Source: Clavelina lepadiformis
Taxonomy: Eukaryota > Chordata > Ascidiacea > Aplousobranchia > Clavelinidae
DNA length: 64,000 nucleotides
Reading direction: 5' to 3'
Assembly: GCF_947623445.1 (NCBI RefSeq)
Contig: NC_135247.1
Span: forward strand, 2,048,501 to 2,112,500
The notes beneath the pieces are model-generated. The model worked only from the letters and a program-made list of their open reading frames with translations, was not told the DNA's origin and ran no database searches. Positions 1 to 64,000 of the stretch are shown in pieces. The stretch's first letter is position 1. Each line of letters opens with the position of its first letter. A program made the position numbers and the translations under genes.

Positions 1-918
1 CATTTAGAAACGCTTCGTATTCCGGCGAGCGAAAAAATCTTGTCACATTTTTCTGTGTTTCGACGTTGAAAGCAGAGACGCCAAAACCCAACGCCGCCAC
101 CAAAGCAAGCACGTGTTTGTTTTTTAACATATTTTGCCTGAATAACTTCGTAGTACTGTATAACCTCTATTCTTTACCGACATAATTAAAACTATTTATA
201 TGTGTTAATTTTACAATTTCCACACATTGCTAAATTATAACCGTCACACAAGAAATAGTGAGGTTGTGATATTTATAACAATTTATTGGCATTAATAATA
301 TTATTATGTAATTAATAAAACTATGTAAAATTTTTCGTTGTAAGCACTGAGAAATTCTCGGCAAACTCGCTGTCTCTTGTCGGCCTCACAAAATAAATAC
401 ATTCCAATACAGTCTAATCAAAACTTTTTAAATGTTTTGGTAGAAAGACTGATGTGACGTAGCGATTTCCGCACATCGTGACATAAATTGCATGGAACGT
501 GTCACTAGAACAACGGTCTGAAGACTAATTTCGGAAAGACTGAAACGAAATCGACAAATCTATGCCTTACAGTGTGCTATTCTCTTGCAGTCGTGATAAT
601 GTGCTCACAACCAAGCAAATTCGAAACGATTTGTGCCAAAAATAAAATTGTTAGGCTAAATAGCACTTATATAGCCTGTCGCTTCTACTTTCACGTTCTT
701 CCGAGACGCGCACGTATATCCTGTTTGGGAAAAACTAATTAAGGGCTTCATATGCTATTATTCATTGTGATTACGTCAATTAGACTGTCTCTACCGTGGG
801 TCAGTCGCACGTCCTTTTATCGGAAATTACTAAAATTATGAAAAGTTTCATTAGTTTAAAAGCGCTTATTACACTCTGTTAAATGTACTTTAATCTTTTG
901 TTGTTTTCTTCTGATTGC
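1..918. other. Intergenic AT-rich DNA, no gene recognised
   Basis: No open frame here resembles a known protein and no convincing exon with matching splice sites was found. The DNA is AT-rich and ends at the 8-bp target-site copy of the hAT element that starts at 919. Confidence 0.5.
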
Positions 919-1403
919 CATAGGTGGGCAGTACCGCGGTACTAAAGTACAGAATTACTGTACCGTGGTATGTTTTAGTACCGATACCGTCAGTACTTTT
1001 GAAAAAAAGTACTGAATCTCTGTACCGAATTAGGTTTTTCAAGAAATTTTAGTCGAACCCGGTACTCGTTACTTTTCACGAGATTAGTTATAAATTTGAA
1101 CAAGTATGTTTTCAAAAATACATGTTAATTAATCCTTAATACTAATTTTAGTATCTGTTGATCTTTTTTATCTAGAAATGTCAAGTAAAATTTCAAGCGA
1201 TTAACGTCACATATGTTTTGACCTGGAACAATTTTTACAGGGGCATTATAGCGGCAAACATTGTATTTCTAGCACAAAAAATACCGGTACCGAGTACCGA
1301 CAAAGTACCGAACTACTTTTTTAAAATAATACTGAATACCGGAACCGTCGGTAGGCTACATTCTTTGCCAAGTACCGGTAACGTTACCAACTGCCCACCT
1401 CTG
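919..1403. mobile_element. Non-autonomous hAT-type MITE with perfect 8-bp TSD
   Basis: The ends form an imperfect inverted repeat: CATAGGTGGGCAGT on the left, and CAGAGGTGGGCAGT read inward from the right. The 485-bp body is rich in GTACCG/CGGTAC motifs near both ends and encodes no transposase. It is flanked by an exact 8-bp direct repeat, CTGATTGC, at 911-918 and 1404-1411. An 8-bp duplication and a CA..RRGGTGG-type terminus are typical of hAT superfamily DNA transposons. A short frame inside it is not coding. Confidence 0.85.
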
Positions 1404-2260
1404 CTGATTGCTATGCTGACTGAAGTCATTCCACTAGACTAGACTACGAGTCGTGTTCACACACTCTGTGTTAGGTGGTACTAAAATAACTAAATGATAG
1501 AATTGCAAAGCATGGTTGTCTGTGTGAATCGTGGCGCCAGTTTCCCGCCACACATCTGACTCCGCACGGAACTGTTGAAGGCTGCGTGTTCATCTGCGCA
1601 CTATACTTGAAAAACAGCCAAGTGTTGCAAACTGATAACATCATTGACGAAACCAAACTGTCAAATGAGTTGGCTTGGGTGCCATAGCATTATAGAAAAA
1701 GTTCAACCAGAATTTATTGAAACGCACATATTGGAACATAAATTGCTGCCACACGCGACAAGTAATCCTGAGCATCAGGCAAAGTAGCGAAAACGTGCGC
1801 CAACAAAATCTGTTGATCCATCAAAGGGGAAATTTTCCCAATCGCCATATCTGAAGCTTACAACGCCGTTCTAAGATAAAGTGGTTTGTGGAAACTATAA
1901 GCAATGACCAGATAGCAATCAGCATAAATATAATAGCCCAAATCAGCATGGGTCTGGCATAATTGGAATGTAAGTTAAATTAAGTAGCAGCAGATTTCTA
2001 TGTGTACCATGTGTTACGTGCTATAGTACGGTACATTGGTAAAAGTTAAACAAAATCATGGCAGAAAAGTGACTAGCCCACCTGCACTATAGGCTATTTC
2101 TTTGCCAAATCGTACTTTTGTAGGTGTTTTTTGTTTTAAATTTCTTATTAACATAAATATTATATTATAATATTTTACTGGTAACCTAAATCGGGGCTCG
2201 AGTGAATGAGCGATGCCATCATCTAGTTTAAGTCGTGCAAAGGCTCTCCTCAGTCCGGGG
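1404..2260. other. Intergenic, nothing recognised
   Basis: No exon, RNA gene or repeat could be supported in this stretch. It separates two MITE-like elements. Confidence 0.4.
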
Positions 2261-2685
2261 CAGAGATGGAGAGACTCTAGTCAATGACTTGACTTGTGTC
2301 AGGTTTTTAGAAAGACTTGACTTGTGTTTTAGAGCTCAAAGGAGACGACTTGACTCGCGTTAACATTAAAGTTTCAGTTGACTTGACTCGAGTCACAAAA
2401 CAAATTATTTAAAATCGTTACAGAATCGCTTTTTATATTTGTGGTTGAATCTATTTAAAAAAAACTATGCAATACATTCTGTTGATTGTGCAAATACGTC
2501 AGAAATAGATAAAATCAGAGTTTTGCTTATTTTTACCTTACGAATATTAAGAAAGCTGTTTATTATATCAACCTAAAAGGAAAAATAAATCGTAAATGGT
2601 GACTTGGCATGTGTAAAAACTTGTCTTGATAAAGGTTACTGACTTGACTTGTCGCATGACCATTATTACTTGTTTCCATCAACCA
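2261..2685. mobile_element. Degenerate hAT-like MITE (GACTTGACTCGAGTCA-rich)
   Basis: The stretch starts with CAGAGATGGAGAGACTC and contains many GACTTGACTYGAGTC-like words near the left end (about 2270-2400) and again at 2640-2670. It ends near TACTTGTTTCCATC, which is roughly the inverse of the left end. The words and the CAGAGATGG terminus resemble old hAT MITEs. I could not find matching 8-bp flanks, so the borders are uncertain. Confidence 0.5.
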
Positions 2686-3343
2686 TAATGGAAAGTGTGG
2701 TACCTGCTCAAACAAGGTTCATCAACTTGCATGCTAAAACTATTTTATCTTCATACTGATTTGTCATAAATAAGCAAAGAAAAGCTGTTTAACTGAATGT
2801 GAATTTAAAATAAATAAGCCAAGACTTTAGGCTTCAATACGTGCCAAATTGCCGCTTTACACGCACGAGTTCCTGTCAAAAACTGCCATACTTTCCAGTG
2901 GAAGTCCATCAGTGGTAATTGATTAAAGATTATTGTACCATTTTTTTTTCAGTCTAAATCTAAGATACACTACATCCTAAAGAACTTAAATCAACTTTTT
3001 GCAACACCCTTCTCCTATGTTTGACAATGGGCTTCGTAACCCATGGTGAAATAGCCATTCTCTTAAAGAAAAAGTGGTATCAATATTAGTTTGCAGCTTA
3101 CATAATAATATGTTAGCAAATTTTGAATATTGTGGGTTGTAAAAAAACTGAGTTGGCCTATGCAAAACATTGAAACTTTGCCCATTAGGAAGTATTGTTA
3201 CGATTTCTTTCATTTCTTTGAATTAGGCTACTTTCTAACAAAATTTGGTCTCCAAGTTTTGTTTTTTATCTGGCAACGGTAGCTACAGTAGTTTACTTGT
3301 GTATTCACAGAGACATAGCTGGTACAATTATCTACAATCCGTT
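2686..3343. other. Upstream region of the NOP9-like gene
   Basis: No separate gene is seen. An acceptor-like TATTCACAG at about 3302-3310 could mark the end of a 5'UTR intron or a trans-splice site just upstream of the predicted start. Confidence 0.35.
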
Positions 3344-6300
3344 ATGGAAAAAGGCAGTTTTGATTCCAGCACTGTTACATACTTGAGGCAAGCAGACGCC
3401 ACACTTCGGAACGGGTTTGAAGATGAAGCCATAAAGGAAGTATTTCTTGACAATGTCTTCGAAGAAATTAAAGGCAGTGAAGCAAAATTAAGCATGATGA
3501 AATCGGCAAGTTTCGTCATGGAACAATTCGTTTCAATAGCATCTTTGAACCACATACTTCAAGTTCTAAAGGTATGATACTTCCAAAAACATGCACTCAA
3601 AGTGAACTATTGTTGTTAACATACAAGCTTCAATATATCTTGTTTTAAGGCTTATTCTATCAACTTTGAAGAGGTATCTTACAGTCAACAGGGTTGTCAT
3701 GTTCTTCAAAATGCACTGCATCGGATGTTATGTTTGATGGATTCTGGCTCGTGTAATTTTATTATATTAGACATATATGTATATCATGTTTTTGCATATA
3801 TTCTTGAAGTATTTTGAGTCATACGAAAAGTCCTGTTATGATCCGTTTAATATTTTTTTGAAATCCCACTTTTCGTAAAAAATATTTCATGTCAGTGTGC
3901 TTCATGATAATATATATAAAACTGACAATTGTTAATGATGAATTAATAAATTTTCTAGACAAAAGTAAGGATAACCTATGGAAAGAAGTTTTCAGCGTGG
4001 TTTTGGATAGCTGTGTGTTTATGACGAATGTATCAGACCTCGCAAGATGGATGACGGATACTCATGGAACATATGTTGTCCGGTCATTGTTAGAAATGCT
4101 CGGAGGAATTATAACACCACTACGATCGAAAAAGCATCAACCACATGAACGAAAATGTAAGACAATTTTGCTTCAAGTAGGATATGGATGCTATGATTAT
4201 GATGACAATAATATAACTCTCACTATGCTTTTGCTAATGCGCTTATATAATTGATTTTGTAAACCTCATAATTAATCACCTGTATTTGTGTATAGATGTA
4301 ATTGGGGATCATGTTTTTTACAGTACCTGACGAAATAATTATTGCCAAAAAGAAACTACCAGATGAATTTCTTTCTATGTTTGAAAAAGTCTTCTTCACT
4401 TTTAGTCAGATGGAAAAGAAACAGGTTGTAGGTAAAGACCAATTTCTTTAACTTGCTTCGTTTTAGTTGAATTTCGATTGTAACCCATCGTACTATTTTA
4501 GAAATACTGGTGCACCCAAGTGGCACGCCTTGTGTTTGTGTGATGCTCCATGTTGCTTCCGTACAATCAGGTGACACTTTACAAGTACTTTGTGAAAAAA
4601 TAATTTCTTCTTGCCAAGGAAATAATTTCAGGTAAATGTCTTTCCCACTCAGACATGCTTAAATGTTGCATATTTAGTAAATGCTAATACATTGAATAGC
4701 TTCAGTCATTTGAGGTTTTGATTCAATCCACCCTTTGAAGGGTCGTTACTAATTAATGCTTTATGTTTATTGTTAATTATCTGGTTTGAATAAAATTTAA
4801 CTTTTGTTTTAGTACTTTGACGATACTCGCCAAAGATCGAACTGGAAGTCATGTTCTAGAAAGCCTACTTGACAGTGGCCACAGCGAAACCTGTAAAAAG
4901 ATTTATGAAATATTCTGTTCGGATCATAGTCAATTAATCGAATATGCCTGTCATCCAGTGGTGAATTATGTTGTGCAGAAACTCATTGTATGCCCAGCTT
5001 TGGAGGAAAAGGTGCTCACTATATAGCTCTTAATTGTTAGTCTAAGGCAGTGTTTCCTATTGTGTTTTGGCTGCAAGTTCCTTTGCGATTTTTTTGTCAT
5101 GAAGCACCATAGAATTTAGCTGCTTACTAAAATTTGGTAATAATACTATTATAATGCATTCCTGCACTGCGTTAGTAGTGACTGTGCGCCAAATTGGGAC
5201 AAGCCATAAGTTAAGCATAACAGTACTTTTATCCCATTAATGTCTCATTGGTAGTGCATTGTTCAACGTGTAACTTGTTCATTATGATTAGATAAGCAGA
5301 GAGTGTATTTAAAATTTCAGTATGAAGAACTTTTTCACTTACTACTACAAGGAATTGAGGATATTTTTGCCGAAAATAAATTTGGAGTTGTCCAAAAATT
5401 GGCCGAGCAATGTGTGAAACTTGGCAAATGCCAGAGCAAGTTTGTGTCTCGTTTATTGGAGGTAAACTTTGAAATTGCATTGCAAAACGCTACACTATGT
5501 CATTAGCCAACTTTATCACAAACTAGAGATTTATTGAACATGTCTTTTGTTGCCAAGGCTTTCCAGTGCAAAGAAGAAGAGAGAAAAGTTTACCTTGTAC
5601 CTCTTATTGCGTCTTTTTCAACTTATGATGCGTTTTTTTCTGCCTCAGAAAATAACAACAAGGTACTGACATGAGAAGCGCCATATTATATTGTATGACT
5701 AAAAACAAAGAGATTATGTTTTAATTTTTTCTCTTCCATTATATTACAATATTTTTTACCATTATTTTAACAGTTATGTTTGAAGAAATATTGAAATAAA
5801 TTTCAAATATCATTTGTTTGCAATTAGTATGTTTAATGCTGGTAGGCCCAAATTAGTACTGTACATTTATTTATTTATTTAAAATGTAACAAAATGATTA
5901 GCTTGGGACATGACATCTGTTCTTCATCACAATCCATACAAAGAAACATTGGACAGAACATGACAAATTGTCTTAGTTTGTTGTATTAGTTGCAACTGCT
6001 GGTCAAATTTGTTTTTATCGATTCTTTCTCAATTGCAGGTTCCCAATTTAAAAAACGTTCTTTATCACGGATCCCTTCTTTTACAAACACTCTTAAAGTT
6101 TAATAATCCTGTGGCTATTGTCAAAAGCCTGACAGGTTTACCAGCGGAGCATTTGGTTAAACTGTGTTGCGATGTTGCTGGCAGCCACTTTATTGACGCT
6201 TTTTTTTCTTCTCCAATTGTTAAGCTCAAACGGAAAAGACTTTGGCTAGAAAACGTTAAGGTACAGGTTGAACGCAGAAAGAAATGTTATTTGTCTTAGC

Positions 6301-6878
6301 ACATTAACGATGTCTTTATTCATGCATTTTATTTTAAAGGACCATCTTCAGAATATCTGTTGTGATAAATACGGCAGTAGAGTTATGGACAATCTGTGGA
6401 AAAACGCGACCATGAAAATGAAAATTATTATCGTTGAAAACCTTGGTAAATCAAATAAACGAGCCCCATCTCTTGGTCACTGAGTGATTGAATTATGGCA
6501 AGAATTAAAAATTTTATTAAAAAATGTTCAGTTAACAACGAAAGTGACCTGTCATCTAATCAATATGGGAAGCACATAACACGAAAATTTGGAATCAAAC
6601 AATTCGGTCAAAGGAGGGCTGATTGGGATGATTTCCAAATCAGACAAACCAAGAAGAGAAAAAATTTTGAAGAAGTATTTTCATCCCGCACTGAAGGTAA
6701 GTGAAACTATAAAGAACGTTGGCATAAAACTGGTACAAAATTGGTACAAACAGAACTGAGCGAAATCTCAGTCATTGTCAGTGTAGAGTGTACAAATGTA
6801 TGTTGCCAAACTACAAGACGACTTCATTGTACATTGTGTCTAGGAGGAAAAAAGAAACAAAAAACAAAGACCAGCTAA
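3344..6878 (+). CDS. NOP9: NOP9-like nucleolar pumilio-repeat protein (12 exons)
   Basis: NOP9 is a nucleolar RNA-binding protein with PUM-like repeats, needed for 18S rRNA processing of pre-40S particles. I place exons at 3344-3571, 3650-about 3731 (or 3752), 3959-4156, 4324-4431, 4502-4631, 4813-5011, 5321-5461, 5558-5662, 6039-6260, 6340-6445, 6532-6696 and 6844-6878, giving about 572 residues. All borders are GT-AG and the phases agree; only the donor of exon 2 is ambiguous. PUM-type helices are seen as DTHGTYVVRSLLEMLGG (exon 3), KDRTGSHVLESLLDSG (exon 6), ENKFGVVQKLAEQ (exon 7) and CDKYGSRVMDNLW (exon 10). The C-terminus has the family pattern QYGKHITRKF then RRADWDDFQ and a lysine-rich tail. 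The start at 3344 is chosen by similarity; no upstream coding exon was recognised. The gene ends tail to tail with the next one. Confidence 0.85.
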
Positions 6879-6885
6879 TCTTTTG

Positions 6886-9068
6886 TCATTCGTTGTTGTA
6901 ATGATGGAAGAACTCAAGATTGTTGAAAAGTTTGCAGAGATTTGCTTCGGTTTTGTGCTGGATGTCGTCAACTTGATCAGCAGGGCAATAGTCATCAATG
7001 GAAGATCTACAACACAGTTAAATCTTAAAATAACTGTCGGAATGAGAAATGTAATTTGTTTTTACTTAGTGGGGCGATCAAAACGACTACATCAAACAAA
7101 AGAATTTGACATTTAGTACGGCTAAACCTACAACACTACTTCAGATTAACATGACAAAACAATACTTATTGTTACTTTAAACATTACCTTGCAATTGTGA
7201 TGAGCTTGGGTGGGTTGATTTGTTTTAAAATATACTCAACACAGTCGATCAATCGATCGATTTCGTCTGCTGAACTGACGTGATGTGGTAATCCTGCATC
7301 ACCGGTGGCACATCCAGCTCCATGAAACTGAAGATAATTAATCGAAAAGAAATTTTGCATCATCAGTTGTAGCTTGCCACAGACTTACTATTTCGATGTC
7401 TTCATCGTCAAGCTTTTTATTCAGCGATGCTTCATAGTTTTTTAAAATGTTTTTCAAATTTTCATATCTGTGTGCAAATGATAATATCTGTAGCGCATTC
7501 GCCGAGCTAATATTTTAAATCAGTTTTAAATTTTCAGAGTAATGATAATGTCATAAGTTTTCCTGAAATTATCTTTGTTAAATTCGGTAAGTAACGTAAT
7601 GCCGAGTTGGTATTGATTTGATACAAAAATAAATTGCACGATTGACAATAATCGTCCCGCATTTACCTGGAACCTTCATCTGTTGTAACTTTCTTCTCTT
7701 CTTTTATTGCGTCTATCCACGACCGAAGTGTGTGCAATTGTTCATTTCTTTGTTTTTGGCAATCTTGCAAAGCTGTAAGCTGGTAAAGAAAAATAAAATA
7801 GTCAACAATTTCATTTTTTGCTCAATGAAAACAAGTGCACTTGGCTACAAAGAGTCATTTTGAAGAAGAAGAGTCATTTACTTGGTTGCTTTCTGGCGGG
7901 GTAAAGTGATAGAGGTCAGTTAGAGTTTTTGTGTCTTCTTCAGAAAACATCTCGAGAAATGGATTTTGTGTCGAGAAAAAATCAATATCGATATCAAGAA
8001 CATAATTCTGGCTTTCTAACAGTAACTGCAGAGATTCTACGACAGAACCTTGATTCCTACGACAGATTTCACAGTGTGCTTTATATATGAGAGAAGCAGA
8101 TTTTGCTTGCATTATGTTGCGTCTTACTTAGTGTCTATGGTCAAAATATGCAACGTCAGACATTTTTTATCCTGCAGTGAGTCTTCACTCTCAAAAACAC
8201 CGTCACTTAGATAATATGGTTCTGTCGATGACACTCTGGAAAAGAAAACATTAAAAAGCACGAGTGCATATCGCTCCAAAATACATTGAAACTGGATGAA
8301 AGATTAATTGAGCTATTTGAGATGCACTTCATCTTACTATGCAGGCAAATTATTAAAACCAGCTAAAGTTTTACTGAAATAAAGCTGTGCTGAGCATTTA
8401 TAGTTTCTACTTTAATGTGTCGGACGATCCACTTTTCCCCACATAAAACGAGTAAGACCCATCTTGGATCTGATCTGACCATGGAGGTTTACACCATATT
8501 ATGGTGTGAATATGACCAGCAAACACTGCAGGAATCAGCCAACTTTCTATTGATATCATTCTGAAAAAATAATGGTTATATTTTAGTTTAAGCCGTCATT
8601 TCCAATTACAGTTTATAGTGCCAAAATTAAAATGATTTGCTAACATTTAAATTACAACTACATACATAAAACAATTTAGATTAAAATGGTCATAAAGTAG
8701 ACACAAAATAAAGGTAAAGGTTGTGTAACAAAGGTTATATAACCATTGCGTACTCGAACAAAACCTCTTTTTCAAACACATCATCACAACTTAATCGTGC
8801 AGGAACTCCCAAGTCAGGATGCGAATCAAAATGCAAAAGGGTTAGTCCTTTCAAAGGAAGGAATTTAGAACCAATTGCTCGGTATACATGTTCAAGAGCC
8901 TGTGATAAGAGATAAAAGCTCATTATATCTTCCCAATGCAACTAATTGCCAATATGTTTAACTTTTGTAAAGTTTAAGCAGTAACTGTTGACGTTTTCAT
9001 GATTATACCTCATTATGATACTCTACAACGTGAACCGGTAATCGTTTATAAACTTTTAGCTTTTCCAT
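6886..9068 (-). CDS. C5orf22: C5orf22 homolog, UPF0489 family (9 exons)
   Basis: Exons on the minus strand are 9009-9068, 8754-8899, 8411-8560, 8128-8235, 7882-8056, 7667-7779, 7389-7467, 7188-7327 and 6886-7006. They total 1,092 nt and encode 363 residues; human C5orf22 is longer (about 440) because its middle part is larger. Every intron is GT-AG and all phases close. Diagnostic blocks are [66 protein letters not shown] and [14 protein letters not shown]. The function of the family is unknown. The HFDSHPD and DIDIDFF blocks are rich in Asp/His, as in arginase/deacetylase-fold metal sites, which is an inference. The start ATG opens the same N-terminal block as the human protein ([11 protein letters not shown]). 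Confidence 0.92.
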
Positions 9069-9543
9069 GCAGTAAATAAACGGTATTCCTTGTGATGTAC
9101 CAAATTTCAAAGTATCTGTAAAATCTTGTATTACTAATATCAGACTATTTATTGCAAATAAAGCAGAATAGCTTCATCCTCCTTTCTCTTTCACAGACTG
9201 TGCTGGGAAAACGCTACAGGGGGATCTACCTTTTCAAAAACCTATTTCAAGCGGAATTGTTGCAAACATGTTATAAGGCAAATGAAACCAGACTTTTAAA
9301 CATAAAAATTCAAATTGAATGAATCTTAACACTTCCCCAAACATCGCTTTGAATTTTTAAATTTCACATTTGACTACAGAAATGCATTTTGAAAACTTTT
9401 CGTAAATATTGTTTCATAGACATCGTAGACAAAAAAGTATTTGATTTTATTGTTTGTTCATAAAGCATCTAGTCATAGTGTTTTTCCAATTCCATGAACC
9501 TGAGCAGTTGTTCTCTTGGTCAGTTTGTTGCCAACGCTATAAC
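9069..9543. promoter_or_regulatory. Divergent intergenic region, C5orf22 side
   Basis: The C5orf22 and FRA10AC1 genes diverge from the interval 9069-10138, which must hold both promoters unless 5' exons are missed. I see no clear TATA box or other motif. A MITE (9544-9884) sits in the middle. Confidence 0.4.
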
Positions 9544-9884
9544 CAGGGTTGCCATCAGTCTCAACTCAAAAATAAGCACGGCTAGGAAACGAAAGACGAA
9601 TACCACCTTAAACAGTGCACAACAGGAGAAAGCAACCAATGTTCTTAAAATAAAACGAGACAATATCTGTATGTTCTTAATTTTGGTATCTCTTTGATAC
9701 AAAATGGTATACTAAAGGTGTCAAAATGCCAAAAATACGAACCTCTGCACTAAAAATAAGACGAAAATAAGGAAGCAAGTGAAAATAAGGACATTTCTTA
9801 GAAAAAAGGACAAAAATATTTTCTAAGACACGGACCTTTAAAATAAGGACAAATCTTAGAAATAAGGACGGTATGGCAACCCTG
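9544..9884. mobile_element. hAT-type MITE, CAGGGTTGCCAT termini, perfect 8-bp TSD
   Basis: The element begins CAGGGTTGCCAT and ends ATGGCAACCCTG, a perfect 12-bp inverted repeat. It is flanked by exact 8-bp copies of GCTATAAC at 9536-9543 and 9885-9892. The 341-bp body is made of AAATAAGGACAAA-like words and has no transposase. It lies between the divergent starts of C5orf22 and FRA10AC1. A fragment of the same family is at about 14,757-14,817. Confidence 0.9.
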
Positions 9885-10138
9885 GCTATAACGGTATAAT
9901 TTCTGACTGACTTTATGAGAGCCAGTCAGAACGAATAGCGTTTGCAGTTGCCCAGCAGGCCTGTTATTAGCCTATAGTCTGTAGCATTGCACCTAAGGGC
10001 TGCGGCTGATGCTAATAATAGCTAAAGTTTTGAAGTGCTATTGAATTTAGACTTACACTGTTCGAGTTTTTATAACTTTCGTAATCTGATTCACTTTATG
10101 TTTAGGTCTTAACTAAAATCCAACTTAAGTTAAATAAT

Positions 10139-12857
10139 ATGTCAAACTCAAAAGTGCCGTTTGAGGTAAGTGCCAATAGACGGAACAATTGACATATTAT
10201 GTGTAGGTTACTTGTAAGTCGTAAGATTAACACAGTTCTTAACAAAATCGGAACAATATCATCTGGTATGTGCTAATCCTGGAAGATGTGTTATTATTTT
10301 TGTTGTTAATGTTTTAGGACATACACGGGTATGGTTCAGAGTTTAGTGACTGTGGCAGTGAAATAGAAGCTGCTCACACAAAGAAGAAAAACGATAAGGA
10401 ACTTTTTAGAAAACCAAACATGTAAGATGTATATTGTGTAGATCTTTTTTGATTAATCCACTTTGAGTAAAAATATGCCAGCTTTCAACAAAATATTTTC
10501 AGGGAAAAGTTTATCAGTTTGGTTTGTTGACATGCACTGCCTTCCTAGTTCTTTCTTTCTTCAAATTTAAATTCATAAATGAGTATTCAAACTTCCATAT
10601 TTTGTTTGTCACTAGTATTCAGCAAACATGTGAAAGTGTTTGACGTGCATGTTTAAGGGGCAGTTTGTGCATGCTACATAGGCAACACTCATTACTTTTC
10701 TATGGATACGCCAGAATCCACTCTTTTTCATCTCTCTGCCATTAATAAATAAACAAACTTTTAGTTAACGAGAAGTTTGATTTTTTAATTAACAGACATA
10801 TTGTTTCAGTGGAACTCTGGGCTTGTTGCACAGTGGAAGGTCGGTTGGTAAAAAGCCTTCAAAAAGAGTTGCTGCTGATATGGTTGATGTTGAAGAAGCA
10901 AAAAGAATGAGATATCATGGATTACTAGCCATGGACGCTGTAGGAAATTGCTATTATTTATTGTGATAAGTTTAGTAAAATCATTTGCATTGGTTAAGTA
11001 TCTTTATTATTTACTTAACCAATTGTTATGGAAAATAAGTGTTCTGAACTTGCTTATTTTTCTTTAGCTAAAATAAATTTTTAACTGGCCATCTTTAGTA
11101 TGCCAGACACAAGAAATTCGTGAATGATTATTTGCATCTCTATGGAGGAAAACATTCAGACTTCAAACGAGATAGGTGCATGTATAGATATAAATGTGAT
11201 ACATCTGTATTTAAAAGCTTTTGCATTTCTTAGTGTTTGGCCAACTTGGTATCAGTGCTTTTAACCCTGGTGGTGATGAACACACAGAAAGAAAGACTAA
11301 AAAGTTGGCCTTTTTTCATTTTTGGAAGTACATTTTTGCAGTTCTCGAGATCGAACAGATTACGATGTAATACGAGAAAATCACAAGTTTTTGTGGGATG
11401 ATGAACAAGATGCTGATTTGGGCTGGGAGCGGAAACTCGCCAAGAAGTATTGGAATAAACTTTACAAGGAATACACGATTTGTGACTTGAGCAGATACAA
11501 GGAAAATAAGATCGCGTTCAGATGGAGAGTTGAAAAAGAGGTTGAAATTTGTAAATTTATTTTGCCATGCTGCTGTATTTTCTTTTATCAGTAGCACACA
11601 ATGCTCTATTTTATTACGATAATTGATATTTCTTGGTTACTCATCAGCAGTAAATGTAGCAAATTTTTATGGGTCCAACGTTGACATATGTCTGATATAT
11701 TTAATGCACTGCTTATTTATGTTGTTACGCTATGCTTAGTGTTACAACTGGTTGCATTAACTTCCTTTAGTGTTACCTGCATATGAGTTGAGTTCTCATT
11801 AATACTTACTGCTATCTATCTTACTAATTGCTACCAGGTTATATCAGGCAAAGGTCAGTTTTCATGCTCCAACAAACCCTGCTCAGAAAAAGAAGGTCTC
11901 AGGAGTTGGGAAGTAAATTTTGCTTATGTTGAAGAAAATGAGAAGAAAAATGCTCTAGTGAAATGCCGACTATGCCCAGAATGTTCGTATAAACTCAATT
12001 ATCACCACAAGTAAGAGTACAAACAAGATATTAATGGGCTCTTTGGATTAAGTTATTTGATGGCTACAATGTTGGTTCATGCAGGAAAAAAGACATTACC
12101 GGAAGAGCAGTGGGGAGCAAAAAAACTAACAAAAACCAGCATAAAAAGAAAAAAGCAAGAAGTAAGTCATATGTATTGTTTCAAAAGCCATTTACATATT
12201 AGTTTCATGCCCTTGTGATGTTTAATTTGACCTTTGACCTTTGACACGAATCGCTTGACCTTTGTAATGCCTTAAAATATGGATAGATGCCACATAGTGA
12301 CAGTGCCTTATCCATGATATGTATTGAAAGGCTTTGCAGCCAGTCATGTCCGTCCTTACCAAGGGGAGTGCTAACCGGCTCTCCTTTTTTTCAACACAAA
12401 AATCCTACTATTTAGAATATTTATAAATAGTCAAATAGAAAATGCTTTTTATTTGTGGTATCTTATATTGCTAACTTTTAGATGCCATTCAGTTACAGGC
12501 AACTTTTTAATTTTTAATTTAGGACGTAAAGGCTCGGATGAGGAATCTACCAGCTCTTCTTCCTCTGAAAACAAGAAAAATGAAGAAGATCAAGAAGAAC
12601 ATAAGATCTGGAGCAAACCACCGGAAATAGAGGATGAAAAGTCGAGGTACTAAATGCATTACAGTAAATAATAACGATACCATTTTACGTTTATTTAAAT
12701 ATTTAACTTCGTCTGTAGGATCAGCTTAATCAATTTGCCAGGAATTGGCTACACTTTTTGTACTAACTTTGTGACTATTATCTGATATTTGTGACTGGGT
12801 TTTATTTCTTTTAGGGAAGACGAATTTGATGACTATTTTGAGGGACTCTTCCTTTGA
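10139..12857 (+). CDS. FRA10AC1: FRA10AC1 homolog, nuclear spliceosome-associated protein (9 exons)
   Basis: Exons are 10139-10165, 10318-10421, 10810-10939, 11099-11175, 11342-11540, 11838-12010, 12085-12161, 12523-12646 and 12815-12857. They sum to 954 nt and 317 residues, against 315 in human. All borders are GT-AG with consistent phases. Conserved blocks include HGYGSEFSD at the N-terminus, LLAMDAYARHKKFVNDY, DYDVIRENHKFLW, WERKLAKKYWNKLYKEY, YKENKIAFRWRVEKEV, and the end DEFDDYFEGLFL. Cysteines in QFSCSNKPC and CRLCPEC (exon 6) can form a four-Cys zinc site. A Lys-rich stretch (exon 7) and a Ser/Glu-rich acidic region (exon 8) follow. FRA10AC1 is a nuclear protein found with spliceosomes; its precise role is not read from the sequence. 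Confidence 0.93.
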
Positions 12858-13457
12858 ACAATCAACATCATAAGTGGTAAAACTTGGTGATTATGAAGAT
12901 ACACATCGTATGAGGCAGAATCTGTAAACTTGATTGAGGGAATAGAGCTGTGACCACAACTCACATCCACAATGACACCAGCTACCCTATACGTCTACAT
13001 ATTGTGATCAGCGTGTCGAAGTCGTTCTGAGAAGCTTCTTTACCGTTGTTCTGTTGCATTTGCTTACAAATGATGGTTTATTGAGCTACAGGGAAGATCT
13101 TATATGTAAAAAATTATAAAATTTTTCAAAGGATGGTTGTAGCGTCCGCCATCCTGTCCGTTAGATGGCGGCAGGACACCACGTTTATTTGCCAAAAATG
13201 TCATCATGTATTTTCACTGTCCGTGTTCGTATCAGTCGTCATATTGACATGGAGGCGCACAGACGCTTTTCAGAAATATCTCTCCACACCAGGTTATGTC
13301 TCCACTTCGGCACGTATTGCTTGTTAATAAATTAAATTCATGTTAGCATCGCTTGTGGCCTAGGAAACAACTCAATAATAATATACATATATGGTCATAT
13401 TTTTCGTTGTGCCGCATGGTAAAGAAAAACACATAAGTTTAGTTCTACCCATTAGGT
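12858..13457. other. Region downstream of FRA10AC1
   Basis: This is probably the FRA10AC1 3'UTR and spacer. A TTAATAAATTAAAT stretch near 13,323-13,337 could be a polyadenylation signal. No other gene is seen. Confidence 0.35.
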
Positions 13458-13765
13458 CAGGACTGGCCAACCCGCGGCTCTTTCGTTCATATTGAACCTT
13501 CGAAAGAGAGCACATTTTACACATTTTAGGCAGATAAACAGAAAAGTAATCTACTGGCTAATGTTCAATTGATATTTGCTAAATAATGACTGATTACATC
13601 AGATTTCGACCCAGAATAAAGATGATGCAACTGAAACAATATTTCATGCACTATTATGACGTAATAAGAAAAAACGTCATAAATGATAATATGTATGATG
13701 TTGCTCTTTGCGGTTAAAACAGTATAGAATGAGGCTCTTAGTCTCTGACTGGTTGGCCACCCCTG
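13458..13765. mobile_element. hAT-type MITE of the CAGGGGTGGCCAA family
   Basis: The left end CAGGACTGGCCAACCCGCGG and right end GGTTGGCCACCCCTG form an imperfect inverted repeat. The flanks CATTAGGT (13,450-13,457) and CGTTAGGT (13,766-13,773) match at 7 of 8 bases, as expected of an aged 8-bp TSD. The left end (GCGGCTCTTT) is shared with the elements at 24,099 and 43,623, so they belong to one family. There is no transposase. Confidence 0.8.
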
Positions 13766-13773
13766 CGTTAGGT

Positions 13774-15631
13774 ATTCATTCATTACGAAATCTTTAATGT
13801 TCATACGTTGCTTAAACATTTTTTAATTAGCACTTCAGTTAAGATGAAAATTTCGGTATGAGGCTAGTTGTTACACGTCATACTCATAGCCAATGCTAAG
13901 AACAAATAATTTTTCAAATTCCAACGGAATCTTGTGTTTCGTGAGATAATTAGCTATTGCAATTGAGGAATAAGAGCGCGCAGCAAAAACTTTTGACGTA
14001 AACAAGCTGCTGCAAAAAATCAGATAAATATAACTGCTGGTGATTCTTTTCTGTGCAAATAAATTTTGTCAAAGAGTGATTAACCACCTAAAAATTCCAT
14101 TGTAAGTTTATTGCCTACCATAAATAAAAACTAGGGTAAGGTAGGTCTTCATATTCATGGAAAGACATGTTAAGCTTAGTAAATCATGTTAAAAACACCG
14201 TGACCGTGAAAAATGGCTTTTAGGAAAGCAGAAGGGAACTTTTTCTATAACCACCAAAACTTTTTGTTAGTATTCACCTCTAGTCTTAATTCACGTAACC
14301 ACGAAAGTTGGTACAATTTCAAATCCAGCCTTCACTTACTAATAGTGTATTCAAGTTTCAGTCCTTGCTTTTTATCGATAGATTTACTCTGATCAGAAAA
14401 TTGTTCTGCAGATGTGTAGTCAATTTTGACAACTTATAGTTTGAAAAACATTTTTCAAAATACTTTGCTCTGCGAAAATGTGTTGCAAGCGACAATTTTT
14501 ATTCAAGAGCGTTTAATTGTTAGCATATAATTTTAAATTAGATTGTTAGAAACGTGCAATTTTACAATCCCACCAATTTCCTGGGGCAGGTGCCAAAGCT
14601 AAAAAACCACCACTAGTTTTATGTATGGGATGTTTATGAAAATAATGCGTTTGTGACGTGTAAATTAGATCGAACTGGAGTCAATCATGCATCACGGAGT
14701 TGGTGGTTTACTGAAAAAAACCTAAGATTTGCAGGTATAGGGATAGGAAACATTAAACAACATAGACCTTCAAAATAAGTACAAATCTTGGAAATAAGGA
14801 CGATATGGCAACCGTGGGTAAAGGGATAGGAAACGTGGGCAAGTGGCTTATTTCTGTTCTCTTGCGTCATTAGAAAATCTGCAAATGAAAACTTTTGCTT
14901 ACGTTGCAATTATGGTTAAAAAACAATCTTCCATTATTTTGACAATTTTAGGCTAGGTTTTTGTTACCAAAATATTGGCCTAGGCTGCTGCTAGCCTAGT
15001 ACTGTAGTATTTTTCAATATTTTATTTTCCATGTAGGTTAAGCCTGTAGTGTTTGAGTTTGACTGTGACACAGTCAATTTGACAAGCTGCCGTTTACCAA
15101 ACTCAGAAAGCGAACTTGGAATTTTTTTGAGTAAAAAAAAGGAATATTTCAGTAGGATAGAAAAATGCGAACCAGAAAAACTGCTACTGTTCCACCAGGC
15201 TGGAAAGCATCGCACGTTTTAAAGAGATCTCGGGCAGTTGGGGGTGCAGAGGGAAGAAATAGAAATCACCCGGTGTATGACAGAAGCCATAATATAAAGA
15301 ATGTCATCTGCACAAATGAGACTCATTAATATGGATGGCAAACTTTTTTATCTTCTCGTGAATTTATAGGCTTAACAAATTGATGCTAATCACTAGATCA
15401 CAGAGCGATTTGCCAATTACTGGCAGCACTATATATATGCATAAATCAATAGGTGAAAATCAGCCAGTTACTGTTAATTGAGATTTTTTAACGTAGGGAA
15501 ACGGATGTTGGTGAAATTATCAGTTTATTAGACTGTAGGCCACAGATAACATTGTGCTGAAGCTGTGAACCTTCCTGACTTGCTTATAATATTACAAGAA
15601 AAGTTCAGTTGTTTGCTCAACAGTGGAATAA
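13774..15631. other. Spacer between FRA10AC1 and GORASP
   Basis: Nothing coding could be supported. A fragment of the CAGGGTTGCCAT-family MITE lies at about 14,757-14,817. The 3' part is presumably the GORASP promoter and 5'UTR. Confidence 0.4.
14757..14817. repeat. Fragment (one end) of the 9,544-type MITE
   Basis: The sequence ACCTTCAAAATAAGTACAAA followed by CTTGGAAATAAGGACGATATGGCAACC closely matches the right end of the element at 9544-9884. No left end or TSD is present. Confidence 0.65.
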
Positions 15632-18600
15632 ATGGGGGCTGGAAATAGCGTTGAGATTCCTGGTGGAGGGTCTGAAGGATATCATGTCCTGAGGGTAAAA
15701 ACATCTATTTCTTAAACCAGTAATAACATTTGCTGCACCTGCAAAATATTTACATGTTTGTTTAGTTGATAAAAATAAGTGTAAATATATTGATATATAT
15801 TTAGTTTTTGTTTTGGTAAAAGCAATAATTGTTATGACTTTTAGTTGATCATTGCACTTTGGAGATGTTTTAACTCAATACCATTATTTAGTGTATATAC
15901 TTTTTCAAAGCTTTGAACATGTCTGTAATTACATATATACATATATTTGCACAGTAAACATTATAATAAACACCATAGTATTTATTACTTGCTTAATTTG
16001 TATAATTTTTTTTGCCGGTGTTGTGTAATGTATTTGCAGATAAAATGTTTTTTTAAATGCAGTTTTTAAAAACAATCTTTTTATTGTATTACCAGGTTCA
16101 GGAAAATTCTCCTGGCTTCAAGGCAGGCTTAGAGCCCTTTTTTGACTTCATTGTAATGATTGGAAACACACGTTTGGTGAGTGTCGATGCAAGAAGGTTT
16201 GTCGATGTAATTACCAACATCTTTTATTTCGATTCTATTTTTTTTTCAGAATAAAGATGACGACAGGTTAAAGGACTTGCTTCGAGCCAACGTGGAAAAA
16301 CCAGTCAAAATGTACATATACAGCAGTAAAACCTTAAAGGTAATTTTATCCAATGCGTGCTATCTTTTATGCCGGCATTAAAGTCGTATCGTGGTAAATA
16401 TAAATTAATTGGGCTACCTGATACAGACCTTCAGTACCATTTTGCAGACAGACTAAAATATATAAACTATGATTATTGCAGCTCCGTGAAGTCACAATTA
16501 CTCCAAGTAGTATGTGGGGGGGTCAGGGACTGCTTGGGGTTTCAATTCGATTTTGTTCATTTGAAGGAGCTAATGAAAATGTCTGGCATGTCCTGGTAAG
16601 AATGTTTTATCTTTCTGCTTTTTTAATGCTCATACTTTGAAGTGCAGTGCCACATAAATATTACATTCGCTTTTATGTATGTAGAATGTTAATAGGTAAA
16701 AGATAAACTAGTTGCAAATCTCATGTTTTTGAAATTTCGTACAAATTGACTTTCAGGAGGTAGAACCAAATTCCTCGGCATATTTGGCCGGTTTGAGGCC
16801 ATTCAGTGATTACATCATTGGGGCTGATTCACTTCTTAGTGAGGTTTGTTGAGAAGTTTTAACAGACAATTCCAACTGTTTTAATTAAAACTGAAGTGCA
16901 AAAATTTCTGTTGTGATTGCTGTGTAGCTTTTTGTAAATTTTAATGTTTAATTTTTCTGGAACAAGCTGTTTAACATCGTATTTCATTACGTACGGAACA
17001 GTAGTAATGTTTCTTTAACATCATATATTTTCATATGTTCAGCAAGATGATTTATTTACACTAATTGAGTCTCACGATGGCCGGCAGCTGAAGTTGTTTG
17101 TATACAACAGCGACACTGATGCTTCCCGTGAGGTGGTCATCACACCAAACAGTGCATGGGGAGGTGAAGGGAGGTCCGTTTGTTGGCTCAATTCAAATAT
17201 TCTGTTTCTGGTTTTGCTGTGAAATAACTTTTTGGTTAACATACGGCTTGTTGGCTTTAAAGTTTGTGTTACATGGTTGTGGTTTTCGAGACTAATTTCA
17301 TGAGCCGCGGCTGCGTAATAGTTCAATAATGTTAACGAGGTTATCGCAAAGTTTTTTGTCAAGTTTTATGTGTCTGTAGCTTGGGCTGCGGCATTGGTTA
17401 TGGATATCTTCACCGGATTCCAACTGCACCTTTCACGGAAGGTAAAGCGCTGAAGCATTCTGTTCCTCCCGCTGCCGGTGATGCTGGGATTGACCCGAAC
17501 AATAAATCGCTTACACCAACAGATGGATTTGCCGAGGTAAAAACAAAGTTAAAGTTGAAATATGTTTATGTTGAAAACAATTGTGTTGCTTCTCAATTGT
17601 TTTTTCTGATTGGCTCCAGTTATCCTGGCTTTTTATTTTAAATCCTAAATGCCCAGTTCATGTATCACATGGAACTTTTTGTTGTCAAGGTCCCCTTAAA
17701 ACCAAACGTCACGCCTGTTGAACCTATCACGCCACCAGCTGCAACAAGCTCCAACCTGTTGCCAGGAAACATGGGAATTTCAATACCGACCATACCGGCT
17801 ACATTAAGTGCTGATTACACAGTCCCCCTCACAACGTACAGCTCAGTCGCTTCTTCAACTCTCGGAAGCACTGTGCCAGGTTAAGATTTTAGTTTATATT
17901 TTAGCTGATATTGACAGTCAGATGGTTACGTGTTGTTCATATTTCAATATAATTTTGCCAAGCTTTGGTTATTGTTTGAACATTGCTGAAACATAGTTTC
18001 ATATTTGTGAATCCAATTGGTAACAAATTGTGTATTTATATATATACAGCTCCTGTAACCGGATTACCAACATTAGTTAATATTTCAATGCCGCCGACAC
18101 TAACCACCAATCTTCCTCCATTAAATCTTCTCCCAAGTGAGTTTAACTTTTAGCTAGAAATTGTTGTAGACAATATACTTAATGCACTACACTATAACTT
18201 TAAACAAAAATTACAGATTTTTGCGCTGGCAACTTCTATACAATAGTTATTTCGGCATAGTTGATTCTGTCGAAAGTGATAATTTTTTTTTCAGCAACAG
18301 GAATTGCTCCTCTTCCAGCTTTGCCTAATCTTAATCTTCCACCTTTGACACTACCGGGAGGAGCACAGCTGCCATCTCTGGAAAGTCTGGCTGGAAATCT
18401 TCCACATGTTGCAGCTCTGCAACAACCGATTCTATCCAAAGATATTCTCACCAGTATGTGTTGTCACATGTGTTAGAGCTTAATTTTTTATCACCAGTCT
18501 TATGTAACTGTGTCTTATGTCTTATTATCCATCATTAATTACTGTGTTTGAAGATATACAAGAAATACAGTTAACTGAATTTATGCAATAGGTGTTTTAT

Positions 18601-18796
18601 ACATTATGTGAGTGACTTATGATTATAAGCTATTAGTTCTTACGGATATTTAATCGCAGGCACTCCAGCACCAGCAGTTCCTGTTTCAGTCCCATTGAGT
18701 GTGCCTCTTGCTACAGCACCTGAAGCTGTGGCTGTCAATGCCGGGGCCATTCCTGAGTCAACACAGTCCGCTGCTTCGTCTGTGCTGCCAAATTAG
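15632..18796 (+). CDS. GORASP2: GORASP (GRASP55/65) Golgi reassembly-stacking protein (11 exons)
   Basis: Exons are 15632-15694, 16096-16176, 16250-16339, 16482-16595, 16757-16843, 17043-17173, 17380-17536, 17690-17879, 18050-18136, 18295-18453 and 18660-18796. They total 1,296 nt and 431 residues with every phase closing. The N-terminus [13 protein letters not shown] carries Gly2, the myristoylation site used to anchor GRASPs to Golgi membranes. Two PDZ-like GRASP domains follow: [20 protein letters not shown] through [13 protein letters not shown], then [20 protein letters not shown] through [20 protein letters not shown]. The C-terminal half is Pro/Ser/Leu-rich and low in complexity, like the regulatory SPR region. 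The family tethers Golgi cisternae and acts in unconventional secretion. Whether it stands for GORASP1 or GORASP2 cannot be fixed; the symbol is a family label. Confidence 0.95.
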
Positions 18797-20770
18797 TACG
18801 GGATATTGCCAAGAAATGCTGTAGAGTGTCACTGACAAAATTTGCGTTATTTGGAATTTGCTACTTCCGCTATATTTCTGGCCAACGTAGAACTTGGCAG
18901 ATCTGATGTTTTTTCAATCTTTCTTTGCAATCATCGCAATTAGTTTAAGATTGACTATATTGGTTACACTTATTAGCTGGGTTCATTTTTGAACCCAACT
19001 CATTATATGTGGGTTTAGATTAATAAATGTTGCTTAATGTTCTGTTCAATGAGTCGAAGCTAATTCCTTATCCGGGAATATCTGCTAATTTGATATTGCA
19101 GCAGTTTTAAAACAGATGTGTCGAATTTATGAATGTCAAAATTTTGTGAGAACCTAAAACCTTTGATTCATACAAGAGTTAATGCAGAATTCCATGGATA
19201 TTAGCTGCAGTGCGAAACTTTTGCGTGTACTGAATTATAAAGTTGATTTGAATTTGTTATTTTCATATATTTATGGTGTGAAGCATATGTTAAGTACGTA
19301 ATATGGCAAATAGTCGTGTAAATTATTTGAAAAGTTATCCATGGGAAATCCACAAGTTCTGGCACGACGCAATAAATGCAACGTGGTTACAGTCATGTTA
19401 GTTTCAGTTGCATTTGGTATGTTTTCACTACTACGATTTATGCAATTTCGTTATTTGAAGTCAAGGCCATCATATTGAATTTCGTCACCGTTTGGCATTA
19501 CGCAAGCAAAGGATGTTTTTGATGTCGGTTTTCTTGTCGAATGTTTTTACGAAAGTGAAGATTTATTTTGTTGTCGTTACGCGAAGTTTATAAATCTGTA
19601 TGATGGTGCATTGAAATAAAAATCGTAGTATACACAACGTTGTTTCTTATTTTTGGATTACCGTTAACGAAAAACCAACGTTAGCGAAAAAAATTTAGTC
19701 TTCCTGCCCCCACAGATAATGACAAAAAACATGCAATACAATTTGGGTAATAGGCCTACATTTATGTAGGGAGTGGAAAACGGTTTTACAAAATTTTATT
19801 TTAGCGGCTCTACTTCGGTTCAGGTTTGTATCCGGTACGCACATTCATTCCGTTCCGGGTTTAGGCTCAGCAAGCTTGCTAATGCACGGTTTGCTCCGGG
19901 TTCGAATGACATTGTTTAGCTAAGCACTTTATAAATTTCTTCAACTACCCTGCCCAAGGAAAAATTCGTTAGCTCAAGGAATTTCATCGTGAGTGGCTAT
20001 TTCTTAGTTTAGGTTTTATACATTTTGAAATAGGCAAAGGAAATATGTTTTGTACAAATCTTGGTTGAAATTATTGTATTGAAAAAGTGGTTACTTACAA
20101 CTAAGAAAGGTTCGACTCCGGTCCATAGGCGTGGTCAGGGGGGCGAAAAAGACCATGCCCCCCCCTCCAATTTTAGTGTCTATAGGGTTCTACATCAGGT
20201 GGCGGTGTCTTAAAACAAACACTTTGTAGTTCCCTTGAATTCATGAAATATTTGCCCCCTACCCCCAATTTTTTTTCTGGTTACTCCACTGCTCCGGTTA
20301 GTTTTTTTTTAGTCTGCCATGGCTCAGGTTGGGTTTGGGTTAGATTGCCTCCTGGTTCCGTTTCGGTTTTCAAAAATATCCGCTCAAACCGGTTAAAAGG
20401 TACAGTTATGGTTCTATTCTATTTATATTAATTTTAATTCTGCAGAAGTACCATATACCATAAAGTAACTACAAATTTGGCTGAATTCAAAATTAATGAT
20501 AAGGTTTTAAAAGGACGCCATTCTACAGCCCAGGGAAGGTAAATAGCCGAATAAAAAATTTAATTGCATGAAATAAAATGAAATACATTTGAATAAAAAA
20601 ATGTTTACTCTTTTTTCTTTGACTCGATATGTGCGTTAATCAGTGTACCTTCTTGGACGAAAATCACTTACAGTACTAAATTGAATGTACTTTGTAATTA
20701 TTTTTGGTAGAAGTCTGTAGCGCCACGCGTGGCAAAGAACCCAGTTCCACGCATCAAACGAGCACCTCGG
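18797..20770. other. GORASP 3' flank and repeat-like spacer
   Basis: AATAAA-like words after the GORASP stop (about 19,020 and 19,615) are candidate polyadenylation signals. From about 19,765 to 20,405 the DNA has recurring CCGGTT/GGTTCGG-like words and a homopolymeric C/G run near 20,140-20,165, suggesting one or two decayed repeats. I could not define ends or TSDs. Confidence 0.4.
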
Positions 20771-20813
20771 TCTCTTTTTTTTGGTAGGAGCCCAGAATAG
20801 TTCTGTGTTTCAG
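20771..20813 (+). promoter_or_regulatory. RPL15: 5'TOP-like noncoding first exon of RPL15
   Basis: A pyrimidine run (TCTCTTTTTTTT) at 20,771-20,782 is followed by a short exon that ends CAG before GTAAGT at 20,814. The matching acceptor TTTCTAG lies one base ahead of the RPL15 start codon at 21,063. Ribosomal-protein mRNAs usually start with a 5'TOP tract that couples translation to growth signalling. The exact start site is inferred. Confidence 0.55.
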
Positions 20814-21062
20814 GTAAGTTTAAATCGGTTTTAATCTCAATTTAGGAAGAACTGATTTTAGAGTCTTCTTGTTTGTACGAAAAAACATTATCAGGTGCTT
20901 AAGTTACGCCATTATTGTAACGAATAATGCATGAGGTAGGTTACTATTTTAACATTTGAAAAGTACAAGAGCCGGGCCAAACGCACACTGTCATCGCTGC
21001 AGTGTTATAAATTAAGTAACACAGTGCCTACATAATTATACTTCATAATATCGGTTTCTAGA

Positions 21063-23933
21063 ATGGGGGCTTACAAGTACATGAGTGAAGTATGGCGGAA
21101 AAAGCAGTCCGACGTTATGCGTTATTTGCATCGAATTAGATGCTGGCATTTTCGTCAGCTCTCGGCAATACATCGTGCTCCAAGACCGACCAGACCAGAC
21201 AGGGCACGAAAGCTGGGATACAAAGCCAAACAAGGTAAGTGCTGATGATTTTATGGTATGGTTATCATTGGTTTTAATTAGGATGATGTAGATCTATATA
21301 TGGATTTTCACTCTTTTGATTGTTGGCCGCAAAATGAAAACTTTGGGTGGCAGTGTGCTGCACTCAACCAAAAAGATTCTGTTTCGAAACATGGAATAAT
21401 TTTAAAATTATACATTTGTAATTGTGTAGTAGGCCTAGCATTTGAAGGACCACTGGAAATTTTAGAATTTAGACCTTTTCAATGTGTATATTCCGCCAGT
21501 TGTAATCACTAGATTGCTTTGTATGTCGTACTTAAAACCACAATGAAGAACAACAATGGTTCACTTGCGATGAAGTAGAATTGTACAGCTAGCCTTATTG
21601 CCTTGACTAGAAAGTAGACTATGGCCATTTTTGACAAGTTGCGATGTTAGGCATGACACCATGGGTTAATGCCTTAATATTGTTTAGCATTTTGTTTTTT
21701 GTTGCTGTATTGATCATTTGTATCTCTGGACTGCAGAGTATGGTAGTTTTTAGCAAGATCTTGGGTGCGCCAAACAACCAAAAACGACAAGTGTGGTGTG
21801 CAAAAATGCTCAGATGCAATAGAATTGTGTACTTCGTTGCGCAATTACACACTAATGTACACAGTTTGACTTATTCAATATTTAAATATATTGAAAATTG
21901 AGTGTACAGAAATTCTTTCATAGTCATTAAGTGTAAAATAATGCACCTTAGTGCGGCACTGAAGGTAATATCCAAGTGCGCATATACCAAAGTCAACAGT
22001 CTGGTTGTATCTGTTTGTAGTTGGTGACTTTATTGGTTTGTCGTATGTATGCTGAAATTCAAGGCTAACAATGTAACTCAATATCCTTAAGATGATAAAT
22101 AAAGTTTAGATTTAATTTTTGAGATAGATGTTGCCAATATATGTAAAGTTACACTAATTGTTTTTTTCAAATTTTCCAATGGTGACTAATTGTTACTATC
22201 ATCTGAATTAGACTAAACCTCACAACGGACACTTGCAACAAAATTATCATAGTACAGGAAAGACAGCTTGCCAAAGTTAATATTTTAGTGGTAATTCTGT
22301 TTTTTTCTGATTTTGAGGGTTTCGAGACATATAGCTTAAGATAGCATTCAAGAAGTTGAAGTGGTCTTTGTGCAGATTTTATGTTGTTCGAATAGTTGAC
22401 CTTAGGATATAGGAAGCATTTATTGCAAAAGGCTTCTGTAATTTGCTTATGTCCATTGAATTAATTTTCACAATGTGCATCATCTGGCAGTATGTGCCAA
22501 CTTAACTATGACACTGCCGTAGATGAGTTTTTACAACTGATTATTATTTGAACTTCTGCTATACTTAATGAAATGTTATTTTGTTGTGACTTGAGTCGCC
22601 AGAAAAAGAATGGGTTTTAGTAAGAGGAATTTACTTTAACCATCACTAATTGCTTGTGATCTCAAAACAAATAATAAATTGTTGATTTTGGCTATGGCAT
22701 ATGGCTAGAAAGCAAAACCTAAGAAGTTCACTATATAATTGTTCTGTGCTATTTAATAATGTAGATGTTATTCAGGAAGACCCCGGTGTTCGTCTAGAAT
22801 CCCGATTAAAAGACTTTTTGTATATGTATGATAACTTAAAACCATTATAAATATTGTCAAAAATTATCTGTCAACTGGAGCATTGCCTAGTCTCAATAAA
22901 CTAAAAACTAGTTGAACTACACTTTTCAATTTTGTGTCGGATCCATATTATGCTCTCAACACCACTTTTTGTGTTTCCAGGTTATGTAGTTTACAGAGTG
23001 CGTGTGAGGCGCGGGGGACGCAAGCGACCTGTGCCAAAAGGTGCCACTTATGGAAAGCCTGTTCACCAGGGAGTGAACCAGCTTAAGTTTGCCCGCTCTC
23101 TACAAAGTGTTGCTGAGGTAGGCATGCCAGTTGTTGAATTTAGCTTGTTCCAAAGCAAGATTCTAGGTTTAAACACATGTTATCCACGTTTCAACGCTGT
23201 CTGGTGAATGCGCATGGCAATTGCATAAACGTTCTGCTGCATATGGAATGACATCTGGTTAATCTGCGTCTTGGCTGAAATGACTTCATCATAGCACAGG
23301 GCTTCAACAAGTACTTTGCCCTCTTTTTAATGTTTTTTATTTTAAAGGAACGAGCTGGACGTCATTGCGGGGCCCTTCGTGTTCTCAACAGTTATTGGGT
23401 GGCCGAGGACTCAACTTACAAATATTTTGAAATTATCTTGGTTGATCCGATGCACAAGGTATGGAATGCTTCAGTCTGCACATAAGACAATTTAAGCCCA
23501 CAGCGTTTCATTTTTGTCATTATTCGTCATAAAACTAAGTATTCTTCACTCGTAATATGTCTGTAGATGTTGCAGGTTTAGCCGACTTTGCGTAAATCTG
23601 ATGTGATAAAAATATTTTTCAGACTATACGCCGAGATCCATCAATACAATGGATCTGTAAGTCTGTGATGAAGCATCGTGAAAACAGAGGCCTCACCGCA
23701 GCAGGACGGTCGAGCCGTGGCCTTGGCAAAGGACACAAGTTCCATCAAACCATTGGTGGGTCTGCGCGGGCGGCTTGGAAGAGACGAAACACCACTCAGG
23801 TCTCTATTGTTCGGGGTTTTGTCCAAATGTTGTTGCATCCATTATCTTACTGGCGAACTTACTGCTGTATTTTTTTAGACAAGAAAATTTTAATGCATAT
23901 ATTTCTATTTTGCAGATGCGACGCAAGAGATGA
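21063..23933 (+). CDS. RPL15: Ribosomal protein L15 (eL15), 5 coding exons
   Basis: Coding exons are 21063-21234, 22981-23117, 23348-23458, 23623-23799 and 23916-23933, giving 204 residues, the usual eL15 length. The protein starts [17 protein letters not shown] and keeps the eL15 blocks [54 protein letters not shown] and [20 protein letters not shown]. It is a structural protein of the large ribosomal subunit. The last exon codes only six codons and gives an MRRKR end where most animals have LHRYR or a similar end. The acceptor of exon 4 lies two bases ahead of the duplicated segment, which begins at 23,625, so a truncated copy of exons 4-5 exists in inverted orientation at 44.1-44.6 kb. This copy is the only complete one. 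Confidence 0.96.
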
Positions 23934-24098
23934 GCATTTTAAAGCTTGTGATATTCCCGTCATTAAAATACAAAACATTAACCTTAAATTTGCTTTTTAT
24001 ATAACCACAGCCGCTCATACTCATGGTCATTATATACTCGAAACTATATCATTGCGATATCGAACTTTCGTCGTGGACCATACTTTTACCCTATAGGC

Positions 24099-24569
24099 CA
24101 GGGGTGGCCAGACCTGCTTCATGCTCGAGCCGCATATAAAAAATTCCAGTTTTATAAGAGCCACAACACAAACACAATAAAAACCACGACTTTATTCACT
24201 CACAAAAAAGTGTAGCTATTGATTAACATTAGTGCTGCGTGGTGATACTATGAGTCTCCAACTGGGCTTTACCAACTCTTTTTGCAATTATTATTATAAC
24301 AGTAACCAAGACTTAAAACTAGGTCAGCCCTGACGTACAGCTTCAATCTGACAGTTTACTTAACTACAGTGTACAAGTTAGCACACGTCTGTGCAATAAT
24401 GTACTCTTTGGAGTGTAATTTGATTATTACTAACGATGAGTCCATTGTTACTACGTGTCATAGAACGCATCGTTTCATAATCTGATCAAACAACTCGTCT
24501 AGACCGGGAAAATGCATGTCTAATTCATCAACGCTAATTCATTAAAGAGCCGCAGTTTGGCCACCCCTG
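24099..24569. mobile_element. hAT-type MITE, CAGGGGTGGCC family (left-arm copy)
   Basis: The ends are CAGGGGTGGCCAG and TTGGCCACCCCTG, with flanks CTATAGGC (24,091-24,098) and CCATAGGC (24,570-24,577). The same insertion sits at the matching place in the right arm with the intact TSD GCCTATAG. It was therefore present before the arms were duplicated. Confidence 0.88.
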
Positions 24570-24577
24570 CCATAGGC

Positions 24578-25136
24578 TACCGCTATTATGTGGCAAAGAC
24601 ACTTTGCAGAGCTTTTAAAAAGGGGAAACATGGCGGCTTCGCTTGATCATTATCACCGTCCTAACCACGCAGGGCAGACCACTGTGTATATGAGGACTCT
24701 GCGAATCTTTAGAAATTGGTTTAAACAGAACTATACTGACCTGGCCAGAATTTATTCGATATAAAGTCAAATCACGGTTTTACAAATGAAGATCATGACT
24801 CTCAATTTGCTCGCTGCTGATCTGGATTCAACGAAATCTCAAAAGCCGCCAGTGCTTTTTTTATTTTGGTGGTTTTAGTTATTTTATCTGTGTCGTATCA
24901 GTTTCGAGCTGCATATTTCATGAGAACTGAGGACTCATCCCTTGCAGACGAATTTTGTCCGTTGTCACAGAAGCTAAATTCAAGCGGGCTAAATCGCATG
25001 AGGTGACGTTTGCTGTTCGACTTTTGTCGAGTCCTGATGCTTGCCACAAAGTTTTTGCGTGTACCTGGGAAAACGGAAACAATTTTAACAGAAATACGAA
25101 AGTTAGGCTTAACTCAGTCATCGTAGAGCTAACTGG
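24578..25136. other. SLC22 3' flank, unusually identical between arms
   Basis: This lies between the MITE and the SLC22 stop. The roughly 240 bp next to the stop (24,897-25,139) show no difference by eye from 43,060-43,302, while other parts of the arms differ at several percent of sites. No separate gene is recognised. Confidence 0.45.
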
Positions 25137-28100
25137 TTACTTTTCTTGCGCTGCCGCTTCTTCCATGGTGTCGGGAAGTGGAAGTGATCTGGTTTCAGGA
25201 AGAAAATAAACTCCAAACGCCGCAAGAATTCCAACCAATCCTGTCACTAAGTACGGTATGCCGGCGTAATATTTCTCTCCTATTTTGGGAGAAAACAAAA
25301 CCGTTTAGACAGCTCGCAATTTGTGATTGGGTAAGAATACGCCCACGTTGAAGCAGGGTTGGCCTTAGCAAGTGTGGGGCCCAATAAAAGAACTGATAGC
25401 AGAGTCCATTTGACGATTTTACATAACTTAATGTAATTACGTAACTAAATATCAAAGCGTTGCTCCATGATGTATTTTCATCAAAACATTCTCTTTCGAA
25501 AGCAAATTGAGAAATAATTCTGTGATTCGCGCAAAGTAAAAGCTAAATTTTTGTTTTGGCGCAAAACTGGGCAACGCGGTTGCGTCACTCGCATTGGTCC
25601 AAAGCCGGACCTGCTTTGAAATGTCAGTCTCTCGCAGATTGAAAACATTTGTTAGGTGATATTAAGAGTGGCATTTCCTGATATTAGTTGACAAATGCCC
25701 AGCACTATAAAATATACAGATGATTGACATATACGGACGTGCTACTTAAGTTAAGAAATGAATATAAGTATCCTGTGCGTAACTGTAAATACTCTCAAGG
25801 TGGCCCTTCAAAGAAGCCAACTAAATGTTTTCGGCTGCCGCTTGGCATTTTGATCAGCCGGAATTTGGAAAAAGTAGGCATAATATAAGCATAATCATAT
25901 CCTTATAAATTACAATCAAATATGTATTGAAGCAGTTATGGAAATAATAACTCTTATACTTCAACTGCTTTACCAACCCAAGTATATGACAAAGGGCGCT
26001 GTTATTCCCGATATTCTGGCTACGGCCGAGCAAAGTCCATAAGCTTGATTCCGTAGCAAAGTGGGAAATAATTCTCCAGTTAATATCCAAGCGTTTGCAA
26101 AAGCTCCTGAACCAAAAAATAATCCCATCAAGCTGAAAACAGTAACTGCTGGCTGGTCTGTACAAAACATGTCTATGGTTAATAATTAAATCTTACAGCG
26201 TAGTCCACATGCAGAAAACTTTTGTCACGCACAAGTTAACAACTGCAGCATACAGGGAAAGCCTATGTTAACTCATGATTTCAGTTTAGTTCACGACACT
26301 TAGCCAGTTCTAGCCTTACCCGCGCGGGTTAAAAGAAGCTTTGGGCAATTCATTTTAATTTAACGGTATCCTGCACCTTTTAATTAACAAACTTCCTCTG
26401 TGAGTTATTTAACTATGATTTTTTTTAAATTACTTGCATTTGCTTAACCCAATCGTAATAAGACAGCAAACAGCGGCCAAGCCAGTCATCGTGCAGTTCG
26501 ATAATCTTCCGCCCATTTTGCGAATTGAAACTTGACAAAGTATTGCGCTCGGGATTTCAACAAGTCCAGCTAAAACTCCATTGAGATAGCGGTTTCCGGC
26601 GAGATTTTTAACATTGAAAAACAAGCCGTAATACTCCAAATTCACCGCAAACCTGTATGGAATGACGACACAATAGCTATCCGACGACATAATAACTGTA
26701 TGACGCCACAGTAGCTTACTATCATCGGAGTTACAAACAACTTAAAAGGCCATAGTCTGTCGTTCTATCAGACTTACCATACTCCAACCAGTATCAGGAT
26801 CCTTTTACGTAAGAAACCTGCTTTAAGAAGGTGGATGTAGGTATATCTTGTGGGCTTTCCAGTCTCTTCTTCTGCGACCAATGACTTCGCTTCTATCTTT
26901 AAACATAACTGAGTTAGAATGCGATCGGCAATTGTTGAACGCGACTTGATTTGAAAACTCACTTTTTTGTCGTTGATAGTTTGCTTCCTAAGAAACCGCG
27001 ACAATTCCATGTCGTTTCTTTCAACACGGTTAATTCGAGACATTTCCTCCAATAATTTCATAGCATCGTCGTTTCTCTTCGATTGCAGCAACCATTTCAA
27101 AGACTCCGTTACATATCTGCGTCGCGGTTGCGTCGCTCGCATTGGCCCAAAGCCGGACCTGCTTTGAAATGTCAGTCTCTCGTTGATTAAAAACATTTCC
27201 TAGGTGATATTAAATGTGGCGTTTCCTGATATTAGTTGAAAAATGACCAGCACTATAAAAATACAGATGATTCACAAATACGGACATGCTTTTTAAGTTA
27301 GAAAATGAATACAAGTATCCTGTGCGTAACTGTAAATACTGTCAAGTTGGCCCTTCAAAGAAGCCAACTAAATGTTTTCGGCTGCCGCTTGGCATTTGGA
27401 TCTGCCGGAATTTGGCAAAAGTGGACATTATATAAGCATAATCATATGCTTATAAATTACAATCAAATATGTAATTAAGCAGTTTTGGAAATAACTCTTA
27501 TACTTCAACTGCCCAACCAACCCAAGTATATGACAAAGGGCGCTGTTATTCCCGATATTCTGGCTACGGCCGAGCAGAGCCCATAAGCTTGATTCCGCAG
27601 CAACGTGGGAAATAATCCTCCAGTTAATATCCAAGCGTTAGCAAAAGCTCCTGAACCAAAAAATAATCCCATCAAGCTGAAAACAGTAACTGCTGGCCGG
27701 GCTGTACAAAACATGTCTATGGTTAATAATTAAATCTTACAGCGTAGTCCACATGCAGAAAACTTTTGTCACGCACAAGTTAACAACTGCAGCATACAGG
27801 GAAAGCCATAGACATGTTAACTCATGATTTCAGTTTAGTTCACGACACTTAGCCAGTTCTAGCCTTAACCGCGCGGGTTAAAAGAGGCTTTGGGCAATTC
27901 ATTTTAATTTAACGGGATCCTGCACCTTTTAATTAACAAACTTCCTCTGTGTGTTATTTAACTATGATTTCTTATAAAGTACTTGCATTTGCTTAACCCA
28001 GTCGTAATAAGACAGCAAACAGCGGCCAAGCCAGTCATCATGCAGTTCGATAATCTTCCGCCCATTTTGCGAATTGAAACTTGACAAAGTATTGCGCTCG

Positions 28101-30282
28101 GGATTTCAACAAGTCCAGCTAAAACTCCATTGAGATAGCGGTTTCCGGCGAGATTTTTAACATTGAAAAACAAGCCGTAATACTCCAAATTCACGGCAAA
28201 CCTGTATGGAATGACGACAAGGTACTATCTGACGACATAATAACTCTATGACGACAAAACACCTTAGTATCATCCGAGATACAAACAACTTATAAAGTTA
28301 TAATATAAGGGCTTAGTCTGTCGTTCTATCAGACTTACCATACTCCAACCAGTATCAGGATCCTTTTACGTAAGAAACCTGCTTTAAGAAGGTGGATGTA
28401 GGTATATCTTGTGGGCTTTCCCGTCTCTTCTTCTACGACCAATGACTTCGCTTCTATCTTTGAACGTAACTGAGTTATAATGCGATCGGCAATTGTTGAA
28501 CTCGAGTTGATTTGAAAACTCACTTTTTTGTCGTTGATAGTTTCCTTGTTAAGAAACTGCGACAACTCCATGTCGTTTATTTCGACACGATTAATTCGAG
28601 AGATTTCCTTCAATAATTTCATAGCATCGTCGTTTCTCTTCGATTGCAGCAACCATTTCAAAGACTCCATTACATATCTGCGTCATTCATTATAATTGAA
28701 CGTATGGTACTAGAATGCTATGATGGTATTTTACACGCAAAAAACTTCAAAACAAGAGATATAGATTTCGAAAGTAACTTGATCAACGTTATGCTGTACA
28801 TGAAAACGCCAGATCGCAAACTACTTCATATATTCATTACAAGAAAGGTGAAATCACGTTCTCACAAGTAAATTGGGATGATGAGAAGGAAGTCGGCAGC
28901 AGCCATCAACCCCATCATGTGGCGCCAGTTTGGCAAGAGATAATTCACTAGAGGCGCCAATACCACGTTTACACCCATACCAGCAATATTTATGTTGCCA
29001 GAAAGTGAGCGGTATTTTTCCGGAATAATCTCGCTGACTGAAATGTATATTGTGATCATTTTACATCCTTACTGTTGTCACGAGTGGTTCGGTTAGAGCA
29101 ATGCTGAAATGCTATCAACAACATGAATGTACGTTAAAGAAATAAGTTTTCCATCGACTCTAAAGCCAAATACATAGACATCTCACTCATGACAAATTCG
29201 CTGCCGGCTCTTGTTGCACAACAGCATCCCATCATAAACAGGATTGGATGAGACAGAGACCAAATCGGTATAACTGCCAATGCTGCTGCGCCTGCGCACA
29301 TACCAATTACGGATCCCAACAGAGCTTTCCTTCGGCCCCACCTTAAGCAAATTAGGTTATCTTCGAAAAATTGAAATCGAAATCAAAAATAAAAATTTAG
29401 CTAAAGAAACTATGTTTATTGCTGAAACACACCTATCGGAGACGAAGCCCCCGATTATTGAGCCAGCCAGAAACCCAAACATGTATAAGGATGACGCCAG
29501 CGGTACGAACCAGGACCGGTCACAAACAAGATCAAACTGAAAACAAGACATTTATATTCTCGTTAGTTTGGCGCTAATGTAATATATTCACTCAAGTCCC
29601 GCTACCTTGTATATAGGCTACACGTAGGCACTAGGCTATTTGATTGCAATTACACTGGCCATGGTGCAGACAGCGATAGGCTACACTTACTTCCATTGGC
29701 ACGGTAAGCAACTTATCAAGTGTATCATACTCCCAGCCATCCGTACATTTGCCGATGTCGCTACTGTTAATGGTGGTGAATTCTTCTTGGTCATTCCTCC
29801 AACTATCTGGGGTAAACCAAAGGTTGAGTAGGATTGCAAGGCACTCTGTGCAAGGGTCTAAAGCCTTTAAACTTTACATTACGCCGCTTAGCCATTGTAA
29901 CTAGCCACCTGCAGTTGTGTTAAACGTATAACATTGACTCCACCTCTGAGTCCCATCGGGCCCTGTTTCAATCGGTGTGATATTAAAAAGACAACTGCTT
30001 CTCGAAACCACGGTCACGTGACTTTCGGACCTGAGAAAACAAGGAAGTTTAATGATTTGAGTCGAAAATATTGCTATTGACATTGCCTCGCCTGTTCAAA
30101 CAAGTGCTGTTCGAAGCATCGTCGATGGCTGCTATTGAGCAACGATGCGGTGGTGTGTACAAGGGAAATATGGCAAACCAGATTGCAAATGGCGCGTTGA
30201 ATGCACCGGACAGACATAGCAGCAACAATATGCGCTTTTGAAAGAAACCAAACTGCTCAGTCGCTTTGCTCAACTCCTGCAT
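25137..30282 (-). CDS. SLC22-type organic ion transporter (MFS) with a duplicated exon 7-9 cassette
   Basis: Solute carrier family 22 proteins are 12-TM plasma-membrane transporters of organic cations, anions or zwitterions. Minus-strand exons: 1, about 30092-30282; 2, 29909-30030; 3, 29703-29845; 4, 29433-29536; 5, 29187-29341; 6, 28866-29037; 7a, 28339-28677; 8a, 27987-28201; 9a, 27522-27701; 7b, 26778-27116; 8b, 26438-26652; 9b, 25978-26157; 10, 25137-25279. One cassette gives about 587 residues. Family marks are PPHRC and several Asn-X-Thr/Ser sites in the first outer loop, CTDGWEYD then FDLVCDRSW, DRWGRRK (exons 4-5), ESLKWLLQSKRNDDA and TGELFPTLLRNQAYG. Exon 8 donors are GCAAGT, a GC-AG intron. 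Exon 1 has no in-phase GT donor; a GC donor after AACAG is the option that fits. Substrate cannot be told. Cassettes a and b cannot be joined in frame. Confidence 0.85.
25575..27122. repeat. Tandem segmental duplication inside SLC22, unit 1 (exons 7b-9b)
   Basis: This unit of about 1.55 kb is followed directly by a second copy at about 27,123-28,684. The join reads CTGCGTC then GCGGTTGCG at 27,117-27,131, with short overlap to both outer ends. The right arm has only one copy, so the duplication arose after the arms separated, or was lost there. Confidence 0.88.
27123..28684. repeat. Tandem segmental duplication inside SLC22, unit 2 (exons 7a-9a)
   Basis: This is the partner of unit 1. It carries exons 7a, 8a and 9a with the same lengths (339, 215 and 180 nt) as the b copies and all coding frames open. 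Confidence 0.88.
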
Positions 30283-31455
30283 GGTTCTCCTACGCTTGAT
30301 GTAAAGAATAAACTGTAATCGGTATTTACAAAACTACATCAAACGAACTGGTTTATCAGCCGTTGCTTATAAAACTGATATTTGGTGCTTCACTGATGAC
30401 TAATGCTTTCAAGTGTTCTGCTAGCATACGTGCTGACACATTTACTACCACCTCAGCATATATCGGCCACAATAAGGTTTATGATGTCAGCAATGTTTAC
30501 ACCGGCATCAACTGGTGACCTGTTTTTTCTAAATTCAGAGGCTTTTTTGTTGAAAACGTCAGCTCGCTCAGATCAGCTGACGATTGGTCACACTTCGCTG
30601 ATCTGTTTCTTAACTATCATTTTGACCGAATAATAAAGGAATGTTACGTCATATGTCAACATGATGATAACTCTATGTTGATATCAACGCGAAGTTAATA
30701 AATCTGGTTTGGCCGTCTAAATACGGCTTGGTACTTATACGAACTGTACTTATATTCCGTGCATTTAACTACTTTATCTTAATTTGAAGTATCTTTTAAA
30801 CATTCATACCTGCTTTTTTGTTGGAAGCATTTTTATCAAATAGATTAATATATAGATTAATGAATAGATTGATTAAGAGTTTCTGGGCTTACATTTCAAA
30901 TACTTTACTGTAAACAATTGATAAAAATGTATGATTTTTTAGTAAGATAATGTCGTTAACCGGGTTCCCAATTTGGCGACCGAAAGTGCTCAATATATTG
31001 CAGTGACAAAAAGCTATCGTAGACGGCTAACCATCATCATTGGTCAGTGGATCCAGTAATTAGTTAAATTAGTCGGTGTGTGGTAAGATATAAGAGACGA
31101 CGGACTTTTTTCTAAAGAAACGCTTCTTGGAACAGACACTTTCATCACGTACAGGAACGTTAATAGCTGTAAGAAAACGGTTTATCCAACATGTTGTGAA
31201 ACTAGCCTTGTATAGTAACGGTTATATGCGGGACAGAAATAAGTCTCAGATTTTATCATGGTATTCAGATAGTAAAGGCTGATATGATATCAGCTTCTGT
31301 TTTCTATAAAAAAATTCAACTTGTGTCTTAGGTCACAAATCTCATAAGTTTGGTAAATTTATTAAGTTCATTTCTAAACGTGTTTTTTCGAAAGCAAAGA
31401 AAACTGCGCTTTACCGAATAAAAATAAGTTAGCAACCGTCGTTTTATGTAAGGCA
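30283..31455. promoter_or_regulatory. 5' flank of left SLC22, shared with the right arm
   Basis: This stretch mirrors 38,155-39,446 and holds the presumed SLC22 promoter. Short open frames in it are not supported as genes. It ends at the duplication join at 31,456. Confidence 0.4.
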
Positions 31456-31628
31456 AAGGTATGGAATGCTTCAGTCTGCACATAAGCCAATTTAAGCCCA
31501 TAGCGTTTCATTTTTGTCGTTATTCGTCATAAAATTAAGTATTCTTCACTCAGAATATGTCTGTAGATATTGCAGGATTAGCCGACTTTGCGTAAATCTG
31601 ATGTGATATAAATATTTTTCAGACTATA
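31456..31628 (+). pseudogene. Displaced copy of RPL15 intron 3
   Basis: These 173 bases match 23,456-23,628, from the exon 3 donor (AAGGTATGGAATGC) through the acceptor TTTTTCAG and the first six bases of exon 4 (ACTATA), with about ten differences. There is no exon 3 in front and no exon 4 behind; the sequence runs straight into the 3' flank of a 7TM gene. It is the trace of a tandem duplication that was later broken by an inversion. Confidence 0.9.
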
Positions 31629-31832
31629 GAGGTTGATGTAACGTCACTAATTTTTGATGTAAGTGTATATATGATGTCGATTTATATGTCCGAGATCATT
31701 ATTTTATCTAAAGAGAGCTTTAGAATTACAGCATTATCTTCGTTCATTTTGTAGTTTATCTGAGTTGACAACTCCTGCTCTTACGATTTTCCCATCACTT
31801 GTTCTTCTACTGCATTCCTCACACACGTCGCT

Positions 31833-32849
31833 CTAGCTGCCGCTATTCGCAGAAGTTCTGGGAGATGGCGAAGACAAGATGGCGTCTCTCTTGGGAGTTA
31901 TCATCGGGAAAAATCTTCTTCTCCAATCCGCAAACGAACAAACAACCATACAGACGTTTATTGTCATATTATAGCAAGAGCATAATCCGGTGAAGAATCT
32001 AGAAGCTCCTGCAGGTTTTACATGTACCGTGATGAGGAAAAGAAGGTCGGATGTGATGCAGATGGCGGTGCAAGCGGCCATTCGAAAAATCGTTTTCTTC
32101 ATTCTTGAAGAATGCCTCAAGTTTGTTCTCGAAACGTGATCTATGATTGGGTAGAGAACGAGCATCAACAAAACCAGCTGAAAAAATGTCGATAAACCAA
32201 CTCCCACATTTGCTAGGATATTGAACACCAGACGACCGTATCTGCCAGTGGAAGGCCGACAACCCATAGGAGTGGAAACCATTTTACCGTGAACGATTCT
32301 AAACGCGTTCTGTATGACTGGGGACGCAACTATGCCAATCAGAGTGATCCAGCTTATTACCTTCACCTTCAAAGTGTTTAAACGTTCTTGGCCCTGAGCA
32401 TTATAAAACTTTCTTTGTCGTATCCAAAGTATCAAGTAAGGCAGAAAGAGGTTGAATACGTAAACTGAAAAGTTCCAATTTCCAAAAATCTTACACATGT
32501 TTGCTGAATCCCGGACCCTTAAAGCGAACTCAAAGGCACTGATTCGAATAAGCAGAGTAAAAACTGCCAGAGTACAAAGAGTGTCTGATAGCACCAATTT
32601 CTTTTGTCCAACTTTTACTTGATACCAAACCGTGGCCAATACAAGGTAACTGGTAATGACCAACAACACTCCTGCCATCGACTCTTCTGTGATTGGAATT
32701 CTTGTAGCAACCGGACGCAAATGTTTGGTTGAATTTATCCATTCAGATAAGTTTGAAGTCACTTCTGGAAGTGGTTGGATCTTTGTGGTTTGTTGCTGAC
32801 TTCCTGTGGTTTCCATTAAGTCAATCTGCCCGTAACCACTCATTTTCAT
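31833..32849 (-). CDS. Intronless 7TM receptor-like protein, type 1, copy A
   Basis: The single-exon frame codes 338 residues and starts MKMSGYGQIDLME; the second Met matches the start of type 2 copies. Seven hydrophobic helices are visible, with a long Ser/Thr/Gln-rich N-terminal tail, a Cys before helix 3 (NMCKIFGNW), LWIRQRKFYNAQGQ after helix 3, and GCRPSTG in outer loop 2. Helix 7 ends SFADWRRRFFP, like a GPCR helix-8 junction. No DRY or NPxxY motif is present and I cannot place it in a named GPCR class. It lies on the minus strand inside the inverted loop; its 3' flank is cut at 31,629 by the inversion join. Copies D and F are its closest relatives. Confidence 0.8.
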   Translation of the reverse strand: MKMSGYGQIDLMETTGSQQQTTKIQPLPEVTSNLSEWINSTKHLRPVATRIPITEESMAGVLLVITSYLVLATVWYQVKVGQKKLVLSDTLCTLAVFTLLIRISAFEFALRVRDSANMCKIFGNWNFSVYVFNLFLPYLILWIRQRKFYNAQGQERLNTLKVKVISWITLIGIVASPVIQNAFRIVHGKMVSTPMGCRPSTGRYGRLVFNILANVGVGLSTFFQLVLLMLVLYPIIDHVSRTNLRHSSRMKKTIFRMAACTAICITSDLLFLITVHVKPAGASRFFTGLCSCYNMTINVCMVVCSFADWRRRFFPMITPKRDAILSSPSPRTSANSGS

Positions 32850-35800
32850 GCACTAAACTGTAACCTTGTTTACTTGATAGAACTACCTCTAAAACTTTAT
32901 TGGAAAAATCTGCAAGAAATGCGTGAATTAAGATTATTTCAAGGATACATGACAGCCACGGAGCACAAATATTTGGATGCACGAATTGTTTTTTATACAA
33001 AAGCGCTTCTTCACCCTTTCACCAGAACGAAATGAGAGACTAGTTGCTGTTAAATAAAATGGCCAAAGTCGAGCATCGTAAATAGGCGAATGAACCCTCT
33101 ACGTACGCTCTTTCAGCGGATAGCACGTCAACGCTAATAACATGTCTATATCATGAAAATATCGGCTCCAGGAAACGTTTCTTTAAAATAAAGTCTGTTG
33201 TCGTTTTCACATTATCACGCTTCGTATAATTATTATAATTGCTAGATACTGACTAATAATGATTGTTGGTGTCTCACAGATTTTTGCGACAATAATCTAT
33301 AATTGCAGCAGGAAATTAAAGCACTGTATAAAAAAAATGTTGAAAAGAAAGCACATTTTTAAAACTTTGCTGGCGGTTTAAGATTAAGACTTTCAATTAG
33401 ATTTAGTTCTCTAGTATAGGGAAAGGTTTATAGTTTGTACGGGTTGATATTACAGAATAATTTTTAAATTTTCATCCAAAATTATATACTTTAGACTTTT
33501 GACCAAAACAGTATACGTTAGGATGCAACGCCTCCACCTATGGAGTCAGAAAATAAACTTTTTTAAAAGTGTGTATTTAGTGATTTTTATATAAGACTAA
33601 TGGAATATCCTATGAAGAAGAAATAGATTTCCAGGCTAACAGGAGCATGCGATACGTTCATAGAATGTCGATGTGGACCCTGAGAAAGATCGTGAAAATT
33701 TTGCTGAAGTGAGTCTTTAAGCTGACACAGCTCCTTGCAAATTGAAAAATAAAGTTTGTACCAAAATATTATGAACAACTACGACAAAGCAAAACACAAA
33801 ATCGGTGGTGGTTTATGGTTCTAAGTGTTCGATCGTTGTCTTATCAGCTATTTCCGCTAATTTGACCCCAACAAAGAATGCTATCTGTTTCATCCGAACT
33901 CGTATCATTAAAACGCATTGGGCGACTTATTTGGGACATTGTACCGCACACCAGCAAAAATTTCTAATCTGAATTTTTTGTTTTTTGGACTACTACTTCT
34001 ACTTTTGCCAGTCTTTAATAAGACACTCCTGCATATTTACAAGTTGCTTTTCATGAACCAACAGTCACATTTACAATGAAACCCATAATTATGGCATTCA
34101 ACGCAATCTTGTTCAGGTTCAGGTACATTGGCCTATTGTTATTTAAGAAAAGAAGTTCATTATTCATAAGGTTGTGTTCCTAAGGCTCGCAAATTAAACT
34201 AATGTCTTTTAATTCATATGTTCGGTCTATAGGAGATGAATTGAATTAATTTTTTTGCTCCATTTTTGGTGCAAATAAGTTTAAAACTTTCCCAAAATTT
34301 ATCTGCCAGAGGAAAAGCATTTGAACTTTCAAACGCCAACCGACGATGTTAAGTGGACATTTGTCGTAAATTGGAAAATTATATACTAAATAGCTTCGTC
34401 CTGCGAGTTAAATAATCTTAAATTTGTGGACTTTTCCATGAAATAAAGCGACCTTTGGAGTTTAATCGCACACTGATAATGGCTATTAATGGCCACTTCG
34501 TAATCTGCAATTATTTTCATAGAAATTTCAAATTTACGTAACACTTTTGTCCATAATGGTGTAGCCGATTCGGACGCCGGCACGACAATTAATAACTTCG
34601 CCTAACTTTGGCGTAAGAAACACCGGACACATGCGATTGGAAAGCTCCCACGTATACGAAGAGACAGAGCCGTGTAGAGCGCATTATGGACCTGTACCAG
34701 AAAGTAAATTTGAGCTCCAGCAAAAGTTATGTAAAGTCGTTAATACTACTGTGAATACATGATTCATGAAGGGCCGGTCGCCTCCATTTTAAAATCACTC
34801 ACTACAGGCTTTAATCACAACGCGTATGTTCCGGCACAAGTTAAAATCAGGCAAAAAGTCGAAAGGTCACAGGCTACATATCTTTGGCTCGCCTTCTTTG
34901 GCTATATGTTTCATAGGTTTCGCTTTACTGTAAATGTTTCAAAAAGTTTATTTTAAGAACGTTTTTATAACATTTAACATTAATAACGTGGTGTATAAAT
35001 AAAAATTCGATCAAATATAAGTTTTAGTTTTTAGTTTAATTTGTAAGCAACGTAGGCGATAATAATACCATAATTTGTATTTCTTGTACAATGCATGTCA
35101 AATTTAGTGTTATTGCCATACATGCTTCCTTTATGAGGGCTTGACAATGAATGTGATTTACAAATAAAAAGGCTCCATTAAAAGTCGAAGACTCAGGCCA
35201 ATTGACCCGCCTGACATTCCTCTACATCAGCCTGCGAAGAGCCACAAAGGTATCGAAAAGCAAGTGTCGCACGCAGTTAAACTTTTACAGAGAGAAACTT
35301 AAAATGTCTAGAAAATTCAAAGGCACTTTTAGTAATATCATTCAATGTATCTATAAGGCTTATTGATCCTAGGCTTAGATTCTAAGCAACATTAGTGCTA
35401 AATACAGAATGGGAATTTCATGATATTTTGGTTAATTTATTGGCTGACAACAATCTCTAACATTCTGTTGCGTCGCCAAACGTATCGCCAGTCAGACAAT
35501 AAGCTATTTATTCCGGTATGTTGTTTATAAACAATTAGACCAGAACTTAGAGCAAAATGCGTGGTCATCGGCATGATGAACAACACGAAGCGATGAAGAC
35601 AGTGTTGCCAACAAAATCTGGAAAGCAAAAAATCCCAAAACTTTTCTGAAAGATGTGGGACATAGGGTGCAAATCCTCACCCAAAATTATTGCTAGTGGC
35701 CAAGAACCGAAACTGTTGTAAGTGGAACCATGATTAATATTTGAACTACTGGTACATATAATTAACCTCAACCGCAACCTGACTTTGACTAATGTAACGA

Positions 35801-36749
35801 CTACCATGGGCCGATAATTCTAGACTAAATACTCTTTTATGAGATGGAATTTGCGTGTAGAACTGTATATATATATCATAGATACACGCTTTATGCACGT
35901 TTTTTGTTTGTTACAATTTAAAATACATACTACATACACCTAATGAAAATACGATATACAGTAAAGAATCCCAGAAACAGTTTTGACGCAAACACACACA
36001 GTGACACTTAATTATATGACATCTACAACCGCTACAAGTGGAAGGAAAGGAGACAAGGAAAACAAAAAAGCAACAAAAGTTGAAAGACTATCAGCGTCTT
36101 CCCATCTCATGTTGATCTCGGAATGAATTTATTAAAACGCTTGAAATTTGCAGCAGGTCTTGTTCTTGACTGGGGACCGAAGTAAAATTTTGTTTGTTGC
36201 TTCGTACGAAATACTTTATAATATTAGGCCTCGGGATATTGCAGTTTGTCATGTCTACTACTATCTCCATGCAGTGCTTATTTGTACTAAATCACTGTTA
36301 AGATTATCCCATCACAGACTGGTTGATGATAAGATTAGGCCGCTTTAAATCTTCAAAATTAGTTTCAAGACGAACCAAATTTTAGTATCGTTAACAATTT
36401 ACAAAATTGAAGTAAAAATTAGTATTTCAACGACATGGCATTTAAAGGGTCTGTGTTTTTCTAGTTGGCATTATCCACTTCACTTGAATACGAATTAGCC
36501 AATAAAATATGCATTAAACTCTAAATTAAAACTTGTACGAATGATCAAGTATGCAAATATTGAATGAATAATTTAATAAATAAATTATTACGTTTGTCTG
36601 ACGGAGTTTCAATTTTTCATCCTCTTTATATCCAAGACAGCAACTTAATTAAAATGCAGCCGCATTCTTGTTTAATCATCTTTCTATCCTATTGTTCAAT
36701 TATATATCATCATATTCAATACATACGTGGCTATATACAGTCCGTCGCT
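32850..36749. other. Spacer between type 1 copy A and type 2 copy B (inverted)
   Basis: This matches, in reverse complement, the spacers at 47.6-51.7 and 56.1-60.2 kb. Short frames in all three copies are shared only because the DNA is recently duplicated. No gene is supported. Confidence 0.5.
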
Positions 36750-37763
36750 TTAACTCTGATTAATCACTGTATTTTTAGGGGATGACGAAAGCGAGATAGC
36801 GTCCTTTCTCGACGTTGTCATCGGGAAAAATCTTTTTCTCCAATCCGCAAACGAACAAACAACCATGCAGACGTTTATTGTCGTGTCAAAACAAGAGCAT
36901 AATCCGGTGAAGAATCTAGAAGCTCCCGCAGGTCGTACGTGCCTCGTGATGAGAAAAAGAAGGTCGGATGTGATGCAGATGGCGGTACAAGCGGCCAGGC
37001 GAAAAATCGTATTCTTCATTCTTGAAGAATGCTTCAAGTTTGTTCTCGAAACGTGATCAATGATTGGGTAGAGAACGAGCATCAACAAAACCAACTGAAA
37101 AAATGTCGATAAACCGAAACCCACGTTAGCTAGGATATTGAACACCAGACGATCGTATCTACCACTGGAAGGCCGACAACCCATAAGAGTGGAAACCATT
37201 TTACCGTGAACGATTCTAAATGCGTTCTGTACGACTGGGGACGCAACAATACCAATCAGAGTGATCCAGCTGATTACCTTCACCTTCAAAGTGTTTAAAC
37301 GTTCTTGGCCCTGAGCATTATAAAACCCTCTTTGTCGTATCCAAAGTATCAGGTAAGGCAGAAAGAGGTTGAATACGTAAATTGAAAAGTTCCAAATTTG
37401 AAAAATCGTACACATCCTTGTTGAAGTACCAACTCTTAAAGCGAACTCAAAAGCACTGATTCGAATAAGCAGCGTAAAAACTGCCAGAGTACAAAGCGTA
37501 TTCAACAACATCAATTTCCTTTGTCCAAATTTTACTTGATACCAAACCGTAACCCATACAAGGTAACTGGTAATCACCAGCAACACTCCTGCCATCGACT
37601 CTTCTGTGATTAGAATATCTTGAGCAGCCGGACGCTTATTTTTGGTTGAATTTGTCCATTCAGATGAGCTGGAAGCCACTTCTGGAAGTGGTTGGAACTC
37701 TGTGACAGGTTGCTGACTTCCTGTTAATTCTAAGTTGCTTTGCTCATCTGCAGTCATCTCCAT
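36750..37763 (-). CDS. Intronless 7TM receptor-like protein, type 2, copy B, with divergent 5' end
   Basis: The Met at 37,763 (MEMTADEQSNLELTGSQQ) aligns with the start of the other copies and gives 337 residues. The frame stays open upstream to a Met at 37,937 (395 residues), but that extension has no counterpart in the other copies. The body is type 2 (KFGQRKLMLLNTLCTL), with all seven helices and the LWIRQRGFYNAQGQ loop intact. Unlike copies C, E and G, its upstream DNA lacks the GAGAGAAATA repeat and the shared leader CTACGCGTTACTATACG. It may have a different promoter. It is the array member nearest the duplicated SLC22 segment. Confidence 0.78.
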   Translation of the reverse strand: MEMTADEQSNLELTGSQQPVTEFQPLPEVASSSSEWTNSTKNKRPAAQDILITEESMAGVLLVITSYLVWVTVWYQVKFGQRKLMLLNTLCTLAVFTLLIRISAFEFALRVGTSTRMCTIFQIWNFSIYVFNLFLPYLILWIRQRGFYNAQGQERLNTLKVKVISWITLIGIVASPVVQNAFRIVHGKMVSTLMGCRPSSGRYDRLVFNILANVGFGLSTFFQLVLLMLVLYPIIDHVSRTNLKHSSRMKNTIFRLAACTAICITSDLLFLITRHVRPAGASRFFTGLCSCFDTTINVCMVVCSFADWRKRFFPMTTSRKDAISLSSSPKNTVINQS

Positions 37764-38154
37764 GCAAGAAAGTGTTGCCCTGTTTGCATGCCAACTCGAT
37801 TGGTTTAATATTTCACAAGACTGCTTTGTCAGAATTATGGTTAAATTCGGGCCTAGAAAAAAGCTCACGCTTAGGTGAAAAAATTCTAAGATCAATTCTC
37901 TTTCAATATCTGATCTACATCTGTCTGTTAAGACCACAGTGCCATAGACTCGCTCCAGGGCAATGTGAGGCTATGTAGCATGTGTGAGGACAAACCATCA
38001 AACTTTTATAGCTGTTGAATCAATTATCCGGTGATCCGGTGTAATTAACCAATCGTTACAAGAAACTGAAAGCTTCTAATTTACAAATCTTTTTTCAATA
38101 TAATCTTGGTTATATATGTTTCGGTTGGCAAGAACCTTCGACTATTGTATGTAT
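37764..38154. other. Unique 5' flank of 7TM copy B
   Basis: This short stretch matches neither the inverted arms nor the upstream regions of the other type 2 genes. It probably marks the old left border of the 7TM array. Confidence 0.5.
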
Positions 38155-38157
38155 TTT

Positions 38158-39446
38158 GCCTTACATAAAACGACGGTTGCTAACTTATTTTCATTCGGTA
38201 AAGCGTAGTTTTGTTTGCTTTCGAAAAAACACGTTTAGAATTGAACTTAATAAATTTGCCAGAATTATAAAATTTGTGACCTAAGACACAAGTTGAATTT
38301 TATAGAAAACAGAAGCTGATATGATATCAGACTTTACTATCTAAATACCATGATAAAATCAGAGTCTTATTTCTGTCCCGCATATAACCGTTACTATACA
38401 AGGCTAGTTTCACAACATGTTGGATAAACCGTTTTCTTACAGCTATTAACGTTCCTGTACGTGATGAAAGTGTCTGTTCCAAGAAGCGTTTCTTTAGAAA
38501 AAAGTCCGTCGTCTCTTATATCTTACCGCACACCGACTAATTTAACTAATTACTGGATCCACTGACCAATGATGATGGTTAGCCGTCTACGATAGCTTTT
38601 TGTCACTGCAATATATTGAGCACTTTCGGTTGCCAAATTGGAAACCCGGTTAACGACATTATCTTACTAAAAAATCATACATTTTTACCAAATGTTTACA
38701 GTAAAATGTTTGAAATGTCAGCCCAGAAACTCTTCATCAATCTACTCATTAATCTATCTATTAATCTATTTGATAAAAATGCTTCGAATAACGGTGGCTA
38801 GTCTGAACCGTCTTGGCAGCAACATATCGCTGACGCAAATGGATCTTACAGAAGCTGTTAAAAAAATATGTTATCCCAATTCCAAAAATCCTAATTTAAT
38901 CGAACAAAAAAGCAAGTATGAATGTTTGAAAGATACATCAAATTAAGATAAAGTAGTTAAATGCACGGAATATGAGTACAGTTCGTATAAGTACCAAGCC
39001 GCATTTAGACGGCCAAACTCGATTCATTAACCTCGCGTTAATATCAACATAGAGTGAGTTATCATCATGTTGACCTATGACGTAACATTCCTTTATTACT
39101 CCGTCAATATGATAGTTAAGAAACAGATCAGCGAAGCGTGACCAATCGTCAGCTGATCTGAGCGAGCTAACGTTTTCAACAAAAAAGCCTCTGGATTTAG
39201 AAAAAACAGGTCACCGGTTGATGCCGGTATAAACATTGCTGACATCATAAACCTTATTGTGGCCGATATATGCTGAGGTGGTAGTAAATGTGTCAGCACG
39301 TATGCTAGCAGAACACTTGAAAGCATTAGTCATCAGTGAAGCACCAAATATCAGTTTTATAAGCAACGGCTGATAAACCAGTTCGTTTGACGTAGTTTTG
39401 TAAATACCGATTACATTTTATTCTTTACATTAAGCGTAGGAGAACC
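38158..39446. promoter_or_regulatory. 5' flank of right SLC22 copy
   Basis: This is the mirror of 30,283-31,455. It should hold the promoter of the right copy. No independent gene is supported. Confidence 0.4.
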
Positions 39447-42400
39447 ATGCAGGACTTGAGCAAAGCGACTGAGAAGTTTGGTTTCTTTCAAAAGCGCATA
39501 TTGTTGCTGCTATGTCTGTCCGGTGCATTCAACGCGCCATTTGTGATCTGGTTTGTCATATTTCCCTTGTACACACCACCGCATCGTTGCTCGATAGCAG
39601 CCATCGACGACGCTTCGAACAGCACTTGTTTGAACAGGCGAGGCAATGTCAATAGCAATATTTTCGACTCAAACCATTAAATTTCCTTGTTTTCTCAGGT
39701 CCAAAAGTCACGTGACCTTGGTGTCGAAAAGCAGTTGTCTTTTTAATATCACACCGATTGAAACAGGGCCCGATGGGACTCAGAGGTGGAGTCAATGTTA
39801 TACGTTTAACACAACTGCAGGTGGCTAGTTACAATGGCTAAGCCGCGTAATGTAAACTCAAAAGGCTTTAGACCCTTGCACAGAGTGCCTTGCAATCCTA
39901 CTCAACCTTTGGTTTACCCCAGATAGTTGGAGAAATGACCAAGAAGAATTCACCACCATTAACAGTAGCGACGTCGGCAAATGTACGGATGGCTGGGAGT
40001 ATGATACACCTGATAACTTGCTCACCGTGCCAATGGAAGTAAGTGTAGCCTATCGCTGTTTGCACAGGGGCCAGTGTAATTGCAATCAAATAGCCTAGTG
40101 CCTACGTGTAGCCTATATACAAGATAGCGGGACGTAAGTGAATAACTAACATTATCGCCAAACCAACGAGAATATAAATGTCTTGTTTTCAGTTTGATCT
40201 TGTGTGTGACCGGTCCTGGTTGGTACCGCTGGCGTCATCCTTATATATGTTCGGGTTGCTGGCTAGCTCAATAATCGGGGGCTTCGTCTCCGATAGGTGT
40301 GTTTCAGCAATAAACATAGTATCTTTAGCTAAATTTATATCGGTCCTTACGATTTTAACTTTTCGAAGATAACCTAATTTGCTTAAGGTGGGCAGAAGGA
40401 AAGCTCTGTTGGGATCCGTAATTGGTATGTGCGCAGGTGCAGCAGCATTGGCAGTTATCCCGATTTGGTCTCTGTCTCATCCAATCCTGTTTATGATGGG
40501 ATGCTGTTGTGCGACAAGAGTCGGCAGCGAATTTGTCATGAGTGAGATGTCTATGTATTTGGCTTTAGAGTCGGTGGAAAACTTATTTCTCTAACGTACA
40601 TTCATGTTGTTGATACCATTTCAGCATTGTTCTAACCGAACCCCTCGTGACAACAGTAATGATGTAAAATGATCACAATATACATTTCAGTCAGCGAGAT
40701 TATTCCGGAAAAATACCGCTCCCTTGCTGGCAACATGAATAATGGTGGTATGGCTGTAAATATGGTGTTGGCGCCTCTAGTGAATTACCTCTTGCCAAAC
40801 TGGCGCCACATGATGGGGTTGATGGCTGCTGCCGACTTCCTTCTCATCATCCCAATATACTTGTGAGAATGTGATTTCAGCTTTCTTGTAATGAATTGGT
40901 AATGAAGTAGATTGCGATCTGGCGTTTTCATGTACAGCATAACGTTGATCAAGTTACTTTCGAAATCTACATCTCTTGCTTTGAAGTTTTCTTTGCGTGT
41001 AAAATGCCATCATAGCATTCTAGTGCCATACCTTCAATTATAATGAACGGTGCAGATACGTAAAGGAGTCTTTGAAATGGTTGCTGCAATCGAAGAGAAA
41101 CGACGATGCTATGAAATTATTGAAGGAAATCTCTCGAATTAACCGTGTTGAAATAAACGACATGGAATTGTCGCAGTTTCTTAGGAAGGAAACTATCAAC
41201 GACAAAAAAGTGAGTTTTCAAATCAAGTCGAGTTCAACAATTGCCGATCGCATTATAACTCAGTTACGTTCAAAGATAGAAGCGAAGTCATTGGTCGTAG
41301 AAGAAGAGACGGGAAAGCCCACAAGATATACCTACATCCACCTTCTTAAAGCAGGTTTCTTACGTAAAAGGATCCTGATACTGGTTGGATTATGGTAAGT
41401 CTGATAGAACGACAGACTAAGTTCTTTTAAGTTGTTTGTATCTCGGATGATAGTAAGCTAGTGTGTCGTCATACAGTTATTATGTCGTCGGATAGCTACC
41501 GTGTCGTCATTCCATACAGGTTTGCTGTGAATTTGGAATATTACGGCTTGTTTTTCAATGTTAAAAATCTCGCCGGAAACCGCTACCTCAATGGAGTTTT
41601 ATAGCTGGACTTGTTGAAATCCCGAGCACAATACTTTGTCAAGTTTCAATGCGGAAAATGGGCGGAAGATTATCGAACTGCATGATGACTGGCTTGGCCG
41701 CTGTTTGCTGTCTTATTACGACTGGGTTAAGCAAATGCAAGTAATTTAAAAAAAATCATAGTTAAATAACTCAAAGTGGAAGTTTGTTAATCCAAATGTG
41801 CGGGAACCTGTTAAATTAAAATGAATTACCCAAAGCTTCTTTAATCCCGCGCGAGTAAGTCGTGTTTTGCTAGAACTGGCTAAGCGTCGTGAACTAAGCT
41901 GAAATTGTGAGTTAAGGAAAGTTGGGTTAACTACACAAGCTTTCACTGTATGCTGCAGTTGTTAACTTGTACTTAACAAAGGTTTCCTACATGTAGACTA
42001 CGCTGTAAGACTTAATTATTAACCATAGACATGTTTTGTACAGACCGACCAGCAGTAACTGTTTTCAGCTTGATGGGATTATTTTTTGGTTCAGGAGCTT
42101 TTGCAAACGCTTGGATATTAACTGGAGAATTCTTTCCCACTCTGCTGCGGAATCAAGCTTATGGGCTTTGCTCGGCCGTAGCCAGAATATCGGGAATAAC
42201 AGCGCCCTTTGTCATATACTTGGGTTGGTAAAGCAGTTGAAGTATAAGAGTTATTATTTCCATAACTGCTTCCTTACATATTTGATTGTAATTTATAAGC
42301 ATTTGATTATGCTATGATCATGATTATGCCTACTTTTGCCGAATTCCGGCAGATCAAAATGCCAAGTGGCAGCCGAAAACATTTAGTTGGCTTCTTTGAA

Positions 42401-43062
42401 GGGCCAACTTGAGAGTGTTTACAGTTACGCACAGGATACTTATATTCATTTCTGAACTTAAGTAGCACGTCCGTATTTGTAAATCATCTGTATTTTTTTA
42501 TAGTGCTGGGCATTTGTCAACTAATATCAGGAAATTCCATTCTTAATATCACCTAAGAAATGTTTTTAATCAGCGAGAGACTGACATTTCAAAGCAGGTC
42601 CGGCTTTGGGCCAATACGAGCGACGCAACCGCGTTGCCCAACATAGCGCCAAAACAAAAATTTAGCTTTTATTTTGCGCAAATCAGAGAATTATTTCCCA
42701 ATTTGTTTTCGAAAGAGAATGTTTTGATGAAAATACGTCACGAAGCAAAGTGTTGATATTTAGTTACGTTATTATTGCATTAAGTTTTGTAAAATCGGCA
42801 AAGGGACTCCGCTATCAGTTCTTTTATTGGGCCCCACACTTACTTCAACGTTGCCGTATTCTTACAAAATCAGAAATTGCGAGCCGTCTTTAAAAAGTTT
42901 TTGTTCTCTACCAAAAAAGGAGAGAAATATTACGCCGGCATACCGTACTTGGTGACAGGATTGGTTGGAATTCTTGCCGCGTTTGGAGTTTATTTTCTTC
43001 CTGAAACCAAGTCACTTCCACTTCCCGACACCATGGAAGAAGCGGCAGCGCAAGAAAAGTAA
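39447..43062 (+). pseudogene. SLC22-type transporter, right-arm copy, probably a pseudogene
   Basis: Exons match the left copy: about 39447-39637, 39699-39820, 39884-40026, 40193-40296, 40388-40541, 40691-40862, 41056-41394, 41520-41736, 42044-42223 and 42920-43062. Exon 5 is 154 nt instead of 155 because one base is lost at the GRRK motif (GTGGGCAGAAGG against GTGGGGCCGAAGG), shifting the frame. Exon 8 is 217 nt instead of 215, with two extra bases that make GTTTTATAG, an in-frame stop. Other exons are open and the GCAAGT donor of exon 8 is kept. The acceptor of exon 10 is weakened (AAAAAAG for AAAATAG). Only one copy of exons 7-9 is present. A truncated transcript is possible. Confidence 0.82.
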
Positions 43063-43622
43063 CCAGTTAGCTCTACGATGACTGAGTTAAGCCTAACTTT
43101 CGTATTTCTGTTAAAATTGTTTCCGTTTTCCCAGGTACACGCAAAAACTTTGTGGCAAGCATCAGGACTCGACAAAAGTCGAACAGCAAACGTCACCTCA
43201 TGCGATTTAGCCCGCTTGAATTTAGCTTCTGTGACAACGGACAAAATTCGTCTGCAAGGGATGAGTCCTCAGTTCTCATGAAATATGCAACTTGAAACTG
43301 ATACGACACAGATAAAATAACTAAAACCACCAAAATAAAAAAGCACTGGCGGCTTTTGAGACTTCGTTGAATCCAGATCAGCAGCGAGCAAATTAAGGGT
43401 CATGATCTTCATTTGTAAAACCGTGATTTGACTTTATATCGAATAAAATCTGGCCAGGTCAGTATAGTTCTGTTTAAACCAATTTCTAAAGATTCGCAGA
43501 GTCCTCACATACACACTGGTCTGCCCTAGGTGGTTAGGACGGTGATAATGACCGAGCGAAGCCGCCATGTTTCCCCTTTTTAAAAGCTCTGCAAAGTGTC
43601 TTTGCCACATAATAGCCTATAG

Positions 43623-44082
43623 CAGGGGTGGCCAAACTGCGGCTCTTTAATGAATTAGCATTGATGAATTAGACATGCATTTTCCCGGTCCAGACGAGTT
43701 GTTTGATCAGATTATGAAACGATGCGTTCTATGACACGTAGTAACAATGGACTCATCGTTAGTAATAATCAAATTACACTCCAAAGAGTAAATTATTGTA
43801 CAGAAGTGTGCCAACTTGTACACTGTAGTTAAGTAAACTGTCAGATTGAAGCTGTACGTCAGGGCTGACCTAGTTTTAAGTCTTGGTTACGGTTATAATA
43901 ATAATTGCAAAGAGTTGGTGAAGCCCAGTTGGAGACTCATAGTATCACCACGCAGCACTAACGTTTATCAATAGCTACACTTCGTTGTGAGTGAATGAAT
44001 TCGTGTTTTTTATTGTGGCTCTTTTAAAACTGGAATATGTTATATGCGGCTCGAGCATGTGAAGCAGGTCTGGCCACCCCTG
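43623..44082. mobile_element. hAT-type MITE, CAGGGGTGGCC family (right-arm copy)
   Basis: It starts CAGGGGTGGCCAAAC, ends CTGGCCACCCCTG, and has an exact 8-bp TSD GCCTATAG at 43,615-43,622 and 44,083-44,090. It is the same insertion as 24,099-24,569, inverted with the arm. Confidence 0.92.
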
Positions 44083-44267
44083 GCCTATAGCCTATAGGGT
44101 AAAAGTATGGCCCACGACGAAAGTTCGATATCGCAATGATATAGTTTCGAGTATATAATGACCATGAGTATGAGCGGCTGTGGTTATATAAAAAGCAAAT
44201 TTAAGGTTAATGTTTTGTATTTTAATGACGGGAATATCACAAGCTTTAAAATGCTCATCTCTTGCGT

Positions 44268-44563
44268 CGCATCTGCAATATAGAAATAAATACATTAATT
44301 TTTTCTTGTCTAAAAAAATACAACAGTAAGTTCGCCAGTAAGATAATGGATGCAACAACATTTGGACAAAACCCCGAACAATAGAGACCTGAGTGGTGTT
44401 TCGTCTCTTCCAGGCCGCCCGCGCAGACCCACCAATGGTTTGATGGAACTTGTGTCCTTTGCCAAGGCCACGGCTCGACCGTCCTGCTGCGGTGAGGCCT
44501 CTGTTTTCACGATGCTTCATCACAGACTTACAGATCCATTGTATTGATGGATCTCGGCGTATA
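44268..44563 (-). pseudogene. Truncated RPL15 copy (exons 4 and 5 only)
   Basis: On the minus strand this repeats RPL15 from TATACGCCGAG of exon 4 through intron 4 and the short last exon (MRRKR and stop). Exon 4 is open and encodes the same residues as the parent. Exons 1-3, intron 3 and the acceptor of exon 4 are missing, so it cannot make eL15. Confidence 0.9.
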
Positions 44564-46570
44564 AGAATGGTTTTGTTCTTAAACCGGTGCGGCTACATTA
44601 ACATTTAAAGAGAAAGCAACATGTGATCGTTTGAATACCTAAATACATAAAGTGTTAGAAAAGCAAAGTATTCAAATAAAGAAATACTTTACCTAAAGTA
44701 AAGTAATAAAATGCTGAATACTACAAGAATCTTCGACAAATTACAAAAATAGAAATTCAATTTTTTTAAAAAAAAAACACCTCTTGCTAAGTTTCCGACA
44801 AAAGACCACCGACAACAACCTGTACACTTTACGGCTCATCAAAGGCTTTGTGAAGTGAAATACGCTGCAAAAAGTGCAATGCCCTACGGTAGACCATCAT
44901 TTGATCTTGCTTAAGAAACGACAAACAGACCTTCGTTTTGCCATTGGTCAAGGATATTAGCTGCATGAAATTCAAACTTTGTAACGCTTTGACATAAGAG
45001 AGATTACATAACATTGGGGAACTGCATAAACCGACTTTATGTTTGCTTGTGATAATTTTACTTTGGCTTCGTCGTTTTTAGTTGTGACCTATTTTATTTC
45101 AACCATTGACACTGGACAGTGGTTACTATGTGCGATTGTTATATCGTTTTATTAGCAAAACATTGTAAGCATTTGTGTAAAACTACGGATAATAAAAAGG
45201 TTACCACATTAGAAGCAAATTGGCCAGCTATCTAATGACGTGTATAAGGCGCGTGTTAGAAACCCATAATTACATGGAATTTAAAAGTATTTAATAAATT
45301 CATCAACTCGTAATAATAGGTGTCTGAGAAAGTGTAAGTTATAGTGGTAATTGATGTTTTTATCCATTAATTGCAAACAAATCACAGTGTTATTCATATA
45401 CGCTATTTTTTGTTGTTACTCGGACAATTTTATGTTATACAAAACATTTTCATCGCCTATTTAATGTACTTCAGCAGTGTTTAAAATTATTAAGCATTTG
45501 TTGAAAGATAAACAAAACATCCCAAGTCCTTTACAGTCAACACGACATTGCAGAACTGGTTAGTGATTAAAGAAGAGCAAGCACCAAGTTTAGTGAACAA
45601 TTTTTCCAATTGTCAATCAATTAGACAAAGAATTGCAACAAAGAAGTTTGAAATATATTCTATTACTGTACAAGCAACGACCATGACCATGGCCAAGACC
45701 ACGTTTTAGTGATTGCGACAAGGTATAATTATACAAAAAGTGTTGGACTTTCAAAAGAGCCTTTATTCGTTTAGTTTAAGCATTACTTTAAATTGAAATT
45801 GATTGCACACACAAAAAAAACTTATTTTAAAATTAACTCTATAAACCTCAATTTAATCCTAAAGCATTTAATTGATGTTTTGTAATTTCCCCTAACACAA
45901 ACCACCTGTCTCTTTATCAACACACTTCGTGACCTACTGAGATAAAGTGGTACAGACTTTAAGTGAAATTTTTGCTGATTTTTTATCTTTGATTTGGACC
46001 AGTTTGGGTCGAAGTGTATAGATTTGTCATTGTGTATGTGGTGTGTGGATGTAGCGCTTGTGCTTCGCCTTTTTTTCATTAAAAAGCTCAACAAGACACT
46101 CTTTGCATATACACCAGTCGCTTTTCTTATTTATCTATAGCTTAAACCAAACGGCACACGGCCAGATTTGTAATCGCCCACTCACATACAACCCATTCAA
46201 ACTATTGAAAAAATTAACAATATATTTTGATCGTTAGCAACAATCGAATAAGTTGAATGAAACTCGCAAGGAAGTACGATTTATAACTATTTCTGATTCT
46301 GGCTCGTTCGCCGACTCGCATTAACGTAACTTAAGAAGAGTTTCTTCAGTGTTGCCAGCAACAACAGAGAGAAATAGAGAGAGAAATAGAGAGAGAAATA
46401 GAGGGAGACAGAGAGTGAAGTGAGAGCTTGCCTTGGCGAAACTTTTTTTACCACCGTGACGTGCTTTTTTTCCTTCGACAACATCTTTACCATCTTTCGG
46501 AAAAAGGACTTTTGAAATATTATAAACACAGTCCTAGCAAGCAAGCAGAGCTACGCGTTACTATACGAAA
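44564..46570. other. 7TM array spacer upstream of copy C
   Basis: It matches the 3' part of the type 1 to type 2 spacers (53.1-55.1 and 61.6-63.6 kb), but starts abruptly at the inversion join. It includes a stretch with recurring AAGTA words (44.64-44.73 kb) and the GAGAGAAATA microsatellite before the gene. Confidence 0.6.
46360..46420. repeat. (GAGAGAAATA)n microsatellite upstream of 7TM copy C
   Basis: A run of AGAGAGAAATAG units lies about 150-210 bases ahead of the ATG. The same run stands ahead of copies E (54,907-54,965) and G (63,396-63,440) with different unit numbers, and is missing from copy B and from type 1 genes. Confidence 0.85.
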
Positions 46571-47581
46571 ATGAGTGGTTATGGCCTGAGTGGCTTAATA
46601 GAATTAACAGGAAGTCAGCAACCCATCACAGAGTTCCAATCACTTCCAGAAGTGACGTCACCCACATCTCAGCGGATAAATGTCACAAAAAATAAGCGTC
46701 CTTTGGTTCCAGGAATTCCAATCACAGAAGAGTCGATGGCAGGAGTGTTGTTGGTGATTACCAGTTACCTTGTATTGACCACGGTTTGGTATCAAGTAAA
46801 ATTTGGACAAAGGAAATTGATATTGCTGAATACGCTTTGTACTCTGGCTGTTTTTACTCTGCTTATTCGAATCAGTGCTTTTGAGTTCGCTTTAAGGGTT
46901 GTTACTTCAACAAGGATGTGTACGATTTTTGGAATTTGGAACTTTTCAGTTTACGTATTCAACCTCTTTCTGCCTTACCTGATACTTTGGATACGACAAA
47001 GAGGGTTTTATAATGCTCAGGGCCAAGAACGTTTAAACACTTTGAAGGTGAAGGTAATCAGCTGGATCACTCTGATTGGCATAGTTGCGTCCCCAGTCGT
47101 ACAGAACGCATTTAGAATCGTTCACGGTAAAATGGTTTCCACACCTATGGGTTGTCGGCCTTCCCGTGATAGATACGGTCGTTTGGTGTTCAATATTCTT
47201 GCAAACGTGGGTTTCGGTTTATCGACATTTTTTCAGCTGGTTTTGTTGATGCTCGTTCTCTACCCAATCATAGATCACGTTTCGAGAACAAACTTGAGGC
47301 ATTCTTCAAGAATGAATAATACGATTTTTCGCCTGGCCGCTTGCACCGCCATCTGCATCACATCCGACCTTCTTTTCCTCATCACGAGGCACGTACGACC
47401 TGCAGGAGCTTCTAGATTCTTCACCGGATTATGCTCCTGTTATGATGTCACAATCAACGTCTGTACAGTCCTTTGTTCGTTTGCGGATTGGAAAAAAAGA
47501 TTTTTCCCAATGATAACGTCAAAGGAGGACGCTATCTCGCTTTCGTCCTCCTCAAGAAGGACGACAAATATAACGAAGTAG
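46571..47581 (+). CDS. Intronless 7TM receptor-like protein, type 2, copy C
   Basis: The frame codes 336 residues. Hydrophobic helices fall near residues 57-75, 87-108, 118-141, 160-180, 206-232, 253-272 and 283-304. An outer N-tail of about 55 residues has a possible N-glycosylation site (NVT, 37-39). Cys117 before helix 3 and Cys195 in outer loop 2 are placed like the classical GPCR disulfide. WIRQRGFY follows helix 3, ICL3 is basic, and helix 7 runs into FADWKKRFFP. The C-tail is Ser-rich. The leader region 46,515-46,570 (ATATTATAAACACAG ... CTACGCGTTACTATACG) is kept in copies E and G and may be the core promoter. The class is not identified. Confidence 0.83.
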   Translation: MSGYGLSGLIELTGSQQPITEFQSLPEVTSPTSQRINVTKNKRPLVPGIPITEESMAGVLLVITSYLVLTTVWYQVKFGQRKLILLNTLCTLAVFTLLIRISAFEFALRVVTSTRMCTIFGIWNFSVYVFNLFLPYLILWIRQRGFYNAQGQERLNTLKVKVISWITLIGIVASPVVQNAFRIVHGKMVSTPMGCRPSRDRYGRLVFNILANVGFGLSTFFQLVLLMLVLYPIIDHVSRTNLRHSSRMNNTIFRLAACTAICITSDLLFLITRHVRPAGASRFFTGLCSCYDVTINVCTVLCSFADWKKRFFPMITSKEDAISLSSSSRRTTNITK

Positions 47582-50500
47582 GGCGAAATGTCGTCCAAAT
47601 ATGCTATCAATTGGTCATGGGGTTATGCAATAGTTATAGCGGTGTAAAAAAGATTGAAGAAAAATGCGGCTGCATTTTAATGAAATTGCATGTCTTAGAT
47701 AGAGAATAAAATAATTTAGACCATATACAAATATTTATCACATCAAGATTCTAAGTTATTGAAACATTATTTGTGCACTTGGGTATTTGTACAAATGACG
47801 TAAGTTGTAATTGGAATTTTGATGCGCATTTTATTACTTTGTCACTTGTCGTTGATTTCGTGAACGTTCTTGCTGCTCATTAGCAAATAATACGTTAAAT
47901 ATGAGCACACGGTAATACATAATGCTTCTTGTTGTTTTGCTGGACTCCTTGAAAATATCAAAATGTCTATTTCATCTGAAAATCCAATTATCAGATTTGC
48001 AGAATGTTGCCACCAACAAAGCAATGGTGCCCAAGTTCTACGAGTGAGATAACACAAGCATGCACACGATATTGTAGTGTAGCGGCCTTGGTGGCATTTT
48101 TAATATCATTGCATCATTTCTTGGAAAACTGTTTTCCAGTTATTGATTGAAGTTTATAAACTTGTTTTTTGGTAAAATTCCTACCGTCGTTTGATATTTG
48201 GAAACCTACTCTGAATAACTTCGTGTGAACACTCCGTTTATTACGTTCCCAGGTTGTTTCCAGCACCTGTGCTGATAAGAAATCGTAATTGGAAATGCCC
48301 GCTTCTTAACTTTATACTGATTAATTATTTAATTATCTATCTACGCGTCAGCTTTAACTCCATGTATCTCCCATAACCAATACATTGTTTTTCTCGCTGC
48401 ACATGTTCTGAAATGCTGCATTTTTCTTGTCGAACATTTTCACTCCCATCGCGTTGCGTTTTATAAGCTCGCGCTTATAACTGCATAACTTACATCGCTT
48501 ATAGCTTATGTTTCCTTCCACTTGTAGCGGTTGTAGATGTCATATAATTAAGTGTCACTGTGTGTGTTTGTGTCAAAACTGTTTCTGAGATTCTTTATTG
48601 TATATCGTATTTTCATTAGGTGTATGTAATATGTATTTTAAATTGTAACAAACAAAAAACATGCATAAGGCGTGTATCTATGATATATATATACAGTTCT
48701 ACACGTAAATTCCATCTCATAAAAGAGTATTTAGTCTAGAATTATCGGCCCAGGGTAGTCGTTACATTAATCAAAGTCAGGTTGTGGTTGAGGTTAATTA
48801 TATGTACCAGTAGTTTAAGTATTATTTATGGTTCCACTTACAACAGTTTCGGTTCTTGGCCCCTAGCAATAAATGTGGGTGAGGATTTGCACCCTATGTC
48901 CCACATCTTTCAGAAAAGTTTTGGGATTTTTTGCTTTCCAGATTTTGTTGGCAACACTGTCTTCATCGCTTCGTGTTGTTCATCATGCCGATGACCCACG
49001 CATTTTGCTCTAAGTTCTGGTCTAATTGTTTATAAACAACGTACCGGAATAAATAGCTTATTGTCTGACTGGCGATACTTTTGGCGACGCAACAGAATGT
49101 TAGAGATTGTTGTCAGCCAATAAATTAACCAAAATATCATGAAATTCCCATTCTGTATTTCGCACTAATGTTGCTTAGAATCTAAGCCTAGGATCAATAA
49201 GCCTTATAGATACATTGAATGATATTACTAAAAGTGCCTTTGAATTTTCTAGACATTTTAAGTTTCTCTCTGTAAAAGTTTAACTGCGTGCGACACTTGC
49301 TTTTCGATACCTTTGTGGCTCTTCGCAGGCTGATGTAGAGTAATGTCAGGCGGGTCAATTGGCCTGAGTCTTCGACTTTTAATGGAGCCTTTTTATTTGT
49401 AAATCACATTCATTGTCAAGTCCTCATAAAGGAAGCATGTGTAGCAATAACACTAAGTTTGACATGTATTGTACAAAAAATACAAATTTTGGAATTATCA
49501 TCGCCTACATTGCCTACAAATTAAACTAAAAACTAAAACTTATATTTGATCGAATTTTTATTTATACACCACATTATTAATGTTAAATGTTATAAAAACG
49601 TTCTTAAAATAAAATTTTTGAAACATTTACAGTAAAGCGAAAGCTATGAAGCATATAGCCGAAGAAGTCGAGCCAAAGATGTGTAGCCTGTGACCTTTCG
49701 ACTTTTTGCCTGATTTTAACTTGTGCCGGAACATATGCGTTGTGATTAAAGCCTGTAGTGAGTGAGTTTAAAATGGCGGCAACCGGCCCTTCATGAATCA
49801 TGTATTCACTGTAGAATTAACGACTTTACATAACTTTTGCTGGAGCTCAAATTTACTTTCTGGTACGTGTCCATAATGCGCTCTACACGGCTCTGTCTCT
49901 TCGTATACGTGGGAGCTTTCCAATCGCATGTGCCCTGTGTTTCTTACGCCAAAGTTACGCGAAGTTATTAATTGTCGTGCCGGCGTCCGAATCGGCTGCA
50001 CCACTACGGACAAAAGTGTTACGTAAATTTGAAATTTGCCATTAAAATAGTTGCAGATTATGAAGTGGCCGTTAATAGCCATTATCAGTGTGCGATTTAA
50101 ACTCCAAAGGTCGCTTTATTTCATGGAAAAGTCCACAAATTCAAGATTATTTAACCCGCAGGACGAAGCTATTTAGCACATAATTTTCCAATTTACGGCA
50201 AATGTCCACTTAACATCGTCGGTTGGCATTTGAAAGTTCAAATGCTTTTCCTCTGGCAGATAAATTTTGGGAACGTTTTAAACTTATTTGCACCAAAAGG
50301 AGCAAAAAATTTAATTCAGTATATCTCCTATAGACCGAACTTATGAATTCAGACATTAGTTTAATTTGCGAGCCTTAGGAACGCAACCTTATGAATAATG
50401 AACTTCTTTTCTTAAATATATCAATAGGCCTATGTACCTGAACCTGAACAAGATTGCGTCGAATGCCATAGTTATGGGTTTCATTGTAAATGTGACTGTT

Positions 50501-51697
50501 GGTTCATGAAAAGCAACTTGTAAATATGCAGGAGTGTCTTATTAAAGACTGGCAAAAGTAGAAGTAGTAGTCCAACAAACAAAAAATTCATACTAGAAAT
50601 TCTTGCTGGTGTGCGGTACAATGTCCCAAATAATTCACCCAATTCGTTTTAATGTTACGAGTTCGATTGAAACAGGTAGCATTCTTTGTTGGGGTCAAAT
50701 TAGCGAAAATAACTGATAAGACAACGATCGAACACTTAGAACCATAAACCACCTCCGATTTTGTCTTTTGCTTTGTCGTAGTTGTTCATAATATTTTGGT
50801 ACAAACTTTAGTTTTTTTTTGCAAGGTGCTGAACCAGCTCAAGGACTTACTTCAGCAAAGTTTTCACGATCTCTTTCGGAGTCAACATCGTCATTCTATG
50901 AATGTATTGCATGCTCCTGTTAGCATGGAAATCTATTTCTTCTTCAGTGGATATTCCATTAGTCTTATATAAAAATCACTAAATACACACTTTTACTCCA
51001 TAGGTGGAGGTGTTGCATCCTACCGTATACTATTTTGATAAGACTAAAGTTAAAAGTATAATTTTGCATAAAAATTAAAAATTTATTCTGTAATATCAAC
51101 CCATACAAACTATAAACCTTTCCCTATACTGGACAACTAAATTTGATTTAACGTCTTAATCTTAAACCGCCAGCAAAGTTTTAAAAATGCGCTTTCTTTT
51201 CAACATTTTTGTTATACAGTGATTTAATTTCCTGCTGCAATTATAGATTACTTTTGCAAAAATCTGTGAGACACCAACAATCATTATTAGTCAGTATCTA
51301 GCAATTATAATAATTATACGAAGCGTGATAATGTGAAAACGACAACAGACTTCATTATAAAGAAACGTTTCCTGGAGCCGATATTTCCATGATATAGACA
51401 TGTTATTAGCGTTGACGTACTATTAGCTGTAAGAGCGTAAGTAGACGGTTCATTCGTCTATTTACGATGCTCGACTTTGGCCATTTTATTTAACAGCAAC
51501 TAGTCTCTCATTTCGTTCTGGTGACAAGGTGAAGAAGCGCTTTTGTATAAAAAACAATTCGTGCATCCAAATATTTTTGCTAAGTGGCTGTATCCATGTA
51601 TCCTTGAAAAAAAACTTAATTCACGCATTTCTTGCAGATTTATCCTATAACGTTTATGAGGTAGTTCTATCAAGTAAAGAAAGTTGCAGTTTAGTGC
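47582..51697. other. Type 2 to type 1 spacer, unit 1
   Basis: About 4.1 kb of AT-rich DNA repeated at 56.1-60.2 kb and, inverted, at 32.9-36.7 kb. Short frames such as 48,782-48,994 are found in all copies but lack start, splice or codon evidence of being genes. A TTTCTTGCAG acceptor-like site at about 51,628-51,637, just ahead of copy D, may end a 5'UTR intron. Confidence 0.5.
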
Positions 51698-51703
51698 ATG
51701 AAA

Positions 51704-52714
51704 ATGAGTGGTTATGGGCAGATTGACTTGATGGAAATCACAGGAAGTCAGCAACAAGCCACACAGTTCCAAACACTTCCAGAAGTGACTTCCAGCTCAT
51801 CTGAATGGACAAATTCTACCAAACATTTGCGTCCGGCTGCTCAAGAAATTCCAATCACAGAAGAGTCGATGGCAGGAGTGTTGCTGGTGATTACCAGTTA
51901 CCTTGTATTGGTCACGGTTTGGTATCAAGTAAAAGTTGGACAAAAGAAATTGGTGCTATCAGACACTCTTTGTACTCTGGCAGTTTTTACTTTGCTTATT
52001 CGAATCAGTGCTTTTGAGTTTGCTTTAAGGGTCCGTGGTTCAACCAACATGTGTAAGATTTTTGGAAATTGGAACTTTTCAGTTTACGTAATCAACCTCT
52101 TTTTGCCTTACCTGATACTTTGGATACGACAAAGAGGGTTTTATAATGCTCAGGGCCAAGAACGTTTAAACACTTTGAAGGTGAAGGTAATAAGTTGGAT
52201 CACTCTGATTGGCATAGTTGCGTCCCCAGTCGTGCAGAACGCGTTTAGAATCGTTCACGGTAAAATGGTTTCCACTCCTATGGGTTGTCGGCCTTCCACT
52301 GGTAGATACGGTCGTCTGGTGTTCAATATCCTAGCAAATGTTGGAGTTGGTTTATCGACATTTTTCCAGCTGGTTTTGTTGATGCTCGTTCTCTACCCAA
52401 TCATAGATCACGTTTCGAGAACAAACTTGAGACATTCTTCAAGACAAAGGAAAACGATTTTTCGCCTGGCCGCTTGTACCGCCATCTGCATCATATCCGA
52501 CCTTCTTTTCCTTATAACGGTACATGTAAAACCTGCAGGAGCTTCTAGATTCTTCACCGGACTATGTTCTTGCTATAATATGACAATAAACGCCTGTATG
52601 GTTGTTTGTTCGTTTGCGGATTGGAGAAAAAGATTTTTCCCGATGATAACGCCCAAGAAAGACGCCATCTTGTCTGCGCCATCTCCCAGAACTTCTGCGA
52701 ATAGCGGGAGCTAG
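51704..52714 (+). CDS. Intronless 7TM receptor-like protein, type 1, copy D
   Basis: The frame codes 336 residues from the MSGYGQ start (338 from the Met two codons earlier at 51,698). It has the type 1 signature KVGQKKLVLSDTLCTL, seven helices, GCRPSTGRYG in outer loop 2 and a tail ending SPRTSANSGS. It differs from copy F at about eight residues. The 5' flank lacks the type 2 microsatellite. Confidence 0.82.
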   Translation: MSGYGQIDLMEITGSQQQATQFQTLPEVTSSSSEWTNSTKHLRPAAQEIPITEESMAGVLLVITSYLVLVTVWYQVKVGQKKLVLSDTLCTLAVFTLLIRISAFEFALRVRGSTNMCKIFGNWNFSVYVINLFLPYLILWIRQRGFYNAQGQERLNTLKVKVISWITLIGIVASPVVQNAFRIVHGKMVSTPMGCRPSTGRYGRLVFNILANVGVGLSTFFQLVLLMLVLYPIIDHVSRTNLRHSSRQRKTIFRLAACTAICIISDLLFLITVHVKPAGASRFFTGLCSCYNMTINACMVVCSFADWRKRFFPMITPKKDAILSAPSPRTSANSGS

Positions 52715-55117
52715 AGCGAAGTGTGTTAGGAATGCAGTAGAAGAACAAGTGATGTGAAAATCGTAAGAGGAGGTATTGTCAACTCGGAGAAACTACAAAA
52801 TGAACGGAGATAATGCTGTAATTCTAAAGCTCCCTTTGATTAAAATAATGATCTCGGACATATAAATCGACATCATATACACTTACATCAAAAATTAGTG
52901 ACGTTACATCAACCTCTATGTTATTATTTTCCACCCATTGCTTTCATTTTTGTGAAGTTTTTTTTTAGATATATTTCAAAAATTTATTTTCAGCCCTGAA
53001 TATTCCTCTGTTTAGCTCTATCGTGGCGTGATGAAGACTTAGCATGTACGACTGGACGTACTTCCAGTAGCATCGTTTTTAGCTGCGGAGAGTGTCTTTC
53101 TTACATGTGCAATTAGAATTGTTTTGTTCTTATACCGGTGTGATTACATTAACATTTAAAGAGAAAGGAACATGTGGTCGCTTGAATACCTAAATACCTA
53201 AAGTGTTAGTAAAGCAAAGTATTGAAATACCTAAAGTAAAGTATTAAAGTGTTAAATACTGCAAGAATCTTGACAAATTACAAAAATAGAAATTCAATTT
53301 TTTTTTAAAAACAGCTCTTGCTAAGTTACCGACAAAATACCACCAACAACAACCTGTATGGTTTACGGATCATCAATTGCTTTGTTAAGTGAAATACGCT
53401 GCAAAAAGTGCAATGCCCTACGGCAGACCATCATTTGATCTTGTCTAAGAAACGACAAACATACCTTCATTTTGCCATTGGTCAAGGATATTAGCTGCAT
53501 GAAATTCAAACTTTGTAATACTTTTACATAAGAGAGATTACATAACATTGGGGAACTGCAGAAACGGACCATATGTTTGCTTGTGATAATTTTACTTTCG
53601 CTTCGTCGTTTTTAGTTGTGACCTATTTTAGTTCAATCATTGACACTGGACAGTGGTTATTTTGTGCGATTGTTATATCGTTTTATTAGCAAAACATTGT
53701 AAGCATTTGTGTAAAACTTCGGACAATAAAAAGGTTACCACATTAGAAGCAAATTGGCCAGCTATCTAATGACGTGTATAAGGCGCGTGTTAGAAACCTA
53801 TAATTACATGGAATTTAAAAGTATTTAATAAATTCATCAACTCGTAACAATAGGTGTTTGAGAAATTGTAAGTTATAGTGGTAATTGATGTTTTTATCCA
53901 TTAATTGCAAACAAATCAAAGTGTTATTCATATACGCTATTTTTTGTTGTTACTCGGACAATTTTATGTTATACAAAACATTTTCATCGCCTATTTAATG
54001 CACTTCAGTGTATAAAAATTTCCAGCGTTTTCAGTATTCAAAATTATTAAGTATTTGTTGAAAGATAAACAAAACATCCCAAGTCCTTTACAGTCTACAC
54101 GACATTGCAGAACTTGTTAGTTGTTAAAGAAGACCAAGCACTTAGTTTAGTGAACAATTTTTCTAATTTCCAATCTATTAGACAAAGAATTGCAACCAAA
54201 AAGTTTGAAATATATTCTATTACTGTACAAGCAACGACCATGACCATGACCAGGTTTTAGTGATTACGGCAAGGTATAATTATACAAAAAATGTTGCACT
54301 TTCAAAAGAACTTTTATTCGTTTAGTTTGAGCTTTACTTTAAACTGAAATTTATTGCACACAAAAAAAACTTATTTTAAAATTGACTCTACAGTATAAAC
54401 CTCAATTTAATCCTAGAGCATTTAGTTGATCTTTTGTGTTTTCCCCTAACACCAACCACTTGTCTCTTTATCCACACACTTCGTTACCTACTGGGATAAT
54501 TGTGGAATACTTTATAGTTTTTAAGAAACATTTACATTGACTTATAATCTTTAATTTGGACCAGTTTGGGTCGAAGTGAACATATTTGTCATTGTGTATG
54601 TGCTGTGTGTAGCGCTTATGCTTTGTCTCATTATAAAGCTCAGCAATACACTCTTTGCATAGGTATACACAAGTCGCTTTTCTTATTTATCTATAGCTTA
54701 AACCACACGGCCAGATTTGTAATCGCCTACTTATATACAACCCATTCCAACTACTGAAAAAATTAACAATATATTTCGGTCGTTAGCAACAATCGAATAA
54801 GTTGAATGAAACTTGCAAGGAAGTACGATTTATAACTATTTCTGATTCTGGCTCGTTCGCCGACTCACATTAACTTAAAAAGAGTTTCTTCAGTGTTACC
54901 AGCAAGAATAGAGAGAAATAGAGAGAGAAATAGAGAGAGAGAAATAGAGGGAGACAGAGAGTGAAGTGATAGCTTGCCTTGGCGAAACTTTTTTTACCAC
55001 CGTGACGTGCTTTTTTCCTTCGACAACATCTTTACCATCTTTCGGAAAAATATGACTTTTGAAATATTATAAACACAGTCCTAGCAAGCAAACAGAGCTA
55101 CGCGTTACTATACGAAA
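52715..55117. other. Type 1 to type 2 spacer, unit 1
   Basis: About 2.4 kb, repeated with very few changes at 61.2-63.6 kb, and partly (after loss of about 200 bp) split between 31.63 kb and 44.56 kb by the inversion. No gene is supported. Confidence 0.55.
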
Positions 55118-56125
55118 ATGAGTGGTTATGGCCAGAGTGGCAAAATAGAACTAACAGACAGTCAGCAACCCATCACAGAGTTCCAACCACTTCAAGAAGT
55201 GACGTCACCCGCATCTCAGTGGATAAATGTTACAACAAATAAGCGTCCGTTGGTTCCAGGAATTCCAATCACAGAAGAGTCAATGACAGGAGTGTTGCTG
55301 GTGATTACCAGTTACCTTGTATTGGTTACGGTTTGGTACCAAGTAAAATTTGGACAAAGGAAATTGATGTTGCTGAATACGTTTTGTACTCTGACGGTTT
55401 TTACTCTGCTTATTCGAATCAGTTCTTTTGAGTTCGCTTTAAGATTTGGTACTTCAACAAGGATGTGTAAGATTTTTGGAAATTGGAACTTTTCAGTTTA
55501 CGCAATCAACCTCTTTTTGCCTTACCTGATACTTTGGATACGACAAAGAGGGTTTTATAATGCTCAGGGCCAAGAACGTTTAAACACTTTGAAGGTAAAA
55601 ATTTTAAGCTGGATCGCTTTGACTGGCATAGTTGCGTCCCCAGTCGTACAGAATGCGTTTAGAATTGTTCACGGTGAAATGACTTTCACTTCAAAAGGTT
55701 GTCTACCAGCAAGAAAATCTTTTCTTGCCGTTTTTTTGACCTTGGCTAACGTGGGTTTCGGTTTATCGACATTTTTTCAGTTGGTTTTGTTGATGCTCGT
55801 TCTCTACCCAATCATAGATCACGTTTCGAGAACAAACTTGAGGCATTCTTCAAGAATGAAGAATATGATTTTTCGCCTGGCCGCTTGCACCGCCATCTGC
55901 ATCACATCCGACCTTCTTTTCCTCATCATGAGGCACGTACAACTTCCGCAAGATACTGGAATCTTCACAGGATTATGCGCCTGCTGTGATGTCACAATCA
56001 ACCTCTGTACAGTCCTTTGTTCGTTTGTGGATTGGAGAAGAAGATTTTTCCCGATGATAACGTCCAAAGAGGACGCTATCTCGCTTTCATCATCTTTCAA
56101 AACGTCGACAAATACCAAGAACTAG
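55118..56125 (+). CDS. Intronless 7TM receptor-like protein, type 2, copy E, with divergent outer loops
   Basis: The frame codes 335 residues with the type 2 leader and promoter region. Most of the protein is close to copy C, but outer loop 2 and the outer half of helix 5 differ strongly (GEMTFTSKGCLPARKSFLAV against GKMVSTPMGCRPSRDRYGRL), as does outer loop 3 (VQLPQDTGIFTGLCACC against VRPAGASRFFTGLCSCY). The loop-2 Cys is kept. Changes are concentrated on the outside, where a ligand would bind. The C-tail also differs (FKTSTNTKN). Confidence 0.83.
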   Translation: MSGYGQSGKIELTDSQQPITEFQPLQEVTSPASQWINVTTNKRPLVPGIPITEESMTGVLLVITSYLVLVTVWYQVKFGQRKLMLLNTFCTLTVFTLLIRISSFEFALRFGTSTRMCKIFGNWNFSVYAINLFLPYLILWIRQRGFYNAQGQERLNTLKVKILSWIALTGIVASPVVQNAFRIVHGEMTFTSKGCLPARKSFLAVFLTLANVGFGLSTFFQLVLLMLVLYPIIDHVSRTNLRHSSRMKNMIFRLAACTAICITSDLLFLIMRHVQLPQDTGIFTGLCACCDVTINLCTVLCSFVDWRRRFFPMITSKEDAISLSSSFKTSTNTKN

Positions 56126-59100
56126 GTCAATATATCGTCCAAATATGCTATCAATTGGTCATGGGGTTATGCAATACCTATAGCTGTGTAAACAAGATTG
56201 AAGAGAAATGCGGCTGCATTTTAACTATATATAGCTGTCTTAGATAGAGAATAAAATAATTTATTCCATATACAAATATTTATCACATCAAGATTCTAAA
56301 TTATTGAAACATTTTCTGTGCACTTGGGTATTTGTACAAATGACGTTGTAATTGGAATTTTGATGCGCATTTTATTACTTTGTCACTTGTCGTTGGTTTC
56401 GTGAACGTTCTTGCTGCTCATTAGCAAACAATACGTTAAATATGAGTACACGGTAATACATAATTAATGCTTCATGTTGTTTTGCTGGACTCGTTGAAAA
56501 TATCAAAATATCTATTTCATCTGAAAATCCAATTATCAGATTTGAAGAATGTTGCCACCAACAAATCAATGGTGCCCAAGTTCTAGCAGTGAGATAACAC
56601 AAGCATGCACACGATATTGTAGTGTAGCGGCCTTGGTGGCATTTTTAGTATCATTGCATAATTTCTTGGAAAACTGTTTCCAGTTATTGATTGAAGTTTA
56701 TAAACTTGTTTTTTGGTAAAATTCCTACTGTCGTTTGATATTTGGAAACCTATTCTGAATAACTTCGTGTGAACACTCCGTTTATAACGTTCCCAGGTTG
56801 TTTCCAGCACCTGTGCTGATAAGAAATCGTAATTGGAAATGCCCGCTTCTTAACTTTATACTGATTAATTATTTAATTATTTATCTACGCGTCAGCTTTA
56901 ACTCCATGTATCTCCCATAACCAACACATTGTTTTTCTCGCTGCACATGTTCTGAAATGCTGCATTTTTCTTGTCGAACATTTTCACTCCCATCGCGTTG
57001 CGTTTTATAAGCTCGCGCTTATAACTGCATAACTTACATCGCTTATAGCTTATCGTTTCCTTCCACTTGTAGCGGTTGTAGATATCATATAGTTAAGTGT
57101 CACTGTGTGTGTTTGTGTCAAAACTGTTTCTGGGATTCTTTATTGTATATCGTGTTTTCATTAGGTGTATGTAATATGTATTTTAAATTGTAACAAACAA
57201 AAAACGTGCATAAGGCGTGTATCTATGATATATATATACAGTTCTACACGCAAATTCCATCTCATAAAAGAGTATTTAGTCTAGAATTATCGGCCCAGGG
57301 TAGTCGTTACATTAGTAAAAGTCAGGTTGTGGTTGAGGTTAATTATATGTACCAGTAGTTCAAGTATTAATCATGGTTCCACTTACAACAGTTTCGGTTC
57401 TTGGCCACTAGCAATAAATGTGGGTGAGGATTTGCACCCTAAGTCCCACATCTTTCAGAAAAGTTTTGGGATTTTTTGCTTTCCAGATTTTGTTGGCAAC
57501 ACTGTCTTCATCGCTTCGTGTTGTTCATCATGCCGATGACCCACGCATTTTGCTCTAAGTTCTGGTCTAATTGTTTATAAACAACGTACCGGAATAAATA
57601 GCTTATTGTCTGACTGGCGATACGTTTGGCGACGCAACAGAATGTTAGAGATTGTTGTCAACCAATAAATTAGCCAAAATATCATGAAATTCCCATTCTG
57701 TATTTCGCAATAATGTTGCTTAGATTCTAAGCCTAGGATCAATAAGCCTTGTAGATACATTGAATGATATTACTAAAAGTGCCTTTGAATTTTCTAGACA
57801 TTTTAAGTTTTTCTCTGTAAAAGTTTTGCTGCGTGCGGCACTTGCTTTTCGATACCTTTATGGCTCTTCGCAGGCTAATGTAGAGGGATGTCAGGCGGGC
57901 CAATTGGCCCGAGTCTTCGACTTTTAATGGAGCCTTTTTATTTGCAAATCACATTCATTGTCAAGCCCTCATAAAGGAAGCATGTATAGCAATAACAATA
58001 AATTTGACATGTATTGTGCAAAAAATACAAATTTTGGTATTATCATCGCCTACATTGCCTACAAATTAAACTAAAAACTAAAACTTATATTTGATCGAAT
58101 TTTTATTTATACACCACATTATTAATGTTAAATGTTATAAAAACGTTCTTAAAATAAACTTTTTGAAACATTTACAGTAAAGCGAAAGCTATGAAACATA
58201 TAGCCAAAGAAGTCGAGCCAAAGATATGTAGCCTGTGACCTTTCGACTTTTTGCCTGATTTTAACTTAGTTTAAAATGGTGGCAACCGGCCCTTTATGAA
58301 TCATGTATTCACTGTGGAATTTACGACTTTACATAAATTTTGCAGGAGCTGAAATTTACTTTCTGGTACGGGCCCATAATGCACTCTACACAGCTCTGTC
58401 TCTTTGTATACGTGGGAGCTTTCCAATTGCATGTGCCCTGTGTTTCTTACGCCAAAGTTAGCGAAGTTACTAATTGTCGTGCCGGCGTCCGAATCGGCTG
58501 CACCACTATGGACAAAAGTGTTACGTAAATTTGAAATTTGCCATTAAAATAATTGCAGATTATGAAGTGGCCGTTAATAGCCGTTATCAGTGTGCGATTA
58601 AACTCCAAAGGTCGCTTTATTTCATGGAAAAGTCTACAAATTCAAGATTATTTAATCCGCAGGACGAAGCTATTTAGTACATAATTTTCCAATTTACGAC
58701 AAATGTCCACTTAAATAACATCGTCGGTTGGCGTTTGAAAGTACAAATGCTTTTCCTCTGGCAGTTAAATTGTGGGAACGTTTTAAACTTATTTGCACCA
58801 AAAATGGATCAAAAAAGTTAATTCAATATATCTCCTATAGACCGAACTTATGAATTAAGACATTAGTTTAATTTGCGAGTCTTAGGAACGCAACCTTATG
58901 AATAATGAACTTCTTTTCTTAAATATCAATAGGCCTATATGTACCTGCATCTAGAACAAGATTGCGTAGAATGCCATAGTTATGGGTTTCATTGTAAATG
59001 TGACTGATGATCCGTGAAAAGCAACTTGTAAATATGCAGGAGTGTCTTATGAAAGACTGGCAAAAGTAGGAGTAGTAGTCCAACAAACAAAAAATTCATA

Positions 59101-60193
59101 TTAGAAATTCTCATTGTTGTGAGGTACAAAGTCCCAAATAAGTCACCCAATGCGTTTTAATGTTACGAGTTCGAATGAAACAGATAGCATTCTTTGTTGG
59201 GGTCAAATTAGCGAAAATAACTGATAAGACACCGATCGAACACTTAGAACCATAAACCACCGCCGATTTTGTCTTTAGTTTTCAATTTGCAAGGAGCTGT
59301 GTCAGCTCAAGGACTCACTTCAGCAAACATTTCACGATCTCTTTCGAAGTCCACATCGTCATTCTATGAACGTATTGCATGCTCCTGTTGGCCTGGAAAT
59401 CTATTTCTTCTTCAGTGGATATTCCATTAGTCTTATACAAAAATCACTAAACACACAGTTTTAAAAAAGCATATTTTCTGACTCTTTTGATAGGTGGAGG
59501 CGTTGAATCCTACCGTATACTGTTTTGGGAAGACTAAAGTCAAAAGCATAATTTTGGATGAAAATTTAAAAATTATTCTGTAATATCAACCCGTACAAAC
59601 TATAAACCTTTCCCAATACTAGAGAACTAAATCTAATTGAGAGTCTTAATCTTAAACCGCCAGCAAACTTTTAAAAATGCGCTTTCTTTTCAACATTTTG
59701 TTTATACAGTGATTTAATTTCCTGCTGCAATTATAGATTACTTTTGCAAAAATCTGTGAGACACCAACAATCATTATTAGTCAATATCTAGTAATTATAA
59801 TAATTATACGAAGCGTGATAATGTGAAAACGACAACAGACTTCATTATAAAGAAACGTTTCCTGGAGCCGATATTTCCATGATATAGACATGTTATTAGC
59901 GTTGACGTACTATTAGCTGTAAGAGCGTAAGTAGACGGTTCATTCGTCTATTTACGATGCTCGACTTTGGCCATTTTATTTAACAGCAACTAGTCTCTCA
60001 TTTCGTTCTGGTGACAAGGTGAAGAAGCATTTTTGTATAGAAAACAATTCGTGCATCCAAATATTTTTGCTAAGTGGCTGTATCCATGTATCCTTGAAAA
60101 AAAACTTAATTCACGCATTTCTTGCAGATTTATCCTATAACGTTTATGAGGTAGTTCTATCAAGTAAAGAAAGTTGCAGTTTAGTGCATGAAA
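56126..60193. other. Type 2 to type 1 spacer, unit 2
   Basis: It matches 47.6-51.7 kb with small indels. No gene is supported. Confidence 0.5.
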
Positions 60194-61204
60194 ATGAGTG
60201 GTTATGGGCAGATTGACTTGATGGAAATCACAGGAAGTCAGCAACAAGCCACAGAGTTCCAAACACTTCCAGAAGTGACTTCCAGCTCATCTGAATTGAC
60301 AAATTCTACCAAACATTTGCGTCCGGCTGCTCAAGAAATTCCAATCACAGAAGAGTCGATGGCAGGAGTGTTGCTGGTGATTACCAGTTACCTTGTATTG
60401 GTCACGGTTTGGTATCAAGTAAAAGTTGGACAAAAGAAATTGGTGCTATCAGACACTCTTTGTACTCTGGCAGTTTTTACTCTGCTTATTCGAATCAGTG
60501 CTTTTGAGTTCGCTTTAAGGGTCCGTGGTTCAACAAGCATGTGTAAGATTTTTGGAAATTGGAACTTTTCAGTTTACGTATTCAACCTCTTTTTGCCTTA
60601 CCTGATACTTTGGATACGACAAAGAGGGTTTTATAATGCTCAGGGCCAAGAACGTTTAAACACTTTGAAAGTGAAAATAATCAGCTGGATCACTCTGATT
60701 GGCATAGTTGCGTCCCCAGTCATACAGAACGCGTTTAGAATCGTTCACGGTAAAATGGTTTCCACTCCTATGGGTTGTCGGCCTTCCACTGGTACATACG
60801 GTCGTCTGGTGTTCAATATCCTAGCAAATGTGGGAGTTGGTTTATCGACATTTTTTCAGCTGGTTTTGTTGATGCTCGTTCTCTACCCAATCATAGATCA
60901 CGTTTCGAGAACAAAGTTGAGGCATTCTTCAAGACAAAGGAAAACGATTTTTCGCCTGGCCGCTTGTACCGCCATCTGCATCATATCCGACCTTCTTTTC
61001 CTTATAACGGTACATGTAAAACCTGCAGGAGCTTCTAGATTCTTCACCGGACTATGTTCTTGCTATAATATGACAATAAACGCCTGTATGGTTGTTTGTT
61101 CGTTTGCGGATTGGAGAAAAAGATTTTTCCCGATGATAACGCCCAAGAGAGACGCCATCTTGTCTGCGCCATCTCCCAGAACTTCTGCGAATAGCGGGAG
61201 CTAG
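60194..61204 (+). CDS. Intronless 7TM receptor-like protein, type 1, copy F
   Basis: The frame codes 336 residues from MSGYGQ (338 from the Met at 60,188). It is almost the same protein as copy D, with a few changes such as STSMCKIFG, GTYGRLVF and RTKLRHSS. All seven helices and the WIRQRGFY loop are intact. Confidence 0.82.
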   Translation: MSGYGQIDLMEITGSQQQATEFQTLPEVTSSSSELTNSTKHLRPAAQEIPITEESMAGVLLVITSYLVLVTVWYQVKVGQKKLVLSDTLCTLAVFTLLIRISAFEFALRVRGSTSMCKIFGNWNFSVYVFNLFLPYLILWIRQRGFYNAQGQERLNTLKVKIISWITLIGIVASPVIQNAFRIVHGKMVSTPMGCRPSTGTYGRLVFNILANVGVGLSTFFQLVLLMLVLYPIIDHVSRTKLRHSSRQRKTIFRLAACTAICIISDLLFLITVHVKPAGASRFFTGLCSCYNMTINACMVVCSFADWRKRFFPMITPKRDAILSAPSPRTSANSGS

Positions 61205-63592
61205 AGCGACGTGTGTTAGGAATGCAGTAGAAGAACAAGTGATGTGAAAATCGTAAGAGGAGGTATTGTCAACTCGGAGAAACTACAAAATGAACGGAGA
61301 TAATGCTGTAATTCTAAAGCTCCCTTTGATTAAAATAATGATCTCGGACATATAAATCGACATCATATACACTTACATCAAAAATTAGTGACGTTACATT
61401 AACCTCTATGTTATTATTTTCCACCCATTGCTTTCATTTTTGTGAATTTTTTTTTAGATATATTTCAAAAATTTATTTTCAGCCCTGAATATTCCTCTGT
61501 TTAGTTCTATCGTGGCGTGATGAAGACTTAGCATGTACGACTGGACGTACTTCCAGTAGCATCGTTTTTAGCTGCGGAGAGTGTCTTTCTTACATGTGCA
61601 ATTAGAATTGTTTTGTTCTTATACCGGTGTGATTACATTAACATTTAAAGAGAAAGGAACATGTGGTCGCTTGAATACCTAAATACCTAAAGTGTTAGTA
61701 AAGCAAAGTATTGAAATACCTAAAGTAAAGTATTAAAGTATTAAATACTGCAAGAATCTTGACAAATTACAAAAATAGAAATTCAATTTTTTTTTAAAAA
61801 CAGCTCTTGCTAAGTTACCGACAAAATACCACCAACAACAACCTGTATGGTTTACGGATCATCAATTGCTTTGTTAAGTGAAATACGCTGCAAAAAGTGC
61901 AATGCCCTACGGCAGACCATCATTTGATCTTGTCTAAGAAACGACAAACATACCTTCATTTTGCCATTGGTCAAGGATATTAGCTGCATGAAATTCAAAC
62001 TTTGTAATACTTTTACATAAGAGAGATTACATAACATTGGGGAACTGCAGAAACCGACCATATGTTTGCTTGTGATAATTTTACTTTCGCTTCGTCGTTT
62101 TTAGTTGTGACCTATTTTAGTTCAACCATTGACACTGGACAGTGGTTACTTTGTGCGATTGTTATATCGTTTTATTAGCAAAACATTGTAAGCATTTGTG
62201 TAAAACTTCGGACAATAAAAAGGTTACCACATTAGAAGCAAATTGGCCAGCTATCTAATGACGTGTATAAGGCGCGTGTTAGAAACCTATAATTACATGG
62301 AATTTAAAAGTATTTAATAAATTCATCAACTCGTAACAATAGGTGTTTGAGAAATTGTAAGTTATAGTGGTAATTGATGTTTTTATCCATTAATTGCAAA
62401 CAAATCAAAGTGTTATTCATATACGCTATTTTTTGTTGTTACTCGGACAATTTTATGTTATACAAAACATTTTCATCGCCTATTTAATGCACTTCAGTGT
62501 ATAAAAATTTCCAGCGTTTTCAGTATTCAAAATTATTAAGTATTTGTTGAAAGATAAACAAAACATCCCAAGTCCTTTACAGTCTACACGACATTGCAGA
62601 ACTTGTTAGTTGTTAAAGAAGACCAAGCACTTAGTTTAGTGAACAATTTTTCTAATTTCCAATCTATTAGACAAAGAATTGCAACCAAGAAGTTTGAAAT
62701 ATATTCTATTACTGTACAAGCAACGACCATGACCATGACCAGGTTTTAGTGATTACGGCAAGGTATAATTATACAAAAAATGTTGCACTTTCAAAAGAAC
62801 TTTTATTCGTTTAGTTTGAGCTTTACTTTAAACTGAAATTTATTGCACACAAAAAAAACTTATTTTAAAATTGACTCTACAGTATAAACCTCAATTTAAT
62901 CCTAGAGCATTTAGTTGATCTTTTGTGTTTTCCCCTAACACCAACCACTTGTCTCTTTATCCACACACTTCGTTACCTACTGGGATAAATGTGGAATACT
63001 TTATAGTTTTTAAGAAACATTTACATTGACTTATAATCTTTAATTTGGACCAGTTTGGGTCGAAGTGAACAGATTTGTCATTGTGTATGTGGTGTGTGTA
63101 GCGCTTATGCTTTGTCTCATTATAAAGCTCAGCAATACACTCTTTGCATAGGTATACACAAGTCGCTTTTCTTATTTGTCTATAGCTTAAACCACACGGC
63201 CAGATTTGTAATCGCCTACTTATATACAACCCATTCCAACTACTGAAAAAATTAACAATATATTTTGGTCGTTAGCAACAATCGAATAAGTTGAATGAAA
63301 CTTGCAAGGAAGTACGATTTATAACTATTTCTGATTCTGGCTCGTTCGCCGACTCACATTAACTTAAAAAGAGTTTCTTCAGTGTTGCCAGCAAGAATAG
63401 AGAGAAATAGAGAGAGAAATAGAGGGAGACAGAGAGTGAAGTGATAGCTTGCCTTGGCGAAACTTTTTTTACCACCGTGACGTGCTTTTTTCCTTCGACA
63501 ACATCTTTACCATCTTTCGGAAAAATATGACTTTTGAAATATTATAAACACAGTCCTAGCAAGCAAACAGAGCTACGCGTTACTATACGAAA
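61205..63592. other. Type 1 to type 2 spacer, unit 2
   Basis: It is nearly identical to 52.7-55.1 kb; one visible difference is a shorter GAGAGAAATA run at 63,396-63,440. No gene is supported. Confidence 0.55.
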
Positions 63593-64000
63593 ATGAGTGG
63601 TTATGGCCAGAGTGGCAAAATAGAACTAACAGACAGTCAGCAACCCATCACAGAGTTCCAACCACTTCAAGAAGTGACGTCACCCGCATCTCAGTGGATA
63701 AATGTTACAACAAATAAGCGTCCGTTGGTTCCAGGAATTCCAATCACAGAAGAGTCAATGACAGGAGTGTTGCTGGTGATTACCAGTTACCTTGTATTGG
63801 TTACGGTTTGGTACCAAGTAAAATTTGGACAAAGGAAATTGATGTTGCTGAATACGTTTTGTACTCTGACGGTTTTTACTCTGCTTATTCGAATCAGTTC
63901 TTTTGAGTTCGCTTTAAGATTTGGTACTTCAACAAGGATGTGTAAGATTTTTGGAAATTGGAACTTTTCAGTTTACGCAATCAACCTCTTTTTGCCTTAC
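63593..64000 (+). CDS. Intronless 7TM receptor-like protein, type 2, copy G (partial, cut by window end)
   Basis: The first 136 codons are present, through helix 3 (NLFLPY). They show no difference by eye from copy E, including the E-specific N-tail (KIELTDSQQ, QEVTSPASQW). The divergent outer loops lie beyond the window. Confidence 0.82.
   Translation, partial: MSGYGQSGKIELTDSQQPITEFQPLQEVTSPASQWINVTTNKRPLVPGIPITEESMTGVLLVITSYLVLVTVWYQVKFGQRKLMLLNTFCTLTVFTLLIRISSFEFALRFGTSTRMCKIFGNWNFSVYAINLFLPY

Follow-up and report, generated by a model that had tools for sequence, protein, structure and literature searches.

Duplication-flanked inversions are a known kind of rearrangement, described in both flies and people. 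In Drosophila mojavensis, inverted duplicated segments of 1, 4.3, and 7.1 kb have been described (excerpts of PMC3355041), and the inverted duplications of the O3+4 inversions in Drosophila subobscura are called "only consistent" with staggered breaks in the cited portion of PMC5080602. For CNV-flanked inversions, the findings in the cited sections of PMC5338099 agree with replicative repair or with several breaks being repaired synchronously. Staggered breaks are a frequent explanation for inverted duplications at the ends of inversions. The locus analyzed here, in a window of 64,000 bp from the sea squirt Clavelina lepadiformis, has the same layout, belongs to the same known kind of structure, and carries a mark that misfits the simple form of that mechanism. 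A tandem duplication followed by, or made together with, an inversion that lost a short stretch at one of its breaks very probably explains the order of the sequences in this window.

Self-BLAST of the window identified two inverted copies, 23,625-31,455 on the plus strand and 38,155-44,563 on the minus strand, which confirmed to the base the arms proposed in the original prediction. The matching segments are 23625-27120 to 44563-41052, 27123-30825 to 42633-38900, and 30824-31457 to 38785-38155, with 4.7% substitutions between the arms (293 differences in 6231 aligned bases). The left arm, the putative parental copy, contains RPL15 from exon 4 onward, a MITE, and an SLC22 gene on the minus strand. 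The right arm, which would be the inverted remainder of a second tandem copy, contains an SLC22 copy whose exon 8 has a length difference of 2 bp that breaks the frame, together with a piece of RPL15 exon 4 truncated at its 5' end, as established by profile match and arm alignment. The two arms differ in length, 7,831 bp on the left against 6,409 bp on the right, because SLC22 exons 7-9 (our numbering) are duplicated in tandem inside the left arm only (25575-28684, units of 1.55 kb), as found by self-BLAST and alignment. The remaining arm-to-arm differences are length changes within the arms, namely this internal unit, 116 bp near 30821 that are present in the right arm and absent from the left, and smaller gaps. 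The two internal units, L1 (25575-27122) and L2 (27123-28684), show a difference of 5.8% between them, and L1 and L2 differ from the right arm by 6.1% and 7.3%, respectively, compared with 3.9 and 4.7% for the arm parts outside them. The internal duplication therefore seems to be no younger than the large one, a unit having been lost from the right arm. This relative dating is blurred by a conversion tract that links L1 and L2 (2 differences in 173 bases at alignment positions 600-800). As the right arm has a single 1.55-kb unit where the left has two, the history requires an additional event.

The RPL15 exons upstream of the duplicated segment (22980-23461, plus strand) were located by PF00827 matches within the genome itself (22980-23120 and 23342-23461, the first match being at 21066-21242). 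They are followed by intron 3 (23459-23622) and by exon 4 together with a probable last exon (23623-23933, plus strand); exon 4 is placed by a PF00827 match, and the last exon (23916-23933, MRRKR stop) was read by eye. Among the best candidates scored genome-wide, the exon 4 profile matches only the left gene and the end of the right arm, and a 1.9-kb SLC22 probe matches only the two arms; single SLC22 exons gave only Pfam matches below the cut-off. A complete RPL15 gene was found once in the genome.

Between the left arm and the loop lies a 173-bp direct copy of the outer flank of the left arm (31456-31628, plus strand), which was part of the original prediction and which self-BLAST confirmed as a direct match of 23452-23628 to 31453-31628 (94.4%). 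This relic, presumably the start of the second tandem copy, consists of the last three bases of RPL15 exon 3 (AAG, 31456-31458, of which the first two are common to both parent sequences), intron 3, and ACTATA of exon 4, so that nearly all of it comes from the parental intron. Among the best candidates scored genome-wide, the 173-bp piece occurs at two places only, the parental site and the relic. The expected coincidence of its end with that of the right arm (44,560-44,563) also held, as both stop at the identical four bases, TATA, at 23625-23628. An inversion by staggered breaks, in which single-strand breaks offset by about 7.8 kb in one duplex are filled in, would yield inverted duplications at the ends of the inverted 6.5-kb loop, as observed, and is the published explanation for such layouts in Drosophila (cited parts of PMC3355041 and PMC5080602). 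However, it predicts that 31,455 is joined straight to the loop, whereas that position is taken by a direct copy of the outer flank, which runs up to the exact break bases; this extra copy cannot come from one duplex, and a rescue needs an added templated insertion that ends at the same TATA by coincidence. The unexplained relic rules out the simple form of this mechanism, and we regard staggered breaks as very unlikely overall. Excision and reinsertion of a circle, an idea taken from the cited part of PMC7188851, was rejected by reasoning, as it is the left arm that the relic is attached to, not the copy in the right arm.

The loop (31629-38154, minus strand, about 6.5 kb) was recognized by self-BLAST and array gene mapping as what appears to be the first unit of a predicted 7TM array in inverted orientation; it contains the genes 31833-32852 and 36750-37970, both on the minus strand, and the unique left flank of the array (37739-38154), of which further copies were not found in the genome. 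The un-inverted part of the array occupies 44564-64000 on the plus strand, and the last of its genes to be found ends at about 82,900, counted from the start of the window. The name 7TM is a prediction from the protein sequence: an array protein matched no Pfam family at the cut-off, and its structure prediction has a mean pLDDT of 37. The two halves of the broken spacer were traced by self-BLAST, with 31626-36048 matching 52919-48511 in reverse and 44561-49722 matching 53112-58267 directly. The 198 bp between them (52917-53114, plus strand) are absent from the broken spacer and kept in all four intact spacers (198, 197, 197, and 186 bp). The right-hand break within a 7TM spacer and the loss of about 198 bp, originally proposed from a single array copy, therefore hold against four. 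As for a later insertion of this stretch into the other spacers, no dispersed copies were found and no flanking direct repeat was seen by eye; a loss from the broken spacer is the preferred reading of the difference.

The three joins were read straight from the sequences of parents and products, not from a three-way alignment. The tandem-duplication join (31455-31458) has a 2-bp microhomology, AA, at 31456-31457; at the left inversion join (31625-31628) the parents share ATA (3 bp); and the right inversion join (44563-44564) has 0 bp of microhomology, the spacer resuming after the 198-bp loss. Joins that share 2, 3, and 0 bp form a pattern as in end joining, which would be the pathway used. 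Template switching by FoSTeS/MMBIR, in which the fork passes from 31,455 to 23,456, copies 173 bp, changes strand within the array spacer, returns to 23,625, and then runs forward again, agrees with the 2- and 3-bp microhomologies at two of the joins and is one of the two mechanisms offered for CNV-flanked inversions (PMC5338099, cited sections). It appears unlikely, since the third join lacks microhomology and the exits at 23,628 and, about 13 kb later, at 23,625 would be a coincidence that a single cut site explains. Ectopic recombination between inverted repeats or transposons was rejected: the sequences at the breaks share 3 and 0 bp, and the MITE lies inside both arms, off the breaks.

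A misjoining of two haplotypes or of array copies during assembly was also considered. The arms differ by 4-5%, which lies within the possible allelic divergence of a sea squirt, and a repetitive array lies next door. However, the window contains only the letters A, C, G, and T, with 0 N in 124 kb counted from its start; the joins are base-precise and mutually complementary; and for the relic, the array flank, and the SLC22 probe no further copies were found in the genome. We consider an artefact hardly credible. The matching published assembly has 117-fold HiFi coverage and a QV of 67.4 (cited part of PMC10884593).

The inversion was undone in a script by turning 31629-44563 round and listing self-matches of at least 150 bp. 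All matches so listed become direct (23452-27120 to 31453-35140, 27123-30822 to 33559-37289, and 30818-31457 to 37401-38037), the first half of the duplication lies at an offset of 8001, and the result is a head-to-tail duplication with one join and a first copy of 8.0 kb. The same operation brings all 11 close array genes onto one strand, the two loop genes being the only ones reversed at present; among 66 single reversals of the gene order, 1 gives a one-strand array when strand is the only criterion. In the restored order, the gene types that we assigned alternate, with spacings of 8.3-9.9 kb for type 1 and 8.4-8.5 kb for type 2. The type of loop gene 36750-37970 is weakly set (best type 1 match 91.9%, best type 2 match 90.3%, another type 1 gene 85.8%), and therefore the alternation adds little beyond strand there. 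The breaks are reciprocal in the same two ancestral places, as the relic and the right arm end at 23625-23628 and both spacer halves match one spacer type.

In the proposed history, roughly 8.0 kb of DNA, starting at the end of RPL15 exon 3 and intron 3 (~23,456) and running through the SLC22 5' flank (31,455), would have been tandemly duplicated with a near-blunt join. Later or in the same event, the chromosome would have been cut at TATA in exon 4 of the second, 5'-truncated RPL15 piece and in a spacer of the 7TM array, and the 12.9-kb fragment between the cuts would have been rejoined backwards by end joining with a loss of 198 bp of spacer. The direct duplication would thereby have become two inverted arms round a 6.5-kb loop; 173 bp of the second copy would have stayed behind, still direct, and the complete RPL15 gene would have been left untouched. 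The un-inverted ancestral order is one that we infer from a single genome, and the order of the steps is suggested by viability and by the relic: an inversion that came first would cut the only complete RPL15 found, just inside exon 4, and therefore the duplication should precede or accompany the inversion. Alignment of the arms and loop borders recovered every join predicted by duplication and then inversion, and the re-inversion agrees with it. The history in the original prediction is therefore well supported, although its separation into two steps is only one possibility, as a single event with several breaks fits about as well.

Such an event would be one repair episode in which two duplexes, from sister chromatids or homologues, received several cuts close together: in one of them, the left end (31,455) would be joined to the 173-bp piece of the other (23,456-23,628), the adjacent 12.9-kb fragment flipped, and 198 bp lost. 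Its product is identical to that of a tandem duplication plus an inversion. Only 173 bp separate the tandem join from the inversion break. A random break would fall this close to the left end of the second copy with a chance of 2.2% if that copy measured 8.0 kb, 2.6% at 6.6 kb, and 4.3% at 4.0 kb; this is rare for independent events and makes the single event a close rival. The 173 bp kept and the 198 bp lost are also alike in size, and the 2, 3, and 0 bp shared at the joins fit as well; a synchronous repair of breaks is also among the origins considered for CNV-flanked inversions in the cited sections of PMC5338099. However, nothing in the sequence requires simultaneity, and the breaks would also cluster if the DNA near the tandem join were fragile or if breaks within SLC22 were selected against. 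We give this sub-case of duplication with inversion somewhat less than an even chance. More tentatively, the 173 bp kept and the 198 bp lost may reflect cuts spaced on the scale of nucleosomes in two chromatids, all in one repair event that produced duplication and inversion together, with the relic as a general mark of such events.

The divergence of the relic from its parent (9 differences in 170 bases, 5.3%) is indistinguishable from that between the arms (9/170 vs. 293/6231, Fisher p = 0.71). The loop differs from the nearest array unit at 189 of 3103 bases (6.1%), slightly above the arm divergence (p = 0.005), and therefore these figures do not date both steps together. Dating the steps separately fails because the estimates are confounded by homogenisation of the array, by gene conversion, and by the allelic divergence that chromatids of two homologues may have had.

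The mark described here, a short direct copy of the outer flank that ends where the opposite arm ends, can be searched for at any sequenced inversion, and the choice between the mechanisms is therefore testable. If the single two-chromatid event is true, staggered breaks may have been assigned to some published inversions that in fact arose by tandem duplication or from two chromatids, their relic being of zero length or having been overlooked. The locus also illustrates that an essential gene can escape an inversion when the break falls in its truncated copy.

Like the Drosophila inversions 2h and 2q (D. mojavensis, PMC3355041) and O4 and O8 (D. subobscura, PMC5080602), as the cited excerpts present them, the Clavelina locus has inverted segments at both ends of the inversion, and truncated gene copies decay while the other copy is intact. 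The Drosophila cases are read there as staggered breaks, whereas the relic here is at odds with the simple version of that model and suggests that a direct duplication or a second duplex was involved. In the BC supergene of Danaus chrysippus, according to the cited part of PMC9189502, a duplication is likewise placed before the inversions at its edges; that system, however, is of megabase scale and is thought to act by ectopic crossovers between duplicates. The breaks described here, in contrast, share 0-3 bp and lie within one copy and in an unrelated spacer.

The present locus resembles the dupINVdel and dupINV subclass in that it combines an inversion with an 8-kb duplication at one end and the 198-bp loss at the other, judged against the four intact spacers. 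CNV-flanked inversions of these types (Collins et al., 2017, PMC5338099, cited sections) similarly have a duplicated segment at one inversion end and a deletion at the other. Compared with them, the Clavelina locus also keeps the 173-bp direct piece of outer flank at the first join, its copies are about 5% apart and not segregating in patients, and the inverted piece measures 13 kb.

Self-comparison of the window resolves two inverted arms (23,625-31,455 and 38,155-44,563) and, at 31,456-31,628, a 173-bp direct copy of the DNA immediately left of the left arm, consisting of RPL15 intron 3 and its edges (hereafter the relic); both had been claimed in the original prediction. The arms diverge by 4.7% (293 substitutions in 6,231 aligned bases) and the relic by 5.3% (9/170), with no difference between the two values (p = 0.71). 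The genome-wide searches covered 209,060,895 bases; the accessible part of the genome report for the light-bulb sea squirt Clavelina lepadiformis gives 210.1 Mb, with 19.51 Mb for chromosome 8 (PMC10884593). Among the best candidates scored, the relic and a 1.9-kb SLC22 probe each occur at two places in the genome.

The segment 31,629-44,563 was re-inverted by script, and all self-matches then listed (at least 150 bp) are direct. The re-inverted arms and the relic form one tandem repeat, whose offset is 8001 up to the extra internal unit of the left arm and 6436 and 6583 past that unit; the spacers also come into register. The loop between the arms is the first unit of an array with a period of ~8.5 kb (31833-64000 and on to ~82900), made up of 11 intronless genes predicted to be multi-pass (7TM-like). 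These close members all reach at least 81% identity to one of their number, with the next match down at 39%; nine of them are on the plus strand, and the sole two on the minus strand are the loop genes. Exactly 1 of the 66 single reversals of gene order brings all genes onto one strand, and it is the proposed inversion; thus, gene strands agree with the re-inversion. The author-assigned gene types alternate in the restored order too, but this is weaker support than strand, since one loop gene is barely nearer to type 1 (91.9%, with 85.8% to another type 1 gene) than to type 2 (90.3%).

The array proteins match no Pfam family at cut-off, and 56 weaker gene matches (identity up to 39%) lie elsewhere in the genome. 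Units 2-4 differ by only 0.1-1.4% in the type 2 region, suggesting recent homogenisation or expansion. A 205-codon open frame that lies outside the window, between two array genes (79844-80458), matches the piggyBac-type transposase profile PF13843 DDE_Tnp_1_7 (E 1.8e-34) and may account for the last gene interval being wider, at 9.9 kb. The window also carries a U6atac minor-spliceosome RNA gene (12273-12397, minus strand, 86 bits) and an exon of a NOP9-like PUF-repeat gene (5964-6299; PF22493, E 3.9e-12).

The transporter in the arms is SLC22-like by sequence: its exons, when joined, match SLC22A1 of solved structure (best E 2.9e-45), MFS_1 (69.4 bits, above the cut-off of 33.4) and TIGR00898 (279.9 bits, below the model cut-off of 550.75). 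In the left arm, exons 7-9 occur twice in tandem (25575-28684) as two 1.55-kb units that are 5.8% apart and share a conversion tract; they may act as alternative exons in splicing, or the gene may be broken. The right arm has one such unit, and its exon 8 (41522-41740) carries two bases more than both left-arm versions, which breaks the reading frame. Inside the loop, the inversion carried along the unique sequence that flanks the array on its left (37,739-38,154), and the strands suggest that the head-to-head SLC22/array-gene region moved as a block. A MITE with ends CAGGGGTGGCC and 8-bp flanking repeats, presumably hAT-like, occupies the same place in both arms (24099-24569 and near 43613-44081), and was thus inserted before the duplication; it has at least 42 long matches genome-wide, the two arm copies included, with 40 of 463 candidates scored.

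The joins were read from the sequence. At the predicted tandem join (31,455/31,456), the left parent ...GGCAAA meets the right parent AAGGTATGG... with AA in common, so that the second copy opens with the final bases of exon 3. At the left inversion join (31,625-31,628), ATA is common to exon 4, ...ACTATA, and to the reversed spacer, ATAGAGG..., whereas at the right one (44,563/44,564) reversed exon 4 ...CGTATA and the spacer AGAAT... share 0 bp; all four intact spacers have AATTAGAAT at this position. The exon 4 TATA (23,625-23,628) is found at the left as well as the right inversion join, with 1-4 bp occurring at each of them, which is what a single cut would give and bears out the proposed break where relic and right arm end. 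The other break, placed in a 7TM spacer with a loss of about 198 bp, is likewise recovered: 198 bp are absent between the two halves of the broken spacer, and the stretch is kept in 4/4 intact spacers (198, 197, 197 and 186 bp), with no further copy found in the genome.

A genome profile search found complete RPL15 once only, on the left (four matches spanning profile positions 1-190 of 191); the second locus is an exon 4 match alone at the right-arm end, where the RPL15 piece has neither exons 1-3 nor the acceptor of intron 3. A cut in this ribosomal protein gene should be lethal. Inversion before duplication would cut complete RPL15 just inside exon 4 and leave no relic; the duplication would thus have preceded the inversion or formed part of the same event. 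The inversion break falls 173 bp inside the second copy, and a random break so near its left end has a chance of 2.2, 2.6 or 4.3% for an 8.0-, 6.6- or 4.0-kb copy, which favours linked breaks; however, the same closeness would result if the site were fragile or if breaks in SLC22 were selected against. The loop differs from the nearest array unit by 6.1% (189/3,103), somewhat above the arms (p = 0.005), and units 2 and 3 show 3 differences in 3,111; because array units homogenise or expand, divergence cannot separate duplication and inversion in time, and copies from two homologues, starting with allelic differences, would confound it further. The predicted structure stands, as re-inversion restores a tandem repeat and a one-strand array, whereas two separate steps and a single event receive roughly equal weight.

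Inversions with such inverted arms have been attributed in Drosophila to staggered breaks, according to the available parts of two reports (PMC3355041; PMC5080602). The simple form of this model yields inverted arms, but joins the arm straight to the loop; the relic contradicts it, since the additional 173 bp could not come from a single duplex. On this point alone the locus adds to "inversion with inverted duplications", and the consulted passages of open-licence papers on mechanism contain no description of a short direct relic of this sort; nor did any title among the papers listed for C. lepadiformis concern this locus. Inversions with flanking duplication and deletions are a described class, as far as the available part of the source goes (PMC5338099), which the Clavelina locus resembles, and we judge it an unusually legible example of this known kind.
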